From Streptomyces marianii (GTDB lineage Bacteria; Actinomycetota; Actinomycetes; Streptomycetales; Streptomycetaceae), in the NCBI RefSeq assembly GCF_005795905.1, contig NZ_VAWE01000001.1:8125501-8189500 (forward strand): 64,000 nt of DNA. The letters run 5' to 3'. The translations under genes were made by a program, and so were the position numbers. Shown here piece by piece: positions 1-64,000 of the stretch. Each line of letters begins with the position of its first letter. Position 1 is the stretch's first letter. The notes under the pieces were generated by a model. It did not search any database. It saw nothing but the letters and a program-made list of their open reading frames with translations, and was not told the DNA's origin.

Positions 1-1
1 A

Positions 2-1324
2 ATGCGAGGCATCCACTCCGGCACCGCCGACGCCCCCGTCTGCGGCCCCTGCACCACGCCGGACGCCGAGCTCTGGCGCCCCTGTCCCACCTGCGGACAA
101 GCCGAACGGCTGCACGCACCGGGACCGTGCCCCCGCTGCACCCTCAAGCAGCGGCTCCACGAACTCCTCGCCGATGGCACCGGCTCCATAAACCCGAAGC
201 TACAGCTCCTTCACGACGCCCTGGCCGACACCGAACGGGCCGGCACCGCGATGCGCTGGCTCTCCCAGGGCATCGTCTCCACCGTCCTGTCCGATCTCGG
301 CTCCGGCCGCAGGCCTCTCACTCACAAGGCCCTGGACGAGCTCCCTGAAGGCAAGGTCGTCGAGCACATCCGCAGCGTCCTCGTCGCCACCGGAGCCCTG
401 CCTCAGAGAGATGAGCAGATGGTCCGTCTCGAACGGCACGTGAAGGACCTCGTCTCCTCCCACGCGACGGCCGAGGGCCGGAAAATCCTGCACCGCTACG
501 CGACATGGCACCTCCTGCGCCGGCTCCGCCGACGCAGCCGCGGCAAGGACATCACGCACTACCAGCTCACGGTCGCCCGCCAGCATCTGCGGGCGGCAGT
601 CCACCTCCTGGACTGGCTCGAAGAACATAACCTCACCCTGACCACCTGCCGCCAGGCCGACCTTGAACGCTGGATGACCAGCGACGACGCCCGCCACCGC
701 CCAGGCCACTTCGTGCGCTGGGCCCTGGCCCAGAAGATCGCCCGCGACCTCAGCTTCCCGGCCGAGCGGTGGAACGGCCCCTCCCAGGCCATGGACGACG
801 AAGCCCGCTGGGACACCGCCCGCCGCCTGCTGCACGACGACACCCTCAAACCCGAAGACCGCCTGGCCGGACTGCTGTTGCTCCTCTATGCCCAGTGGCC
901 CGCGGCGATCTCCCGGCTCACCATCGACCACATCGAGGAGACGGACGGAGCCGTCCACATCCGCCTCGGCGCCGTCCCAGTCGAGCTTCCCGCACCCGTC
1001 GCTGACCTGGCCCTGCAACAGGTCGCGGTTCGCCGCAGCCATGCCGTCCTCGCCCAGACAGACTCACCCTGGCTCTTCCCCGGCGGCCAGCCCGGCCGTC
1101 CGATCAGCGCCTGGGCCATGGGCGAGAGGCTCCGCAAACTCGGCATCCGGCTCGCGGAAGCCCGCTCGACCGCGCTGTTCCAGCTCGCCACCGAGCTGCC
1201 CGCCGCAGTCCTCGCCCGCACCCTCGGCATCGACATCACCGTCGCCGTCAAATGGCAGCGAGCCGCCGCCGGGGACTGGGGGGCCTACGCGGCCGAGGTC
1301 AGCCGCCGTCACCATGACGTCTGA
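2..1324 (+). CDS. Recombinase/XerD-like protein with N-terminal Cys pairs (possibly 5' partial)
   Basis: A 440-residue reading frame begins at the first ATG, two bases into the window, so its true start may lie upstream. Several CxxC pairs near the N-terminus (CGPC, CPTC, CPRC, residues 14-46) suggest a zinc-binding head. The middle is basic and helical, with an RRLRRRSR stretch near residue 173. The C-terminal third resembles the catalytic-core fold of the tyrosine-recombinase-like proteins common in Streptomyces accessory DNA, but I cannot find a convincing catalytic Arg/His/Tyr set. It may be a non-catalytic relative or a DNA-binding accessory protein. Its stop lies just before a GNAT gene, and an integrase remnant and an IS follow. 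Family assignment is from general resemblance only. Confidence 0.5.
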   Translation: MRGIHSGTADAPVCGPCTTPDAELWRPCPTCGQAERLHAPGPCPRCTLKQRLHELLADGTGSINPKLQLLHDALADTERAGTAMRWLSQGIVSTVLSDLGSGRRPLTHKALDELPEGKVVEHIRSVLVATGALPQRDEQMVRLERHVKDLVSSHATAEGRKILHRYATWHLLRRLRRRSRGKDITHYQLTVARQHLRAAVHLLDWLEEHNLTLTTCRQADLERWMTSDDARHRPGHFVRWALAQKIARDLSFPAERWNGPSQAMDDEARWDTARRLLHDDTLKPEDRLAGLLLLLYAQWPAAISRLTIDHIEETDGAVHIRLGAVPVELPAPVADLALQQVAVRRSHAVLAQTDSPWLFPGGQPGRPISAWAMGERLRKLGIRLAEARSTALFQLATELPAAVLARTLGIDITVAVKWQRAAAGDWGAYAAEVSRRHHDV

Positions 1325-1349
1325 ATCCAAAGGCAAGGGAGCAACACAG

Positions 1350-1859
1350 ATGCTGCTACGTGATGTTGAGTACGGCGACGTCGACGCCTACGTCCGGATG
1401 CGATGCGACCCGGTCATGATGGCCGAGCTGGGCGGACCGGTGCCTCGCGAAGGCATGGAGGCAAAGGTCCAACGTGATGTTCAACGGGTGGCAGCGGACA
1501 CCGACTGGACAAAGATGATCGTGCCCGATGAGGCCGAGCCGGGCGTGGTCGCGGGAACCGTGACGTTGTGGCCCCACGACGCAGACGGCGAGCGTATCTC
1601 CGAGATCGGCTGGATGGTGCTGCCGGAGTATCAGGGACGGGGACTCGGAAAGCAGGGCGTCCGCGCGCTGCTTGAACTGGCCCGCAACGACGGCCGGTGG
1701 GGCGTGGTACACGCATTCCCGGCGACAACCAACGCCCCGTCCAACGGCATCTGCCGCACGCTCGGCTTCCGATTCCTGGGCAAGCAAGACGTGCCCTTCG
1801 CCGGTCGAGTCCTGCAAACCAACCACTGGGCTATCGACCCTCGCACCGACCTGACATGA
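1350..1859 (+). CDS. GNAT-family N-acetyltransferase
   Basis: About 169 residues with the GNAT pattern: an N-terminal LRDVEYGDVDAY start typical of RimI-like enzymes, a central strand EIGWMVLPEYQGRGLGKQG (acetyl-CoA pyrophosphate loop Q/R-x-x-G-x-G/A, residues about 91-109), and a late N-x-x-S-N-G-I-C-R-x-x-G-F segment. It should transfer an acetyl group from acetyl-CoA to a small molecule or protein amine; the substrate cannot be read from sequence. I chose the ATG at 1350 because AAGGGA lies 9 bases before it. An in-frame ATG at 1314, overlapping the upstream stop, is possible. The stop overlaps the next ATG (ATGA), which may reflect co-translation or chance. Confidence 0.8.
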   Translation: MLLRDVEYGDVDAYVRMRCDPVMMAELGGPVPREGMEAKVQRDVQRVAADTDWTKMIVPDEAEPGVVAGTVTLWPHDADGERISEIGWMVLPEYQGRGLGKQGVRALLELARNDGRWGVVHAFPATTNAPSNGICRTLGFRFLGKQDVPFAGRVLQTNHWAIDPRTDLT

Positions 1860-2428
1860 TACATGTCCGCAGCACGCCGGGGACCCACGCAGGGCCTCGG
1901 GGGCGGGAGGCATTCGCAGAGTTCCAATACCCGACTCCACCATTAGCGATCTACCCGGCCGAGACCATCGAGGCTCACCGCGCCTTCATCACCCGTCGCA
2001 GGGCTGCCCGGCCCAGCGAAGAGTATCGGACCCCCACCGAGGAGGAATGGGACGCTTTCCTCAGGCACTTCGAGAAGCGCAAGGTCTCCATCGGCACCTG
2101 CGGCCGCGCGTTTTCAAGCCCTTGTGTCCATGAACACGCCTGCGTTCGTTGCTCGCTTCTCCGGCCGGACCCGGCCCAGCGCGGCCGGTTGGAGGAGATC
2201 CGCGACAACTTCGTCGCACGCATCGCCGAGGCCGAGCGCGAGGGCTGGCTCGGGGAGGTTGAAGGGCTCAGGGTCAGCCTGGCTGGCGCCGAAGACAAGC
2301 TTGCTCAGATGGACCGACGAGCTACCGGCGGTACGGCGATCGACCTCGGTATGCCGCGCATAGCCGCAGCTCGATCCACCCAGGCGGGGGGAACGGCTTC
2401 GCTGACGCAATCACTGGATGACCAGTAA
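1856..2428 (+). pseudogene. C-terminal remnant of a site-specific recombinase/integrase
   Basis: The frame from 1856 encodes about 190 residues whose core (YPTPPLAIYPAETIEAHRAF, then EEWDAFLRHFEKRKV, then CVHEHACVRCSLLRPDP and an EIRDNFVARIAEAEREGW helix) matches, from memory, the C-terminal tail of large Streptomyces integrase/recombinase proteins. Those tails follow the catalytic domain, which is absent here, so this is most likely a 3' fragment joined to the end of the GNAT gene. The Cys/His cluster (about residues 75-92) could bind zinc. One TTA codon (1943-1945) is in frame. It may still be translated through the ATGA overlap with the GNAT stop. Confidence 0.6.
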
Positions 2429-2885
2429 TGACATCCGGTTCGACTGCCAGCACTGTGGCGATGGCGGCCCGCTCGTGATCGTCCCCCGCATCGACGGAGC
2501 ACCACTTACCGAGCTGATCGACGGGTTCGAGATCGCCGCCGGGATGCAGCCCGCAGGCGACGCCTACGGCGGTCTGATTCCGGAGTTCTTCCGGTTCGGC
2601 CCGATGCCGGGCCACTTCCTCGGACGGTCCACGAACGCGATGGGGCCGAAGACACCCGTTCTCGATTGTGAATGCGGCGAGTGGGGATGCTGGCCCCTCA
2701 TGGCCCGCATCACCGCGACGGCCGACTTCGTGACCTGGGACGCCTTTGAGCAACCGCACCGCAAGGCCCGCGACTATGTGGCATTCGGTCCGTTTCAGTT
2801 CGACCGTCACCAATACGATGGCGTTTTGCGGGCCCTGACCTGCGTTCCGCGTAATTCGGGGGTTCTGGAGTCCCTACCGGGCTGA
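2418..2885 (+). pseudogene. Uncharacterised zinc-ribbon-like protein gene interrupted by the IS1634-type element
   Basis: The frame starts MTSNDIRFDCQHCGDG and has a second Cys cluster (DCECGEWGCWPL, about residues 75-86), so a small metal-binding fold is likely; function unknown. The insertion lies after codon 140, and the last 15 residues here are encoded by IS sequence. If the IS (2839-4836) and one copy of the 5-bp target duplication are removed, the frame continues through 4842 and ends at the TGA at 4880-4882, giving a protein of about 153 residues. The gene was therefore intact before insertion and has lost only its last 13 or so residues. The 3' exile is at 4842-4882. Confidence 0.65.
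2839..2857 (+). repeat. Left terminal inverted repeat of the IS
   Basis: CCTGCGTTCCGCGTAATTC, perfect reverse complement of 4818-4836. The target duplication CCTGA precedes it. Confidence 0.92.
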
Positions 2886-2995
2886 AGGTGCAGGTCAGCG
2901 GGCTGGAGGCTGGTGACGCGGGCAGATTCGCCTAGAGACGCGATTCTGCGGATTCGCCTGCGCTGACCTCGAGTTGCTCCGTAGGGTCTGGAGTC

Positions 2996-4723
2996 GTGTA
3001 TGTGAAGACGACGAAGCGGGAGAACAAGTCCGGCACGGTCCGGTACCTGCACCTGGCCCACAACGAGTGGGATCCGGTAAAGGGCCGGGCGGTCCCGAAG
3101 GTGCTGTTCACGTTCGGCCGTGAGGACGACCTCGACCGGGACGCAGTGAGGCGCCTGGTCGCGTCTCTATCGAGGCTGCTGGAGCCGGGTGAGGCACTGG
3201 CGTCGACGGCGGCGGGTGACCTGGAGTTCGTCTCGTCGGTCCCGTTCGGCGGCACCTATGTCCTCGATCATCTCTGGCGTCGGCTGAGGATCGACAGGAT
3301 CGTCGGGCAGGTCGGGCAGCCCAAACGGGGCCGGCGCCGGGACATGTCGATGACCGAGCGGGTGCTGTTCTCCCTGGTCGCGAACCGGGCCCTGGCTCCG
3401 TCGTCCAAGCTGGCCGCCGCGGACTGGGTCACGCACGACGTGCATGTCGAGGGCCTGCCGGCCATCGACGACGACGCCTGCTACCGGGCGATGGACTGGC
3501 TCCACGAGGTGACCGACGACCTGGAGAAGCGGGTGTTCGACGAGGTCGCGAACCTCCTCAACCTCGAGGTCGACCTGCTGTTCTTCGACACCACCAGCAC
3601 CTACTTCGAACTGGAGGAGGCCGACGGACCCGTCGCCCGCGACGACAAGGGCCGCCTCCTGACGGACGACCGCCCACCCGCTGAAGAGGACGGCGAGAGC
3701 GCGGATCAGGCCGGGTTCCGTGCCTTCGGCAAGTCGAAGGACTCCCGCGACGACCTGCCGCAGATCGTGATCGGGATGGCCGTCACGAGGGACGGGATCC
3801 CGGTCCGCGTCTGGTCCTGGCCCGGCAACACCGGTGACAGCAAGCTGATCCGGCAGGTCAAGGACGACATGCGGGACTGGACCCTCAGCAAGATCGTGTG
3901 GGTCACCGACCGGGGATTCTCCAGCGAACGCAACCGCCGCTACCTCCGCCAGGGCGACAACGCCTACATCGTCGGCGAGAAACTCCGCTCAGGCAGCCCG
4001 GAGGTGAAGGCCGCCCTGTCCCGCCAGGGCCGCTACGGCGAGATCGCCCAGAACATGCGGGTCAAGGAGGTGCGGATCTCCGACACCGAACGGTTCGTGA
4101 TCTGCCACAACCCCGAAGCCGCCACCCGTGACCAGCACATACGCGAACAACTCGTCTCCCAGCTCACGACCCTGATCGAAGACACCGACAAGCTCAGCGA
4201 CTTCAAGCGTGGCGAACTCCGCGGCAAGATCGCCGACAAGCCCGGCCTCAACCGCTACCTCCGCACCACCCCGTCCGGCAAGCTCCGCATCGACACCGCG
4301 AAGATCAAGACCGAGGAGAACCTCGACGGCAAGTACCTGCTGCGATGCTCCGACCCGGACCTGTCCGCCGAGGACATCGCACTCGGATACAAGCAGCTCC
4401 TCGAAGTCGAGCGGGGCTGGCGGGACATGAAGCAGATCATCGACCTGCGGCCCGTCTATCACCGGCTCGAGGAACGCATACGCGCACACGTCGTCCTCTG
4501 CTGGCTCGCCCTCCTGTTGATCCGCATCATCGAGACCAGCGCCGACGCGACCTGGACGACCGTCCGCCGCGAGCTCGACCGGCTCCACCTCGGTACGTTC
4601 ACCGGCCCTACCGGCCTGTTCCGCCAGGTCACCGCCCTCACCAAGCCCCAGAGGGACCTGCTGGCCAAGCTCAACATCCCCGCACCGAAGCAGATCATCG
4701 CGCTCGAACCCGCACCCCGCTGA
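2996..4723 (+). CDS. IS1634-family DDE transposase
   Basis: 575 residues, the full expected length for the family. The RNase H-like DDE core is visible: first Asp in LLFFDTTSTYFE (about residue 198), second Asp in VWVTDRGFSSERN (about 304), and the Glu region VERGWRDMKQI before the YHRLEERIRAHV helix (about 472-500), where the Y/R/E/K signature of IS4-like enzymes sits. It cuts and joins the ends of its own element. Start GTG at 2996 gives MYVKTTKREN, a usual N-terminus for this group. It is the only gene of the element and has no frameshift. Confidence 0.92.
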   Translation: MYVKTTKRENKSGTVRYLHLAHNEWDPVKGRAVPKVLFTFGREDDLDRDAVRRLVASLSRLLEPGEALASTAAGDLEFVSSVPFGGTYVLDHLWRRLRIDRIVGQVGQPKRGRRRDMSMTERVLFSLVANRALAPSSKLAAADWVTHDVHVEGLPAIDDDACYRAMDWLHEVTDDLEKRVFDEVANLLNLEVDLLFFDTTSTYFELEEADGPVARDDKGRLLTDDRPPAEEDGESADQAGFRAFGKSKDSRDDLPQIVIGMAVTRDGIPVRVWSWPGNTGDSKLIRQVKDDMRDWTLSKIVWVTDRGFSSERNRRYLRQGDNAYIVGEKLRSGSPEVKAALSRQGRYGEIAQNMRVKEVRISDTERFVICHNPEAATRDQHIREQLVSQLTTLIEDTDKLSDFKRGELRGKIADKPGLNRYLRTTPSGKLRIDTAKIKTEENLDGKYLLRCSDPDLSAEDIALGYKQLLEVERGWRDMKQIIDLRPVYHRLEERIRAHVVLCWLALLLIRIIETSADATWTTVRRELDRLHLGTFTGPTGLFRQVTALTKPQRDLLAKLNIPAPKQIIALEPAPR

Positions 4724-4738
4724 CCAGCACGAACACCA

Positions 4739-4765
4739 GCGCCTAGAGAAACGCCTCTCAGGCGC
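4739..4765 (+). terminator. Hairpin after the transposase gene
   Basis: GCGCCTAGAG (4739-4748) pairs with CTCTCAGGCGC (4755-4765) with one bulged C and a 6-base loop, 15 bases after the transposase stop. A plausible terminator without a T-run, as is usual in actinomycetes. Confidence 0.5.
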
Positions 4766-4817
4766 CCTCACCCATGTCCGCGCAGGTCAGACCCCAGATT
4801 CGTGACTCTAGGACGCT

Positions 4818-4836
4818 GAATTACGCGGAACGCAGG
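4818..4836 (-). repeat. Right terminal inverted repeat of the IS
   Basis: GAATTACGCGGAACGCAGG, perfect reverse complement of the left end. Followed by the second CCTGA copy at 4837-4841. Confidence 0.92.
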
Positions 4837-4929
4837 CCTGAGCACGGTGATCGGCTCCAACGTCGACGACACGCGTGCATGAGCGCCACCAGGCGCGGCC
4901 TGTTGAGCTAAGGGATGGGGAAGCGGTTC

Positions 4930-5454
4930 ATGGAAAGGTTCGAGACGGAGAGTCTGGCGCTCATGCCTGGCCAGAAGGTGCAGGTCAGGGTCCTCAGCCA
5001 TCACCCATGGGGTGTTCTCGTTGAGATCGTTGGTTACGAGAACGCTGGCCTGTCTGCCTCTATCGACATGATCCAGCAGTTCTCCCAGACCACGCGCAGC
5101 CACGACGAACTACTCGCACTCTTTCCACCCGTCGGTTCGCAGATCGATGCAGTGATCGAGCAAATCCACCGCTGGCATCCGCCGGTATCCGTTCGGCTCA
5201 CCATCCGACCTGCCGACCTGGAGTCGCTGGTCTGGAGCTGCGATTTCTGTGGTGAACCGATCACGTTGGGCTCAGGTGGAGACGCCCTCGTCCTGGACTC
5301 GCGCAGCAGCGACGGTCCAGGAAGCCACACCATCATCTCCCACCGGCACTGCCTGGCCGAGCGCATCCGCCCGGAGAACAGTGGAGAGCGGGCGCGAGCA
5401 TTGAAGATCGGGAAGATGTGCCGAGGTCGTGAGGCCCGCGCCTGCCGGCAATGA
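4930..5454 (+). CDS. Hypothetical protein with S1-like N-terminal region and Cys pair
   Basis: About 174 residues. The N-terminal third (LMPGQKVQVRVLSHHPWGVL then VEIVGYENAGLSASID) has the spacing of an S1/OB-fold strand pattern with a basic-aromatic face. The centre carries WSCDFCGEPITL and a later HRHCL, a possible treble-clef or zinc site. I do not know its function. GGGGAAG at 4917-4923 supports the ATG at 4930; an upstream in-frame ATG at 4915 has no separate ribosome site. It sits just outside the right end of the IS and is not truncated by it. Confidence 0.55.
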   Translation: MERFETESLALMPGQKVQVRVLSHHPWGVLVEIVGYENAGLSASIDMIQQFSQTTRSHDELLALFPPVGSQIDAVIEQIHRWHPPVSVRLTIRPADLESLVWSCDFCGEPITLGSGGDALVLDSRSSDGPGSHTIISHRHCLAERIRPENSGERARALKIGKMCRGREARACRQ

Positions 5455-5501
5455 TTCCGATGTTCCTCAACCCCCGTATCGCGTTCGGCGCCATCTGGCG
5501 G

Positions 5502-6134
5502 CTACCTGTCCGCGCCCGTATCGGATGAGGTGCTCGGCCGCGTGGCGTCCCTGAACTTCTTCGGTACCTGGGAGTGCAGCGACGGATCGGCCGCGACGGC
5601 ACTGCGGTAGGCGGTCCGCGCCTCGCCGTCCCGGCCCTTCCTCGACAGCGTGTCGCCGAGCTGGAAATGGGCCGTCGACGCCTTCGGATTGTTGGCGACG
5701 GCCCGCTCCAGCAACGTGATCGCCCGGTCGGGATCACTCGTCTTGAGCAACACGGCCTGGTTGAGGAGGGCCGAGGTGAACGAAGGGTCGATCTTCAGCG
5801 CGGCCACGTAGGCCTTCAGGGCCTCGTCCGGCCTGCCGTCCCGCGCGGAGACGACGCCCACGTTGTACCAGGCGAGCTTGTTGCGCGGTTCCATCTCCAG
5901 GACCCGTTTGTAGGTGGCCTCCGCTCCGTCGAAGTCCTTGTGCTGTGCCTGCACATGGCCGGCCTGCAGCAGTGCGTGCGCCGTGAGCGGGGTGAGGGGT
6001 GCCTCTTCGGACTTGCCGTCCGGGGTGGTCGCGGGGTGGGACATGACCGCCCAGGTGACCGCCCCGGCGGCGACCGCGGCCGATGCGCCGAGGCCTGTCC
6101 ACAATCGCCAACTTTTCACTTGGCCACATCTCAT
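5502..6134 (-). CDS. Membrane-anchored TPR protein
   Basis: 210 residues: a short basic N-terminus, one hydrophobic segment (about residues 11-31, LWTGLGASAAVAAGAVTWAV), then a linker and three to four tetratricopeptide units from about residue 52. One unit is recognisable as GAEATYKRVLEMEPRNKLAWYNVGV, another as ALKAYVAALKIDPSFTSALLN. The arrangement predicts an anchored protein with the TPR domain outside the membrane as a protein-protein scaffold; partners are unknown. The C-terminus is a Ser/Thr-rich tail. It stands alone, with no co-directional neighbour within 700 bases. Confidence 0.75.
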   Translation of the reverse strand: MRCGQVKSWRLWTGLGASAAVAAGAVTWAVMSHPATTPDGKSEEAPLTPLTAHALLQAGHVQAQHKDFDGAEATYKRVLEMEPRNKLAWYNVGVVSARDGRPDEALKAYVAALKIDPSFTSALLNQAVLLKTSDPDRAITLLERAVANNPKASTAHFQLGDTLSRKGRDGEARTAYRSAVAADPSLHSQVPKKFRDATRPSTSSDTGADR

Positions 6135-6870
6135 GGGGTGGGAGCGGCCGTCCGGTTGCCGCCGGACGGCCGCAGGAGGGATGTCGGGGACGGTGCCGAC
6201 GGGAGGGAACCGGAACCACCGTCACTGCCGCCAAAGTTACGAGTTGTTCCGGTATGTCGTCAGCTGTCATGGGCACTTGAGGCGAACAGACCACCCGAAC
6301 GTACGCACTCCGGTACCGGTCACACGCGATTCCCGTGATCGTGAAACTGGCTCAGGAGATCGCCCGCGAGGTGCTCACGCCGTGGGGGAGGCCGGTCCGG
6401 CGGGAGTCGTTGGCCGGGAGCCGGACCGCTTCGGCAGCCGTCGGCCGGGGCGCGGTGAGCGGTACGTGCGGCCGTCCGGCGTACAAAAGTCACGAGACGG
6501 CACGGGATCCCGTCCGTTCGATCAAGGGAGTTCGTCGAAGGGTGGATGGCCGCCGGCAGGAGCGGTGCGATCCGGGCACCGGGGAGGCGTTGACACGGAG
6601 CGGGAACGCATAGCCGCGGACGAGGCCCGAGCGGCGCGTGGGTTGCGGTTCTCGCAGCTGCCGGGGCGTGTCCGGTGGGACGGCATGGTCGAGGAACGGC
6701 CGGCCGTTGACGCACGAACCGGCGCGGTTCGCGTACGACCCGGACGAGTGGCTCGTTCGCACCCGCCTGTGAGCCGTCGTGTTGTGACGGCAGGCGATCG
6801 TGTCCGGCCCGTGCGCCTGAGGTGGTCGGGCGAGTGCCGGGTCCGAGGCGCACGCCGCTTCGCGGACCGC
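6135..6870. other. No confident gene; probably decayed DNA
   Basis: About 735 bases between the TPR gene and the DUF6126 gene. Open frames exist in most phases but look like high-GC shadows rich in Arg/Pro/Ala. One short plus-strand phase ending near 6770 (PARFAYDPDEWLVRTRL then stop) has protein-like composition and could be the tail of a decayed gene, but it has no matching head. The first 150 bases should hold the TPR gene promoter. Confidence 0.4.
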
Positions 6871-7011
6871 CTACTTCGCGCCGACGGAGAACAGCAGGTA
6901 GAGGAAGCCAGCCACGAGGTGCCCCGCCACGATGTAGGCGAACAGGCGCAGCGCGAACCCCTTGGGGAACCGGCCGTCCCCGCGTTCGACACCCGTCTTC
7001 TCACTCGGCAC
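6871..7011 (-). CDS. DUF6126-type small membrane protein
   Basis: A 46-residue frame starting with GTG at 7011 and ending TAG at 6871. After a charged N-terminus (MPSEKTGVERGDGRFPKG) comes one transmembrane helix (ALRLFAYIVAGHLVAGFLYL) and the short tail LFSVGAK. This matches the DUF6126 proteins I know from Streptomyces, which sit behind XRE-cupin regulators. The start overlaps the end of the regulator gene by 11 bases in another frame, so translation is probably coupled; GGAG lies 7-10 bases before the GTG. Function is unknown; a membrane partner or effector of the regulator is an inference. Confidence 0.75.
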   Translation of the reverse strand: MPSEKTGVERGDGRFPKGFALRLFAYIVAGHLVAGFLYLLFSVGAK

Positions 7012-7696
7012 GGTCGTCTCCTTCGGGAGGGCTCGTGCGCCGTCCGGCGCCGAGCGAGGTCGGACGCTCCCCGCCTCCTACGCACAGATCACTCGCGTGG
7101 CTCTGCAGGAGGGTGTGGACGAAGAGGAGGTCCGCGCCCCCCGGCGACACGGCGCTGATCCGGTGGGGGGTTTGGCTGTCGTAGTGGGCGGAGTCGCCCG
7201 GCTCGAGGGTGTGCTCCTTGCCGCCGAGCGTGAGCCGGAGCCGGCCCGTGAGCACGTGGAGCCACTCCTCGCCGGCGTGGACCCGGACCAGCACGTCCCG
7301 GACGGTCCGCGGGACGTGCAAGCGGAGCGCCTGCATCGCGCGCTGTGAGCCGCCGGCCTGCCGGTAGGTCCACCCGTCCGCTCCCACCGACCCCGTCACC
7401 GAGGCCCGGATGACGGGGTCCCGCTCGGGAGGGGTCTCGCCGAGCAGATCGGAGACCGTGGTGCCGTAGATGCGGGCCAGAGTCAGCAGCATGGGCAGCG
7501 ACGGCTGGCGCTGCCCGGTCTCCAGTCGGGAGAGGTGCGCCGGGGACAGCCCCAGCCGCAGTGCGGCGGCCTCAACGGTGAGGCCGCTGCGTTTGCGCAG
7601 GTCCCGGAGCTGTGATGCGACACTGGAGAGTGCGGCACTCGTCTCCCCGGTGTTCCTCGCCGTGGTGTCTTCGGGCATGCCGCCATTGAGCCACAC
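7001..7696 (-). CDS. XRE-family regulator with C-terminal cupin domain
   Basis: 231 residues. Helix-turn-helix of the XRE type at about residues 26-85 (LRDLRKRSGLTVEAAALRLG then SPAHLSRLETGQRQPSL), followed by a cupin barrel at about 110-200 (HAGEEWLHVLTGRLRLTLGG, then LEPGDSAHYDSQTPHRI) that normally senses a small ligand. Typical of SutR/PuuR-like repressors. GTG at 7696 is preceded by GAGGGA; the ATG at 7678 has no ribosome site. Three evenly spaced GGCAA/TTGCC half-sites lie 14-38 bases before the start, so it likely represses itself and the coupled DUF6126 gene. No divergent target gene survives on the other side. Confidence 0.88.
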   Translation of the reverse strand: MWLNGGMPEDTTARNTGETSAALSSVASQLRDLRKRSGLTVEAAALRLGLSPAHLSRLETGQRQPSLPMLLTLARIYGTTVSDLLGETPPERDPVIRASVTGSVGADGWTYRQAGGSQRAMQALRLHVPRTVRDVLVRVHAGEEWLHVLTGRLRLTLGGKEHTLEPGDSAHYDSQTPHRISAVSPGGADLLFVHTLLQSHASDLCVGGGERPTSLGAGRRTSPPEGDDRAE

Positions 7697-7709
7697 TCAT
7701 TCCCTCTGG

Positions 7710-7734
7710 GGCAAATGTCTTGCCTCAGAGGCAA
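7710..7734. promoter_or_regulatory. Probable XRE operator: three half-sites at 10-bp spacing
   Basis: GGCAA (7710-7714), TTGCC (7720-7724) and GGCAA (7730-7734) start exactly 10 bases apart. They form two overlapping inverted repeats, including the perfect palindrome TTGCCTCAGAGGCAA (7720-7734). Position directly upstream of the XRE-cupin gene suggests autoregulation. Confidence 0.7.
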
Positions 7735-8289
7735 GGGGCTGCGCTCCGAGGGCCCTGCCGATGTCGCAGCGTTGCCGGATCGTGCGCCCCCGAGCTCTCC
7801 GGAAGTCGCACGGGCCGGACTGCGGCCCCTGCTTCCGCGGCCCCTGCTTCCGCCGCCCCGGCGGCCGGCCGACGAGCTTGCGTCGACGTTCCGTTGCCCG
7901 GCCGGCAACGAGGGGACGGGTGGGGCCGGGAGCGGAGGGAGGTCCGGAAGCGAGTCCTCGGCGCGTTGAGCGCGCGATCAACGGAGCCGTCGGCGGCAGT
8001 CAGTCGCCGTTCCCCCGATGCTGTCACGGCTCCACGCCGTGGTCCTCAAGGGGCACCCACCGGGCACGCTTCTGGGCGGGCCGGGGGTGGAGGCCGACGG
8101 ATCCCGAGGCGACGTCCCGCGTGGGGCGACCGAGGTCCCCCGGGGCCGGCGCGTACGGCTTTCCGCCGGCCGTCCGATGCCCGGGACAGCAGGACCGCAG
8201 CCGTGGCTGCCTCGTCCGACGGCTCGGGAGACCGCTCGACGGCGGCGCCGCGCGCCAGTGAGGCGCCCGTGCGCGGCCGGCTCCCTCGC
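7735..8289. other. No gene recognised
   Basis: About 555 bases of very GC-rich sequence between the XRE operator and the 3' end of the whiB gene. Long frames in all phases are low-complexity Arg/Pro/Gly/Ala and have no start with a ribosome site or a known motif. A tandem CCTGCTTCCG motif occurs near 7828-7850. A gene once divergent from the XRE regulator may have decayed here. Confidence 0.4.
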
Positions 8290-8586
8290 TCAGCCGGCGC
8301 GCCGGCGGGCCGCATCGAGCGCGCGACGCCAGGAGGCGACGTGCGGGGACCGGCGCAGCAGCGCGCGACGTTCCCGCTCGGTCATGCCGCCCCACACGCC
8401 GAACCGGACCCCGGTGTCGAGTGCTTCGGCCAGGCACTCGGTCTGAACCGGACACGTCGCGCAGATCGCCTTGGCCTTGTTCTGCTGGGTGGCCTCGGCG
8501 AACAGCTCGTCCGCCTCACTGCCGCTGCAGGCCGCCCGCTCCCGCCAGTGCTCCCCCGACTCCATACCGGGCTTCCCCTCTTCCAT
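8290..8586 (-). CDS. WhiB-family iron-sulfur transcription factor
   Basis: 98 residues with the four cluster-binding cysteines in the family arrangement (C20, then C42-x-x-C45-x5-C51 in ICATCPVQTEC) and the GVWGG turn followed by a basic helix (TERERRALLRR) that contacts DNA. WhiB-like proteins bind a 4Fe-4S cluster and usually act with the principal sigma factor on developmental, stress or antibiotic genes. Which Wbl subgroup this belongs to cannot be decided by eye. GGGAAG lies about 9 bases before the ATG. It is monocistronic. Confidence 0.92.
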   Translation of the reverse strand: MEEGKPGMESGEHWRERAACSGSEADELFAEATQQNKAKAICATCPVQTECLAEALDTGVRFGVWGGMTERERRALLRRSPHVASWRRALDAARRRAG

Positions 8587-8839
8587 CTTCTGTTCTTCCC
8601 AGTGCCGACATCCCGTGCCACGCCGCTGGTGCGCGGACGAACGGCCAGTGGACGATCAACGTTCGCGTCGCTCTCACCGCATTGCCCGCGAGGGCCGGGC
8701 CATGCCTGCGCGACAAGGGACGGCTCCTCCGGCTCCCCTGTGAGGCCGACGGGTGGGGTACGCAGCCGGCGGGCGACCGTGGCGGTGCCGCTCGAGGACC
8801 CGTTCACCGCCCTGGCGGCGAGCCGGGCCGGTTCGGATG

Positions 8840-9097
8840 TCACCGCCAGCCGAAACGGCGGTCCACCACCGCGGCGAACTCCTCGAGGGTGAGCACCGCG
8901 TCCCCGTTCTGGTCGGCTGCGTCGAACAGCGCCGAGGAGGCATCGGCGTCCCCCACGCCCCAGAACGGAAGATCGCCCGCGGCGGCCAGGTGCGGGCCCT
9001 TCGTCCGCAGGGCCGTGATCACTTCCTCGCGGGTCAGCGTTCCGTCGCTGTCCAGATCGAGCGCCTCGAACAGCTTGCGGGCCTTGTCGCTCATCAC
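8840..9097 (-). CDS. EF-hand calcium-binding protein
   Basis: About 85 residues with two canonical EF-hand loops: DLDSDGTLTREE at residues 14-25, and DQNGDAVLTLEE near residues 62-73, each with Asp/Asn at positions 1, 3, 5 and Glu at 12. The spacing gives a small CABD/calerythrin-like cytosolic calcium protein, probably a buffer or sensor. No signal peptide or enzymatic domain. A GTG (9097) directly followed by ATG (9094) leaves the exact start open. No operon partner. Confidence 0.88.
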   Translation of the reverse strand: MMSDKARKLFEALDLDSDGTLTREEVITALRTKGPHLAAAGDLPFWGVGDADASSALFDAADQNGDAVLTLEEFAAVVDRRFGWR

Positions 9098-9681
9098 GTC
9101 GTCCCCGTCCCCTTCGTCTTCACGGATGGGCGGCGCGGCCGGCCGCTCAGGGGATCAAACGCCGATCGCCGCGTCCTGGTTCCGTCGTGCCGGTACGCGT
9201 GACCGGCATCGCATCCGCGGGCGGCGTTCGTCGTGCACGGCCGCCCGGGCGGTGGGACGCCGCCGGCCGGTCCCCGAGGACGCGCCGCGCCCGCGGGGGG
9301 GGCCGGCCTCCCCCGGGGCCGGTGTGCCGGACCCGAAGCGGAGGAGCTGAGGGCATCGGCGGGCCGGACGGGCGGGCGGCCCGGATCCACGACCTCGACG
9401 GTGCCGCGGTGTTCGCGGAACTCGCAGTCCACGGCTCATGGTTCGCGACCGACGGCGCGTGGGGGCGCGGTCGGCTGCGTGAGTGGGGTGCGGCACCGTC
9501 GGGTGCCGCGGCAAGACCCCTGTCCGTGCCGCTACACCCCGGGCGCGACGTGGCGCGCGGGCCCCTGCCGTGGTCGCGGAGCGCTTGGGCGGCGGGCCGT
9601 GCCGGGCCACGCCCCGCGCCGGCCCCTCGGATCAGGAGTACCGCCGTTTCAGGGGGGCTGCCTGGGCGGGGGAGACCTGCC
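9098..9681. other. No gene recognised
   Basis: About 580 bases. Frames are open by GC bias alone; none shows a motif or credible start. Promoter for the EF-hand gene should lie in the first 100 bases. Confidence 0.35.
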
Positions 9682-9990
9682 GTGAGTGTGGGTTCGGGCC
9701 TTCAGCGGGCCCAGGCGTTCATGGTCCTGGCGACCGGCCTGTACCGGGCGGGCCACCTGGTGGTGGGTGAGCTCGCGGTGGTTCAGCACCAGCGGGGCAG
9801 TGCCCTGTCCGGGGCCGGGATCACGGGCGCCGTGTCGACGAGTCTGCTGGTCTTCGGCACGGCCCGGGCCAAGGGCTGGTTCGGCACCTGGCCGCCCCTG
9901 ATGGACCTGGGGCTCGTGGGATGCGTACTGCCGTTCCCTGTGTACGCGGGTGGTGCCCACCGGCCGGCGGACATCGCCCGGAGTCCCGCC
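9682..9990 (+). pseudogene. N-terminal fragment of a membrane sensor-like protein
   Basis: From GTG 9682 (GGGGGAG seven bases upstream) the frame reads as a genuine protein for about 100 residues: AQAFMVLATGLYRAGHLVVGELAVV, then two hydrophobic stretches around GAVSTSLLVFGTARAKGWF and MDLGLVGCVLPFPVYAGG. It then turns into low-complexity sequence. The start resembles the membrane N-terminus of Streptomyces histidine-kinase-like proteins, but the kinase part is missing. I read it as a decayed gene head; weak evidence. Confidence 0.35.
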
Positions 9991-10160
9991 CGGGAACCGC
10001 GCCGCAATCACCGGAAGGGACCGGCGGCTGGCCCGAACGGCTGTCCGTGCGGCCCCCGCTCGCCGGTGGGAGCCATGACCGGCCGAACCGGCGGCCCGGC
10101 CCGATCCGGCACGGACCGTTCAGCGGGCGCCGGTGACGTTGGAGGGGCGGAACTCTTAGA

Positions 10161-10171
10161 CAACGCCGTTG
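10161..10171. promoter_or_regulatory. Short palindrome upstream of the ROK regulator
   Basis: CAACGCCGTTG is a perfect 5+1+5 palindrome 32 bases before the ROK start; a candidate autoregulatory operator. Confidence 0.35.
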
Positions 10172-10202
10172 CCGAACCGGACGGCGGGCGCACAATGAGA
10201 GT

Positions 10203-11477
10203 GTGCGTGTGCACTGGGCAGATGCCATCGTCCCGTCGGGCGAGGAGGCGGCCGTCCCGGCGGTCGCCGACCAGGTGAGCGGCCAGGGCGGGAACCTGTC
10301 CCTGCTCAGGAACCACAACGCGTCGCTGGTGCTCGATCTGCTGCGGACGGCCGGGGAGGTCGGCATCAGCCGTCCCGAGATCGCCGACTACACGGGCCTC
10401 ACCCCGCAGGCGGTCAGCAAGATCACGGCCCGGCTCCGGGATGCGGGGCTCCTGGCGGAGGCCGGACGGCACACGTCGACCGGGGGCAAGCCGCGCACGG
10501 CGCTGCGCCTGGAACCCTCGGCGGCGTACGCCGTGGGCGTGCAACTCGACCGGGACGAGATGACAGCGGTCCTGGTGGACCTGTCCGGTGCGCGGGTGGC
10601 GACACGGGCGGTGCCCGCAGACCTCGGCGCGGGGCCGGACGTGGTCACCGACCGGGTGGCGGACCAGGTGCGCGCGCTGCTGGACCAGTCGCTGGGCGGC
10701 CGGCCCGGAGGCGGCTACGGCCGGGCGGGCGCCGGCGGAGCACTGGAGGCGGGGGAGTCCGGCCAGGGGCGGCAGGGACCCGAGGGCGCTGCGGACGCCG
10801 GCGGCGAGGGGGCGCCGCGGGTGCTGGGAGTCGGAGTCGCGATGCCGGGGCCTCTCGACCACCGCGCGGGCGTTCCGCTGCGGGTCACGGGCTACCCGGA
10901 ATGGGACGGTTACCGGCTGCGCGACGAACTGGCGAGCCGGCTGGGCCTGCCGATGGCCCTCGACAAGGACACCAACGCCGCAGCCCTGGGGATACTGCTG
11001 CAGGGCGAGAGCGGCTCCTTCGCCTACCTGCACCTCGGCACCGGCATCGGCGCGGGTCTGGTACTGGAGGGGGCCGTGTACCGGGGCGTGCGGACCGGGG
11101 CCGGGGAGTTCGGGCACCAGGTCGTCCAACTCGACGGACCTGTCTGCGCCTGCGGCAAGCGAGGGTGCCTCGAAGCACTGTGCCTGGCCGCGATCGCCCG
11201 TGGTGACGTCGCCGAAGCCGCCCGCGTCCTCGCCGTCGGTGTCACCAACCTGGCCGAACTGCTCGACATCGACCAGGTGTTTCTCGGGGGCCGGGCCGTC
11301 GCCGCGGCGGAAGCGGAGTTCGTACGCGGTGTGCGGGCCGAGCTCCGGTCCCGGACGCACCTGATGGTCGCACCGGCGGGAGGCAGCGCGTACCGCATCG
11401 CCGAGGGGGCGGCCCAGCTGATTCTCGCGCCCGTGTTCGGGCGCACCGAGACCCCCTCCGGGCTGCGCATGCACTGA
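10203..11477 (+). CDS. ROK-family transcriptional regulator/sugar-kinase-like protein
   Basis: 424 residues. An N-terminal winged helix (about 30-90, LVLDLLRTAGEVGISRPEIA and GLTPQAVSKITARLRDAGLL) precedes an actin-like ROK domain. Visible ROK features are the DKDTNAAALG motif, the phosphate loop HLGTGIGAGLVLEGAVYRG, the GEFGH catalytic-site motif and the zinc motif CACGKRGCLE. The DNA-binding head marks it as a sugar-responsive NagC/Mlc/XylR-type repressor rather than a free kinase. A Gly/Ala-rich insert (about 165-200) separates strands of the first lobe and looks like local expansion. No sugar transporter or hydrolase adjoins it, so its ligand is unknown. The GTG start is the first in frame; others nearby are possible. 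Confidence 0.88.
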   Translation: MRVHWADAIVPSGEEAAVPAVADQVSGQGGNLSLLRNHNASLVLDLLRTAGEVGISRPEIADYTGLTPQAVSKITARLRDAGLLAEAGRHTSTGGKPRTALRLEPSAAYAVGVQLDRDEMTAVLVDLSGARVATRAVPADLGAGPDVVTDRVADQVRALLDQSLGGRPGGGYGRAGAGGALEAGESGQGRQGPEGAADAGGEGAPRVLGVGVAMPGPLDHRAGVPLRVTGYPEWDGYRLRDELASRLGLPMALDKDTNAAALGILLQGESGSFAYLHLGTGIGAGLVLEGAVYRGVRTGAGEFGHQVVQLDGPVCACGKRGCLEALCLAAIARGDVAEAARVLAVGVTNLAELLDIDQVFLGGRAVAAAEAEFVRGVRAELRSRTHLMVAPAGGSAYRIAEGAAQLILAPVFGRTETPSGLRMH

Positions 11478-11518
11478 CTGGGTGCCGCCGCGTCCCGCTC
11501 CGGGACCCCTTCAGCCGG

Positions 11519-12004
11519 TTGCCGGAGGGACACCGCGCCTTCGCGCACCTCCGCGTCCTGTTCACCCACGCGATGCTCGCGGAGCCGCGCCTCGCCCTCG
11601 GCCGGCTCGCTCCGCTGGGGCCCCTCATGGCCGAACCCTGCCACCGCAACGTCCAGATGTTCCTCGACCTCGGCCGGTCCTTCCCGCCCGAGTACCCGGT
11701 GACGACGCCCGTCGAGGAGACCGTTCTCGACGAACACGCCCTCGCCCGCATGCTCGACTACGGTCTGATCGCTCCACGGCTGACCTCGCTCTACGAGTTC
11801 TCCGCCGCTTCGCTGGACGAGCCGCGGCTCACGACCCTGCTGGACGACGGGATTCCGTCCTATGCGTGGCCGCACACGGACGTGGCGATCTGGTACGTCG
11901 GCAACACGGGCCGCCACCTCCGGGCCATCGCCCGTGCCAGCGGAGCACACCTTCGCCGGGGGCCGTCGCCGGTGCGGCCTCCCCACCGCGGACGCCGCCG
12001 GTGA
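11519..12004 (+). CDS. Unrecognised protein, probably 5'-truncated
   Basis: The frame from TTG 11519 has natural protein composition (HRAFAHLRVLFTHAMLAEPR, then EPCHRNVQMFLDLGR, then LDDGIPSYAWPHTDVAIWYV), unlike the shadow frames around it. The protein-like stretch also extends a few codons upstream without a start, and no ribosome site precedes the TTG. I cannot name a family. The C-terminal 15 residues are Arg/Pro-rich and may be read-through past the original end. Either a small gene with an unusual start or the tail of a larger gene lost in the ROK-side junction. Confidence 0.4.
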   Translation: MPEGHRAFAHLRVLFTHAMLAEPRLALGRLAPLGPLMAEPCHRNVQMFLDLGRSFPPEYPVTTPVEETVLDEHALARMLDYGLIAPRLTSLYEFSAASLDEPRLTTLLDDGIPSYAWPHTDVAIWYVGNTGRHLRAIARASGAHLRRGPSPVRPPHRGRRR

Positions 12005-12026
12005 TCGCACTGCGCACGGACGCCCG

Positions 12027-12644
12027 TCATCCGTTTCCGCCGTCCTCCACTTGCGCGGCGATTCCGGGTGCGCCCCAGAGGGGGAACCACCGGCTCAGAT
12101 CGTCCTCGACGGGCAGGTCGTCCGCGAGCAGGGCCCGGACCTGGAGTTCCAGGGCGTTGTCGCGCTTCTCGGCGCCTCCTGGAAGAGGGGCGAAGGGATA
12201 GAAGGTGCCCCGCTTGTAGAGGTACACCAGGGCGAGGTCCCGGTCTGCGGTGGTGTCGCGGAACCCCACCAGCGAGCAGAGCAGTTGCGGGCCGAATCCG
12301 GCGTCCTGGAGGAGGATGTTGACGGCATGCAGGTCGTTCACCAGTGAGGCCGTGTCGTCGGCCGGGTGTCGGGCCAGGAGCCACGTGTAGCCGTACGTGT
12401 CCCGGGTGAACTCCACGGGCGTGCCGCCCCGGCCGGTGTCGGCGTCGAGCAGTTCGCGCACGTCGCCCTGGATCCTTGCGAAGGCTGCGCCCTCGACACC
12501 GGCGAAGCACACCGAGCCGGCCCCGGTCGGGGAGAAGCCGGCTCCCGCCTGGAGGGTGATCGCCGCGGCGGGCAGGCCGAAGAGCCGGTCGAGGTCGGGC
12601 CGCACCGGCTTGCTGCGGCCGAGGATGGCGTCGAGGAGTCCCAT
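12027..12644 (-). CDS. pspAB: PspA-associated protein PspAB
   Basis: 205 residues beginning MGLLDAILGRSKPVRPDLDRLFGL, the typical start of actinobacterial PspAB proteins, with an internal GFRDTTADRDLALVYLYKRG segment and an acidic C-terminal half ending in WFPLWGAPGI. The protein is associated with the PspA/IM30 envelope-stress response, though its biochemical role is unsettled. It is followed on the other side by htpX in the same direction, a pairing I recall as conserved in Streptomyces and consistent with membrane-protein quality control. A 19-bp tandem duplication covers its ribosome-binding region. Confidence 0.8.
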   Translation of the reverse strand: MGLLDAILGRSKPVRPDLDRLFGLPAAAITLQAGAGFSPTGAGSVCFAGVEGAAFARIQGDVRELLDADTGRGGTPVEFTRDTYGYTWLLARHPADDTASLVNDLHAVNILLQDAGFGPQLLCSLVGFRDTTADRDLALVYLYKRGTFYPFAPLPGGAEKRDNALELQVRALLADDLPVEDDLSRWFPLWGAPGIAAQVEDGGNG

Positions 12645-12682
12645 GGAGAAGTGTCCCCTTCCTGGAGAAGTGTCCCCTTCCT
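12645..12682 (-). repeat. 19-bp perfect tandem duplication over the pspAB ribosome site
   Basis: 12645-12663 and 12664-12682 are identical (GGAGAAGTGTCCCCTTCCT on the plus strand). Read on the minus strand the unit contains AGGAAGGGG, so pspAB has two copies of its Shine-Dalgarno sequence, the nearer one about 10 bases before the ATG. Confidence 0.85.
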
Positions 12683-12732
12683 CGGGTGCCGGCCCTTTCC
12701 CCCGGGTACGGGCCGGGAGGGTGCCGGGCCCG

Positions 12733-13647
12733 TCACGAGCGGCCGAGCCGCTGGGAGATCCTGCTGAGCTGGTCGAGGCGCTGCTCCAGCGTCGGGTGGG
12801 AGGAGAGCAGCCGGCTCAGGCTCTCCTTGGAGGAGAAGGCCGGGGCGAACCAGAAGGCGTTGAACGGCTCCGCCTTGCGCAGGTCCTGCGTCGGGATCCT
12901 CGCCATCTGGCCGGTCACCTTGGTGAGTGCCGAGGCGAGTGCCGACGGGCGGCCGGTCAGGAGTGCGGCGGCGCGGTCGGCGGACAGCTCCCGGTAACGG
13001 GAGAGCAGCCGGGTCAGCAGGAAGCTGATCACGTAGACCGCAGCGCTCACCAGGGGTATCACGAGAACCGCTATGGCCGTGTTGCTGTCGCGGCTGCTCC
13101 GGCCGAGCCCGCTGTAGAGCCAGACCCGGGCCATCATCCCCGCGAGTACGCCCAGGAAGGAGGCCACGGTCATCACCGCGACATCGCGGTGGGCGACGTG
13201 CGACAGCTCGTGCGCGATCACTCCCTCCAGTTCCTCCGGCTCCAGGCGGCGGAGAAGGCCGGTGGTGGCGCAGACGAGGGCCGTCTTCTCGCTGCGCCCG
13301 GTGGCGAACGCGTTCGGTACGTCACTGTCGGCGATCGCCACCCGCGGCTTCGGCATGTCGGCCAGGGCACAGACGCGGTCCACGGTCCCGTGCAGCTCGG
13401 GCGCCTGCTCGGGGGTGACCTCGCGGGCACCCATGCTGTACGCGGCGATCCGGTCGCTGAACCAGAACTGCGCGATGAACAGGCTGCCCGCGATCAACAG
13501 GACGAGGGGCCAGGAGTCTCGCAGGACGGCGAGCAGCACGCCCACGAAGACGACGTACAGCAGCCCGATCAGGAACATGGTCGTCACCATGCGGGTGGTC
13601 AGTCCCCGGTCGGCCGCATAGCGTGAATGAGAACGGGTCCCTGGCAT
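12733..13647 (-). CDS. htpX: HtpX-type membrane zinc metalloprotease (M48)
   Basis: 304 residues. Two N-terminal transmembrane helices (about 20-60, MFLIGLLYVVFVGVLLAVL and WPLVLLIAGSLFIAQFWF), the zinc motif HELSH in GVIAHELSHVAHRD (about 142-155), two further membrane segments and the downstream zinc Glu in RELSADRAAALLTG. It degrades misfolded or damaged membrane proteins, with the active site facing the cytosol. ATG at 13647 gives MPGTRSHSRYAADRGLT. It lies 88 bases upstream of pspAB on the same strand and probably forms an envelope-stress operon with it. Confidence 0.93.
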   Translation of the reverse strand: MPGTRSHSRYAADRGLTTRMVTTMFLIGLLYVVFVGVLLAVLRDSWPLVLLIAGSLFIAQFWFSDRIAAYSMGAREVTPEQAPELHGTVDRVCALADMPKPRVAIADSDVPNAFATGRSEKTALVCATTGLLRRLEPEELEGVIAHELSHVAHRDVAVMTVASFLGVLAGMMARVWLYSGLGRSSRDSNTAIAVLVIPLVSAAVYVISFLLTRLLSRYRELSADRAAALLTGRPSALASALTKVTGQMARIPTQDLRKAEPFNAFWFAPAFSSKESLSRLLSSHPTLEQRLDQLSRISQRLGRS

Positions 13648-13838
13648 CGCTCACACTCCAGGCGGAATGGTTCCCCCACCCCTCGGTACCGAGTATGCGC
13701 CGATCCCGGCTATGGCGTGGATAAGGGGGACCTGAGGCCTCGGGCGTGACGGGCGCTTGAGCGCTTGCACGGACTGCGGTGGCGGCGGCTGTGCCGGGAG
13801 GATGTCGCCCGCACCCTCGACGCCGTGCGGCCGGAGCA

Positions 13839-14333
13839 CTACCGAGTGCCGTCCTTCCGCAGCGCCTCCAGGTGGCCGGACAGGGTCGAGACGCTCTGGA
13901 ACGTCATGCCGAGCAGGGAGACGTGCTTCCAGTGGAGGGACCCGTCCGGGGCGATCAGGAACACGGCCCGGCGCAGACCGATGCCCGGGGCGCTGATGCC
14001 GAACGCCTTCGAGACCGTGCGGTCGGTGTCGGCCAGGAGCGGGATCCGCAGCGAGTGCTTGCGGGCGAAGGCCTCATGGCTGTCCACGCTCTGCGGGCTG
14101 ACGCCCCAGACCAGTGCGGCGCAGTCCTCGAACGCCTCCAGCCCGCTGGAGTAGGAACACAGCTGCCTGGTGCACACCGGGGTGTCGTCACCGGGGTAGA
14201 ACGCGAGTACGAGCGGCTTGCCCCGCTGTTCGGACGCGGTGAACTCACGACGCTCGAACACGTCGCCCACCAGGACGCCGCCCGGCAACGAGAAGTCGGT
14301 GATCTGCTCGCCTGTCCGAGGGCTCGTGCTCAT
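13839..14333 (-). CDS. Peroxiredoxin (AhpC/TSA, BCP-like)
   Basis: About 164 residues with a thioredoxin fold. The motif FYPGDDTPVCTRQLCSY holds the peroxidatic Cys (TPxCT) and a second Cys five residues later, the arrangement of atypical 2-Cys BCP/PrxQ enzymes. It reduces peroxides using thioredoxin. ATG at 14333 is preceded by GGAGG; a longer frame to 14372 lacks one. The later DTDRTVSKAFGI and RAVFLIAPDGSLHWKHV segments are the usual BCP/AhpC strands. It is monocistronic. Confidence 0.9.
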   Translation of the reverse strand: MSTSPRTGEQITDFSLPGGVLVGDVFERREFTASEQRGKPLVLAFYPGDDTPVCTRQLCSYSSGLEAFEDCAALVWGVSPQSVDSHEAFARKHSLRIPLLADTDRTVSKAFGISAPGIGLRRAVFLIAPDGSLHWKHVSLLGMTFQSVSTLSGHLEALRKDGTR

Positions 14334-14439
14334 GTCCGCCTCCGCATCGCAACGACCGTGATGAGCTGTCACCGCCCGTGTCCGGTGCAGCGGCGCCCAT
14401 GCTGTCAGGCAGTCCGGAGGGCGGCGCCACCGGGGCGCT

Positions 14440-14606
14440 CCGGCACGCCGGACGATCCCCCGGCCTCGTCGAGTCCGGCACCCACGACGAACTGCGCACC
14501 ACCGGGGGCCCTACGCGGCGCTGTGGGAGGCCTGGTCGGACACGCGCGACACCGGGCTCCCGGCCGCCGTCCGGCACGACCGTTCCCGTCGCCCGCACGC
14601 CCGCTG
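14440..14606 (+). pseudogene. C-terminal scrap of an ABC-exporter ATPase, frameshifted
   Basis: One phase reads GLVESGTHDELRTTGG, the D-loop/H-loop-following tail of ABC exporter ATPases (normally ESGTHDELLAxGGxYAxLW). The next phase continues it as GPYAALWEAWSDTRD before a stop near 14605. The join needs a one-base shift, and nothing upstream of 14440 encodes the rest. A decayed transporter tail. Confidence 0.6.
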
Positions 14607-14673
14607 AAGCCGACACCGTACGCACGCTCCACCCTCACCACCGCTCCGCCGGAGTCCGAACGAAGGGACGACC

Positions 14674-14811
14674 GATGCTCCGCTCCCGCAGAGCCCCACG
14701 CCTCGCCGCCGCGCCGGCGTCCGCCTTCATGCCGCTCGCCACCGCAGCGTGCGGAGGCGGCCCCGGTACCGGCGGCCTCGGACCCGGTGCGAGCACGTCC
14801 GGCGGCGGCTG
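14674..14811 (+). pseudogene. Lipoprotein signal-peptide remnant
   Basis: ATG 14674 encodes a 45-residue peptide: basic start MLRSRRAPR, hydrophobic core, lipobox-like LATAAC, then a Gly-rich linker ending at TGA 14811. Lipoprotein leaders normally precede a domain; here none follows in frame, although the phase after the stop (GADVTAAVHLQGGTEHTHGL) is protein-like. Most likely a broken secreted lipoprotein gene. The rest of 14334-15055 holds nothing I can name. Confidence 0.4.
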
Positions 14812-15055
14812 AGGCGCCGATGTGACGGCGGCCGTCCACCTCCAGGGCGGCACGGAGCACACCCACGGTCTCGCGTCGACCCTGCGGTCGACCACCGCGG
14901 CCCCGTGCCGGGGAGATCTGCGGCGCGCTCTTCGCGCGGCGTGGGGTGAGCGCGCCGGGAAGGGGGTTCCGCCGCCTGACTTCGCCTCGGCATCCCGGGA
15001 CGAGGCGAGGCCGGCGGCCGTGTCGGGAGCCCGTCGCGACGGCGCCCGGCTCCGC

Positions 15056-15469
15056 TCACCCGGTCTTCTCGGGCGCGAGTTCCTCGATCAGTCCCTCGAC
15101 GAGCCTCCTGATCTGGTCGCGGATCGGGCGTACGGCCCCCACCCCCTGGCCCGCGGGGTCCTCCAGCGCCCAGTCCAGGTAGCGCTTGCCGGGGAAGACG
15201 GGGCAGGTGTCGCCGCAGCCCATGGTGATGCAGACGTCGGACTCCCTGACCGCGTCCACGGTCAGGATCTTCGGCGTCTCGGCGGAGATGTCGATGCCGA
15301 CCTCTCGCATGGCCTCGACCGCGGCCGGGTTGACCTGGTCGGCGGGAGCGGATCCGGCGGAGCGGACCTCGATACGGTCGCCGGCGAGGTGGGACAGCCA
15401 CCCGGCGGCCATCTGGGAGCGGCCGGCGTTGTGGACGCAGACGAACAGGACGGAGGGCTTCTCGGCCAT
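15056..15469 (-). CDS. arsC: Arsenate reductase, low-molecular-weight phosphatase type
   Basis: 137 residues. The anion loop CVHNAGRS (C11-x5-R17) is the catalytic C-x5-R motif of thioredoxin-coupled arsenate reductases, and the late MGCGDTCPVFPGKRYLDWAL segment supplies the two further cysteines that relay the disulfide and the Asp. It reduces As(V) to As(III). It is divergent from arsR, with 133 bases between the starts that carry an inverted repeat, so the ArsR protein probably controls both directions. Cytosolic; expected partners are thioredoxin and thioredoxin reductase. Confidence 0.92.
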   Translation of the reverse strand: MAEKPSVLFVCVHNAGRSQMAAGWLSHLAGDRIEVRSAGSAPADQVNPAAVEAMREVGIDISAETPKILTVDAVRESDVCITMGCGDTCPVFPGKRYLDWALEDPAGQGVGAVRPIRDQIRRLVEGLIEELAPEKTG

Positions 15470-15550
15470 CGCGGGTCTCTCTCTTGTCTCGCGTACGGTG
15501 TCCTGCCGTGTCGCGGTCTTGCCACGTCACGCAGGGGCGTCAGGCGGGAA

Positions 15551-15590
15551 TGACATCAGCACCTGGTGGCGTCAGCGGCCACTGATGTGA
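15551..15590. promoter_or_regulatory. ArsR operator candidate in the arsC-arsR spacer
   Basis: TGACATCAG (15551-15559) and CTGATGTGA (15582-15590) form a near-perfect inverted repeat across about 22 bases, immediately upstream of the ArsR start. Confidence 0.55.
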
Positions 15591-15602
15591 CAGTATCAGC
15601 CC

Positions 15603-15917
15603 ATGATGACGTCAGTCGACGCTGACCTGATTCGGGTTCTGGCCGACCCGCTCAGGCTCCGGATCGTGACCCTCCTCGCCCAGGAGACGCTCTGCACCAC
15701 CCACCTCGTCGAGGAGACCGGCGCCAGGCAGACGAACCTCTCCAACCACCTGAAGGTGCTGCGCGAAGCGGGCGTCGTCGAGACCGAGCCGTGCGGGCGC
15801 TTCACCTACTACCGGCTGAAGCCCGACGTCCTCGACTCGCTGGCCGGTCAGTTCGCCGATCTGGCCAGGGCCGCGCACGCCACGGCCGAGGCGAACACCA
15901 AGCGTTCCTGCCCCTGA
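15603..15917 (+). CDS. arsR: ArsR/SmtB-family metalloregulator
   Basis: 104 residues with a winged-helix core: LIRVLADPLRLRIVTLLA, then TTHLVEETGARQTNLSNHLK (recognition helix) and VLREAGVVETEPCGRFTYYRLKPD (wing). Cys in LCTT, EPCGR and the C-terminal SCP could form the As(III) site, an arrangement unlike the classic ELCVCD box. When arsenite binds, such repressors leave DNA. It is followed 40 bases later by an aquaporin gene, forming an arsR-aqp unit, and faces arsC across a shared operator. Confidence 0.9.
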   Translation: MMTSVDADLIRVLADPLRLRIVTLLAQETLCTTHLVEETGARQTNLSNHLKVLREAGVVETEPCGRFTYYRLKPDVLDSLAGQFADLARAAHATAEANTKRSCP

Positions 15918-15957
15918 ATCACCGCGCACCCGCGACCGCACGCATCAAGGAGTTCTG

Positions 15958-16749
15958 TTGAGCGCCACCGAGGCCGCCTCCGCCCGCCCGGCCGGTTCCG
16001 CCATGGCTCCGGCCGCGGACCCGCGGCCCGCGCCGGGTGCCACGCCGCCCCGCGCCCCCCTCCTCGCCCGGGCGGCCGCCGAACTGGTGGGCACCGCCGC
16101 CCTGGTGGCCGTCGTCGTCGGCTCCGGTATCCAGGCGACCGAGCTCACCCGGGACGTCGGCCTCCAGCTGCTGGCCAACTCGCTCGCCACGGTCTTCGGG
16201 CTCGGCGTGCTGATCGTCCTGCTCGGCCCGGTCTCCGGGGCCCACTTCAACCCCGCCGTGACGCTCGCCGAGTGGTGGACCGCCCGTCGAGGCGGCGGCG
16301 TCACGGCCCGCGAGGCCGCGGTCTACATACCGGCTCAGATCACGGGTGCGATCGCGGGCGCCGTCCTCGCCGGCGCCATGTTCGGTGAGCCCCTGGTGAA
16401 GTGGTCCACACACGAGCGGTCCGCCGGCAACCTGCTGCTCGGCGAGGCCGTGGCGACGGCCGGACTGATCCTGCTCGTCTTCGGCCTGGCGCGCACCGAC
16501 CGGCTCCGCTTCGCCCCGGTCGCGGTCGCCTCCTACATCGGCGCCGCCTACTGGTTCACCTCCTCGACGTCCTTCGCCAACCCGGCGGTGACCGTCGGAC
16601 GGGCGTTCACCGACACCTTCGCCGGCATCGCCCCCGCCTCCGTCCCCGGGTTCGTCGGCGCCCAACTCGCCGGTGCCGTCGTGGGCCTCGCCCTGGTCGC
16701 GCTCATCTTCATGCCCGGCCGCACCGCCCAGGCGCAGCCCGCCGCATGA
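15958..16749 (+). CDS. MIP/aquaglyceroporin, arsenite channel (AqpS-like)
   Basis: 263 residues, six membrane helices and both pore loops: HFNPAVT (about residue 98) and FANPAVT (about 204), both keeping the NPA signature. A 35-residue Ala/Pro-rich N-terminus precedes the first helix. Starting TTG at 15958 has AAGGAG seven bases before it. Arsenic-linked aquaporins pass arsenite down its gradient. With arsenate reductase making arsenite inside, such a channel can serve as the export route when no ArsB/Acr3 pump exists, and none is seen here. The narrow-filter residues cannot be assigned by eye, so glycerol or other solutes remain possible. Confidence 0.88.
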   Translation: MSATEAASARPAGSAMAPAADPRPAPGATPPRAPLLARAAAELVGTAALVAVVVGSGIQATELTRDVGLQLLANSLATVFGLGVLIVLLGPVSGAHFNPAVTLAEWWTARRGGGVTAREAAVYIPAQITGAIAGAVLAGAMFGEPLVKWSTHERSAGNLLLGEAVATAGLILLVFGLARTDRLRFAPVAVASYIGAAYWFTSSTSFANPAVTVGRAFTDTFAGIAPASVPGFVGAQLAGAVVGLALVALIFMPGRTAQAQPAA

Positions 16750-17127
16750 TCCGGGCCGCGCGGCGGTCCCGGTCGTGGCCGTCCGGCCCCGCCGCCGGCT
16801 GCTCCGTTGCCCACCTCGCCGCCGAGTCGGCCGTTCCCGTCCCCCTCGCCGAGACGGCGTGGCACACCGCCATGCAGGCCGCCATGCGGACCGCGGCGGC
16901 GAGGAAGGCGGCCGCATCCGCCGGGGTCGGGCCCGATGCCGCGAGGTGGCCGCCAGTCCAGGACGGGAACGACGCGCCGGCTCCGACGAGGGTCCGCACG
17001 GGTCAGGAGGGGCTCCGCCACCGCCCGGCGTCTCACGGTGGGCGGTTCTCCGGGGTGCCGCCGCCTTCGGCCGGAACGCCTGCGGGACGCCCTCGGCCGG
17101 CCGGCGTCCCGGGGTCCCGTCCGGCGG
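16750..17127. other. No confident gene
   Basis: About 380 bases between the aquaporin and the second arsR, which converge. A minus-strand phase (16709-16999) contains a hydrophobic run (AAFLAAAVRMAACMAV) that could be leftover membrane-protein sequence, but there is no motif to name it. A terminator is expected here; I did not find a clear stem-loop. Confidence 0.3.
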
Positions 17128-17454
17128 TCACACGGCGGGGGCCGCGGCCGTGGCCGTCGTGAGGAGTCTGCCCATGGCCGCAAGGACCGACGGCTCCACG
17201 CGGTAATAGACCCACGTACCGCGCCGCTCCGAGGTCAGCAGCCCGGCCTCCTTGAGCTTCTTCAGGTGGTGGGACACCGTCGGCTGGGACACGCCGACGT
17301 CGGAGATGTCGCACACGCACGCCTCACCGCCCTCGTGCGAGGCGACCGAGGAGAACAGCCGCAGCCTGACCGGATCGCCGAGCGCCTTGAACATGCGCGC
17401 GGCCGTCTCCGCCTCCTCGGCCGTCATCGGCCGCTCGGTCAGAGGGGGCAGCAC
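17128..17454 (-). CDS. arsR: Second ArsR-family As(III) regulator, N-terminus altered by frameshift
   Basis: Up to 108 residues with the full winged-helix domain (ARMFKALGDPVRLRLFSSVA, VSQPTVSHHLKKLKEAGLL, RRGTWVYYRVEP) and the classic inducer box EACVCDIS, whose Cys pair binds arsenite. Natural start is uncertain. The family usually has an extra leader ending in CCPPLTERPM; that leader is present at 17439-17510 but is one base out of frame. Translation could begin at GTG 17454 or ATG 17427. It is divergent from the arsO-like gene, and matching operator-like motifs lie beside both. Confidence 0.8.
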   Translation of the reverse strand: MLPPLTERPMTAEEAETAARMFKALGDPVRLRLFSSVASHEGGEACVCDISDVGVSQPTVSHHLKKLKEAGLLTSERRGTWVYYRVEPSVLAAMGRLLTTATAAAPAV

Positions 17455-17510
17455 GGCACGGCGTCCTCGTCGGTGGGCTCGACCAGCGGCAACGTCTTCG
17501 CGTTCGACAT
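17439..17510 (-). pseudogene. Detached N-terminal leader of the second arsR
   Basis: From ATG 17510 the frame encodes MSNAKTLPLVEPTDEDAVPC followed by CPL and TGA at 17439. The last codons overlap the downstream arsR frame; adding one C to the five-C run (plus strand GGGGG near 17443-17447) restores a single protein through CCPPLTERPMT. Either a real one-base deletion or a sequencing error. Confidence 0.65.
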
Positions 17511-17512
17511 GC

Positions 17513-17524
17513 GTCTATGTTGAC
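17513..17524. promoter_or_regulatory. ArsR operator-like motif, copy 1
   Basis: GTCTATGTTGAC immediately before the arsR leader start (17510). Shares 11 of 12 bases with 17732-17743. Confidence 0.55.
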
Positions 17525-17731
17525 ATGTGTCGAATCAATCGCCCAGTGGCAGGTGTGGCCCGCCCTGTCGGCCCCTGGTCCCAGGTGGGATGGCGCGCTG
17601 CGTCGCCCCGCTCCCCGCTCGCGCAGTCCGGCTCTGTTCGGGCGTGTGCGGCGGAGGCTGTCGCGCCGCTCCGGTCCCTCGCGCGCCGGACGTGGATCGT
17701 GGGCGGCGACCGGAAGTCGACATCGATGCCT

Positions 17732-17743
17732 GTCTATATTGAC
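17732..17743. promoter_or_regulatory. ArsR operator-like motif, copy 2
   Basis: GTCTATATTGAC, 73 bases before the arsO-like start. The shared motif at both ends of the divergent spacer suggests one regulator acting on both genes. Confidence 0.55.
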
Positions 17744-17815
17744 TCACATCTAAGCAGGTGCCATGCTGGCGGAAACAGGTCATCGACGGATGTCGAAACA
17801 GAATGGGGAGTCATC

Positions 17816-19171
17816 GTGAACGTGCCCACCGCCACCCTGCCCGTCGTGGTGATCGGGGCCGGCCCGATCGGTCTGGCCGCCGCTGCCCACCTCGTCGAAC
17901 GAGGTCTGGAGCCCCTGGTCCTGGAAGCCGGAGCCGGTGCGGGCAGCGCGGTGCGGGAGTGGAGCCACGTGCGGCTGTTCTCCACCTGGGCCGAGCTCGT
18001 GGATCCGGCCGCAGAGAAGCTCCTGGCACCCACTGGCTGGGTGAAGCCGGACGGCGCCGGCTACCCGACCGGCGGCGACTGGGCACAGCGCTACCTCCAG
18101 CCCCTGGCCGATGTCCTCGGGGGCAGGGTCCGGTTCGGTGCCCGCGTCACCGGTGTCTCGCGCGTCGGCCGCGACCGCGTCGTGGACGCCGACCGCGGAC
18201 GGCAGCCCTTTACCGTCCACCTCGTCCACGTCGACGGCACCGAGGAGCGGATCACCGCCCGCGCCGTCATCGACGCCTCCGGTACCTGGTCGACTCCCGG
18301 GCCCCTCGGCGGCGACGGCCTGCCGGCCCTCGGCGAACGGGCAGTCGCCGACCGCATCTCCTACCGTGTGCCCGACCTGCGCGATGACGCAGTACGTGCC
18401 CGGTACGCGGGCAGGCGCACCGCCGTCATCGGCACCGGCGCCTCCGCCTTCACCGCCCTCGCCCAGCTCGCGGACCTCGCCGTGGACGCCCCGGGCACAC
18501 ACGCGGTGTGGATCCTGCGGCGCGGCATCTCCGGCTCCACCTTCGGCGGCGGGGCGGCCGACGAGCTCCCCGCCCGCGGCGCGCTGGGCCTGGCGGCGAA
18601 GGCCGCCGTGGACGAGGGCTGCGCCGATGCCGTCACCGGCTTCCGGACCGATGCGATCGAGAGGAACGGCGAACAGCTGGTGCTCGTCGCCGAGGACGGC
18701 CGCCGGCTGGACCCGGTGGACGAGGTCATCGTCCTCACGGGCTTCCGCCCCGACCTGACGTTCCTGACCGAGCTGCGTCTCGGCCTCGACGAGCGCCTCC
18801 AGGCCCCGGTGGCGTTGGCACCGCTGATCGACCCGAACGTCCACTCCTGCGGAACCGTCTACCCACACGGAGCGGGAGAGCTGTCGCACCCGGAGGAGGA
18901 CGTCTACCTCGTCGGCATGAAGTCCTACGGCCGCGCCCCGACGTTCCTCGCCATGACCGGCTACGAGCAGGTCCGCTCCATCGCCGCCGCCCTGGCCGGT
19001 GACCACGAGGCCGCCGCCCGCGTCGAACTCGCCCTCCCCGAGACCGGCGTCTGCGGCGGAGCCGGCCTGTTCGACGAGCCCGAAACCGCCCAGGCCGGCG
19101 GCGGCTGCTGCGCCACGCCCGGCGCCCTTCAGATCGGTGCCGGCGCCCCGGCCGCCTCCGGCGGCTGCTGA
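17816..19171 (+). CDS. arsO: ArsO-like flavin-binding monooxygenase/oxidoreductase
   Basis: 451 residues. N-terminal dinucleotide fold VVVIGAGPIGLAAAAHLVER (residues 10-30) binds FAD, and a second one RRTAVIGTGASAFTALAQLA (about 200-220) suits NADPH, the arrangement of class B flavin monooxygenases. VYPHGAGELSHPEEDVYLVG closes the FAD site. The C-terminus is Cys-rich (GVCGGAG, GGGCCATPG, SGGC), as in arsenic-island relatives. GTG 17816 has GGGGAG upstream. Placed between arsR and arsI, it fits the ArsO role described from Streptomyces arsenic clusters, but the exact reaction is not settled. Confidence 0.82.
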   Translation: MNVPTATLPVVVIGAGPIGLAAAAHLVERGLEPLVLEAGAGAGSAVREWSHVRLFSTWAELVDPAAEKLLAPTGWVKPDGAGYPTGGDWAQRYLQPLADVLGGRVRFGARVTGVSRVGRDRVVDADRGRQPFTVHLVHVDGTEERITARAVIDASGTWSTPGPLGGDGLPALGERAVADRISYRVPDLRDDAVRARYAGRRTAVIGTGASAFTALAQLADLAVDAPGTHAVWILRRGISGSTFGGGAADELPARGALGLAAKAAVDEGCADAVTGFRTDAIERNGEQLVLVAEDGRRLDPVDEVIVLTGFRPDLTFLTELRLGLDERLQAPVALAPLIDPNVHSCGTVYPHGAGELSHPEEDVYLVGMKSYGRAPTFLAMTGYEQVRSIAAALAGDHEAAARVELALPETGVCGGAGLFDEPETAQAGGGCCATPGALQIGAGAPAASGGC

Positions 19172-19198
19172 CCACCCACTCGAGCAGGAGGCTCCTTC

Positions 19199-19666
19199 AT
19201 GTCCCGCCTACAGCTTGCTCTCCGTGTCCCCGACCTCGCCGCTTCGGTCGCGTTCTACACCAGGCTCTTCGCCACCGAACCCGCCAAACTCCGCGACGGC
19301 TACGCCAACTTCGCCATCACCGATCCCCCGCTCAAGCTCGTCCTCGTCGAAGGGAGCCCGGAGGAGGCGACCCGCATGGACCACCTCGGCGTCGAGGTGG
19401 ACAGCACCGACGCCGTCCACGCCGCCGCCGGCCGCCTCGCCGAAGCGGGGCTGTCCACCGAAGAGGAGAACGACACCACCTGCTGCTACGCCCTCCAGGA
19501 CAAGGTCTGGGTCCACGGCCCCGGCCGGGAGCCGTGGGAGGTCTACGTCGTCAAGGCCGACGCCGACACCCTGACCAGACAGCGGGGAAGCACCTGCTGC
19601 ACCGGTCCCGGAGCCTCCCGCACACACCCCACCCACGCCCCGCGCAACCCCGCACATCGAAGCTGA
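19199..19666 (+). CDS. arsI: ArsI/CadI-family VOC metalloprotein
   Basis: 155 residues, a single vicinal-oxygen-chelate domain. The family's vicinal Cys pair is present in DTTCCYA (about residues 99-100), with a His in MDHLGVEVD (about 62) and a Glu in EPWEVYVV (about 117) as metal ligands. ArsI enzymes cleave the C-As bond of trivalent organoarsenicals; CadI relatives are metal-induced with unknown activity. The usual first metal-site residue near position 5 is not a clear His here (MSRLQLALRV), so activity is uncertain. An extra Cys pair (STCC) and a His/Pro tail follow. It lies 27 bases after arsO and should share its transcript. Confidence 0.85.
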   Translation: MSRLQLALRVPDLAASVAFYTRLFATEPAKLRDGYANFAITDPPLKLVLVEGSPEEATRMDHLGVEVDSTDAVHAAAGRLAEAGLSTEEENDTTCCYALQDKVWVHGPGREPWEVYVVKADADTLTRQRGSTCCTGPGASRTHPTHAPRNPAHRS

Positions 19667-19820
19667 GGCAACGTCACCCGAGTGTCCCGGCGCCGCACTG
19701 CGGTGAACGGGCCACTTCGGGGGGCGGGTTGGGCCTCGCGGCTCCCGATCCGTACGAGGCGGCCGGCTCCGTCACCGGTGAGCCCGGCAAACGACGGACA
19801 ACGCCCGAACGGGGCACAAT

Positions 19821-20348
19821 GTGCGGATGGACGAAGTGCCCATCAGTGACGAAGACCGGCGGCTTCTCGGCCGCTGGGCCGCAGACTGCGTCGAGCGGGC
19901 GCTCCCGCTGTTCGAGGCTCGGGCTCCCGGCGACTTCCGACCTCGCGAGGCGATCGAGGGCATCCGGGCCTTCGTGCGCGAGGGGAAGCGGACCGGGCGG
20001 CTGCGCTCCCTCGCCTGGGCCGCCCACGCGGCCGCACGCGCAGTCGACGACCCGGCTGCCGCAGCCGCCGCCCGCGCCGCGTGCTACGCGGCGGCGACCC
20101 CCTACATCCACCCCCTGGCCACCCCTCACCAGTCGAAGCACGCCCTTGGACCTGCGGTCCATCAGGCACGGGCCCGTGAGCTCGCGTCGGGCGACGACCC
20201 CGGGGTCGGTGACGAGGAGCTCCGGTGGGCGATCGAGCACGCCCCGGAGGAAGTCCGGGCGCTCCTGCGGCGGATGCCGGCGCGCAGCCCGGGCCGCAGC
20301 CGCCTGGACACGCTTTACCACCGGCTCGACGCGGCCCTGCGCAGCTGA
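19821..20348 (+). CDS. Imm5-like putative immunity protein
   Basis: About 175 residues, helical and Ala/Arg-rich, with the pattern DEDRRLLGRWAADCVERALPLFE, then APGDFRPREAIEGIRAFVREG, typical of proteins labelled putative immunity protein (Imm5-like). Such proteins guard against contact-dependent toxins, but no toxin gene is next to it, so this is an orphan by context. GGGG lies six bases before the GTG at 19821; an ATG at 19827 is also possible. Assigned from family memory. Confidence 0.6.
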   Translation: MRMDEVPISDEDRRLLGRWAADCVERALPLFEARAPGDFRPREAIEGIRAFVREGKRTGRLRSLAWAAHAAARAVDDPAAAAAARAACYAAATPYIHPLATPHQSKHALGPAVHQARARELASGDDPGVGDEELRWAIEHAPEEVRALLRRMPARSPGRSRLDTLYHRLDAALRS

Positions 20349-20648
20349 CCGGCGAAGTGCGCTCCGCCTCGATCGTTCCGGAATCCTCGTGGTGGCCGCA
20401 CGAATCCCGATCTCGTTACCCGTCCCGCCCGCGTCGGCCGGCGGGGGCGCCGCCCCGCGGTGGCGGTGCTGGGTCCGCGCACCGCGCCCGTATGCCGGCT
20501 GTTCCGCTCGACGACCGCGCCCCGGGGGCGCGTGCCGGCACCGCCGGTCTGGGTATCCCGCACCGGTGACGGTGAGTACGTGCGCTCATGCCCGCCGGCG
20601 TCCCGCGCCCGACGATGGGGACCACCATCGCCGAGACCGGGAGCCCAC
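20349..20648. other. No gene recognised
   Basis: About 300 GC-rich bases between the immunity-like gene and plsC. Nothing beyond a probable plsC promoter can be supported. Confidence 0.35.
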
Positions 20649-21389
20649 ATGCTCAGCAGCCTCGCCAAGGTCCTGGTGCCGGCCGTCGGACGGCTCACCG
20701 TGACCACGGACGCCGGTACCGTCCTCGCACCGGGCAGCATCGTCGCCGCCAACCACACCTCGCTCACCGACCCGGCCGTCGTCCTCGCCGCGCTGCACCA
20801 CCTCGGCGTCGAACCCGTCGTCATGGCGACCGCGGGTCTCTGGCGCATCCCCCTGCTGGGTCGTGCGCTCGCCGGCGGAGGCCACATCCCCGTGCACCGC
20901 AACGACCGGCGCGCCGCCCGATGCCTCGACCTCGCCGCAGCGGCCCTGGCCGAGGGGCGGCTGGTCCTCATCTACGGCGAGGGCGGACTCCCGCCCCGTA
21001 CGGACGCCGCCGAAGCCCCGCCCGTCGCCTTCCGCAGCGGCTTGGCGCGGCTCGCCGGGCTCACCGGTGCGCCCGTCGTACCCGTGGGCCAGGCAGGTGC
21101 CCGCCGGATCACCTCGGGGAGCGCCGCCAAACAGATCGCGGGGCTGGCCACCGCTCCACTGCGCCGCCCGGCCCTCCACGTCCACGTCGGGACACCGGTG
21201 CGTCTCAGCGGTGACCGGTCCGCCCGTACGGCGGAGGCGCACGGCGTGGTGACGGCCGCCTGGCGGACGGCGGCGGCCCGACTCGGCGAGCCCGCCACGC
21301 GCCGGCCGCTGAAGCCGGGCACTGCCCCGGCACGAGGCGTGGCGCCGGAGGAGCGCGTCGCACTTCCCGAGCTCGTGCGGAGGCGGTGA
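20649..21389 (+). CDS. 1-acyl-glycerol-3-phosphate acyltransferase family protein (PlsC-like)
   Basis: 246 residues. The acyltransferase block I motif NHTSLTD (H-x4-D, about residue 35) is followed by GRALAGGGHIPVHRND (block II region), IYGEGGLPPRTD (block III, EGG) and a VPVGQAGARRI strand (block IV), all in the usual order. It transfers an acyl chain to a lysophospholipid or similar hydroxyl at the membrane. No strong transmembrane helix is seen, only an amphipathic start (MLSSLAKVLVPAVG). ATG 20649 is preceded by GGGAG. It is a stand-alone gene. Confidence 0.85.
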   Translation: MLSSLAKVLVPAVGRLTVTTDAGTVLAPGSIVAANHTSLTDPAVVLAALHHLGVEPVVMATAGLWRIPLLGRALAGGGHIPVHRNDRRAARCLDLAAAALAEGRLVLIYGEGGLPPRTDAAEAPPVAFRSGLARLAGLTGAPVVPVGQAGARRITSGSAAKQIAGLATAPLRRPALHVHVGTPVRLSGDRSARTAEAHGVVTAAWRTAAARLGEPATRRPLKPGTAPARGVAPEERVALPELVRRR

Positions 21390-21738
21390 CACCGCACTGT
21401 GCTGCTCCCTTCCGCCGGCGGCGACCCGGCTTCCTGACGGACGTGCTGAGGACGCCGTGCCGGCCTGCGCCTGCGGCGCGACAGCCTTGGACCAAGGGCG
21501 CCCGCAGGAGTCCGAGCGCCGTTCACCCCCAGGACGGCCGTGCAGCGTTCGCCCGGACGTGCCAGACGGCGGGGCGACCCCGTCACCGCACCGCGAGAAC
21601 CTCCCGGGCGGACGGTCCGGTGCCCCGTTCCGGAATCCGCAGGACCGATGAGGGCCCCGGCCTCGACCGCTCACCGCCGATCGACGCGCCCGCGGCAATT
21701 CGCTACCGCGGCGGCCGGAACCGGCGGAGACTGCTCCC
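21390..21738. other. No gene recognised
   Basis: About 350 bases with only GC-biased shadow frames. The last 50 bases presumably hold the promoter of the TOPRIM gene. Confidence 0.35.
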
Positions 21739-22389
21739 ATGACTGACATGGGGGCGTTCCGGGAAGCGGTCACCGCGTGGGCGGCAGGCGGCCCCGGCGA
21801 CCCCGCGCGGGACCTGGCCGCGCGACTGCGCGTCCGGGCCGTCGTCCTGCTCGAAGGGCCGAGCGACGTCGCTGCGGTCGGCGCGCTCGCCGCAGGCCGC
21901 GGCCGGAACCTTGCGGCCGAGGGGGTCTGCGTCCTGTCGATGGGCGGCGCGATGAACGTCGGGCGCTTCGCCTCCCTCCTCGGGCCCCCCGGTCTGCGGC
22001 TGCGCCTCGCCGGGCTGTGCGACGAGGGGGAGCGTCGCCACTACGCGCGCGGCTGGGAGCGGGCCGGCGAAGCACGACAGGGGTTCTTCGTGTGCACGGC
22101 GGACCTGGAGGACGAACTCGTCCGCGCGCTGGGGGAGACACGGGTGGAGGAACTCGTCCGGGCCGAGGGCGACCTGCGCGCCCTGCAGACCTTCCTGCGC
22201 CAGCCCGCACAGCGGGGCCGCCCCACACGGCAGCAGCTGCGGCGCTTCTTCGGCACGAAAAAGGGACGCAAGATCCACTACGGCCGCGTTCTGGCCGAGG
22301 CCCTCGACCCCGAACGCGTACCCGCGCCCCTCGACGAACTGCTGGCACACGTCCGACGGTCACCCGCGCCCCCGTCCCCGATCCCCTGA
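21739..22389 (+). CDS. TOPRIM-domain protein (OLD-like, stand-alone)
   Basis: 216 residues. The TOPRIM fold is recognisable from LLEGPSDVAAVGALAAGRG (catalytic Glu, about 31-50), CVLSMGGAMNVGRFASLLG, and the acidic strands LAGLCDEGE and FFVCTADLEDELVRALG. OLD-family nucleases use this domain with a partnering ATPase, but no ATPase precedes it here, so it is one of the short stand-alone versions common in actinomycetes. It may be a nuclease or nucleotidyl-transferase; activity is unknown. ATG 21739 begins MTDMGAFREAV. Confidence 0.75.
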   Translation: MTDMGAFREAVTAWAAGGPGDPARDLAARLRVRAVVLLEGPSDVAAVGALAAGRGRNLAAEGVCVLSMGGAMNVGRFASLLGPPGLRLRLAGLCDEGERRHYARGWERAGEARQGFFVCTADLEDELVRALGETRVEELVRAEGDLRALQTFLRQPAQRGRPTRQQLRRFFGTKKGRKIHYGRVLAEALDPERVPAPLDELLAHVRRSPAPPSPIP

Positions 22390-22606
22390 GGTCGTTCCCG
22401 GCCCGCAGCGTGATCCTCTACGAAGCCGGGAACGGGGCCGTACCGACCGGCACGAAGATGCGCTCCCAGGGCGACGAACCGGTCCAGGACTCCGCCGCGC
22501 CCCCGGCGACAAGCTGCCGCAGGCCGCGCGCCCGTACCCGAACATGTCCCGCGTCCGCAGATCGGCCGCGCGGCCGCGACTGTCGGCACCCTCGCGACCG
22601 CCCGCT

Positions 22607-23716
22607 TCACCGGCTGCGGTCCAGCAAGGAGACGAACAGCGAGTCCAGTTCCCCCGCCGCGTCCGGCGCCAGTGCCGGCCCCCGCAGCGCCCGGCGCGCG
22701 GCGTCCAGATGCCGGCGGGCCTCGCCGCGGGTCGCGGCCCGTCCGCCGGCCTCCTCGACGAGCACGGCGGCACGCGCCGCCGTGGCGCGGTCCGGCGGCT
22801 CCGGCGACTCCAGCAGCGCCGCCAACTCCCTTGCGGCCGGCCCCTCCCCGGCGAGCGCGGCGAGAACCGGGAAGGTCTTCTTGCGCTGCCGCAGGTCGCC
22901 GTGGACGGGCTTCCCCGTCACCGCGGGCTCACCCCAGATGCCCAGCAGGTCGTCCACCGCCTGGAAGGCCACACCCAGATGCCGCCCGGCCCGCTCCAGC
23001 TCCGCCACCGTCGCGGCGGACCCGCCGCCCAGCACCGCGCCGAGCGCGACCGCGCAGCCCAGCAGGGCCCCCGTCTTGTGCTCCGCCATCGACCGGTACT
23101 GGTCCATCCCCACCGCACCGGGTCCGCTCCACGGCTGCCGCTCGAAACGCAGGTCCTCCGCCTGGCCGCGTACCAGCGCGTTGAGCGTCCCGCACAGCCG
23201 CCGGACCGCCTCCCCCGTCCACGGACCCGGTGCCCCGGCCAGGCACTGCACGGCGAGGGCGTGGAGCGCGTCCCCGGCGAGGACGGCCGGACCCGTCCCG
23301 TAGGCCTTCCACACAGCCGGGCGCTGCCGCCGCAGCGCGTCACCGTCCATGATGTCGTCGTGCAGCAGGGAGAACGTGTGCACCAGCTCCACGGCGACCG
23401 CTCCCGCGACGGCCGCACCACCGTCCGCCCCGACCGCCTCGGCCCCCAGCACGGCCAGAGCCTGCCGCACTCCCTTGCCCTCGGAGCCGTCCGGATCCGG
23501 TGTCCCCGCCGCATCGCTCCAGCCCAGCGCGTACGCGGCCATCTCAGCGGTCCACGGATGCAGCCGCCCCACCGTCTCCACCAGCGCGGGCCGCACCAGT
23601 TCCCGGCATCGACGCAGAACACCGCCCACCGTGGAGTCGCGGCCGTGCGGCACACCTGCCGCAGCGATGTCCGACGGTCCGGAAGGGGAGCACACCGGCG
23701 AGAGGGAGGAACTCAC
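22607..23716 (-). CDS. Polyprenyl synthetase (isoprenyl diphosphate synthase)
   Basis: 369 residues. The first Asp-rich motif is complete, DDIMD (residues 120-124 in LLHDDIMDGDALRRQRP). The second is shortened to DDLLG (255-259 in FQAVDDLLGIWGEP), as in the actinobacterial subfamily that also includes encapsulin-cargo prenyltransferases. The basic KGVR motif near 81-84 fits IPP binding. It should add isopentenyl units to an allylic diphosphate. A 30-residue Ser/Pro N-terminus looks disordered. GTG 23716 overlaps the stop of the TPR gene by 4 bases (GTGA), so the two are translationally coupled. No terpene cyclase or encapsulin gene is in the window. Confidence 0.88.
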   Translation of the reverse strand: MSSSLSPVCSPSGPSDIAAAGVPHGRDSTVGGVLRRCRELVRPALVETVGRLHPWTAEMAAYALGWSDAAGTPDPDGSEGKGVRQALAVLGAEAVGADGGAAVAGAVAVELVHTFSLLHDDIMDGDALRRQRPAVWKAYGTGPAVLAGDALHALAVQCLAGAPGPWTGEAVRRLCGTLNALVRGQAEDLRFERQPWSGPGAVGMDQYRSMAEHKTGALLGCAVALGAVLGGGSAATVAELERAGRHLGVAFQAVDDLLGIWGEPAVTGKPVHGDLRQRKKTFPVLAALAGEGPAARELAALLESPEPPDRATAARAAVLVEEAGGRAATRGEARRHLDAARRALRGPALAPDAAGELDSLFVSLLDRSR

Positions 23717-24885
23717 CGCAGCCCCTCCGCGTCCGCCGTCCGCAGCCCTTCGACGTCCGCGGTCCGCAGCGCCTCCGCGCCGCCGGCGGGCAGCACCCGC
23801 TCCCCGCCCCCGGCGGCCGCGTGGCCGTCCGGCATCGGCCCCACACCCAGCTCGGCCGCGGCCTTCTCGACCATCTCCCGGGCGTGCCGCAGTCCGATGC
23901 GGTCCAGGGCCGAGCGCAGTTCAGCCAGTTCGGCGGCGGTCCGAGCCGCGTCCCGGCCGAGCCGGGCGCGCGCCTTGACCAGCCCCAGCCGCGACAGTGC
24001 CGTCCCCCGCGGCTCCTCGATCTCGCGGAACTGCTCGAGCGCCCGCTCGTACAGTTCACGTGCCTCGGCATACCGGCCCGCCCGGTACAGCACGTTGCCC
24101 CGCATCTTGTGGTTGTAGGCGAGCGCGCTCGACAACCGCATGTCCCGGCAGGCCTCCTCCGCCTGCGAGAGCAGCGACAGGGCACGCTCCACATCACCGT
24201 CACGCACGGACACCACATCCGCGATGCCCCGCAGAGCCCACGCCCACCCGCGCCGGTCCTCCGCACGCAGCGCCGTGTCCGCCGCCTCCTCGAACAGCGC
24301 CAGCGCCTCGTCGTAGGCGCCGGTGTTGCGGTGCATCTGCGCGATGCCCTCGAGCGCCCACACCGTGTGCCTGGCCTCACCGCGGCGGCGGGCCTCGGCC
24401 AGCAACTGCTCGTGCAGCCGGCCCACGGCCTCGTAGTCGCCCTGAATGCGCCCCGTTTCGGCGAGTCCCGCCAGCGAGTAGCCCCGTACGACGACATCGT
24501 CGCCCCGCTCGCCCATCTCGGCCGCCAGCCGCAGCAGCCGGTACGCCAGAGCGAACGAACCCCGCTGGCGGGCCAGCGTGCCCCCGCTCCACAGGGCCCA
24601 CGCCATCGCACCCTCGTGGCCGGCCGAACGAGCCGCCCGGTAACTCGCCTTCCACGCCCGGTCGGCCTCCTCGATCCGCCCCAGCCTCCGGCTCGCCTCC
24701 GCGACTGCCAGCCCGCAGCGCGCCACCTCCTGCCGGTCACCGGCCCGCTCCGCCGCCCGCAGCTCCTCGGCGCCCCGGGCGAGCACCTCCGGAAGGGAGG
24801 CGTTGACCGACAACGACCCAAGAGCTCCTTGGTATTCCGGAGCGGAAGCCTTCGCCCGCTGCGTCCCATTCACCTGACTGGCCAT
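23713..24885 (-). CDS. TPR-repeat protein coupled to the polyprenyl synthetase
   Basis: About 390 residues of helical repeats; TPR-like units are clear in EALALFEEAADTALRAEDRRG, ALSLLSQAEEACRDMRLSSA and YAEARELYERALEQFREIEEP. The fold resembles the bundled TPR arrays of Streptomyces regulators, but no DNA-binding domain is present. A degenerate repeat (EALRTADVEGLRTADAEGLR) ends the protein. ATG at 24885 is my choice; TTG 24921 is an alternative start with no better ribosome site. The 4-base overlap with the polyprenyl synthetase means the products are made together and may interact. Function unknown. Confidence 0.72.
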   Translation of the reverse strand: MASQVNGTQRAKASAPEYQGALGSLSVNASLPEVLARGAEELRAAERAGDRQEVARCGLAVAEASRRLGRIEEADRAWKASYRAARSAGHEGAMAWALWSGGTLARQRGSFALAYRLLRLAAEMGERGDDVVVRGYSLAGLAETGRIQGDYEAVGRLHEQLLAEARRRGEARHTVWALEGIAQMHRNTGAYDEALALFEEAADTALRAEDRRGWAWALRGIADVVSVRDGDVERALSLLSQAEEACRDMRLSSALAYNHKMRGNVLYRAGRYAEARELYERALEQFREIEEPRGTALSRLGLVKARARLGRDAARTAAELAELRSALDRIGLRHAREMVEKAAAELGVGPMPDGHAAAGGGERVLPAGGAEALRTADVEGLRTADAEGLR

Positions 24886-24921
24886 CAACTGTCTCTCTTC
24901 TCCGGTCGACTCGGTGATCAA

Positions 24922-25230
24922 GATGCCGACGGAGAGCGGAGGTTCCGCGGAAGCCGCGATATCGGCCTGGATGGGGGGGCCGGGTCATACTCAAGTGCTA
25001 CGGGCACGCGTCGAGGTCGTCATCGAGACGTACGGCGGACCCGTGATCGTCCGGGCGCGCCCATGACGGGGTACTCGAGCGACACGTTCCGGCGGCACCG
25101 CCGCGGGCGCGTCGTCGGGCCCAACTGCGGGTCTTTCAGGACCGGCCCGCCGCCGGCGCCCTGTCAGCGGTGACCGTCCGGAGTGGCTGCCGGTGCGCTG
25201 CCGACATGCCGCCCCGGTCCGGCGCCTGGG
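24922..25230. other. No gene recognised
   Basis: About 310 bases between the TPR gene and the merR 3' end. It should contain the promoter of the TPR-polyprenyl operon; I see no further feature. Confidence 0.35.
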
Positions 25231-26001
25231 TCACACGACGCCGACCCGTCCCGAGTCCGGCGGCGGTTCCCGCCCGGTCGTGACGACGGCTGCCAGGTCG
25301 GAGCCCGCTCTGAGCAGCGCCACGGTCCGCGCGGCGATCCCGTCGAGACGCGTCCGCACAACGCGCCGGGTCTCCTCCAGGCCGGCGGGCCGGTGCAGGG
25401 TGCCGAGCAACTCGCGCACGGCGGGAACGCCGTAGCCGGCGCTGCGGAGGGCCGCGACGATCCGGGCCGCCCCGATGTCCGGAAGGTCGTACCGACGTGC
25501 TCGCAGCGACGTCACCCGCTCGGGCGCGAGCAGCCCTTCCTGCTCCCAGAACCGCAGGGTCGAGGGGCGTACACCGAGTGCTCCGGCGAGTTCGGTGATC
25601 GTCATGGCGTCGCCGTCCCGCTCGATTCCCGCGGTGCCGGTCTCGGCCCGTACCGCATCGAGCGCTTCCTGGGCCCGCAAGGCCTCCTCCCGTTCCCGCG
25701 CGAGCCGCACATGCAGTGCGCCGACCGCCGCCGCCGCCTCCGTGACGGTCGCGGTCCACAGCCCCGGCAGTATCCGGCGTGCCTCGACGGGTCCGACGGC
25801 GGCCGCGAGCCCTCGGTACGCGCGAAGGGCTCGCACATGGGCCGGTGTGTAGGAGCGGTAGCCGTTGTCCGACCGGGCAGCCGGGGGGATGACCCCCAGC
25901 CGCTCCAGGTCGCGTACCTGTTGCAGCGAGTAGCCGGACTGTCTCGCGACGTCCGCGGTGCGCAGCGGCCCCTGGTGCCGGCCGCTCGGCTGCTCGTCCA
26001 T
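25231..26001 (-). CDS. MerR-family regulator with two HTH domains
   Basis: 256 residues. The first MerR head is at about 10-70 (LRTADVARQSGYSLQQVRDLERL with GVIPPAARSDNGYRSYTPAHV). A second starts near 130 (MTITELAGALGVRPSTLRFWEQ, then EGLLAPERVTSLRARRYDLPDI). Tandem MerR heads in one chain are unusual but known in actinomycete paralogues. The C-terminal region is helical and lacks the Cys metal loop, so an organic or stress ligand is more likely than a metal. It is divergent from DUF6194 with 40 bases between the starts. Start ATG 26001. Confidence 0.85.
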   Translation of the reverse strand: MDEQPSGRHQGPLRTADVARQSGYSLQQVRDLERLGVIPPAARSDNGYRSYTPAHVRALRAYRGLAAAVGPVEARRILPGLWTATVTEAAAAVGALHVRLAREREEALRAQEALDAVRAETGTAGIERDGDAMTITELAGALGVRPSTLRFWEQEGLLAPERVTSLRARRYDLPDIGAARIVAALRSAGYGVPAVRELLGTLHRPAGLEETRRVVRTRLDGIAARTVALLRAGSDLAAVVTTGREPPPDSGRVGVV

Positions 26002-26020
26002 GGCCAACCCCACACAAGCA

Positions 26021-26041
26021 CTTGAAGGTGATGCTCGAAGC
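26021..26041. promoter_or_regulatory. Candidate MerR operator in the merR/DUF6194 spacer
   Basis: CTTGAAG (26021-26027) and CTCGAAG (26034-26040) are near-identical heptamers 13 bases apart in the 40-base spacer, ending one base before the DUF6194 start. The spacing fits a MerR-type promoter element; the inverted symmetry is only partial. Confidence 0.45.
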
Positions 26042-26527
26042 ATGAGTATGCAGCAGATCATCACCGTCGTTCGGGGCTTCCACGGCGCCTTCGTCCTCGT
26101 CCCGGAGCCGGGGAGCGACTTTCCCGAGCCGGCGTGGGGGGACGCCTTCTTCTACTACGCACCCGACGGGCGGATCCCTCGGAACCAGCAGCCGTACGCG
26201 ACCGTGGTCACCAAGGACCAGCCCGACGACTCCGCCTCCGTTCTCGACCCACCGCACCGATGGCGGGTGAACATCCACGTCGACCGGGCGACCTTTCGTG
26301 AACTGACCGGGGAGGACCCGCGCAGCCTCGGCCGGGAGCGCGACCACGCGGCAGCCGACCAGGTGATGCCGCACCCGGTCTACGGTGCGCTCGGCTGGGT
26401 GTCGGTCGTCAATCCCGGAGAGCGCACGAGGAACACGGTCATACGGCTTCTCCACGAAGCCCACCACGCAGCTCGGGCACGATTCGAGCGGCGGCACGCA
26501 GGAGGGAGGCCGCCGGGAGGCGACTGA
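26042..26527 (+). CDS. DUF6194 family protein
   Basis: 161 residues. The start MSMQQIITVVRGFHGAFVLVPEPGSDFPEPAWGDAFFYYAPDGRIP and the block RWRVNIHVDRATFRELTGEDP match the DUF6194 proteins I know from Streptomyces. No catalytic motif is known for this family. ATG 26042 (or 26048) lies at the end of the putative MerR operator, so the transcript may be almost leaderless. The paired MerR regulator probably controls it, which hints at a stress- or drug-inducible role. Confidence 0.72.
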   Translation: MSMQQIITVVRGFHGAFVLVPEPGSDFPEPAWGDAFFYYAPDGRIPRNQQPYATVVTKDQPDDSASVLDPPHRWRVNIHVDRATFRELTGEDPRSLGRERDHAAADQVMPHPVYGALGWVSVVNPGERTRNTVIRLLHEAHHAARARFERRHAGGRPPGGD

Positions 26528-26984
26528 GACGGCCCGAGGGCGCGGAGAGCCACAACGGCGCCGCGCGCGGCGGCCCGAAGCACGCGGCGGCCGTGCCCTC
26601 CACGGCGTGACGCGTCAGCCTGGGGAAGGTGCGGACCGGGCCTCGGCGAGTTCCGCTCGCGCCGCCTGCTGGGCGATGTCCGGGTAAGGGCTGCCCCGGG
26701 GACTGCGGGACAGCCCTTGGGCGTAGGCGCCATCGCCGACGGGAATCATCATCGCCGCCGACGCGCCGGCGGCGATGATGCCGAGGACCCGGGCCGCGAG
26801 GTTCTCGGGTCGTCCGGAGGCCGGGTCGCGGTCAGCGCTCCGGGGGCGTGCGAGGGCGCACCCGGAGCGCTGCCGGGGCGCTCCCCGCGCAGGCCATGAC
26901 CGGTCGACGACCGCTGGCGGCCGCGACGGCCGCGTACGGCTGGGGCGTCGTCCCCACGGCCGGCTCCTGTCGCGGCCGTGCCAA

Positions 26985-27160
26985 GATCTGAGGCTGTAGT
27001 ACTCGTCCGCGAAGCGCCGAAGCGGGGTCGATTTGCCGATGCCAACGGGCGCGGTGAGGAAGAGCACCGCGAAGGAGTCCGCCGGGCCCTCGACGACCGA
27101 GCGGAATTGAGCCAATTCCTCGTGCCGTTCGACGAAGGTGCGCAGTCGGTTGGCGCTCAA
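26985..27160 (-). pseudogene. N-terminal scrap of an ATPase-LuxR regulator
   Basis: TTG 27160 encodes about 58 protein-like residues: TFVERHEELAQFRSVVEG, then LFLTAPVGIGKSTPLRRFADEYYSL. The Walker A GIGKST identifies a STAND/AAA-type ATPase head like that of the large LuxR regulators. After about 26985 the phase becomes Arg/Pro-rich noise and the remaining 800 residues are absent. Further along (26740-26640) a short protein-like run with a signal-peptide look (GIIAAGASAAMMIPVGDGAYA) belongs to another lost gene. The stretch 26528-27470 otherwise holds no intact gene. Confidence 0.55.
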
Positions 27161-27465
27161 AAATTGGCCATGAGTGGCGGGAAAACGGTCGTCACTGCGA
27201 GGCGTCTTCGGTAGGACTCCATGGGGGAGTGAACGGCTTTGCGAACAAGACGGTCACTGCAATGATCAGGTCCCGCGCGGCGCGCCCGGGGGCGAATCCC
27301 TTGCGTGCATGGGGTGGTGACCCTGGAGGATGGCTTGTGGGCCGGCGCCTGCCGACTCGCTGCTCATTTTCGCCGAGTGGCTTTCCGGGCGGTTTCCGGG
27401 TGATTTCCTGGCGGCGTCGGCGCGGTAAAGAGCCGCTATGGGTGGTCTTGCCTGCCGGGCCACCT

Positions 27466-27471
27466 TATGAT
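27466..27471 (+). promoter_or_regulatory. Candidate -10 box of staR
   Basis: TATGAT fits the primary-sigma consensus. Transcription would begin near 27477, leaving a leader of about 40 bases before the chosen staR ATG. No well-spaced -35 element is seen, suggesting an activator-dependent promoter. Confidence 0.4.
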
Positions 27472-27515
27472 CGGATGTGAAATTGCGTGATCGAAGTTGG
27501 TCGATGAGGGGGAAA

Positions 27516-30320
27516 ATGCACGCCTCTTCGTGGTCGATAATGGAGAGAAGCGAGAAAGTGATTTCTGGCCCGGCTTCCGCGAGGGATCCCATTTCCCGAG
27601 CAGAAGTGCGCGGTCGGGAAAAACAGCTGGCCCAGACCAGCGCTCAGCTGCGCCGAGTGGCGCGCGGCGGGCGCGGTACGGTCCTCCTGGTGGCGGCGGC
27701 ACCCGGCGCGGGGAAGACCCGCCTCCTCGCGGAAGCCGCCAGGCTCGCAGACGCCGACGGCTTCGTGGTCGTGGGCGGTGTCCCGGCCGGTTCCGACGCC
27801 GCGATCGAGGCGGCACGGACCCGGCTTCGCCATGCCGGTGGCGCCCGCACCGCCGTCGTGCTCGACGATCTGCACCTGGCGAGCCCGCCCGCCCTGACAA
27901 CGTTGTGCGACGTCATGGTGGCCCTCAGGGGGCACCCGATCCTCTGGGTACTCGCCTTCGCGACGGACCGGGGTGACGCGCCGCACGAGCCGCTGAAGGA
28001 CTGTCTCGGCAGGCTCCGGGCCGTGCTTCCGGTCGAACGGGTCCGGGAGTTGGGGCCGATCGAGGGCGAGGCGCTGGCGCTCCTGGTCGCCGACTGCACC
28101 GGGGCCGCCCCCGACCCGGCGCTCCTCGCCCTGGCGGAGAGCGTCAACGACACACCCCGTGCCGTGATCGAGCTCCTGCGCGGGCTCGCGGACGACGACC
28201 TGTGCGCGGTCGACGGCACCTCCCGGCCACGGTTCGGCCCGATCGGCGGCCCCCTCGTCGGGGGCGGTGTGCCCGCGCCGGTGCCGAAACGATTCTCCAT
28301 GCTGATCCAGCAGAATCTCCGGTCACTCTCCGAGCCCACCCTGAAGGCGCTCAGGCTGGCCGCGGTGCTCGGATCACCGTTCGCGCCGGAGGATCTGTCG
28401 GCCCTGCTCGGCGAAGCACCCGTCGGCCTGCTCGCGGCGGTGGACGAAGCGGTCGACCGGGGGCTGCTGGTCTGCGGTGAACACGACCTCGCCTTCCGGA
28501 CAGAGCCGATCTGGCGTGTCCTGCTCGACTCCGTACCGCCGCCGGTGTGCGCCCTGTTGCGCCGACAGGCGGCGGCGATGATGCTGCCGCGTTCCGACGG
28601 CGTCGAACGCGCCGCCCTCCAGCTGGTCCACGTCGCCCAACCCGGCAACGCGGACGAGATCCGCGTCATCTCCGAAGGGGCACGGAAGTTGCTCATCGCC
28701 GATCCGTCCACCGCGGCGTCGCTGGCGACCCGTTGCATGGAACTGCTGCCGCCCGGGCGGGCCGAACGCGTACGTCTGGCGCGCACCGCGGTCGAGGCGT
28801 GCACCAGGGCGGGCCACCTGGAGCGGGCGATCACCCTGGCCAAGGCCGCGATCGACGACACGGCGCCACTGGCTCCCCCGTTACCGGCGGAACTCGCGGA
28901 GGACGTGGCCGCGCTGCAGGCGTCGATGTCGACCGCGCTGCTGCTACTGGGGAACGTGCAGTCGGCGCGCCGTGCCGCGGGCGACGCGCTGGCGGCGCGA
29001 CACGGCGGCGGCCAGCACCGCGAAGCCATGATCGCCCACCTCGCCGCTTCCTATCTGACCGGCGACGGTACCGCGGTGGACCGTGCACACAGGATCCTCG
29101 ACGCTCCCGACCGCCACACCCGCGCCGTACTGGTCGGTGCGATGACCTTCCACGCCTTCGGCCAGTGGCGTGACGGCGAGGTGGGAGAGGCGGTGAGCAC
29201 CCTGCGTGAGGCGGTCGCGCTCGACCGCACGGGGGAGGAGGCGCAGATCCTCGATCCGCGCTGGTTCCTCGCCTTCGCCCTCACCAGGACCGACGAGTAC
29301 GAGCAGGCGGCGGCCGTCATCCAGAGTTCCGCCGCGACGTCCGCACCGGAGTCCGGAGCGCTGACCGCCGCCGTCCCGGCCGTGCTCCGCGCCCAACTGC
29401 ATCTCGCCCAGGGCCGGCTGGACGAGGCCGAGGGGGAGGCCAGGACCGGTGTGGGCACCGACGGCTCCCACGTCCCGATGCTCGCACCGCAGGCGTGGCT
29501 GGTCCTGGCCTCCGTCGCGCTGCGCCGGGGGTCGCTCACCCAGGCCGAGGACCACATCAGGACCCTGGAGAAGGACTTCCCCCAGCACGCCTCCAGCCCC
29601 TGGTGGGCCGCGCGTCTCCTGCTGAACGCCCAACTGGCCGAGGCTCAGGCCGACCCCCTGGCGGCGGCGGACGTGCTCGCGGAGATCGGTGCACGGGCCG
29701 GTGCGCTCCGCGAAGCCGTCCTGGAGGACCCGGCCGCCGCGGCCTGGTGCGTGCGCTCCATGCTCGCCGCGGACCGACCGGATCTCGTCGGGATGGTGAT
29801 CGACACGACGGAGCACCTCCTGGTACGCAACCGTCGCCTCCCCTCGGTGCTGGCCACCGCCATGCACGCTCGCGCGCTCGCCGAGGGCGACGCCGACGCC
29901 CTGGCCCGCGCCGGCCGGCTGCACCGCAACCCGTGGGCACAGGCCGCGGCAGCCGAGGACCACGCCGCTCTCCTGCTCGACCGCGGGGACCACGAGAACG
30001 CGATCAGCGAACTGGACCGGGCCATGAGCGCCTACGGCGCGCTCGGCGGCGAGCGGGACGCCGCCCGGGTCCGGGCCCGCCTGCGCCGGCTCGGTGTACG
30101 ACGCCGGCACTGGACGCACGCCAAGCGGCCCGTCTCCGGCTGGGAGAGCCTCACCAAGACCGAGCGCAAGGTGGCGGAACTGGTGGCCGGCGGCCTCACC
30201 AACCAGCAGGCCGCCCGTCATCTGTTCATCTCCCCGCACACGGTGGGGTTCCATCTGCGGCAGATCTACCGCAAGCTCGGGATTCGGTCCCGTACGGCGC
30301 TGATCCGTCTCAGGGCGTAG
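27516..30320 (+). CDS. staR: StaR: ATPase-type LuxR activator of the indolocarbazole cluster
   Basis: 934 residues. Walker A APGAGKTR (about 61-68), Walker B AVVLDDLHLA (about 113-122), a long helical/TPR-like middle, and a C-terminal LuxR helix-turn-helix (LTKTERKVAELVAGGLTNQQ, then FISPHTVGFHLRQIYRKLG). This is the LAL regulator architecture. In the known staurosporine and rebeccamycin clusters the equivalents StaR/RebR activate the biosynthetic genes. One leucine is encoded by TTA at 28881-28883, so translation should depend on the bldA tRNA. I chose ATG 27516 for its AGGGGG site; GTG 27477 and ATG 27504 are in-frame alternatives. It converges on staB. Confidence 0.9.
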   Translation: MHASSWSIMERSEKVISGPASARDPISRAEVRGREKQLAQTSAQLRRVARGGRGTVLLVAAAPGAGKTRLLAEAARLADADGFVVVGGVPAGSDAAIEAARTRLRHAGGARTAVVLDDLHLASPPALTTLCDVMVALRGHPILWVLAFATDRGDAPHEPLKDCLGRLRAVLPVERVRELGPIEGEALALLVADCTGAAPDPALLALAESVNDTPRAVIELLRGLADDDLCAVDGTSRPRFGPIGGPLVGGGVPAPVPKRFSMLIQQNLRSLSEPTLKALRLAAVLGSPFAPEDLSALLGEAPVGLLAAVDEAVDRGLLVCGEHDLAFRTEPIWRVLLDSVPPPVCALLRRQAAAMMLPRSDGVERAALQLVHVAQPGNADEIRVISEGARKLLIADPSTAASLATRCMELLPPGRAERVRLARTAVEACTRAGHLERAITLAKAAIDDTAPLAPPLPAELAEDVAALQASMSTALLLLGNVQSARRAAGDALAARHGGGQHREAMIAHLAASYLTGDGTAVDRAHRILDAPDRHTRAVLVGAMTFHAFGQWRDGEVGEAVSTLREAVALDRTGEEAQILDPRWFLAFALTRTDEYEQAAAVIQSSAATSAPESGALTAAVPAVLRAQLHLAQGRLDEAEGEARTGVGTDGSHVPMLAPQAWLVLASVALRRGSLTQAEDHIRTLEKDFPQHASSPWWAARLLLNAQLAEAQADPLAAADVLAEIGARAGALREAVLEDPAAAAWCVRSMLAADRPDLVGMVIDTTEHLLVRNRRLPSVLATAMHARALAEGDADALARAGRLHRNPWAQAAAAEDHAALLLDRGDHENAISELDRAMSAYGALGGERDAARVRARLRRLGVRRRHWTHAKRPVSGWESLTKTERKVAELVAGGLTNQQAARHLFISPHTVGFHLRQIYRKLGIRSRTALIRLRA

Positions 30321-30428
30321 CGCTCCGCGACGGGTTCGGCGATCGCATTCCGGTGCGCAGGGGCTGTGTGGCCGAGCGGCGGCTCCCTCGTACGGCCCGG
30401 CGGCGCCGTCGTGTGCGCTCGCTCCCTC

Positions 30429-30458
30429 CGCTCTCGACCGCTCTCGACCGCTCTCGAG
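30429..30458. repeat. Three tandem 10-bp repeats between staR and staB
   Basis: CGCTCTCGAC, CGCTCTCGAC, CGCTCTCGAG stand head to tail in the 205-base convergent gap. Purpose unknown; a termination or slippage region is possible. Confidence 0.7.
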
Positions 30459-30525
30459 CCGAACGGGCTTCCGCGGAGGAGCCGCCTGTCGGCGCAGCCC
30501 CGTGCCGCCGTCGGGCCTTCGCCCC

Positions 30526-31479
30526 TCAGGGCGCCCTGCGCTTCCTCAGCGGCTCCCACCACTCGCGGTTGGTCGTGTACCACTCGACGGTCTCGGCCAG
30601 GCCCTGGTCGAAGGGGATGCGCGGGGCATGCCCGAGGGCCCGCAACTTGGCGTCGGTCAAGGAGTAGCGGAAGTCGTGGGCCTTGCGGTCCGGGACCCGC
30701 TCGACGCGCCGCCGGTCGGCGCCCAGTGCGTCGAGCAGCCGGACCGTGAGCTCCAGATTGGTCAACTCGGCGGTGCCGGCGACGTGGTAGACCTCACCGG
30801 GTTGCCCGCGGTCGGCGACCAGCCGGACGGCTCGGCAGTGGTCGGCCACGTGGATCCAGTCGCGTACGTTGGCGCCGTCGCCGTAGAGCGGGACGGTCAG
30901 GCCGTCGAGGAGGTTGGTGACGAAGAGCGGGATCACCTTCTCCGGGTACTGGTACGGCCCGTAGTTGTTGCCGCAGCGGGTGATACTGACCGGCAGCCCG
31001 TGGGTGCGGGCGTAGGCGAGCGCGATCAGATCGCCGCCGGCCTTGGAGGCGGCGTAAGGGGAGTTGGGGCTGAGCGGGGCGGTCTCGTCCCAGGAACCGC
31101 TGTCGATGCTGCCGTAGACCTCGTCGGTGGAGACGTGGACGATTCTCGGGGTGCCCGCGTCGAGGCAGGCCTGCATGAGGGTCTGCACCCCGAGGACGTT
31201 GCTCCGGACGAACTCCTCGGCGCCGGCTATCGAACGGTCCACGTGCGACTCGGCGGCGAAATTGACGACGGCGTCGTGGCCGGGCACCACCTCGGCCAGG
31301 AGCGCCGCGTCGCAGATGTCGCCGTGCACGAACGTGAAACGCTCCTCCACGGGCTCCAGGCTGGCCGGGTTCCCGGCGTAGGTCAGCTTGTCGACGACGG
31401 TCAGCTCGTCCTCGCCGGCGAAGGACCGTACGAAGTGGGAGCCGATGAAGCCGGCGCCGCCGGTCACGAGGATTCTCAT
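30526..31479 (-). CDS. staB: StaB: dTDP-glucose 4,6-dehydratase
   Basis: 317 residues, extended SDR. GGAGFIGSH (residues 7-15) binds NAD+, the catalytic set is TDEV (Thr-Asp-Glu) and YAASKAGGD (YxxxK), and NNYGPYQYPEKVIP is the RmlB nucleotide-sugar loop. It turns dTDP-glucose into dTDP-4-keto-6-deoxyglucose, the branch point for the staurosporine sugar. The start overlaps the staA stop by 4 bases (ATGA). Last gene of the staG-N-A-B transcript. Confidence 0.95.
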   Translation of the reverse strand: MRILVTGGAGFIGSHFVRSFAGEDELTVVDKLTYAGNPASLEPVEERFTFVHGDICDAALLAEVVPGHDAVVNFAAESHVDRSIAGAEEFVRSNVLGVQTLMQACLDAGTPRIVHVSTDEVYGSIDSGSWDETAPLSPNSPYAASKAGGDLIALAYARTHGLPVSITRCGNNYGPYQYPEKVIPLFVTNLLDGLTVPLYGDGANVRDWIHVADHCRAVRLVADRGQPGEVYHVAGTAELTNLELTVRLLDALGADRRRVERVPDRKAHDFRYSLTDAKLRALGHAPRIPFDQGLAETVEWYTTNREWWEPLRKRRAP

Positions 31480-32540
31480 GACGCCACCTGCACCTTGCTG
31501 TGGTCGCCGAGGACGAGGCGGTGGGCCCGCAGGACGCGGGGCGTCGACGTCACCTCGACCTCGCGTCCGATCAGCGAGCGCTCCACGCGGCGCACCCCGG
31601 CGATCGACGCCCCGCGCAGCACGATGGAGTACTCCACTTCGCTGTCGACGACGGAGCAGCCGCTGTCGATGGAGGTGAACGGACCGATGTAGGAGTTGTG
31701 GATGCGTGAACCCGCCGCGACGACCGCGGGACCGACGATCCGCGATCCCGTGACGGTCGCGCCCTTCTCGATCACCACCCGGCCGATGAGCTCGCTGGAC
31801 TCGACCTCGCCGGAGCAGTCGGTCTCGACGCCGTCCAGGACCAGACGGTTGACCTCCAGCATGTCGGCGACGTTGCCGGTGTCCTTCCAGTAGCCGGTGA
31901 CGAGCGTCGACTCCACACGGCAGCCCGAGTCGATCAGCTCCTGGATCGCGTCCGTGATCTCCAACTCGCCCCGCCACGACGGCTTGAGCCTGCACACCGC
32001 GTCGTGCACGCGGGCGGTGAACATGTAGACGCCGACCAGCGCGAGGTCGCTCTTCGGGTGCTCCGGCTTCTCCTCCAGACCGATCACCCGGCCGCTGCCG
32101 TCGAGTTCGACCACACCGAACGCACGCGGGTCCGACACCCGGGTCAGCAGGATCTGGGCGTCCGGACGGTTCACCCGGAAGCGGTCCACGAGTGCGCCGA
32201 TGCCGCCGACGATGAAGTTGTCGCCCAGGTACATCACGAAGTCGTCGTCGCCGAGGTAGTCCCGGGCGATCCCCACGGCGTGGGCGAGCCCCAGCGGTGC
32301 CTCCTGAGGGAGGTAGGTGACGTCCAGACCGAACCGTGAGCCGTCGCCGACCGCGGACTCGATCTCGGCGGCCGTGTCGCCGACGACGATGCCGACCTCG
32401 CGGACGCCCGCCAGGGCGATCGACTCCAGGCCGTAGAACAGGACCGGCTTGTTGGCGACGGGCACGAGCTGTTTCGCCGACGTGTGGGTGATCGGCCGCA
32501 GCCGGGAACCGGAGCCGCCGGCGAGCACGAGCGCCTTCAT
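31476..32540 (-). CDS. staA: StaA: glucose-1-phosphate thymidylyltransferase
   Basis: 354 residues. The nucleotidyltransferase signature GGSGSRLRPITHTSAKQLVP sits at the start (residues 8-27), with MYLGDNFI (metal/nucleotide site) and a C-terminal left-handed beta-helix of hexapeptide-like repeats (SSELIGRVVIEKGATVTGSR). The helix marks the long RmlA subgroup used in secondary metabolism. It joins dTTP and glucose-1-phosphate. I used ATG 32540 (MKALVLAGG), where homology begins, over an upstream in-frame start. It overlaps staB by 4 bases. Upstream, 32541-32750 separates it from staN without a gene. Confidence 0.94.
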   Translation of the reverse strand: MKALVLAGGSGSRLRPITHTSAKQLVPVANKPVLFYGLESIALAGVREVGIVVGDTAAEIESAVGDGSRFGLDVTYLPQEAPLGLAHAVGIARDYLGDDDFVMYLGDNFIVGGIGALVDRFRVNRPDAQILLTRVSDPRAFGVVELDGSGRVIGLEEKPEHPKSDLALVGVYMFTARVHDAVCRLKPSWRGELEITDAIQELIDSGCRVESTLVTGYWKDTGNVADMLEVNRLVLDGVETDCSGEVESSELIGRVVIEKGATVTGSRIVGPAVVAAGSRIHNSYIGPFTSIDSGCSVVDSEVEYSIVLRGASIAGVRRVERSLIGREVEVTSTPRVLRAHRLVLGDHSKVQVAS

Positions 32541-32750
32541 CGGCACCCCGTCGGTACGTCGGCCGCAAAGGTAGGAGTCATCATCTCCCCAACTGTCCAT
32601 GGCAGGGCTGGATGCCCGAGCCGTCCTGGTGAACGCTGGGCGCCCGCACCTCCGGGGCCGGTCGGCACGGGTGGGTCTCCGGGCGCCCCGTACGGGCGTC
32701 CTCCGCCTCCCGGCGTCGAGAGGCGGGGAACGCCGGTGGGCATCTCGTCG

Positions 32751-33971
32751 TCAGTTCAGTACGGCGGGCAGGGCGCTCAGCCGGCGGATCATCCACTCCG
32801 ACTCCCACACGACGGCGGCCTCGCTGCTCAGCCGCGCCCTCGGGAAGCGCCGCAGGAACTCGCGCACGGCGATCTGTGCCTCCAGCCGGACCAGCGAGGC
32901 GCCGATGCAGTAGTGCATGCCGAGGCCGAAGCTGACGTGGCCGTGCCCGCCGCGTGCCGCCTCGAAGCTGTCGGCTCCCTCGCCGGGCTTCCGGTTCGCC
33001 GCCGCGATACTGACCTGCACCGGGGCGCCCTTCGGGATCAGGTAGCCGCCGAGTTCGATGTCCTCGGTGGGGAAACGCCATGTCGGGTGCGGGAACGGCG
33101 GGTGGACCCGGAGAGCCTCCTCGATCCAGCCCTTGATGCCCTCCTCGGACTGCGGCCGCTCCTCCGGTGGCCGGCGCAGCGCCTCGTACAGCGAGGCGGA
33201 GATCAGGCTCCCCGTCGTCTCGTATCCGGTGATGATCATGCCCACGGTCCAGACGACGACCTCGCCCTCGGTGACCGCGTCCGGCCCGTCCGCCGCGGCC
33301 AGGAAACCCGTGATCACCCCCTCCCGCAGCGGGGCCGGGTCCTTCACCCAGCCCTCGACCGCCCCGAACAGTGCGCCGACCGCCTCCCGGCGTGCGGGGT
33401 AGTCGGAGGAGTAGAGCATGACGTCGGTGATGCTGCGCAGCCGTCGCTCGGCTTCCAGGGGCAGGCCGAGCATCTCGGAGATGAAGGCCAGCGGGACCCG
33501 GTGGGTGTAGTCCGTGACCACATCGACCTCGGCGGACGCGCCGGCCCGCGACTGCTCCAACTCGGTGAGGAAACCGCCGACCTTGACGCCGACCCGTTCG
33601 CCCCACTTCTCGGTGTTGCGCGGGCTCAGCACCGGCTGGTGCACCCGCCGGATCCGGGCATGGTCCGCGCCGTCGCTCATGATCATGGCGCGGGCGTACT
33701 CCGGGGGCGGCTGCGATCCCACCATCAGACCGGGGCGGCGCATGAAGTCGGGGACCAGGGTGATGTCCTTGGCCATCCTGGGGTGGGCGAGCGCGGTCCG
33801 CACCAGCTCGGGGTCGCAGACGACCCAGGCGTGCTCGCCGAGGTAGGGGATGCGGACGACCGGCGCCACGCGCGCTGCGGCCAGCAGTTCCGGCATGCAG
33901 TCGAAGGGACCCGGGTCCACGGGCATGCTGGTCTCGGGGGCTTCCTTCAGGTCGGTCCTCGTGGTGTTCAC
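32751..33971 (-). CDS. staN: StaN: cytochrome P450 forming the second C-N bond
   Basis: 406 residues. Heme loop FGLGMHYCIGASLVRLE (Cys355), ExxR pair E285-R288 and an I-helix ITGYETT (247-253) without the usual Ala-Gly pair before it. In staurosporine assembly this enzyme bridges the sugar C-5' to the second indole nitrogen after StaG has made the first bond; the role is from knowledge of the pathway. Start GTG 33971 overlaps the staG stop by 4 bases (GTGA), so both are coupled. Electrons come from ferredoxin partners not encoded here. Confidence 0.93.
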   Translation of the reverse strand: MNTTRTDLKEAPETSMPVDPGPFDCMPELLAAARVAPVVRIPYLGEHAWVVCDPELVRTALAHPRMAKDITLVPDFMRRPGLMVGSQPPPEYARAMIMSDGADHARIRRVHQPVLSPRNTEKWGERVGVKVGGFLTELEQSRAGASAEVDVVTDYTHRVPLAFISEMLGLPLEAERRLRSITDVMLYSSDYPARREAVGALFGAVEGWVKDPAPLREGVITGFLAAADGPDAVTEGEVVVWTVGMIITGYETTGSLISASLYEALRRPPEERPQSEEGIKGWIEEALRVHPPFPHPTWRFPTEDIELGGYLIPKGAPVQVSIAAANRKPGEGADSFEAARGGHGHVSFGLGMHYCIGASLVRLEAQIAVREFLRRFPRARLSSEAAVVWESEWMIRRLSALPAVLN

Positions 33972-35278
33972 CGTGTGATACCTCCTCCGGTGGGGATCTG
34001 GCCCTGGGAATCGGCCATGGACTCGATGAGATCGGCGGCCCTTCGCGGGGCGTCGCAGGCCTGGTGTTCCCGGGCCAGTGCGCGTGCCCGCCGCCGGTGG
34101 CCGCCGTCGCTCAGCACGGTGGCCACCGCGTCGCGCAGGTCCGCCCTCGACACGGGCCGTTCGAGGACGACACCGGCGCCGGCCCACTCGACCCGCGCGG
34201 CCACGTCGGGCTTCTCCTCCGAACCCGGTACGACGACCAGGGGCACGCCCTGGGCGAGGGCCGCGTTGACTCCGTTGTAGCCGCCGTTGGTCACCATCAC
34301 GTCCACGTGCGGCAGCAGATGGTGGTAGGGGATGAACCGCTCCAGCCGTACGTTGTCCGGAAGCGGCCGGAGCCGGTCGACGTCCAGGTCGGTCCCGGTG
34401 GTGACCACGAAGAGGACGTCCTGTTCGGCCAGGGCGCGTACGGCCGGGACGAGCAGCCCTTCGACGTCGTTGGCGGTGGTGCCCTGGGTGATCAGCACCA
34501 CCGGCCGGCCGCCGTGCAGGTCATCCCACCAGGCGGGCGGGTCGAAGTCCTCCGGGGGCAGCCCGAGGAGCGGGCCCACGAAATGGGTGCCCCGGAGCAG
34601 ATCGCTGCGGGGGAACTCGAAGGACGGGACGGTGCCGAGCAGATAGAGCGCCGGCGGGCGGGCGATGTTCTCCATGGCGGAGGTGTTCAGCCTCGGCAGG
34701 TTCACGGAGGCGCGGACCCGGTCGGCCTCCCGGCGGAGGTCCCGCATCGCCACCTGGTCCGCGACGAAGCGGAGCAGCGCGTTGCGTATCCGGCCGAGCG
34801 GCGACGCGCTCGGTCCCAGCCCCCGGCCGAGGGGGGCGGTGTCCCTGCTGCCGAGGATGTAGACCGAATTGGCCAGCCACGCCAGCGGGATGCCGCTGCG
34901 CTCGCTCGCGAAACAGGCGCCGTAGCACATGTCGTCGGCGAGGACGCAGTCGGCCGGGAACCGTTCGAGGATCGCCAGGAGGTCGTCCATCTGGCGGGGT
35001 GCGGTCCGGTAGAAGATGTCACGGACACCGGTCTTGAAGTTCGCGAGTCCGGTCAGCCCGGCGTGGTCGGGGTAGGCCTCCTCGCGGCTGCTGCCGCCGA
35101 AGTCGACCTCGGGGTGCATGGGTTCGAAGTGCGCCCCGGCCTGTTCCACCTGCCGCTGGAAGGCCCGGCCGGTGTACCACCGCACCTCGTGGCCTCGCCG
35201 GGCCAGTTCGCATGCGACCTCGAGCATGCTCACGACGTGCCCCTGTGCCGGTGTGGTAGCGATCAACACGCGTGCCAA
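33968..35278 (-). CDS. staG: StaG: indolocarbazole N-glycosyltransferase
   Basis: 436 residues, GT-B fold of family GT1. The N-terminal acceptor domain begins with LIATTPAQGHVVSMLEVACEL. The C-terminal donor domain carries HLLPHVDVMVTNGGYNGVNA, the NDP-sugar site seen in macrolide and indolocarbazole transferases, although the classical His is replaced in the TNGGYN stretch. It attaches the dTDP-aminodeoxysugar to one indole nitrogen of K252c. TTG 35278 has GAGGAGG five bases before it. First gene of the leftward operon and divergent from staO. Confidence 0.94.
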   Translation of the reverse strand: MARVLIATTPAQGHVVSMLEVACELARRGHEVRWYTGRAFQRQVEQAGAHFEPMHPEVDFGGSSREEAYPDHAGLTGLANFKTGVRDIFYRTAPRQMDDLLAILERFPADCVLADDMCYGACFASERSGIPLAWLANSVYILGSRDTAPLGRGLGPSASPLGRIRNALLRFVADQVAMRDLRREADRVRASVNLPRLNTSAMENIARPPALYLLGTVPSFEFPRSDLLRGTHFVGPLLGLPPEDFDPPAWWDDLHGGRPVVLITQGTTANDVEGLLVPAVRALAEQDVLFVVTTGTDLDVDRLRPLPDNVRLERFIPYHHLLPHVDVMVTNGGYNGVNAALAQGVPLVVVPGSEEKPDVAARVEWAGAGVVLERPVSRADLRDAVATVLSDGGHRRRARALAREHQACDAPRRAADLIESMADSQGQIPTGGGITR

Positions 35279-35555
35279 CGTCGCCTCCTCACGGGTCTCG
35301 TGTCACGGGTTGCGTCGGTGACCCGGGCACCCTCGGGGGCCCGGGCCGACCGTCCACGCACGCCAGCATCACCCTGTCGGGGGCCTGGACGGCGGCGGTG
35401 GGAAAACCCCGCGCACTCGCGCAGGATGGCGCCGCCGCGGCGCCCCGGTCACGGCGACGGACGGCCCGTCGAACCACTCGTGCGCAGGTCCGCCGGGGGA
35501 TACGGACGCAACTCCGCCACCCGAAGAATTGCCGATGCGCAATCCCCGGCATCGC

Positions 35556-35576
35556 CCCTTCCGAAACACGGAAAGG
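35556..35576. promoter_or_regulatory. Inverted repeat in the staG-staO divergent spacer
   Basis: CCCTTCCG (35556-35563) and CGGAAAGG (35569-35576) form an imperfect 7-of-8 inverted repeat with a 5-base centre. The 355-base spacer 35279-35633 has no gene and should hold both promoters; this repeat is a candidate regulator site, possibly for StaR. Confidence 0.4.
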
Positions 35577-35633
35577 CGCCGCGTTCATCCCACACAGCCC
35601 CCGGCCTTGGACATCGCGTACTGGAGGAAACCT

Positions 35634-37148
35634 GTGACGGCACCCTTGCAGGACAGTGACGGGCCGGACGGCGCCATCGGTGGACCGAAGAAGGTGACCG
35701 TCATCGGCGCCGGCATCGCCGGTCTGGTGACGGCCTATGAACTGGAACGCCTCGGGCACGACGTCCAGATCATCGAAGGAAGCCGCGAGGTGGGCGGCCG
35801 GATTCACACCCACCGCTTCGCCGGTGCCGGTGAGACCGGGCCGTTCGCCGAGCTCGGCGCGATGCGCATCCCCGCCGGGCACCGGCTGACCATGCACTAC
35901 ATCGCCGAACTCGGTCTGCAGAACCAGGTCCGCGAGTTCCGGACGCTGTTCTCCGACGACGCCGCCTATCTGCCCAGTTCCGCCGGATACCTTCGCGTGC
36001 GCGAGGCGCACGGCACCCTGGTCGACAACTTCGCCGCCGGACTGCCGAGCGCGCACTACCGGCCCGACACCCTGCTGTTCGGGGCGTGGCTGGATGCCAG
36101 CATCAGGGCCATCGCACCCCGCCAGTTCTACGACGGGCTGCACAACGACATCGGCGTGGAACTGCTCGATCTCGTCGACCACATCGACCTGACGCCGTAC
36201 CGGTGCGGTACCGCGCACAACAGGATCGACCTGCACGCCTTCTTCGCCGACCACCCCCGAATACGGTCGTCCTGCCCGCTCCGGCTGGAGCGCTTCCTCG
36301 ACGACGTGCTCGACGAGACCAGCTCCAGCATCGTGCGGCTGCGGGACGGCATGGACGCGCTTCCCCGGCGGCTCGCCTCGCGGATCCGCGGAAGGATCTC
36401 GCTGGGCCAGGAGGTCGTGGGCATCGACGTGCGGGACGACGAGGTGGTCCTGCGGATCCGGCAGGGCGTCACGACGGTCACCAGGACCTGTGACTACGTG
36501 GTGTGCACCATTCCGTTCACCGTACTCCGGAAGATGCGGTTGACCGGCTTCGACCAGGACAAACTGGATATCGTCCACCAGACGAAGTACTGGCCGGCGA
36601 CGAAGATAGCCTTCCACTGCCGCGAGGCGTTCTGGCAGAAGGACGGCATCAGCGGGGGCGCCTCCTTCACCGGCGGCCACGTCCGGCAGACGTACTACCC
36701 GCCCGCCGACGGCGACCCCGCGCTGGGCGCGGTGCTGCTCGCCAGCTACACCATCGGCCCGGACGCCGAGGCCCTCGCCCGGCTGAGCGAGGCCGAGCGG
36801 AACGCCCTCGTCACCAAGGAACTGAGCGTGATGCACCCCGAGTTGCGCAGGCCGGGCATGGTCCTGGGGGTGGCGGGCCGGGCCTGGGGAGCACGCCGAT
36901 GGTCCTGGGGAGCGGCCACGGTCCGGTGGGGCCAGGAGGCCGCCCTCCGCGAGGCCGAACGACGCGAGGCCGCCCGGCCGCAGCGGAGCCTCTTCTTCGC
37001 CGGCGAGCACTGCTCGTCGAAGCCCGCGTGGATCGAGGGCGCCATCGAGTCGGCGATCGACGCCGCGCACGAGATCGAATGGTGCGAGCCGCGCGCCAGG
37101 GGCGTGTTCGCCGCCACCCGCCCGAGCCGCTCGGACCGGTCGGCGTGA
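35634..37148 (+). CDS. staO: StaO: FAD-dependent L-tryptophan oxidase
   Basis: 504 residues, amine-oxidase/LAAO fold. GAGIAG at residues 25-30, the GGRIHTHRF segment and ELGAMRIP strand bind FAD; RSLFFAGEHCSSKPAWIEGA near the end is the closing FAD motif. It oxidises L-tryptophan to the indole-3-pyruvate imine, the substrate of StaD. GTG 35634 is preceded by GGAGGAAA. The GTGA overlap with staD means tight coupling of the two, as expected for enzymes passing an unstable imine. Confidence 0.95.
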   Translation: MTAPLQDSDGPDGAIGGPKKVTVIGAGIAGLVTAYELERLGHDVQIIEGSREVGGRIHTHRFAGAGETGPFAELGAMRIPAGHRLTMHYIAELGLQNQVREFRTLFSDDAAYLPSSAGYLRVREAHGTLVDNFAAGLPSAHYRPDTLLFGAWLDASIRAIAPRQFYDGLHNDIGVELLDLVDHIDLTPYRCGTAHNRIDLHAFFADHPRIRSSCPLRLERFLDDVLDETSSSIVRLRDGMDALPRRLASRIRGRISLGQEVVGIDVRDDEVVLRIRQGVTTVTRTCDYVVCTIPFTVLRKMRLTGFDQDKLDIVHQTKYWPATKIAFHCREAFWQKDGISGGASFTGGHVRQTYYPPADGDPALGAVLLASYTIGPDAEALARLSEAERNALVTKELSVMHPELRRPGMVLGVAGRAWGARRWSWGAATVRWGQEAALREAERREAARPQRSLFFAGEHCSSKPAWIEGAIESAIDAAHEIEWCEPRARGVFAATRPSRSDRSA

Positions 37149-40100
37149 GCGTCTTCGACCTGCCCCGGCTGCACTTCTCCGGAACCGCCACGGCCCATGC
37201 GCCCACCGGCGCCCGCAGCGGCCTCGTCGACCTGGCCACGAACACGGCACTCACCGCCGACGGGCAGCCCTTCCCGGCCCGCCGTCCGCCGGGTGAGTAC
37301 CACGACCACCTCGACCGGATCGGGCCGCGGTACGACAGCACCGGCCGCCCGGCGCCCGACGGACCCTTCAGCGCGTCCAAGGGCGAGGACTTCGCCGGCA
37401 ACGGACACTTCGCCGTCGACGCGCGGATCGTCGGCGTCGAGCGCCGCGCGGGCGACCTGGAAACCGAGGACCCGGTGATCGGGCGCTCCGTCGACATGTG
37501 GGGGCACTACAACGAGTACCTCGGCACCACGGTGAACCGAGCCCGCGTCTTCGACGTCGATCCGGCCTCCGACTGGACGACGACCCTCATGGTCGGACAG
37601 TTCTGCTTCGGGCGTGACGGCCGCTCCCACGACGTCGGCTACATGGCCACCGGCACCGTCCACGGCTTCCACCCCCCGAGGTGGCACAACACCCACCACG
37701 TGGAAGACGTCGGTGAGCACTGGCTGGCCAACCGCCTGCGCCGCTCCGTGGTCCACCAGTTCGTCGTGACCGAGGACGCCGAACTGACCTGGCTCGACGA
37801 GGCGGCCGTCTCACCGGCCGTACGGCTCCTGCGGGACACGGTGGCCTGCGGGCGGGCCGGAGGGCTGGTCGTGCAGTTCGCACTCAGCCACTTGTCCCCA
37901 CCCGAGGCGCCCGACCGGCCGAGCCGCTGGCGACTGCGCGGAACCGTCGCTCCCTGGCGTCCGTGCGAGCCGCGTACCTACCCGGCGGGCCGTCTGCTGG
38001 TTCCGTGCCGTCCCGGGCCCGGAGGGCCGCACAACCTCACCCTCGAACTGACGGACGACCATGCCGTGCTCAACATGATCACCGCGGTGCCCGTCTCCGG
38101 CTCGGTGCGAGACGGCCGGTCCGTGGCCGTGCCACTCGACATCGGCGATCTCGAACTGCGGACGGCGGACAGCGATCGACTGGTCGCCCGGGTGCCCCGG
38201 CAGACCTACCTCGGGGAGGCGTACGCCCTCGCCGGCGGCGTGGTGACGGTCCCCATCGAGATGTCGGCGGGGGAGGCTGCCGAGGAGGCGCTGCACCTGG
38301 TCGGGACCGGCCCCGACGGCCCGGTGGTGCACCTGCGCGAGAAGGAGGTCAACGTCCAGGTCGACGACGCGGCCGTCATCCTGGAGCACCCCCGGGACGC
38401 GGACGACGCGGACCACGACGTCGAGGTGCTCGTGCGGTCCTTCGTCCGGGGCCGTCCGGCCGCCGTCGCCGGGGTCGGCGTACGGCAGTTCTTCAACCCC
38501 CGGGCCCTGCCGCGTGACCCGGCCGCGGCGTCCCCCGACGCGCGGTGCTCGGACATCGACGTCGTCCGGGTGCGTGCGGGACGGCGGGGCGGTGACGGCG
38601 CATGGTCGAGCACGTGTGCTCTCGGCACGGACGACGCGGGCCGGGGCTGGTTCACCCTGCGGGGCGCGGCGGCCGGGACCGCCCGGGTCCTGCTGTCCAC
38701 GGGCCCCGACGACCTGCCGTGCGACCCGGACCGACCCGGCTCCGCCACGCTCGGCCACGACCACGACGACGCGCTCGGCTACTGGCCCGGCGCCGGCTAT
38801 CTGACGGTGCGGGTGCTGCCCGACGACTGGCGGCTGGCCGGGATAGGCCAGGACGAGGTGACCTTCGACCTGGTGTACGAGGAGGTCTTCGCGTTCTACG
38901 AGCACACGTACTCGTTCATGAAGGCGGAGGTCTTCAGCCTCGCGGACCGCTGCAAGGTCGAGACCTACGCCAAGCTGATCTGGCAGATGTGCGACCCGCG
39001 CAACAAGGCGAAGACGTACTACATGCCGCCCACGCGGGAGCTGTCCGAACCGAAGGCACAACTGCTGCTGACGTTCCTGCGCGCCCAGCAGAAGCCCGAC
39101 GAAGTGCTGTTGGCGGTGCCGGCCACGGGCCGCAGAAGCCGGAGGATCACCACCCGGGACCAACTCGTCAAGGTGCTGCGCGACGCCGCCGCGATCGAAC
39201 TGGCCGTCATGCTCCAGTACCTCTACGCCGCCTACTCGGTGCCCACCCACGGCGCCGGGGCCGAGTACGTACGGCGGGGGCTGTGGACACCCGAGCAGCT
39301 CCGGCTCGCCTGCGGTGACGGCGGGGAGACCCTCGACGAGGGCGTCCGCAGCATGCTCATGAACATCGCCCGCGAGGAAATGATCCACTTCCTGCTCGTC
39401 AACAACATCCTCACCGCGGTGGGCGAGCCGTTCCACGTGCCCCGCATCGACTTCGGCACCGTCGACCACGAGCTGGCGGTCCCGCTGGACTTCTCCCTGG
39501 AGCGGCTGGGACCCGGCAGCGTGGAGCGCTTCGTGCAGATCGAGCGTCCGGAGGACCTCGTCGAGGAGGTACGGCGCGGCGACGGACCGGCGGCCCCCGC
39601 CGCGTACGACGAACGGCACCCGTACGGCTCGCTGAGCGAGCTCTACGCGGACCTCAGGGAGGGACTGCGGAACGTCCCGGACCTCTTCATGGTGGACAAG
39701 GGCAGAGGAGGCGGGGAGCACCACCTGTTCCTGCGGGAGTCCCTCAACCGGACCCACCCCGACTACCAGCTCGAAGTCGACGACCTCGCCGGCGCGTTGT
39801 TCGCCATCGACGTCATCACCGAGCAGGGAGAGGGAGGAGTGCTCGACCCGCGAGGCGAGGAGACGTCCCACTACCACGCGTTCCTGCGCATCTCCGAACT
39901 GCTCCGCAGCGCGCCGACCGACGGGCCGCACCCGGGCGCCGAACGGTGGAACCCGGCCTACCCCGTCGTACGGAACCCGACACTCGGTCAGGGGAACCCG
40001 GCGATGGAGACGGTCACCGACGCCGGGGCCCGGGCGGTGATGAAGCTGTTCAACCGCGCCTACTTCATGGCGCTGCAGCTCATGGTCCAGCACTTCGGCG

Positions 40101-40411
40101 AGTGCCCCGACGCCGCCCTGCGGCGGTCCGACCTGATGAACGCGGCGATCGACATGATGACGGGCCTGATGCGCCCGCTCGCGGAACTGCTCGTGACCAT
40201 GCCGTCGGGGCGCCGGGGCATGACCGCCGGGCCGTCGTTCGAACTGATCGAGCAGCCGACGGCCGTCTCCCGCCCGGACGTGGCCCGGCGCGGTATAGCC
40301 CGGCGCCTCGACGACCTCGCCACGGAATGCGGCAAACATCCCGTCGTGCCCGCGCGCGTCGGCGAGATGAGCGCGTTCTGGGCCGACCACTTCCGGCCGC
40401 CGGACCGCTAG
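37145..40411 (+). CDS. staD: StaD: chromopyrrolic acid synthase (VioB/RebD family)
   Basis: 1088 residues. Begins [22 protein letters not shown], typical of the VioB/RebD family. The C-terminal third contains the ferritin-like domain: [20 protein letters not shown] (about 674-693) and [21 protein letters not shown] (about 739-759), whose Glu/His pairs hold iron. It joins two imine molecules from StaO into chromopyrrolic acid, the indolocarbazole skeleton precursor. Start GTG 37145 overlaps the staO stop by 4 bases. No frameshift or missing ligand residue is visible. Confidence 0.94.
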
Positions 40412-40491
40412 CGGCCCGGCCACTTCCGGCCACCCCGCAGCCGGAGAGTGCCCCGAACCACACCGCCGCACTGCCGACCGAAGGAGACCGC

Positions 40492-41751
40492 ATGTCCCGC
40501 GCCACGCTGCCGCGGTTCGACCTCATGGGCTGGGACAGGAAGGACATCAGCCACCCGTACCCCGTGTACCGGCGTTACCGGGAGGCCGCGCCGGTCCATC
40601 GCACCGCATCGGGCCCGGACAGGCCGGACACCTTCTACGTCTTCACATACGACGACGTCGTCCGCGTCCTGTCGGACCGGCGGTTCGGACGGAACCCGCG
40701 CGCGGCCTCCGGCGACACCGGCACCCGCACGGCCCCCGTCCCGATCCCCGCCGAACACCGGGCCCTGCGGACCATCGTCGAGAACTGGCTGGTCTTCCTG
40801 GACCCGCCGCGCCACACCGAGCTGCGTTCTCTGCTCAACTCCCGGTTCTCGCCCTCGATCGTCACCGATCTCCGCCCGCGCATCACCCGGCTCGCCCAGC
40901 AACTCGTGGAGCGGCTGGGAGGGCACCGCGAGGCCGACCTCGTCGAGGGCTTCGCCGCACCCTTTCCCATCCTCGTCATCTCCGAACTGCTCGGCCTGCC
41001 CGAAGAGGACCGCGCCTGGCTTCGCGCGGGCGCGGTCGCCCTCCAGGAGGCCAGCACCACCCGATCACGCGGCGCCGGCGGTTACGAACGGGCCGAGGCG
41101 GCCTCCCGGGAGTTCGCGCGCTACTTTCGGCGGGAGGTGGACCGGCGGAGCGGGAGCGACGGTGGCGACCTGCTCACCCTCCTCGTCCGGGCCCGGGACA
41201 CCGGCACACGGCTGAGCGTGGACGGGATCGTCGGCACCTGCGTCCATCTGCTCACCGCCGGACACGAGACCACCACCAACTTCCTGGCCAAGGCCGTGCT
41301 GGCCCTGCGGGCGCACCCCGAGATCCTCGCAGAGCTGCGTGGCGCACCCGAGGTGACGCCGCTCGCGGTCGAGGAGCTCATGCGCTACGACCCGCCGGTG
41401 CAGGCGGTGACGCGTTGGGCGTACGAGGACGCGCGCCTCGGCGGGTACGACGTGCCGCGCGGCAGCCGCGTGGTCGCCCTGCTGGGCTCGGCGAACCGGG
41501 ACCCCGCGCGCTTCCCGGACCCCGACGTCCTGGACGTCCACCGCGCCGCCGACCGGCACCTGGGCTTCGGCCTCGGCATCCACTACTGCCTGGGCGCGAC
41601 GCTGGCCCGCGCCGAGGCCGAGATCGGCCTCAGGACCCTGCTGGACGGAATCCCCGGGCTCGGCCGCGGCGGTCACCGGGTCGAGTACGCCGACGACCTG
41701 GTCTTCCACGGCCCGACTCGGCTGGTCCTCGACCTGTCCGACCTCCCGTGA
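40492..41751 (+). CDS. staP: StaP: cytochrome P450 for aryl-aryl coupling
   Basis: 419 residues. Heme loop [17 protein letters not shown] (Cys366), ExxR at E295-R298, and I-helix [14 protein letters not shown]. The His at 252 appears to match the I-helix His that studies of StaP implicate in substrate oxidation, though numbering is by eye. It oxidatively closes and decarboxylates chromopyrrolic acid; StaC steers the product to K252c. ATG 40492 has AAGGAG before it. 80 bases separate it from staD, so readthrough is likely. Confidence 0.94.
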
Positions 41752-41794
41752 CCCGTTGCGAGGCATCGACAACGCACGACAGGAAGGCACGACC

Positions 41795-42622
41795 ATGACG
41801 CAGCAGTCCGACACCTCCGCCGACTCCGTGGGCGAGGTGTACGACCAGTTCGCCGACGCCGGGGCCACCACCGCCATGGGCGGCAACATCCACGTGGGCT
41901 ACTGGGACGACGATCCCGGCGTCCCGCTCGCCGCAGCCACCGACCGTCTCACCGATCTCGTCGCCGACCGCCTCGCCCTCCGGCCGGACCAGCACCTGCT
42001 GGACGTCGGCTGCGGCATCGGGGTACCGGCCCTGCGCATCGCCGCCGGGCACGGCGTGCACGTCACCGGCGTCACCGTCAGCCAGCAGCAGGTAGCCGAG
42101 GCGGCGGAGCGGGCGGTCGGGGCCGGCCTCGGCGGCCGGGTCTCCTTCCGGCTGGCGGACGCCACGGATCTGCCCTTCCAGGACGGTTCCTTCGACGGGG
42201 CCTTCGCGATCGAGTCGCTGCTGCACGTGACCGACCAGATCGGCGCGTTGAGGGAACTCCGCCGAGTCGTCCAGCCCGGCGGCCGACTCGCCGTCGCCGA
42301 CCTGTGCCTGCGGCGGCCGTTCAGCGGCGACGACAAGGCGGTGCTGGAGGGGATGCTGCGCATGTACGAGATCGCCGGGATCAACACGCCCGACGAGCAC
42401 CGCGCCCGTCTGGCGGCAGCCGGCTGGGAACTGCTGGAGCTGACGGACATCGGCGAGCAGGTCCGCGCCAGTTACGGGCACGCCGCGGCCGCGTTCCGGG
42501 GGCTCGCCGACTCCCTCGACCCCGGCGCGGCGGAGCAGATGACCGCGGCGGCCGACCTGATGGAGGGCGTCGGGGAGAACCCGCACACCGGCTATGTCCT
42601 GATCACCGCGCAGCGGTCCTGA
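41795..42622 (+). CDS. staMA: StaMA: SAM-dependent N-methyltransferase
   Basis: 275 residues, class I methyltransferase. Motif I LLDVGCGIG at 68-76 binds SAM; the N-terminal lid GGNIHVGYWDDD and the DLPFQDGSFDGAFAIESLLH strand (post-I) are usual for natural-product enzymes. By gene position it matches StaMA, the sugar 3'-N-methyltransferase of staurosporine. It resembles StaMB at 47178, and the two look like paralogues. ATG 41795 was chosen over an upstream start because AGGAAGG precedes it. Confidence 0.9.
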   Translation: MTQQSDTSADSVGEVYDQFADAGATTAMGGNIHVGYWDDDPGVPLAAATDRLTDLVADRLALRPDQHLLDVGCGIGVPALRIAAGHGVHVTGVTVSQQQVAEAAERAVGAGLGGRVSFRLADATDLPFQDGSFDGAFAIESLLHVTDQIGALRELRRVVQPGGRLAVADLCLRRPFSGDDKAVLEGMLRMYEIAGINTPDEHRARLAAAGWELLELTDIGEQVRASYGHAAAAFRGLADSLDPGAAEQMTAAADLMEGVGENPHTGYVLITAQRS

Positions 42623-42639
42623 CCGGCAAGGAGTCCTCG

Positions 42640-44085
42640 ATGTCGTCTGGGATCGTTCCACTGCCCGCCGCCCCGGCCGTACGTCCGCGCGAGGACCGGC
42701 GGTTGGCCGACCGCATCGCCCTGTCTGCCGCGAGCGGGCGAGGTGCGCGGGTACGGACCGAGGACGTGCGCGCCTGGCTGGCCGAGCGTCGCCGGGCCCA
42801 CGTCTTCCACGTGGAACGGATACCGTTCGCGGAGCTGGGCGAGTGGCGGTTCGAGCAGGGCACCGGCAATCTCGTGCACCGCAGCGGGCGGTTCTTCACC
42901 GTCGAGGGCATGCACGTGGTGGAGCTCGACGGGCCTTCCGGCGACGGCCCGTACCGGGAGTGGCAGCAGCCGGTCGTCAGACAGCCCGAAGTGGGCATCC
43001 TCGGTATACTGGCCAAGGAGTTCGACGGGGTGCTGCACTTTTTGATGCAGGCCAAGATGGAGCCGGGCAACGCCAATCTGCTCCAGCTCTCCCCGACCGT
43101 GCAGGCCACCCGCAGCAACTACACGGGGGCCCACCGGGGCACGGACGTCAAGCTCATCGCCCACTTCTTCCGCCCCGATCCCGACCGCGTCGTCGTCGAC
43201 GTCCTCCAGTCCGAACAGGGCTCGTGGTTCTACCGCAAGACCAACCGCAACATGATCGTGGAGACCGTCGACGACGTCCCCGAACTGGACGACTTCCGCT
43301 GGCTCACCCTCGGCCAGATCGCCGAACTGCTGCACGAGGACGACGTGGTCAACATGAACGCCAGGACCGTGCTGTCCTGCCTGCCGTACCGGGACACGTC
43401 CCCCGGCGCGCTGCTGTCTGACGCGCAACTCCTGTCCTGGTTCACGGGCGAGCGCTCCCGCCACGACGTGTGCGCCGAGCGCGTACCGCTGGCCGACGTG
43501 CGCGGCTGGAAGCGCGGCGCCGAGGCGATCGAGCACGAGGACGGCCGCTACTTCAAGGTCGTCGCCGTCTCCGTGCGGGCCGGCAACCGCGAAGTGGTCA
43601 GCTGGGACCAGCCGTTGGTCGAACCCGTGGGACTGGGGACCGCCGCGTTCCTCGTCCGTGAGATCGACGGGGTACCCCATGTGCTGGTGCACGCCCGGGC
43701 CGAGGGCGGCTTCCTGGACACCGTCGAGCTGGCCCCGACCGTTCAGTGCACCCCCGGCAACTACACCCATCTGCCCCCGTCGGACCGCCCGCCGTTCCTC
43801 GACGCCGTCCTCGACGCCCCGCCGTCGCACATCCTCTACCAGGCCGTTCTCTCCGAGGAGGGCGGGCGCTTCCTCAACGCGAGGAGCCGGTACCTCGTCG
43901 TCGAAGCCGATGACGCCCCGCTCGACCCGCCCCCCGCCTACACCTGGGTCACCCCGGGCCAGCTCACGGCCCTCACCCGGCACGGCCACTACGTGAACGT
44001 GGAGGCCCGCACGCTGCTGGCCTGCCTCAACGCCGCCATGGCGCGGCCCCGGGGAGAGCAGCGCCATGGAGGAGGGCATCGCTGA
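42640..44085 (+). CDS. staJ: StaJ: dTDP-4-keto-6-deoxyglucose 2,3-dehydratase
   Basis: 481 residues built from two similar halves, as in the NDP-hexose 2,3-dehydratase family (TylX3/EvaA type). Each half has an HVERIPFAELGEW- or CAERVPLADVRGW-like entry and a parallel core (ANLLQLSPTVQATRSNYTGA; DTVELAPTVQCTPGNYTHL). It removes the C-2 hydroxyl; StaK then reduces the product. GCAAGGAG precedes ATG 42640, 17 bases after staMA. The internal duplication is the clearest evidence for the family. Confidence 0.93.
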   Translation: MSSGIVPLPAAPAVRPREDRRLADRIALSAASGRGARVRTEDVRAWLAERRRAHVFHVERIPFAELGEWRFEQGTGNLVHRSGRFFTVEGMHVVELDGPSGDGPYREWQQPVVRQPEVGILGILAKEFDGVLHFLMQAKMEPGNANLLQLSPTVQATRSNYTGAHRGTDVKLIAHFFRPDPDRVVVDVLQSEQGSWFYRKTNRNMIVETVDDVPELDDFRWLTLGQIAELLHEDDVVNMNARTVLSCLPYRDTSPGALLSDAQLLSWFTGERSRHDVCAERVPLADVRGWKRGAEAIEHEDGRYFKVVAVSVRAGNREVVSWDQPLVEPVGLGTAAFLVREIDGVPHVLVHARAEGGFLDTVELAPTVQCTPGNYTHLPPSDRPPFLDAVLDAPPSHILYQAVLSEEGGRFLNARSRYLVVEADDAPLDPPPAYTWVTPGQLTALTRHGHYVNVEARTLLACLNAAMARPRGEQRHGGGHR

Positions 44086-44086
44086 C

Positions 44087-45091
44087 ATGAAGAAGAGGAA
44101 CGCCATGAAGCGCACACCGCTGGTCACCGTACTCGGTGCCTCCGGCTTCGTCGGATCGTCCGTCACCCGCGCACTGGCCGGCCGCCGGATCCGGCTGCGG
44201 GCCGTTGCGCGCAGGCCGAGCGCACCTGCTCCCGGCCCGGCCGAGACCACCGTCGTCACCGCCGACCTCACCGACCGGGACGCCCTCGCCGAGGCGGTCG
44301 CCGGCTCGGACGCGGTGATCCATCTGCTGCTGGGGGAGGGCGGCTGGCGGGCCGCCGAGAGCGACCCCGGCGCCGAACGCGTCAACGTCGGGGTCATGAG
44401 GGACCTCGTCGACGTACTGCGACCGGCTCCCGGCGAGGAGACGCCCCCGCTGGTCGTGTACGGCGGTGCCGCCTCGCAGGTCGGTGTTCCGCAGCGGGAG
44501 CCGCTGGACGGCACCGAACCCGACCGCCCCGAAACCGCCTACGACCGGCAGAAGCTGGCCGCCGAGCAACTCCTGCTGAAGGCCACGGCCGAGGGCCGGG
44601 TACGTGGCATCAGCCTGCGCCTGCCCACGGTGTTCGGCGAGAGCGCGGCGCCCGGCGCGGGCGACCAGGGTGTCGTGTCCGCCATGGTGCGGCGGGCGCT
44701 CGACGGTCAGACGATCACCATGTGGCACGACGGCACGGTGCGCCGCGACCTGGTCCATGTCGACGACGTCGCGGCGGCGTTCAGGGCCGCCCTGAACCAC
44801 CCGGACTCCCTGGTGGGCAGCCACTGGCTGATCGGCGCCGGCCGGGGCGACGCACTCGGCGACGTCTTTCGGCTCGTCGCCCGTACCGTGGCCGACGTCG
44901 TGGGACGGCCCCCGGTCGACGTGGTGTCCGGCGAACCACCCGCGCACGCCCCCGCGACGGACTTCCGCAGCGTGACCCTTGACTCCTCACCGTTCCGCGC
45001 GGCCACCGGCTGGCACCCCCGGATCCCGCTGCCCGAAGGCGTGCGCCGCGCTGTGACCGCCCTGGCCCGGGAGCGGGACGCCCCCCGGTGA
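44087..45091 (+). CDS. staK: StaK: NAD(P)-dependent deoxyhexose ketoreductase
   Basis: 334 residues, extended SDR with GASGFVG (residues 17-23) and a [10 protein letters not shown] segment as the YxxxK site. It lies just after the 2,3-dehydratase and by pathway logic reduces its unstable 3-keto product to a 2,6-dideoxy sugar; in the known sta locus this is StaK. GGAGGAGGG ends 10 bases before ATG 44087; ATG 44066 and 44105 are alternatives. The staJ stop lies one base before this start. Confidence 0.9.
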
Positions 45092-45158
45092 CGGCACCCC
45101 CGACACCCACCTACCGCAGGCGCACGGCCGTGCGCCGCCGTTCTGGAAAGGCTGGAAG

Positions 45159-46268
45159 ATGACAACGCGTGTATGGGACTATCTGGCGGAGTACGAGGCC
45201 GAGCGCCCGGACATCCTTGACGCCGTTGAGACGGTCTTCGCCTCGGGTCGGCTGGTGCTCGGCGCGAGCGTGCGCGGCTTCGAGGAGGAGTTCGCCGCCT
45301 ACCACTCGGTGGGCCACTGCGTGGGCGTCGACAACGGGACGAACGCGATCAAGCTGGGACTCCAGGCCCTCGGCGTCGGCCCCGGCGACGAGGTGATCAC
45401 GGTGTCGAACACCGCGGCACCCACCGTCGTGGCCATCGACTCCACCGGCGCGACTCCCGTCTTCGTCGACGTCCGTGAGGACGACCACCTCATGGACACC
45501 GGCCAGGTCGGGGCGGCCATCACGGAACGCACCCGGTGCCTCCTCCCCGTCCATCTGTACGGCCAGTGCGTGGACATGGGCCCGTTGAAGGAACTCGCCG
45601 CCCGGCACGGGCTGGCCGTCCTGGAGGACTGCGCCCAAGCCCACGGCGCCCGGCAGGGCGGGACCATGGCCGGCGCCACCGGTGACGCCGCCGCCTTCTC
45701 CTTCTACCCGACCAAGGTACTCGGCGCGTACGGCGACGGCGGCGCCACGATCACCTCGGACCCCTCCGTGGCGAAACGACTGCGCCGACTGCGCTACTAC
45801 GGTATGGACGAGCGCTACTACACCCTGGAGACCCCCGCCCACAACAGCCGCCTCGACGAACTCCACGCCGAGATCCTCCGCCGCAAGCTGAGGCGCCTCG
45901 ACGGCTACATCGCCGGCCGCCGCGCCGTCGCCCGGCGCTACGCCGAGGGTCTCGCCGACACCGACCTCGTCCTGCCGCGCACCGTGCCCGGCAACGAGCA
46001 CGTGTACTACGTGTACGTGGTCCGCCACCCCCGGCGCGACGACATCATCGAGCGCCTCAAGGCATACGACATCCACCTCAACATCAGCTACCCGTGGCCG
46101 GTGCACACCATGACCGGATTCGCCCACCTCGGATACGCCAAGGGGTCGCTCCCGGTCACCGAAGCGCTGGCCGAGGAGATCTTCTCGCTGCCGATGTACC
46201 CCTCGCTCGCTCCCGACCTCCAGGAGAAGGTCATCCAGGCCGTGCGCGAGGTACTGGGGACGCTGTGA
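45159..46268 (+). CDS. staI: StaI: PLP-dependent sugar 3-aminotransferase
   Basis: 369 residues, DegT/DnrJ/EryC1 fold. K186 in [15 protein letters not shown] forms the PLP aldimine, and D157 in [10 protein letters not shown] pairs with the pyridine nitrogen. It installs the 3' amino group, with glutamate as the usual donor, on the deoxyketosugar. Full length for the family. ATG 45159 follows a GGAAAGG site, 67 bases after staK. Confidence 0.94.
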
Positions 46269-46323
46269 CACGCAGCCTCCCGCCCCGTTCCACCGAGCCG
46301 ACCACCGAGCCACCGGAGAAGAT

Positions 46324-46944
46324 GTGAAAGCACGCACACTCACCGTCGAGGGAGCCATCGAGTTCACCCCCCGCGTCTTCCCCGACGACCGGGGCAAGTT
46401 CATCTCGCCCTACCAGGAGGAGGCGTTCACCGAGGCCCACGGCGCTCCGCTCTTCCACGTCGCGCAGACCAACCACAGCGTGTCCCGGCGCGGCGTCGTA
46501 CGCGGCATCCACTACACGGTGACCCCACCCGGCACCGCGAAGTACGTCCACTGTTCCCGCGGCAGTGCGCTGGACATCGTCGTCGACATCAGGGTCGGCT
46601 CACCCACGTTCGGCCGCTGGGACGCGGTACTGATGGACCAGCGCGACCACCGGGCCAGCTTCATTCCGGTGGGAGTGGGCCACGCCTTCCTGGCACTGGA
46701 GGACGACACCGTCATGTCGTACATGCTCTCCGAGTGCTACGTCCCCGAGAACGAACTCTCCCTCTCCGCACTCGACCCGGCCCTCGCACTGCCGATCACC
46801 ACGGACACCGAGCCGATCCTCTCCGAGCGGGACCGCGCGGCGATCACCCTCGCCGAGGCCCAGCGGCAGGGCCTGCTGCCGGACTACGCCCGCTGCCGGC
46901 AGATCGAGAGGGGCTGGCTCGCGCCGGCGGGGCCCGTGCCGTAA
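46324..46944 (+). CDS. staE: StaE: dTDP-4-ketohexose 3,5-epimerase
   Basis: 206 residues, RmlC-type cupin. R60 and H63 in RRGVVRGIHYTVTPPG are the family's active-site Arg and His base, and HCSRGSALDIVVDIRVGSPTFGRW is the core strand pair. It inverts sugar stereocentres to reach the L-series. GTG 46324 is preceded by GGAGAA. 55 bases separate it from staI. The 233 bases after it contain no gene and may carry a separate promoter for staMB-staC. Confidence 0.93.
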   Translation: MKARTLTVEGAIEFTPRVFPDDRGKFISPYQEEAFTEAHGAPLFHVAQTNHSVSRRGVVRGIHYTVTPPGTAKYVHCSRGSALDIVVDIRVGSPTFGRWDAVLMDQRDHRASFIPVGVGHAFLALEDDTVMSYMLSECYVPENELSLSALDPALALPITTDTEPILSERDRAAITLAEAQRQGLLPDYARCRQIERGWLAPAGPVP

Positions 46945-47177
46945 CGCCCGCGCACCCACGCGCGGTTCGTATCCCCCGGCGCACCCGGGAGCGCATGGGT
47001 CGTGCGGCGTCCGGCCCGGCCCACCGTCCGGGGCGGACGCCCGTCCCCACGCGAACGAGTGGGTCCCGACCGGCGCCCCGGCTCAGTGGCCCGCCCGCCG
47101 GGATGCTGTGACCGGCGGGTCCGCGCCCCGCCCGCATGCCTGCTTGCTGTCACCTGCCAACCAGAGAGGCCGTTTCC

Positions 47178-48020
47178 ATGACCGACCCCGTCCAGACCCT
47201 GCCCGAGCCGGAAGCCGTCGGCAAGCTGTACGACCGGCTGACGCTGAGCGCGATGAACGACGGCACCTTCAACCCCAACGTCCACATCGGCTACTGGGAC
47301 ACACCGGACTCCGAGGCCACGATCGAGGAGGCGATGGACCGGCTCACGGACGTCTTCATCGAGCGGATGAGGGTGGACGACTCCTCCCACGTCCTCGACC
47401 TGGGCTGCGGGGTGGGCGGTCCCGGTCTGCGGGTGGTGACGCACACGGGCGCGCGGGTCACCGGCATCAGCATCAGCGAGGAGCAGATCAAGACCGCGGG
47501 TCGGCTGGCGGCCGAGGCCGGACTCGCCGACCGGGCGGTCTTCCAGCACGGCGACGCGATGCGACTTCCCTTCGCAGACGCGTCGTTCGACGCCGTGATG
47601 GCTCTGGAGTCCGTCTGCCACATGCCGGACCGGCAGCAGGTGTTCACCGAGGTGTGCCGGGTGCTCCGGCCCGGCGGCCGGATCGTCCTGACCGACGTGT
47701 TCGAACGTCACCCGCGCAAGGCGGTACGTCATCCGGGCATCGACAAGTTCTGCCACGACCTGATGTCGACCACGGCGGACATCGACGACTACGTCGCCCT
47801 GCTCCACCGCTCCGGCCTGCGGCTGCGCGAGATCCTCGACGTCACCGAGCAGACCACGCTGCGTCTCGCCGACGAACTGGGGAAGCTGGCGGCCGTCGAG
47901 GACCGCCCGGTGGCCATGGACGAGGGCAACTTCGACTTCGGCGACGACGCCTTCAAGCCGTCCGACCTGGCGGGTGCCGACGACTTCGGCTGCCTCCTGG
48001 TCACTGCCGAACGCCCCTGA
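47178..48020 (+). CDS. staMB: StaMB: SAM-dependent 4'-O-methyltransferase
   Basis: 280 residues. Motif I VLDLGCGVGG (72-81) binds SAM, and the MRLPFADASFDAVMALESVCH strand and CRVLRPGGRIVLTDVF segment are usual for small-molecule O-methyltransferases. The lid (NVHIGYWDTPDS) resembles that of StaMA. By position and relatives it completes staurosporine by methylating the sugar oxygen. ATG 47178 lies downstream of GAGAGG. It has its own 233-base upstream gap. Confidence 0.9.
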   Translation: MTDPVQTLPEPEAVGKLYDRLTLSAMNDGTFNPNVHIGYWDTPDSEATIEEAMDRLTDVFIERMRVDDSSHVLDLGCGVGGPGLRVVTHTGARVTGISISEEQIKTAGRLAAEAGLADRAVFQHGDAMRLPFADASFDAVMALESVCHMPDRQQVFTEVCRVLRPGGRIVLTDVFERHPRKAVRHPGIDKFCHDLMSTTADIDDYVALLHRSGLRLREILDVTEQTTLRLADELGKLAAVEDRPVAMDEGNFDFGDDAFKPSDLAGADDFGCLLVTAERP

Positions 48021-48125
48021 CCGGATGCGCGCGGGGAGGACGCACCCGCGCTCCCTCCCCGCGCGGTACGGACGGGCCGTGAGCCGAACGAGCAGGACGG
48101 ATCCACGAGGAGAGGCAGGAACGAG

Positions 48126-49766
48126 ATGACGCATTCCGGCGAGCGGACCGATGTGCTGATCGTGGGCGGCGGCCCGGTCGGGATGGCGCTGGCGCTGGAC
48201 CTGACGTACCGCGGGGTCGACTGCATGGTCGTCGACGCCGGTGACGGACAGGTCCGGCATCCCAAGGTCAGCACGATCGGTCCGCGCTCGATGGAACTGT
48301 TCCGCCGCTGGGGCGTCGCGGACGCCGTCCGGGGGGCGGGCTGGCCCGCCGACCATCCTCTGGACATCGCCTGGGTCACCAGGGTGGGCGGTCACGAGGT
48401 GTACCGGTACCGCCGTGGCACCGCCGCGAGCCGACCGGCCTTCGTGCACACCCCCGAGCCCGACCAGATCTGTCCCGCACACTGGCTGACCCCGGTGCTG
48501 GCGCAGGCAGTGGGCGTCCACCCGGACGGCCCGCTGCGGTTCCGCACCACCGTCGACCACGTGCTGCCGGCCGACGACCACGTCGACGCCGCCCTCACCG
48601 ACCAGGCCACCGGTACGACCGGCACCGTCCGGGCACGCTTCCTGGTCGCCTGCGACGGCGCCTCTTCCCCGATCCGCCGGGCCTGCGGCATCGAGGCACC
48701 GGGCCGTCACCGTACGCAGGTCTTCCGCAACGTCCTCTTCCGAGCCCCCGAACTCAAGGAGCGACTCGGCGACCGCGCCGCCCTCGTGTACTTCCTCATG
48801 CTGTCGTCCACGCTGCGCTTCCCCATGCGCTCGCTGAACGGCAGCGACCTGTACAACCTGGTCGTGGGCGCGGACGGCGACGGCGGGACCGGTGTCGACG
48901 CCATGTCCCTGATCCGCGAGGCCCTGGCCTTCCACACGCCGGTGGAACTGCTCGGCGACAGCGAGTGGCGTCTCACCCACCGGGTCGCCGACCGGTACCG
49001 GGCCGGGCGCGTCCTCCTCGCCGGCGACGCGGCGCACACCCTGTCGCCTTCCGGCGGCTTCGGGCTCAACACCGGTATCGCGGACGCCGCCGACCTGGGG
49101 TGGAAACTCGCCGCCACGCTGAACGGCTGGGCGGGACGGCACCTGCTCGACACGTACGACACGGAGCGCCGGCCGATCGCCCTGGAGAGCCTCGACGAGG
49201 CCAACACCAACCTTCAGCGCACCATGGGCAGGGAGGTACCACCCGAGATCCACCTGGACGGGCCCGAGGGCGAGCGGGCCCGCACCGAGATGGCCGGGCG
49301 GCTGGAGAGCAGCGGCGCGCAGCGGGAGTTCGACGCCCCGCAGATCCACTTCGGACTGCGCTACCGCTCGCCGGCGATCATCGACGACCCCGACGTACCG
49401 GTCCGCCACGGTCAGCCGGACGCCGACTGGCGGCCCGGCAGCGAGCCCGGCCACCGCGCCGCGCACGCCTGGTGGGACGCCGCCACCTCCACGCTCGACC
49501 TGTTCGGCCGGGGCTTCGTCCTGCTTCGCTTCGCGGACCACGACGACCTTCCGGCGTTCGAGGGCGCTTTCGCCGGGCGGGGCGTGCCGCTGACCGTGCA
49601 TCAGGGCGGCGACCCGGAGATCGCCAAACTGTACGAGCGCGCCTTCGTGCTCGTACGCCCCGACGGCCATGTGGCGTGGCGCGGCGACGATCTCCCAGGG
49701 GACCCGGCGACCCTCGTCGACACGGTCCGGGGCGAGGGGGGCGAGGCCGCATCCGGCGAGGGGTGA
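48126..49766 (+). CDS. staC: StaC: FAD-binding protein steering aglycone oxidation (RebC family)
   Basis: 546 residues, aromatic-hydroxylase fold. GGGPVG at 14-19 and RVLLAGDAAHTLSPSGGFGLNTG (FAD motif, about 295-317) are intact. RebC, its rebeccamycin counterpart, pushes the StaP product to the fully oxidised arcyriaflavin; StaC instead yields K252c. The sequence alone cannot confirm which, but the sta neighbourhood favours StaC. The last biosynthetic gene; ATG 48126 with GGAGAGGCAGG. No gene lies in 49767-50069. Confidence 0.92.
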   Translation: MTHSGERTDVLIVGGGPVGMALALDLTYRGVDCMVVDAGDGQVRHPKVSTIGPRSMELFRRWGVADAVRGAGWPADHPLDIAWVTRVGGHEVYRYRRGTAASRPAFVHTPEPDQICPAHWLTPVLAQAVGVHPDGPLRFRTTVDHVLPADDHVDAALTDQATGTTGTVRARFLVACDGASSPIRRACGIEAPGRHRTQVFRNVLFRAPELKERLGDRAALVYFLMLSSTLRFPMRSLNGSDLYNLVVGADGDGGTGVDAMSLIREALAFHTPVELLGDSEWRLTHRVADRYRAGRVLLAGDAAHTLSPSGGFGLNTGIADAADLGWKLAATLNGWAGRHLLDTYDTERRPIALESLDEANTNLQRTMGREVPPEIHLDGPEGERARTEMAGRLESSGAQREFDAPQIHFGLRYRSPAIIDDPDVPVRHGQPDADWRPGSEPGHRAAHAWWDAATSTLDLFGRGFVLLRFADHDDLPAFEGAFAGRGVPLTVHQGGDPEIAKLYERAFVLVRPDGHVAWRGDDLPGDPATLVDTVRGEGGEAASGEG

Positions 49767-50069
49767 CCGCGCGGAGCACATGATGGGGCGAGGGCCACCC
49801 GCACGTACGGCAGTTGCCGAACGCGCTCCGGCCCGAACGGTCCGCGAGTGTGCAGGGCCCCGGAAGGCCGGGGTGGCGCGAGCGGGCACCGGAGTGCTCT
49901 CCGTCCACACCGCCGCGTATCCCTGCCGACGGCTCCACCGGGGTGAGAGCGAACGCCGGGACGGCGCGGCGGTGGGCCGGCCCACCCCGAGACGTGCCAC
50001 CACGGCTCATGATTGGCGGTGAAGCCCGGTACAGCGGCCATCGACTGGATGATGAGGGGTACGGCGTAC

Positions 50070-50933
50070 ATGGATGTGGCCGGCAGCGGCGTCAGCGGGA
50101 ACACGGCTGACGCACTGATGTATTTCTGGTTCTTCCTGGTCGTGCTGTCCACGGCCTACGTCGCCTACGACGCGTTCACCAAGAACCCCGAACTGACCGT
50201 GATGAAGTGGGGCTGGGTCCTGGTGACGCTCTACATCGGTCCGGTCGGCGCGGCACTCTACGTGCTCTCCTGCAAGGAACCCAGGCCGGGGACCCATGAG
50301 CGGTTCGTGGCACCCCTGTGGAAACAGGCTTTCGGGTCGACCATCCACTGTGTGGCCGGAGATGCCACCGGCATCATGATGGCCGCGGTGATCGCGTCGA
50401 TGCTGGGCCTTCCTCCCTGGGGCGACAGCGTGCTCGAGTACGTTGTGGGTTTCGGCTTCGGACTGCTGATCTTCCAGGCCCTCTTCATGCGGGACATGCT
50501 CGGCGGAAGCTACCTCCGGGCCGTGCGCTCCACCGTGTTCGCGGAGTGGCTGTCGATGAACTGCGTGATGGGTGCCATGGTGGCCGTGCTCGTGATCATT
50601 CGGAGCCATGTGCCCGGTACCGACGACGCGGGCAGCGTCCGCTTCTGGGCCACGTTCTCCGTCGCGGTCCTGGCAGGGCTGGCCTTCGCCTACCCCGTGA
50701 ACGTCTGGCTGGTGGCCAACCATCTGAAGCACGGCATGGGGACCGTACGGGCACTGGGCGAGGGCGGGGAAGCGGTCCCGGCGGCGACGGCGGCGCCGGT
50801 CTCGGCCGGCGCCGGAATGGACATGCCGCAGAGCGAGGTGACCGGGGAGCAGAAGGCCGCGATGGCGACGCTGACCCTCGTCTTCCTCGCCTCCGGTGTC
50901 CTGCTGGCGGGCATCTTCGGAGACCTCGGCTGA
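50070..50933 (+). CDS. DUF4396 membrane protein
   Basis: About 287 residues with six or so hydrophobic helices. Distinct ones are ALMYFWFFLVVLSTAYVAY, MKWGWVLVTLYIGPVGAAL, AVIASMLGLPPWG and NCVMGAMVAVLVIIRSHV. The pattern is of DUF4396/copper-associated integral proteins, and the later HGMGTVRAL and GMDMP stretches contain Met and His that could touch a metal. Start choice: ATG 50070 has GAGGGG 10 bases upstream; TTG 50013 and ATG 50049 are also in frame. It follows staC at about 300 bases; a link to staurosporine is not supported. Confidence 0.72.
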   Translation: MDVAGSGVSGNTADALMYFWFFLVVLSTAYVAYDAFTKNPELTVMKWGWVLVTLYIGPVGAALYVLSCKEPRPGTHERFVAPLWKQAFGSTIHCVAGDATGIMMAAVIASMLGLPPWGDSVLEYVVGFGFGLLIFQALFMRDMLGGSYLRAVRSTVFAEWLSMNCVMGAMVAVLVIIRSHVPGTDDAGSVRFWATFSVAVLAGLAFAYPVNVWLVANHLKHGMGTVRALGEGGEAVPAATAAPVSAGAGMDMPQSEVTGEQKAAMATLTLVFLASGVLLAGIFGDLG

Positions 50934-51030
50934 CACGGCCCTGCTCTCCCGAAGCTACGGCGGAGTGACAAGTAGGCCTTTGTGGCGCATCTGGGGGGCG
51001 TCTCCCGTTGAGTGAGCTGCCGCGTGGTGG

Positions 51031-51441
51031 TCACGCGGCGACGACGAAGTCCTGCTGGTAGCGGGCGGTGTGCTGCCGTTCGTGTTCGAGTCGACCGTGA
51101 TATTCCCAGCACGCGTCGAAGTCGCCGTTGTCGATCACGGCGCGTAGGAGGAGGACGGCTTCGGCGCCGGTCAGACTCCATCTCGCCCCGGTCACATCGA
51201 GCCGGTCCTTGATCAAGTAGCGGCAGCATCCCTCGATCACCCCGGTGGCGATCGGCCAGCCCAGGGCCAGCGCGAGGCCATAGCCGAGATTGGGCTGCTT
51301 CGCCTTCAGATAGGCGATGGCGCTTTGCAGGCCGGGCAGTTGAGCGGACCTGCTGTCCTCGTGGAGGCCGCGGGCCCGGGCGTGGGCGTTCAGGTCGGCC
51401 ACGACGCGGCTGGCGTGACCTTCCAGGTTGGTGCGGGCCAT
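51031..51441 (-). pseudogene. C-terminal remnant of an ISKra4-family transposase
   Basis: 136 residues matching the end of ISKra4 transposases: LGYGLALALGWPIATGVIEG, then CRYLIKDRLDVTGARWSLTG and AEAVLLLRAVIDNGDFDAC. The catalytic N-terminal and central parts are missing upstream, where the phase breaks at 51441. A dead element that shows past transposition at the right flank of the sta cluster. Confidence 0.85.
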
Positions 51442-51719
51442 GTCCGCGACGTGCGTCTGGCGGGCGGGGCATACCGCGCCAGCACCGCAAGCAGCTGCTC
51501 CCGAGCCTCGGCATCCGGCGGACGTTCACCCCGGCGCGCAGCCGGGACCACGGCAGAGGCCACCGCCACAGGCGAGGCCGGCACCGGCTCGACGCGCGGC
51601 AACTCACCCACGACCTGGCACGCCGTCGTCATACGGGCCAGCTCCCGCTCGCACGTCGCCAACAGAGCCGCGATCCGCTCCGCCTCCACCCGAAGCCGCT
51701 CGGCCTCACCACGGCAGGC
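51390..51719 (-). pseudogene. Coiled-coil fragment, probably an IS accessory ORF
   Basis: In another phase just upstream of the ISKra4 tail the minus strand reads RGEAERLRVEAERIAALLA then CERELARMTTACQVVGEL, a coiled coil like small ORFs that accompany Streptomyces transposases. Its end overlaps the remnant transposase in a different phase. Too short and out of frame to be functional. Confidence 0.45.
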
Positions 51720-51954
51720 CGCCTCCCGCTCCCGCAGAACTCCTCCTCACGAGGTTCGCACCGCAGGGGTGACCGCCGCGGACAACGGCACGAACGGCTC
51801 CAACCCCGGCCACAGACTGCCCGGGTGAGGAACACCAAGAAGATGCAGGGGCCCGCCACCGGCAGCCTTCGGCGACTGGGCTGTTCGGCGGCACCCGGGT
51901 CGGCTGACCGTGCCGTCGGCGCCCCGCCCGCAGCTCTGCTGGCACCCTGTCAGT

Positions 51955-53283
51955 ATGTCCGACCCGGCCGCCGCGATGCCCCGGGCCGAGCTGACCCCCC
52001 GAGACGTCACGGTCATGGTGGTGGGCATCGTCCTGGGCATCGGCATCTTCAGGACGCCCTCGCTCGTCGCCCAGTACTCCGCCGACGAGACCGTCTTCGT
52101 GTCCCTGTGGCTGCTGGGCGGCCTCTTCACCCTGGCCGGAGCGCTCTGCTACGCCGAACTGGGTAGTGCGCGCCCGGACGCGGGCGGCGAGTACGCCTTC
52201 CTCCGCGCGGCCTACGGGCCCCGCCTCGCACTGTTGTTCGCCTGGGCGCGGTGCACGGTCATCCAGCCGGGCGCCATCGCCGCCGCGGCCTTCGTCACGG
52301 GCGACTACGCGAACGTGCTTCTGCCGCTGGGCCGGTACGGTCCCGGCGTCTACGCCCTCGCCTCGATCCTCCTGTTCACCCTGGTCAACCGGGTGGGAAC
52401 GAGGCCGGGGAAGACCACCCAGAATGTCATCGGGGTGGCCGTCGTCCTGGCCGTCCTCGCCATCGTCGTCTCCGCGTTCCTCACCACCGGCCCGACGCCC
52501 CGTCAGGGCACCCCGCAGGACACGACCTGGGCCGGGATCGGCCTGGCCATGATGTTCATCCTCCTGACCTACGGGGGCTGGAACGAGGCCGCCTACCTCT
52601 CGGGCGAACTGCACGACGCCCGCCGCACCATGGCCCGGGCCCTGATCGCCGGCGTCCTGATCGTCATCGCGGTGTCCCTCGCGATCAACTTCGCCTATCT
52701 GCGCGTGCTGGGACTGGACGGCATCCGCGACTCCGACGTGGTGGGGGCCGCGATGATGCGCGCCGTCGCCGGCAGCACCGGCGAGGCCGTGATGAGCGTC
52801 GTCGTTGTGTTGTCCGCCCTCACCACGGTCAACGGACTGATCATCACCGGCTCGCGCTCCTACTACGTCCTCGGCCGCGACCTCGGGGCGCTGAAGTCCA
52901 TCGGCCGGTGGCGGGAGCGCGGCTCGACCCCCGCCAACGCGCTCGTCCTCCAGGCTGCCGTCTGCGCGGCCCTGGTCGTCTTCGGATCCGCCACCCGGGC
53001 GGGCTTCCGGTCGATGGTCTCGTACACCGCGCCGGTGTTCTGGTTCTTCACGCTGCTGGTGGCGCTGTCGCTGTACGTCTTCCACCATCGGGGGACCGGT
53101 GGTAGACACCCCTACCGGACGCCGCTGCACCCTGTGACTCCGGCGTTCTTCGCCCTCGCCTGCCTCGGGGTGCTCTGGTCCAGCCTCCTCTACGCCGGCT
53201 GGGGCTCGGTCCTGGGCGTGGCGGTCCTCCTGGCCGGCACCCCCCTGCTCCTCGTCCGGACCGCCGGCTCAGACTCTGGCTGA
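51955..53283 (+). CDS. APC-superfamily amino acid permease
   Basis: 442 residues, about 12 membrane helices. The first helix region (VMVVGIVLGIGIFRTPSLVA) carries the GxGIF signature of amino acid/polyamine antiporters, and ELGSARPDAGGEYAFLRAAYG follows in the expected place. It should import or exchange an amino acid. Between two transposon remnants, it has no neighbour in an operon. ATG 51955 is the first Met of the conserved region. Role in staurosporine self-export is not indicated. Confidence 0.88.
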   Translation: MSDPAAAMPRAELTPRDVTVMVVGIVLGIGIFRTPSLVAQYSADETVFVSLWLLGGLFTLAGALCYAELGSARPDAGGEYAFLRAAYGPRLALLFAWARCTVIQPGAIAAAAFVTGDYANVLLPLGRYGPGVYALASILLFTLVNRVGTRPGKTTQNVIGVAVVLAVLAIVVSAFLTTGPTPRQGTPQDTTWAGIGLAMMFILLTYGGWNEAAYLSGELHDARRTMARALIAGVLIVIAVSLAINFAYLRVLGLDGIRDSDVVGAAMMRAVAGSTGEAVMSVVVVLSALTTVNGLIITGSRSYYVLGRDLGALKSIGRWRERGSTPANALVLQAAVCAALVVFGSATRAGFRSMVSYTAPVFWFFTLLVALSLYVFHHRGTGGRHPYRTPLHPVTPAFFALACLGVLWSSLLYAGWGSVLGVAVLLAGTPLLLVRTAGSDSG

Positions 53284-53410
53284 TCTCCCCAGGCCGCTCG
53301 GCTCTTGACGGCGTCCGCTCGTCGGCACCCGCCGGGCCGACCGGTGCCATGTGCAGTGTCATGTGCCTTACCACCCAACGGGTGTGTCATGAGAAGTTGC
53401 CGAGAAGACC

Positions 53411-53590
53411 TCATCGGATGAGATTGTGCAGGACGGGGATGCTGGCACCTGCGCTGGTCAGTCCGGCGATGATGGAGGCTGCCACGGGAGCGCCAGCGAG
53501 GACGGTGAGGCCGCCGATGACGAGGCCGATGACGAGGGCTGTGAGCAGAAAGACGGTGGTGTGCAGGGACGGGAGCGGCTGGGCGGCGGG
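53411..53590 (-). pseudogene. C-terminal scrap of a small membrane protein
   Basis: The minus phase ending at 53411 reads PLPSLHTTVFLLTALVIGLV, IGGLTVLAGAPVAASIIAGL, TSAGASIPVLHNLIR then stop. These are two hydrophobic helices with natural composition. No start exists in phase; a stop precedes it beneath the IS5-type DNA. It seems to have been cut when that element arrived. Family not recognised. Confidence 0.5.
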
Positions 53591-53609
53591 GTCGCGCCAG
53601 CAGAGCCGC

Positions 53610-54314
53610 GATCCGCTTTACGGACTGTTCCGCAGGTGGCAGCGCCAGGGCGTATGGGCGCGGCTGCTGACGTTGTTGCAGGCGAGGGCCGACTCGTTCG
53701 GGCTGATCGACTGGGAAGTCAACGTCGACTCCACGGTCTGCCGGGCCCATCAGCATGCGGCCGGTGCCCGCCGCAACGGCGCTGGGCAGAAGGAACCGCC
53801 CGGCGGGGTCGGCCACGAGCCAGACGATCATGGGCTGGGCAGGTCCCGCGGTGGCTTCACCACGAAGATCCATCTGGCGTGCGAGCAGGGCCAGAAGCCG
53901 CTGTCGCTGCTGGTAACGGCGGGCCAGCGGGGCGACAGCCCGCAGTTCGAGCCGGTCCTCGAAGCCATCCGGGTGCCCAGGCCCGGCGGTGGGCGCCCCA
54001 GACGCAAACCGCTGCGGGTGCGGGGAGACAAGGCGTATTCCTCGCGTGCCAACCGCGCCTACCTGCGCAGACGCGGGATCCGGTGCACGATCCCGGAGCC
54101 GGCCGACCAGATCCGCAACCGCACCGCAAGCGCCCTCGGATCCTCCGGTGGCCGCCCGCCGGCTTTCGACCGGCAGGACTACAAGGCGCGTCACGCGGTG
54201 GAGTGCGGGATCAGCCGCCTCAAGCAGCACCGGGCTGTTGCGACCAGATACGACAAGCTCGCCGTGCGTTTCGAGGCGGCCGTTCACGTCGCGGCGATCA
54301 ACCAGTGGGTGTGA
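53610..54314 (+). pseudogene. IS5-family transposase lacking its N-terminus
   Basis: About 234 residues from DPLYGLFRRWQRQGVWARLL to the normal end. The DDE parts remain: VNVDSTVCRAHQH (first Asp), LRVRGDKAYSSRA (second Asp) and HAVECGISRLKQHRAVATRYD (Glu). The usual head (PWRDLPxxYGxWQTV region) is gone, and upstream phase sequence is unrelated. The frame is open back to 53349, but that part is not transposase. No inverted repeats were found, so the element is dead. Confidence 0.8.
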
Positions 54315-54498
54315 ACCCCGGCCGTCGGGCCGTGTCATCCCGGCCACCGGGAACGAGCAGCAGACTCAAGGGGAGGTCCCGTAGTCGCCGACTGGCCTGG
54401 CTACGGGCAGGTGGTCACCCTGAGCCAGGGCCGCCTGTCGCCCCGCATCCGTCCGATAATCGGTTGCCTTGTCGGAGACGCTCCCCAAAAGTGAGGCA

Positions 54499-55329
54499 GT
54501 GACCAAGACCGACGACATGCCTCCCATCGACGCGGCCCGCTGGCTGTACCTCTACGAGAACGACTGCCCCGCCCCGGCGGCGGCCGAACTTCCGGCCCTC
54601 GCCGCAGAACTGGCCGAGGCCCTCCGCCACCCGGACCCAAACATCCGCGACGGTGCCCCCTACGTGGTGCTGCGCACCTGGATCCAACGGGACGTCATCG
54701 ACAAGCCGATGCGCACCCGGCTGGGCACTGTGATGGCCGACCGGTTCGACGACCCTGAGACCCAGGCACGTACCTTCGCCCCGCTCGTGCTCGACATGAT
54801 CGTCGGTCGCGGCGACTTCGACCCGACGTGGCTCGCCGCCTTCCGGCGTTGGTTCCCCGCCGAGACGGACTTGCGCGGGTACGACCGCGAACTCGGCTGG
54901 CTCCACGCCGTCGCACACGGCGCCGACCTGCTGGGCGCCTTCGGGCTCCATCCGGAGGTCGACCCGAAGGAGATGCTAGACCTGGCGGCGGAGCGGCTCG
55001 TGGCCCCGACCGACGAGATCTTCGCCCAGCAGGAAGACGACCGCCTCGCCCAAGGCATCGCCCGCACGCTGACCCGCCCGGAACTCTCCGAGGCCGAGGC
55101 CACCGGCTGGCTGGACGCGATTGAGACGGACTTCGCAGCCGGCCGGCGCGGCGTTCCCACCGTGGCCGCGCACACCTCCAACGCCATGCGCACACTCAGG
55201 ATGCTGTACCTCCTCGCCGACACCGGCGTCCGGATCGACGGCGCCCCCGCCCCCGTACACCCCCCGCACGCAGAAGGGCTGAAGCGGCGCCTGACGGAGG
55301 TACTGGCCCTGGTCTTCCAGGGGGCATGA
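54499..55329 (+). CDS. DUF2785 protein
   Basis: About 276 residues, all-helical. PNIRDGAPYVVLRTWIQRDV, then MIVGRGDFDPTWLAAFRRWF, and ETDLRGYDRELGWLHAVAHG, with the paired His, match the DUF2785 proteins known from bacteria; biochemical role unknown. GTG 54499 follows GTGAGG; TTG 54469 and ATG 54517 are alternatives. The gene is intact despite being 180 bases from the dead IS5. Confidence 0.75.
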   Translation: MTKTDDMPPIDAARWLYLYENDCPAPAAAELPALAAELAEALRHPDPNIRDGAPYVVLRTWIQRDVIDKPMRTRLGTVMADRFDDPETQARTFAPLVLDMIVGRGDFDPTWLAAFRRWFPAETDLRGYDRELGWLHAVAHGADLLGAFGLHPEVDPKEMLDLAAERLVAPTDEIFAQQEDDRLAQGIARTLTRPELSEAEATGWLDAIETDFAAGRRGVPTVAAHTSNAMRTLRMLYLLADTGVRIDGAPAPVHPPHAEGLKRRLTEVLALVFQGA

Positions 55330-55892
55330 CCGCAGGTGCCACCGAGGGGCGCCCATCTCCCAGAGACGTGAGGCGTTCCCATCGATGGGCACTCGACACT
55401 AACCAGACCAGCCAGCCCAATGGTTCCTAAAACACGGCCTAACGACAAGGTCATGCCCGGTTTGCAGGTTTCCCAACGGAGTCTGTGAGGGACAAGATTG
55501 TGTGGAAGACCGCGGGCTCCGCCGACGGGTGAAGGTTCATGCCGGCAACGGCAGGCCGCTCAGCTCCATCCGCGACGTCCCTGCCGGACGGAGCGCACCC
55601 CGGCCCCTCGAGGGCCGCCACCTCCCGGAAGGGCTCCCTCCTCGATGGCCTTTCGGACATACGGGCAGCGGCGCCGGTCGTGGGCTCGTCAAGGGCTCTG
55701 GACGAACCGCAGGTCACAGACATCCGCGGTACGTCCGATCTTCGACGCGGTGAGGGGGGCGCACTTGCCCCCCGGTCGACCCGGCTGCGAGCATCCGAGC
55801 GCGCGCTGCGGCGACCGGAGCACGGGACAGACGCCGGTCGACCCCCCACCCGTTGGTTCTGCCCGTCGGACGACCAACACAGGAGTGCCTCC
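55330..55892. other. No gene recognised
   Basis: About 560 bases before the secreted repeat protein. Open phases on both strands are shadow-like. The promoter of the secreted protein gene should lie in the last 150 bases; AGGAG at 55881-55885 is its ribosome site. Confidence 0.35.
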
Positions 55893-56399
55893 ATGCTGCG
55901 CTCGAAACTCCGGTCCCTGTCAGTCGGCGTCGGCTCGGCCGTCGCCATGGTGGGTGTCGCCCTCGCCCCCACTACGGCATCCGCTGCCCCGGCGCTCCCG
56001 TCGCACACCGCGGCCGGCCCTTCAAGCACCCCCTCGCACACGGCCGCCGCCGGGTTCTGGTCGTGCACGGTCCCGCCCGGCTACACGTACAGCAACACCC
56101 AGAACACCCTGTCGTGTTCGACCAGTGGCGGGTTCCGGACGATGTACTACGTGCAGCCCCCGGCGGACGGTCTGTGGGCCTGCACCACCATGCCGGGCTT
56201 CACCTACAGCAACACCCAGAACACCCTGTCGTGCTCGACCAGCGGTGGGTTCCGCACCATGTACTACCTGCGTACGCCCAAGACGGGCCTGTGGGCCTGC
56301 ACGGTCCCGCCCGGCTTCACCTACACCAGCACTCAGAACACCTTGTCGTGTTCGACCAGCGGTGGGTTCCGCACCATGTACTACCTTCGGGCCCTCTGA
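55893..56399 (+). CDS. Secreted protein with three 39-residue cysteine repeats
   Basis: 168 residues. Sec signal peptide at 1-32 (MLRSKLRSLSVG, hydrophobic core, ASA-A), a Ser/Thr/Pro linker, then three near-identical units starting near residues 54, 93 and 132. Each has the pattern W-x-C-T-x-x-P-G-[FY]-T-Y-x-x-T-Q-N-T-L-S-C and then STSGGFRTMYY. The cysteines are C58/C75, C97/C114 and C136/C153, exactly 39 apart from unit to unit, so each unit should hold one disulfide. The protein ends right after the third unit. I recognise no named family. Possible roles are binding of surface polymer or inhibition of an enzyme. Confidence 0.8.
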   Translation: MLRSKLRSLSVGVGSAVAMVGVALAPTTASAAPALPSHTAAGPSSTPSHTAAAGFWSCTVPPGYTYSNTQNTLSCSTSGGFRTMYYVQPPADGLWACTTMPGFTYSNTQNTLSCSTSGGFRTMYYLRTPKTGLWACTVPPGFTYTSTQNTLSCSTSGGFRTMYYLRAL

Positions 56400-56667
56400 C
56401 CTCCCGCTCCGCGCGCCGCTCCGGGCGGCGCGCGGAGCGGCGCGGTCGTCGTCGGCCTCGGTGCTCCGGCCGAAGGCCAGACCGCGATCCTTCCGCGATC
56501 GCTGCCGGTCCGGCGTACGGCGGACCGGCCGGCACCGGACTGCTGAACATCCCTGCGGCCCGGATCCCTTGGACCGGTACCGCCCCCCGATCCTCCACGG
56601 CGGCGCATTCGCGACGGCGGAGCGCTGCGTCTGATCGAATGAACAAGCGCGCTGATACGCTCCGGCC

Positions 56668-58230
56668 ATGTCGTCCGAAAAGCCTTCCCTGCCGGCCCGC
56701 CCCTATGGGAGCAAACGCCGGCCGAGAACTCTCCTCGCGGCATATCTCGGGCTGTTCGTCGTCAATGTCAACGTCCTGATCACCTACGTCGGGCTCTTCG
56801 ACATACAGCGTCGTCTGGGCATGGGGGAATCCGACCTGCAATGGCTCGTGGGGGTCTACAGCATCGGTATGGCGTCGGCCACGATGATCAGCGCCACACT
56901 GGCGGACGTCTACGGCAGGAAAATCGTCTACGCGGTGAGCCTGAGCGTCTATGTCGCGTGCTCGCTGGTCGCCGCCACAACGTCAAGCGTGCTCGTCCTG
57001 GTGGTGGCGAGAGGAGTTCAGGGGGTTTCGGCCGCTGCGGTCATTGTCACCTCGCTCGCCCTTGTGAGCAGGGTGAGCACCACCCCGGAGGCGAGAACGA
57101 AGGCTGTCGGAACCTGGGTTGCCGTGGGAAGCGTGGCAGTGGCCATGGGGCCGCCCGTGGGAGGAATCCTGGTTCAGTTCATGGGCTGGCGCGCCCTCTT
57201 CTTCGCTACGGTTCCGCTGTGCGTCGTCGTGCTGGTCATCACACTCCGCTGGGCGTCCGAATCACAAGACGTGTGCATCCGCAGATTTGACTGGACGGGC
57301 CAGTTCTTCTTCATCACGACAGTGGCGTCACTGGCCTTCGTGATGATCCAGGGGCCGTCCTTCGGATGGCGCTCGAGTGTCACGCTCTCGCTGCTCGGGC
57401 TGAGTGTGCTGGGATTCCTCGCCTTTGTGGTCCGTGAATCGCGTGCCCGTTATCCCATGCTCGACGTCTCGCTGTTCCGTAGCCGGTTGTACTCGCTCGC
57501 CGTGGCCACGGTGTTTTTCGCTGCCTTCTGCAACGAAGGGGCGTTCTTCGTCGTGATGCAGTACTACCGCAGTATTCGAGAGTATTCCCCAGTGGCGGTC
57601 GGGTTCCTCGTCCTTCCGTTCGCCGCCGGATATGCGGCGGTCGCTCTGAGGGCCGCAAGGCTGCGGAGGAGATTCGGCCTGCGGCGCTTGCTCCTGTCCG
57701 GTCAGGCGGGTCTGCTGCTCGGTCTGCTCACCATGGTGTTCGGCTTTCCCGTGGGCAGAGGCACGGTCCTGCTCGGCATGGCCGTCGTCGGTATGGCTTC
57801 GGCCCTGGTCATCACTCCGGTTGTGGCACTGGTGCTGGAGGTCATGCCGCCGGACCGGTCGGGCATGGCGTCCGGAATCGTGAACACCCAGCAACCTCTC
57901 GGCGGGGCGATGAGCTTCGCCGCACTCGGCACGGTGATGACCGTGTGGCTGGGAGTCACCCTCGGCAGGGACATCGAGCAGGTGATTCCCGATCCGGCCG
58001 AGAGCATCGGCGCCAGCCGGGAGATCATTCTGCACGCGGATCCACACACGCATGTGTCGATGAGCGCCCCCGGCGCTCAGATCCGCCACTTCGACGCGCG
58101 CCTCGCGGACATCGCAGAGCGGAACTTCATCCAGGCCGGCCAGGTCAGCCTGGGAGTCGCGGCGCTCATCGCCGCCGCCGTTCTCGCCGTGCTCTTCGCG
58201 GCGTTCCCCGGCGACGCCGACCGCCCCTGA
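56668..58230 (+). CDS. MFS transporter, DHA2-type (14-helix) drug exporter
   Basis: 520 residues. The first loop LADVYGRKIVY (G-x-x-x-D-R/x-x-G-R/K-R/K signature) and the motif C-like segment GTWVAVGSVAVAMGPPVGGILVQ are present, with about 14 hydrophobic helices. Such proteins export cationic or aromatic drugs by proton antiport. Codon use is somewhat less GC-rich than its neighbours, hinting at separate origin. The sta cluster has no exporter of its own, so this gene, 6.9 kb away, is a candidate but not more. ATG 56668; it converges on the S8 protease across a strong hairpin. Confidence 0.9.
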   Translation: MSSEKPSLPARPYGSKRRPRTLLAAYLGLFVVNVNVLITYVGLFDIQRRLGMGESDLQWLVGVYSIGMASATMISATLADVYGRKIVYAVSLSVYVACSLVAATTSSVLVLVVARGVQGVSAAAVIVTSLALVSRVSTTPEARTKAVGTWVAVGSVAVAMGPPVGGILVQFMGWRALFFATVPLCVVVLVITLRWASESQDVCIRRFDWTGQFFFITTVASLAFVMIQGPSFGWRSSVTLSLLGLSVLGFLAFVVRESRARYPMLDVSLFRSRLYSLAVATVFFAAFCNEGAFFVVMQYYRSIREYSPVAVGFLVLPFAAGYAAVALRAARLRRRFGLRRLLLSGQAGLLLGLLTMVFGFPVGRGTVLLGMAVVGMASALVITPVVALVLEVMPPDRSGMASGIVNTQQPLGGAMSFAALGTVMTVWLGVTLGRDIEQVIPDPAESIGASREIILHADPHTHVSMSAPGAQIRHFDARLADIAERNFIQAGQVSLGVAALIAAAVLAVLFAAFPGDADRP

Positions 58231-58409
58231 AACCGGCCGTGCGCCCGGGGCACGACCGGGTGGACGGCCGGGAGTGCCGCGGTGGGCCGGGAGTGCGACG
58301 GTGGGGCGGGCAGGGGCGAAGCGCGGCGTCGGGGATTCGGCACCCGCGCCGCGACGCCGTGTCCCCGCGCGTGTCGCCGCGGGATCTCGACCGGAAGCGG
58401 GGGAACGCG

Positions 58410-58444
58410 TGATCTGCCGGTGCCCAGAAGGCACCGGCAGATCA
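58410..58444. terminator. 15-bp perfect stem-loop between convergent genes
   Basis: TGATCTGCCGGTGCC (58410-58424), loop CAGAA, GGCACCGGCAGATCA (58430-58444). It lies 13 bases past the S8 protease stop and 179 past the MFS stop, so it likely ends both transcripts, mainly the protease. Confidence 0.85.
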
Positions 58445-58457
58445 GTGGGCGGAACCG

Positions 58458-60257
58458 TCAGAAGGTCAGGCCCCAGGAGTCGATGTACCCGGTGTCGCCC
58501 GAGTAGACATCGGACACCCGCAGCTTCCAGGTGCCGTTCGCCGCGACCCCGGAGGCGTCGACGGTGTAGGTGGTGAGCAGGTTCGCGGTGCTGTCGCCGG
58601 ACGCTTCCTTCAGGCGCGCCGACGAGCCGTTCGGGGCGACGATCTCGATGATCAGGTCACCGCGGTAGGTGTGCTTGATGTCCACGTCGATCTTCAGGCT
58701 CGACGGGGCGTTGCCGCTGCGCCCGGTCACCGACACGGACGAGGTCACCCAGCTGCCGTTGTCGGGGATGCTGACGTCGGCGGTGTTGCGGAAGACGTTC
58801 GAGCCCGTGGGCGTGCCGCCGCCGGCGCCGAGAGCGGCACCCGCGTCGGCGAGGCCGGCGCCGCAGCCACCGGAGCAGGAACCCGGCAGCGTGCGGGCCT
58901 TGCTCTTGATCGTCGACTCGATCTGCGCCGGGGTCAGGGACGGGTTGGCGTCGACCATCAGCGCGGCGAGGCCGGCGATGTGCGGGGCGGCCATGCTGGT
59001 GCCCTGGTAGGCGACGTAGTTCTCGCTCCCGACACTGCGCGAACCGCTGTTGAGCGTGGAGAGGATGCCGTTGGAGCTGCTCGGCGAGGTCTCGCCACCG
59101 GGGGCGGTGATGTCGACGACGGTGCCGTAGTTGGAGTAGTAGGCGCGGTTGCCCTGGCGGTCGCTCGCGGCGACGGTGATGACGTTGCTGCAGCTGGCCG
59201 GGTTGAAGTAGGCGGCGTTGGCGTTGTCGTTGCCCGCGGCGACGACGATCGTGGTCCCGCGGCCCACGGCCGCGTTGATCGCGCTCTGGGTGCCGGAGTC
59301 GCAGCCGCCCTCGCCGCCGAGGCTCATGTTGATGACGTCCGCGGGGTACGGGTTGTTCGCCACCCCCTGCACGGAGCCGCCGGACGCCCAGGTGATGGCG
59401 TCGATGATGTCGGACGTCATCCCACCGCACTTGCCGAGCACGCGCACCGGCTGGATGGTCGCGTCGTGGGCGATGCCCACCACGCCCTTGCCGTTGTCCG
59501 CGGCCGCGGCGATCGTGCCCGCGACGTGCGTGCCGTGCCAGGAGTTGTCGATGTCCTGCCCCGGCACGGGCAGGCCGGCCTCGTCGACACCGCACTCGCC
59601 GCGGTCCATCCAGTCGCCGGGGTCGGCCGCGTTGCCGTCCCTGCCGCCGCCGTCCTGGGCGATGAACGGGTCGGAGATGAAGTCGTAGCCGCTGACGACG
59701 TTGGCGGCGAGGTCCGAGTGCGCGACGTAACCGGTGTCGATCACGGCGACCTTGACGCCCTGTCCGGTGGCCTTGTCCCAGGCCGCGGGAACGTTCATGC
59801 CCGCGGTGCTCTCGAAGAGGTCCCACTGGCGGCTGTACTCCGTGTCGTTCGGGGAGACGGCCGTGGCGTACATACGGGTGTCCGGGACGACGTAGGCCAC
59901 GTCGGGGTCGGCGCGGAAGGCTTCCATGACGTCGGAGGCTTCGCCCTCGTCCAGCTTGCCGCCGAGGTCGAGAAGGGCGGCGCCGGTGCCGAGGCGGCGG
60001 TCGAAGCCGACCGACTCACCGGCCTTCTTCCCCTTGGCCTGGGCGTCCTTGTCCGCGGCGGAGTCCGATGCGGCCTCCGCCGCGCGGGACTTGTATCCGA
60101 CGATCAGGCGTTCGACGGGCGTTTCCGCGGTGGAGCTCGCCGCGGGGGCGGCGGGCTGCGGGGAGGGGGTTGCGGCGGAGGTTGCGGCTCCCGTGGCGAG
60201 AAGTGCGGTGGTCGTCACCGCGAGCACGGATATGCGAAAGGGTCTTGAACGGTTCAA
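58458..60257 (-). CDS. Secreted S8 serine protease with C-terminal P-domain
   Basis: 599 residues. Signal peptide at about 1-30; I9-like propeptide (VERLIVGYKSRAAE ... DPDVAYVVPDTRMYA); subtilisin domain with Asp in VAVIDTGY, His in HGTHVAGT, the oxyanion Asn in AAGNDNANAAY and Ser in GTSMAAPHIAG. After a Gly/Thr linker, a P-domain (about 480-599, SIPDNGSWVTSS, HTYRGDLIIEIVAPNGSSAR, WKLRVSDVYSGDTGYIDSWG) normally stabilises the enzyme. Cys pairs fit extracellular disulfides. TTG 60257 is preceded by GGAAAGG. Confidence 0.95.
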   Translation of the reverse strand: MNRSRPFRISVLAVTTTALLATGAATSAATPSPQPAAPAASSTAETPVERLIVGYKSRAAEAASDSAADKDAQAKGKKAGESVGFDRRLGTGAALLDLGGKLDEGEASDVMEAFRADPDVAYVVPDTRMYATAVSPNDTEYSRQWDLFESTAGMNVPAAWDKATGQGVKVAVIDTGYVAHSDLAANVVSGYDFISDPFIAQDGGGRDGNAADPGDWMDRGECGVDEAGLPVPGQDIDNSWHGTHVAGTIAAAADNGKGVVGIAHDATIQPVRVLGKCGGMTSDIIDAITWASGGSVQGVANNPYPADVINMSLGGEGGCDSGTQSAINAAVGRGTTIVVAAGNDNANAAYFNPASCSNVITVAASDRQGNRAYYSNYGTVVDITAPGGETSPSSSNGILSTLNSGSRSVGSENYVAYQGTSMAAPHIAGLAALMVDANPSLTPAQIESTIKSKARTLPGSCSGGCGAGLADAGAALGAGGGTPTGSNVFRNTADVSIPDNGSWVTSSVSVTGRSGNAPSSLKIDVDIKHTYRGDLIIEIVAPNGSSARLKEASGDSTANLLTTYTVDASGVAANGTWKLRVSDVYSGDTGYIDSWGLTF

Positions 60258-60685
60258 GGCGTTGCCTTTCCGGTCTGCTCCCGGCAGGTCGGACCGAATG
60301 GGTTGGTTCGGTCATGACAAGCCGGCCCCTGGCCGCGTCAGGGTGATGTGGGGGTCTGTCCAGCCGGGCGGGGCCTCGTGGGAGACCCCGCACACGGCGC
60401 AGGCCGGCCGGCGTGCATCAGGTGGTACCTCGCGGCGGATGCAGGTCGACCGGGCAAGTGGAAGGAACCTACGGCCGGAGTCCGCGTACGAATATCCGGG
60501 GCCCGGGTACTACGGATACGTGATTAACCTCTGACCAGGCGCTTGCCTGTCCGATTGATCATCGAATGCGCGTGTCATGGTGCGGATCGATCCGAGCGCA
60601 CAAGCGTATACGCGGAGATGCGGTGACCCGTGAGTGCACGCAGGGATGCGAAGCCGAGGCCGCGCACGGATACGAAGCGGATCGG
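60258..60685. other. Promoter region of the S8 protease; no gene
   Basis: About 430 bases between the protease start and the 3' end of the second LuxR regulator. I see no coding motif; the sequence is less GC-rich (near 60480-60620 many AT steps), as in real Streptomyces promoters. Confidence 0.35.
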
Positions 60686-63511
60686 TCAGGCGTCGCCTGG
60701 AGCGCCGACCGTGGCGATCCGCGTCCGCTCCGGCCCCTCCGGCGCGGCCGGCCCCCGCCACTCGGCGAGCTCCTGGCGAGAGGGCGTCCCCTGCTTCCGC
60801 ATGGCCCGGGCGACGTGCTGCTCGACCGTACGCGGTGACAGATGCAGGATCCCCGCGATCTCCTTGTTGGTGAGCCCGGCCGCCGCGAGCTCGGCGACCT
60901 CCCGTTCGCGCGGGGAGAGTTGACCCCCGTACGCGGGACGACCCGGCGGACGGCCCTCCTTGGCCGGCTGGTGACGGCGGAGCACGGCGCGGGCACGGGC
61001 GGCATCCCACACCGCGCCGAGCTCGGTGAACAGAGCCGTGCAGGACGTCAGTTCGTCGACGGCGAGGGCGGCGGCCGCTCCGGGATCGTCCTGCCGCTCG
61101 GACGAATCACGGACGTCCGCCCCGAACGCCTCGAGCGTGCAGCGTGCCGCTCCCTCGGCGGCCAGCGCCCGCGCGTAGGGGCGCGGTGCGCGATCGAAGG
61201 CCGCGGCGGCCTCACGGTACAGGGGGACGGCGTCCAGCGGGCGGCCGTCCACCTCGGCCAGTGCCGCCCGGCTCCAGCTCAACGCGGCCGTGGCGGAGGG
61301 CGCGTCCACCCCGGCCAAGCCGGACGACAACTCCTCGACCATGGCACGGGCCGCAGCCACCTCGCCCGCCCGGGCCACCGCCTCGACGGCCCAGGGAGCC
61401 AGCTCCGCGGCCCACACCCACACGCCCTTCGCCGCGGCCTTCCGCCAGGCGCTCCCGGCCTCCTCGGCCGCCGCCGGCACGTCCTGACGGGCCAGCGCCA
61501 ACCGGATCAGGGCTCCGGACGTGGCGGCGGCATGCGGCGCGGCGGCATGCTCGGCCGAGGACGCGTCAGGGCCGGCCAGCCACGAGAGCGCGGCGCCCCA
61601 GTCGCCCTGGGCGAGGGCGAGCATCCCGCGGACCATGCGCGCGTCCGCACTGATGACCGGCATGTCGGCGGTCGCGGCGACGAACTCCTCGCAGCGCTCC
61701 GCCAGCCCCGCCCAGCGCCCGGTGAACCACTCCAGCAGCAGCCTCGCGCCCAGGGCGGTGTGCTCGGTGTACGGGGCACCACTGCGTGCCGACAGCTCGA
61801 GCCCCTCGTGCAGCAGGTCCTCGGCCCCTGCGAAGTGGCCGAGCCACACCGCCGAGTCGGCGGCGTTGCACAGCCCGCGGGCGGCGTGCCGGCGGATGCC
61901 GGGGTCGGGGTGGTCGGTGGGCAGCGACTTCAGCAGGTCCCAGCCCTCGGGGTCACCGCAACTCATCGCCAGCCCGGCGCGGTTGGCCCGCACCGCCGTG
62001 CGGACGACTTCGTCACCGCTGTCGTCCGCGGCCACCGCGGCACCCTCGAGCCATGCGCGGTGGACGTCGATGGAGGAGCCGGGCCAGTACGGCATCGCGA
62101 GCGCCGACATGGCACGTGCGGACAATCCGGGGCGCTCGCTGCGAAGTTCGGCGGCGGCACGCTCCAGCTCGGTCCACCCGGTGCCGCCCATCCCGACCTG
62201 ATTGCACAGCAGCAGTCCCAGGTCGAGACGGATCTCGCCGCGCAACACGGCGGGAAGGCTCTCGTCCTCCACGATCTGCGAGAGCACCTCGACGGTCTGG
62301 TCCGAGCGCAGCCCGTTGACAGCGATGTCAGCCAGTCGCGGCGCCAGCCCGGCCCGGGCGGCACGGGGTATTTCCGGCGACGCGAGGGCCTCCTCCAGCA
62401 GCTTGATCGCTGCCTGGTGGTCTCCGGCCCCGGTGGCCAGGGCAGCGGCCCGTTCCACGGCACGCAACCAGGCCTTGACCCGGCCGGCCTCCCGGCGGTG
62501 CCGCGCGAGCGACATCCAGGGCACGGGCTGCCTGCGCACCAGCACGTCGGCGGCCCTCGCATGCAGTTCCTGCCGTACGGGGCCGGGCAGCACCCGGCGC
62601 ACGGCGCGCGCGGCGAGCGGGACGGGCCACCCGTACCGGAGGCCCGCGTACTCGGCGAGCACGGCCGCATCGAGCGCTCCGGCCAGCGCGTCGTCGAGCA
62701 CGGGGTTCCGCCCGGCTCTCCCCGCGGGCGCGGTTCCGTTCTCGCAGGCGCCGCCGGGCGGCCGACCGGACGTCGCCCCCTCGGCGACCGTCAGCAGTTC
62801 CTCCCGCGTCACCGGCTCTCCCAGCACCGCGGCGGCCCACACCACGGCCCGCTGCGACGCGGGCAGCGAGGCCGTCCGGCTCAGCGCCAGTTCGGCGAGG
62901 CGGACGGGCACGCCCGCGGCGTCCACGTCGGCCGCGGTGTACCGCTGCAGGTCCCGTTCGCCCAGTACCACCAGCAGGTCCGTCACCACCTGCGCCACAC
63001 CACCGGACTGCTCGTGCAGCCGGACGACGGCCTCGGGTGAGCATCGGTCGCCGAGGGCGGCCGCCGCGGTCCGCTGCACCTGCTCGGTGGTCCACGGCGT
63101 GACCCGGTGCTCGAGGACGACCATGTCGCGCGGGTAGCGCAGTGGCGGGGTGCCCAGCGGCAGACCGGGGTGGGGCAGTTCCTCGGGCCGGTAGAGCACC
63201 ACGGTCGCGCGCGAGGGTCGGGACCGTTCCAGCAGCAGGCGCAGTGCGCTGCGTTCGGCGGCGTCCGCGCGGTGCAGGTCGTCGACCAGGAGCAGGACCG
63301 GCCCGTCGCCTGCCGGCTCGGGCGCGGCGGCGCCCTCGCCGCAGGTCCAGGTGAGCACCTCGGCGCCGGTGGCCTCGGGCAGATCGGCGAGACGCCGTGC
63401 GAGGTGGCTCTTTCCGGTGCCGGCGGCTCCGGCCGCAAGGACGAGCAACGGCTCGGCCGTCTCCGACGCGAGGGTCCGTCGCAGCCTGCGCTCCCAGACC
63501 GGTGTACTCAT
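60686..63511 (-). CDS. ATPase-type LuxR (LAL) transcriptional regulator
   Basis: 941 residues. Walker A GAAGTGKS (28-35), Walker B VLLLVDDLHRAD (about 73-84), a long helical middle, and a C-terminal LuxR helix-turn-helix (LSPREREVAELAAAGLTNKE, then LHLSPRTVEQHVARAMRKQG). It shares design with StaR but little sequence, and no biosynthetic target is adjacent. Start ATG 63511 has AGGGGG upstream; longer in-frame starts exist but look like non-coding extension. Divergent from a secreted-protein gene whose promoter it may influence. Confidence 0.9.
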   Translation of the reverse strand: MSTPVWERRLRRTLASETAEPLLVLAAGAAGTGKSHLARRLADLPEATGAEVLTWTCGEGAAAPEPAGDGPVLLLVDDLHRADAAERSALRLLLERSRPSRATVVLYRPEELPHPGLPLGTPPLRYPRDMVVLEHRVTPWTTEQVQRTAAAALGDRCSPEAVVRLHEQSGGVAQVVTDLLVVLGERDLQRYTAADVDAAGVPVRLAELALSRTASLPASQRAVVWAAAVLGEPVTREELLTVAEGATSGRPPGGACENGTAPAGRAGRNPVLDDALAGALDAAVLAEYAGLRYGWPVPLAARAVRRVLPGPVRQELHARAADVLVRRQPVPWMSLARHRREAGRVKAWLRAVERAAALATGAGDHQAAIKLLEEALASPEIPRAARAGLAPRLADIAVNGLRSDQTVEVLSQIVEDESLPAVLRGEIRLDLGLLLCNQVGMGGTGWTELERAAAELRSERPGLSARAMSALAMPYWPGSSIDVHRAWLEGAAVAADDSGDEVVRTAVRANRAGLAMSCGDPEGWDLLKSLPTDHPDPGIRRHAARGLCNAADSAVWLGHFAGAEDLLHEGLELSARSGAPYTEHTALGARLLLEWFTGRWAGLAERCEEFVAATADMPVISADARMVRGMLALAQGDWGAALSWLAGPDASSAEHAAAPHAAATSGALIRLALARQDVPAAAEEAGSAWRKAAAKGVWVWAAELAPWAVEAVARAGEVAAARAMVEELSSGLAGVDAPSATAALSWSRAALAEVDGRPLDAVPLYREAAAAFDRAPRPYARALAAEGAARCTLEAFGADVRDSSERQDDPGAAAALAVDELTSCTALFTELGAVWDAARARAVLRRHQPAKEGRPPGRPAYGGQLSPREREVAELAAAGLTNKEIAGILHLSPRTVEQHVARAMRKQGTPSRQELAEWRGPAAPEGPERTRIATVGAPGDA

Positions 63512-63804
63512 GCTGCCTGCCCCCTCACTGACGGCCCCCTCAGCGCCCTTGGCCATATGCCGGCCCCAAGTGTGCCGCATCGCTCGTACGTTCGGTCGAG
63601 GAGTCGGGCGGGCCCGCGTCCCGGCAGCTGCCCTCGACCGGACGCCGACGTCCTTCGCGCACGGCGCGGCCGGCCGGTGGGCGGACCGTGACGGCGCGGG
63701 TGCGGCGAGCTTCAAAGGGGATTCTCATCTCGCTCCCAGCTCGGCCACAGCCTCGTGTCCGATCTTCGAAGACGACACGGATCCCGGAAGCGGAGGAGTT
63801 TTCC

Positions 63805-64000
63805 ATGATGACCAAGAGAGCTCGAGTGGGTCTCGCCATCGCAGGAGTCGCGAGCGTGGGGCTGCTGTTCCCCGCCGTGGCGCTCGCAGAGGACAGCGCT
63901 CCGGCCACTGCGACGGAGTCGACCGCGCCTTCCGGTGACACGCCGAATCCGCGGGAGGAGCGCAGGGAGGCCCGGAAGGACCGCATGGAGGAGCGCCAGG
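63805..64000 (+). CDS. N-terminus of a secreted Glu/Arg-rich protein (cut by window end)
   Basis: From ATG 63805 (or 63808), with GGAGGAG upstream, comes a clear Sec signal peptide (MMTKRARVGLAIAGVASVGL, then LFPAVALAEDS), a Thr/Ser/Pro stretch, then a charged Glu/Arg run (NPREERREARKDRMEERQ) continuing past the window. Probably a coiled or disordered secreted protein; the family cannot be judged from the fragment. Confidence 0.75.
   Translation, partial: MMTKRARVGLAIAGVASVGLLFPAVALAEDSAPATATESTAPSGDTPNPREERREARKDRMEERQ

Follow-up and report, generated by a model that had tools for sequence, protein, structure and literature searches.

The closest described systems are the sta cluster of Streptomyces sp. 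TP-A0274 and the spc cluster of S. sanyensis FMA; their 15 genes, as tabulated in PMC3640393, match those of the locus described here in both content and order. According to that source, the spc cluster yields staurosporine in its own strain and, once moved, in S. coelicolor M1152, while S. sanyensis itself is reported to form additional minor indolocarbazoles, K252a among them, from this gene set (PMC3640393); the product mix is thus not readable from the genes alone. The rebeccamycin (reb) and K-252a (ink) clusters have the O, D, P, C and G enzyme families in common with these systems (PMC3640393), whereas the route to rebeccamycin-type compounds, as outlined in PMC13200232, includes no StaN. 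The same report gathered, in 2026, 196 clusters with co-located StaD, StaO, StaG and StaN homologues, singled out three of them for extra or different genes, and states that, within this class, earlier reports covered only the staurosporine and K-252a clusters (PMC13200232). A further sta cluster is carried by the S. clavuligerus megaplasmid pSCL4.

The window, that is, the whole stretch of 64,000 nucleotides analysed, contains 15 ORFs that fill positions 27516-49766, all translating without an internal stop; the interval begins exactly at the staR ATG and ends exactly at the staC stop codon. The genes follow the order staR, B, A, N, G, O, D, P, MA, J, K, I, E, MB, C, with staR on the forward strand, staB, staA, staN and staG on the reverse strand, and the ten genes from staO through staC on the forward strand. 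Gene content, order and the assignments to sequence type are direct observations, and a complete staurosporine biosynthetic gene cluster is the reading to which we give a probability of about 0.96; no sequence evidence against it was found. The genes are as follows, with identities to the pSCL4 orthologues unless another basis is given:

staR, 27516..30320, + strand: LuxR-type activator of 934 aa with a GerE domain; 63% to the S. clavuligerus orthologue
staB, 30526..31479, - strand: dTDP-glucose 4,6-dehydratase; 83%, the orthologue being annotated rfbB
staA, 31476..32540, - strand: glucose-1-phosphate thymidylyltransferase; 79%
staN, 32751..33971, - strand: P450, predicted for the second C-N bond; P450 family match; 74%
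staG, 33968..35278, - strand: N-glycosyltransferase, predicted for the first C-N bond; 75%, and clade placement
staO, 35634..37148, + strand: L-tryptophan oxidase; Amino_oxidase; 81%
staD, 37145..40411, + strand: chromopyrrolic acid synthase; VioB-like; 67%
staP, 40492..41751, + strand: P450, predicted for aryl-aryl coupling; match to PDB 2z3t
staMA, 41795..42622, + strand: methyltransferase; Methyltransf_11; 68%
staJ, 42640..44085, + strand: NDP-hexose 2,3-dehydratase; Hexose_dehydrat in two stretches; 68%
staK, 44087..45091, + strand: 4-ketoreductase; Epimerase family; 76%
staI, 45159..46268, + strand: sugar aminotransferase; DegT_DnrJ_EryC1; 86%
staE, 46324..46944, + strand: 3,5-epimerase; dTDP_sugar_isom; 81%
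staMB, 47178..48020, + strand: methyltransferase; Methyltransf_11; 76%
staC, 48126..49766, + strand: flavoprotein, predicted to direct the pathway to K252c; comparison with PDB 4eip and 2r0c

The core genes staO, staD, staP and staC are complete, the aminodeoxysugar genes staA, staB, staJ, staK, staI and staE and the methyltransferase genes staMA and staMB are all present and intact, and enzymes for both C-N bonds, StaG and StaN, are encoded. The interval holds no additional gene, and relative to the published gene table none has been added, lost or moved. Adjacent genes overlap by four bases at staA/staB (ATGA, 31476-31479), staG/staN (GTGA, 33968-33971) and staO/staD (GTGA, 37145-37148); the overlapping GTG start of staN at 33971 is preceded by GAGGAGG, with an alternative ATG start at 33926, and upstream starts are possible for staA, to 32600. 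By tblastn, each of the 15 genes has a pSCL4 orthologue (63-86% identity), with gene order and strand agreeing throughout, and the S. clavuligerus megaplasmids were also the best plasmid matches (81% DNA identity over 75% of the query). The pSCL4 locus differs in being megaplasmid-borne with other flanks and in a 4-base overlap of staE and staMB that the window lacks. The TP-A0274 proteins were compared indirectly, through S. clavuligerus, the other loci and the gene table of PMC3640393, a level at which sequence divergence and different flanking genes separate the sta and spc clusters from the window and finer differences are possible. The initial annotation had proposed, from the letters alone, that all enzyme classes needed for staurosporine were present and intact, in the order of the known sta locus and coupled by these three overlaps; the 15 uninterrupted frames with their pSCL4 orthologues, the agreement with both pSCL4 and the spc/sta gene table (PMC3640393), and the location of each overlap at base level bear this out.

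The flavoprotein and the P450 enzymes allow the cluster type to be examined more closely. StaC gave its best PDB match to 4eip (740 bits), which is presumably RebC-10x, a StaC-like enzyme, against 718.5 bits for RebC itself (2r0c). RebC-10x is reported to have StaC-like activity (PMC10851217). At each of the 10 positions where 4eip and 2r0c differ in the printed alignment, StaC agrees with 4eip, the segments over eight of the ten having additionally been string-checked, which points to a StaC-type and not a RebC-type flavoprotein. StaP matched 2z3t at 757 bits over residues 1-417, the second-best structure reaching 252 bits; 2z3t is entitled simply Cytochrome P450, and we take it to be StaP. 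For StaN the best structure was 8k1x (709 bits, next 156), likewise named just Cytochrome P450, and an alignment showed that StaN shares the I-helix and haem motifs with the StaN proteins of relatives. A simple pattern search had suggested that the I-helix threonine was missing from StaN; this was rejected, as TGYETT occurs in 32 of 35 StaN-like rows, that of the window included, certain genomes being counted twice among the rows. StaD is VioB-like with a score of 768 bits, below the VioB cut-off of 1250, and had no match in the PDB. Further motif searches located a Cys motif for haem binding in both StaP and StaN, GxGxxG in StaO and StaC, the SAM motif in StaMA and StaMB, and the Rossmann motif in StaB and StaK.

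The glycosyltransferase was placed by phylogeny. StaG is 98% identical to its counterpart in Streptomyces sp. HNM0645, 94% to that of S. spongiicola and 75% to that of S. clavuligerus; identity is 59% to the NGT protein of L. aerocolonigenes, presumably RebG, and 58%, over 87% of the query, to InkG of N. longicatena. By these nearest StaG relatives, the host is probably a Streptomyces. A tree built from 29 chosen proteins placed StaG in a 13-row clade with 100/100 support, with the InkG and RebG rows outside. A locus check covering six of the 12 other clade rows found a sta-type locus for all six (TRM49041, S. purpureus, K. antibiotica, S. jumonjinensis, S. clavuligerus and Salinispora mooreana). 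Among 392 genomes of the genus, 22, including that of the host, had StaG matches at E up to 1e-60; identity was at least 73% in eight of these (the host included) and then fell to 54%.

These results bear on two other cluster types. A rebeccamycin- or AT2433-type cluster, with an arcyriaflavin aglycone, a single C-N bond and halogenation, would have the enzyme superfamilies in common with the window, and StaC does also match RebC; this reading is nevertheless vanishingly improbable, being already contradicted, as far as sequence can tell, by the 4eip-like residues of StaC, the presence of a StaN orthologue and the position of StaG outside the clade of RebG rows, while neither of the genome's two tryptophan halogenase matches falls in the window. 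Membership of the rebeccamycin class was judged by a RebC-type flavoprotein, a RebG-type glycosyltransferase and a tryptophan halogenase in the cluster, and none of these was found. A K-252a-type or other congener cluster, with a different or unmethylated sugar, also appears very unlikely: K252a and related minor products do arise in S. sanyensis from the same gene set (PMC3640393), but the aminosugar genes staJ, staK, staI and staE and both methyltransferase genes are intact here, and StaG and InkG belong to separate clades. Membership of the K-252a class was judged by one enzyme, the glycosyltransferase, which in the window is not of InkG type. The initial annotation had held that a best match of StaC or StaG to RebC- or RebG-like enzymes would undo its identification, and had proposed comparing StaP as well; neither such match emerged, StaP led to 2z3t by a wide margin, and the staurosporine-type identity is upheld jointly by gene set, order, overlaps, the residues of StaC, the tree position of StaG and the matches obtained for both P450 enzymes, StaP and StaN.

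Whether a complete cluster is expressed is a separate matter. The staR gene has one TTA codon, at 28881. TTA codons can make a gene dependent on the bldA tRNA, and staR may therefore depend on it. A silent cluster, with complete genes and no product in ordinary growth, would be compatible with the staurosporine reading of the genes and is a realistic, if somewhat unlikely, possibility: along with that codon, it draws on S. clavuligerus and S. jumonjinensis, whose similar clusters PMC6856088 mentions where it discusses clusters with undetected products, whereas none of the 15 genes is broken and the HTH domain of StaR is present. A pattern search had also returned StaR as lacking a P-loop, a result largely rejected since AAPGAGKT is present; Ala takes the place of the pattern's first Gly, which is also the case in many relatives compared.

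The comparison set comprised 45 loci besides that of the window, 44 fetched through StaD relatives in the genome collection together with pSCL4. All 15 genes occur in the window order in eight of them (L001, L005, L008, L009, L014, L019, L020 and L026), although for L014 the best single alignment is partial, covering 75% of D, 53% of P and 31% of C; this shared order is far beyond chance. The remaining 37 are contigs that are cut off, natural variants lacking genes, or other bisindole clusters, and most of them have O, D, P and C without the whole set. The clusters of genomes G230 and G379 and of Streptomyces sp. I6 (L014) show 90-95% DNA identity over the cluster, with 83-97% identity per protein for I6. 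An antiSMASH prediction for I6 gave 100% similarity to the staurosporine cluster, in a report that also cites a genome paper on S. spongiicola HNM0071, as a staurosporine producer (PMC6346202).

Several of the incomplete loci appear to be natural variants. In Streptomyces jumonjinensis NRRL 5741, the sta cluster lacks staI between staK and staE (L035:18139-18315), with no match at E up to 1 across 23 kb around the cluster, a stretch free of Ns; its product may bear a neutral sugar, and an spcI mutant is reported to form K252d and K252c (PMC3640393). The sta-type cluster of Streptomyces sp. TRM49041 (L018) retains A, N, G, MA, MB and C, and staB, J, K, I and E were not convincingly found within 23 kb, so its sugar must come from elsewhere or be a different one. 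In L003, L004, L012, L013, L015 and L016, staA and staB (in L003, staB only) are absent from the usual site beside staN, and housekeeping dTDP-glucose genes perhaps serve instead; four of these loci are from Lentzea, and their StaR-like match is just 34-36%. In the Salinispora loci L006, L007 and L037, MB and C precede the sugar genes, and the stretches compared gave no separate staMA; Salinispora StaG falls in the same clade as that of the window.

The surroundings of the cluster differ among its closest relatives. G230 has flanks in common with the window at 16.0-25.4 kb, 49.9-50.9 kb and 55.6-59.4 kb, the outer limits being the ends of the stretch compared, and the cluster thus lies in the same neighbourhood there. 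Two segments are missing or replaced in G230, where 43 bases correspond to 25433-27001 (about 1.6 kb) and 1.7 kb to 50940-55608 (about 4.7 kb). The latter contains genes for an amino-acid permease, a DDE transposase and a DUF2785 protein. In G379, matches of at least 150 bases are confined to 27.26-49.77 kb, with none in the 9 kb and 7 kb compared outside the cluster, a pattern that fits a cluster occurring as one unit in different neighbourhoods. For Streptomyces sp. I6, the comparison comprised nearly the cluster alone, with almost no flank. A neighbouring DUF4396 gene occurred in only one of 21 genomes, the host's own, in an empty-site search, which yielded no empty site; G230, outside those 21, has a DUF4396 gene adjoining its cluster.

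Twenty neighbouring ORFs, chosen from those of the window, were searched against Pfam. The families found were acyltransferase, OLD-like TOPRIM, polyprenyl synthetase, TPR, DUF4396, amino-acid permease, two DDE transposases, DUF2785, MFS, subtilase, LuxR, flavoprotein oxidoreductase, MIP, M48 peptidase, ROK and a cupin/HTH protein; three of the 20 had no Pfam family. Extra tailoring genes beside the cluster were considered and set aside, as no evident indolocarbazole tailoring enzyme was found among the 20. The oxidoreductase (17252-19171; 639 residues, Pyr_redox_3) is encoded 8 kb to the left of staR, within DNA common to G230, and could conceivably be a tailoring enzyme. No tryptophan halogenase (PF04820) is encoded in the window; the genome has a strong match at C1:7594136-7595590, about 0.53 Mb from the window, and a second at C1:3500741-3500914 (24 bits). 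That enzymes outside the cluster, for example this oxidoreductase or the distant halogenase, modify the product to give a congener besides staurosporine is extremely unlikely, and nothing in evidence points there.

Staurosporine, made by the textbook route, is most likely the product of the cluster. Judging from published orthologues, StaO and StaD would convert two L-tryptophans into chromopyrrolic acid, StaP would close the ring, and StaC would steer the product to K252c. StaA, StaB, StaJ, StaK, StaI and StaE would supply a dTDP-aminodeoxysugar, which StaG would attach to one indole nitrogen; StaN would form the second C-N bond. StaMA and StaMB would methylate the sugar, StaMA probably at nitrogen and StaMB probably at oxygen, and StaR would activate expression.

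Both the cluster type and the gene set are already known, and this ordinary cluster adds nothing new on the staurosporine pathway; the natural gene losses of its relatives, as leads to congeners, are slightly more useful. Production by the strain itself we infer from the genes, which make the host a probable source of this familiar kinase inhibitor, a point of use in dereplication.
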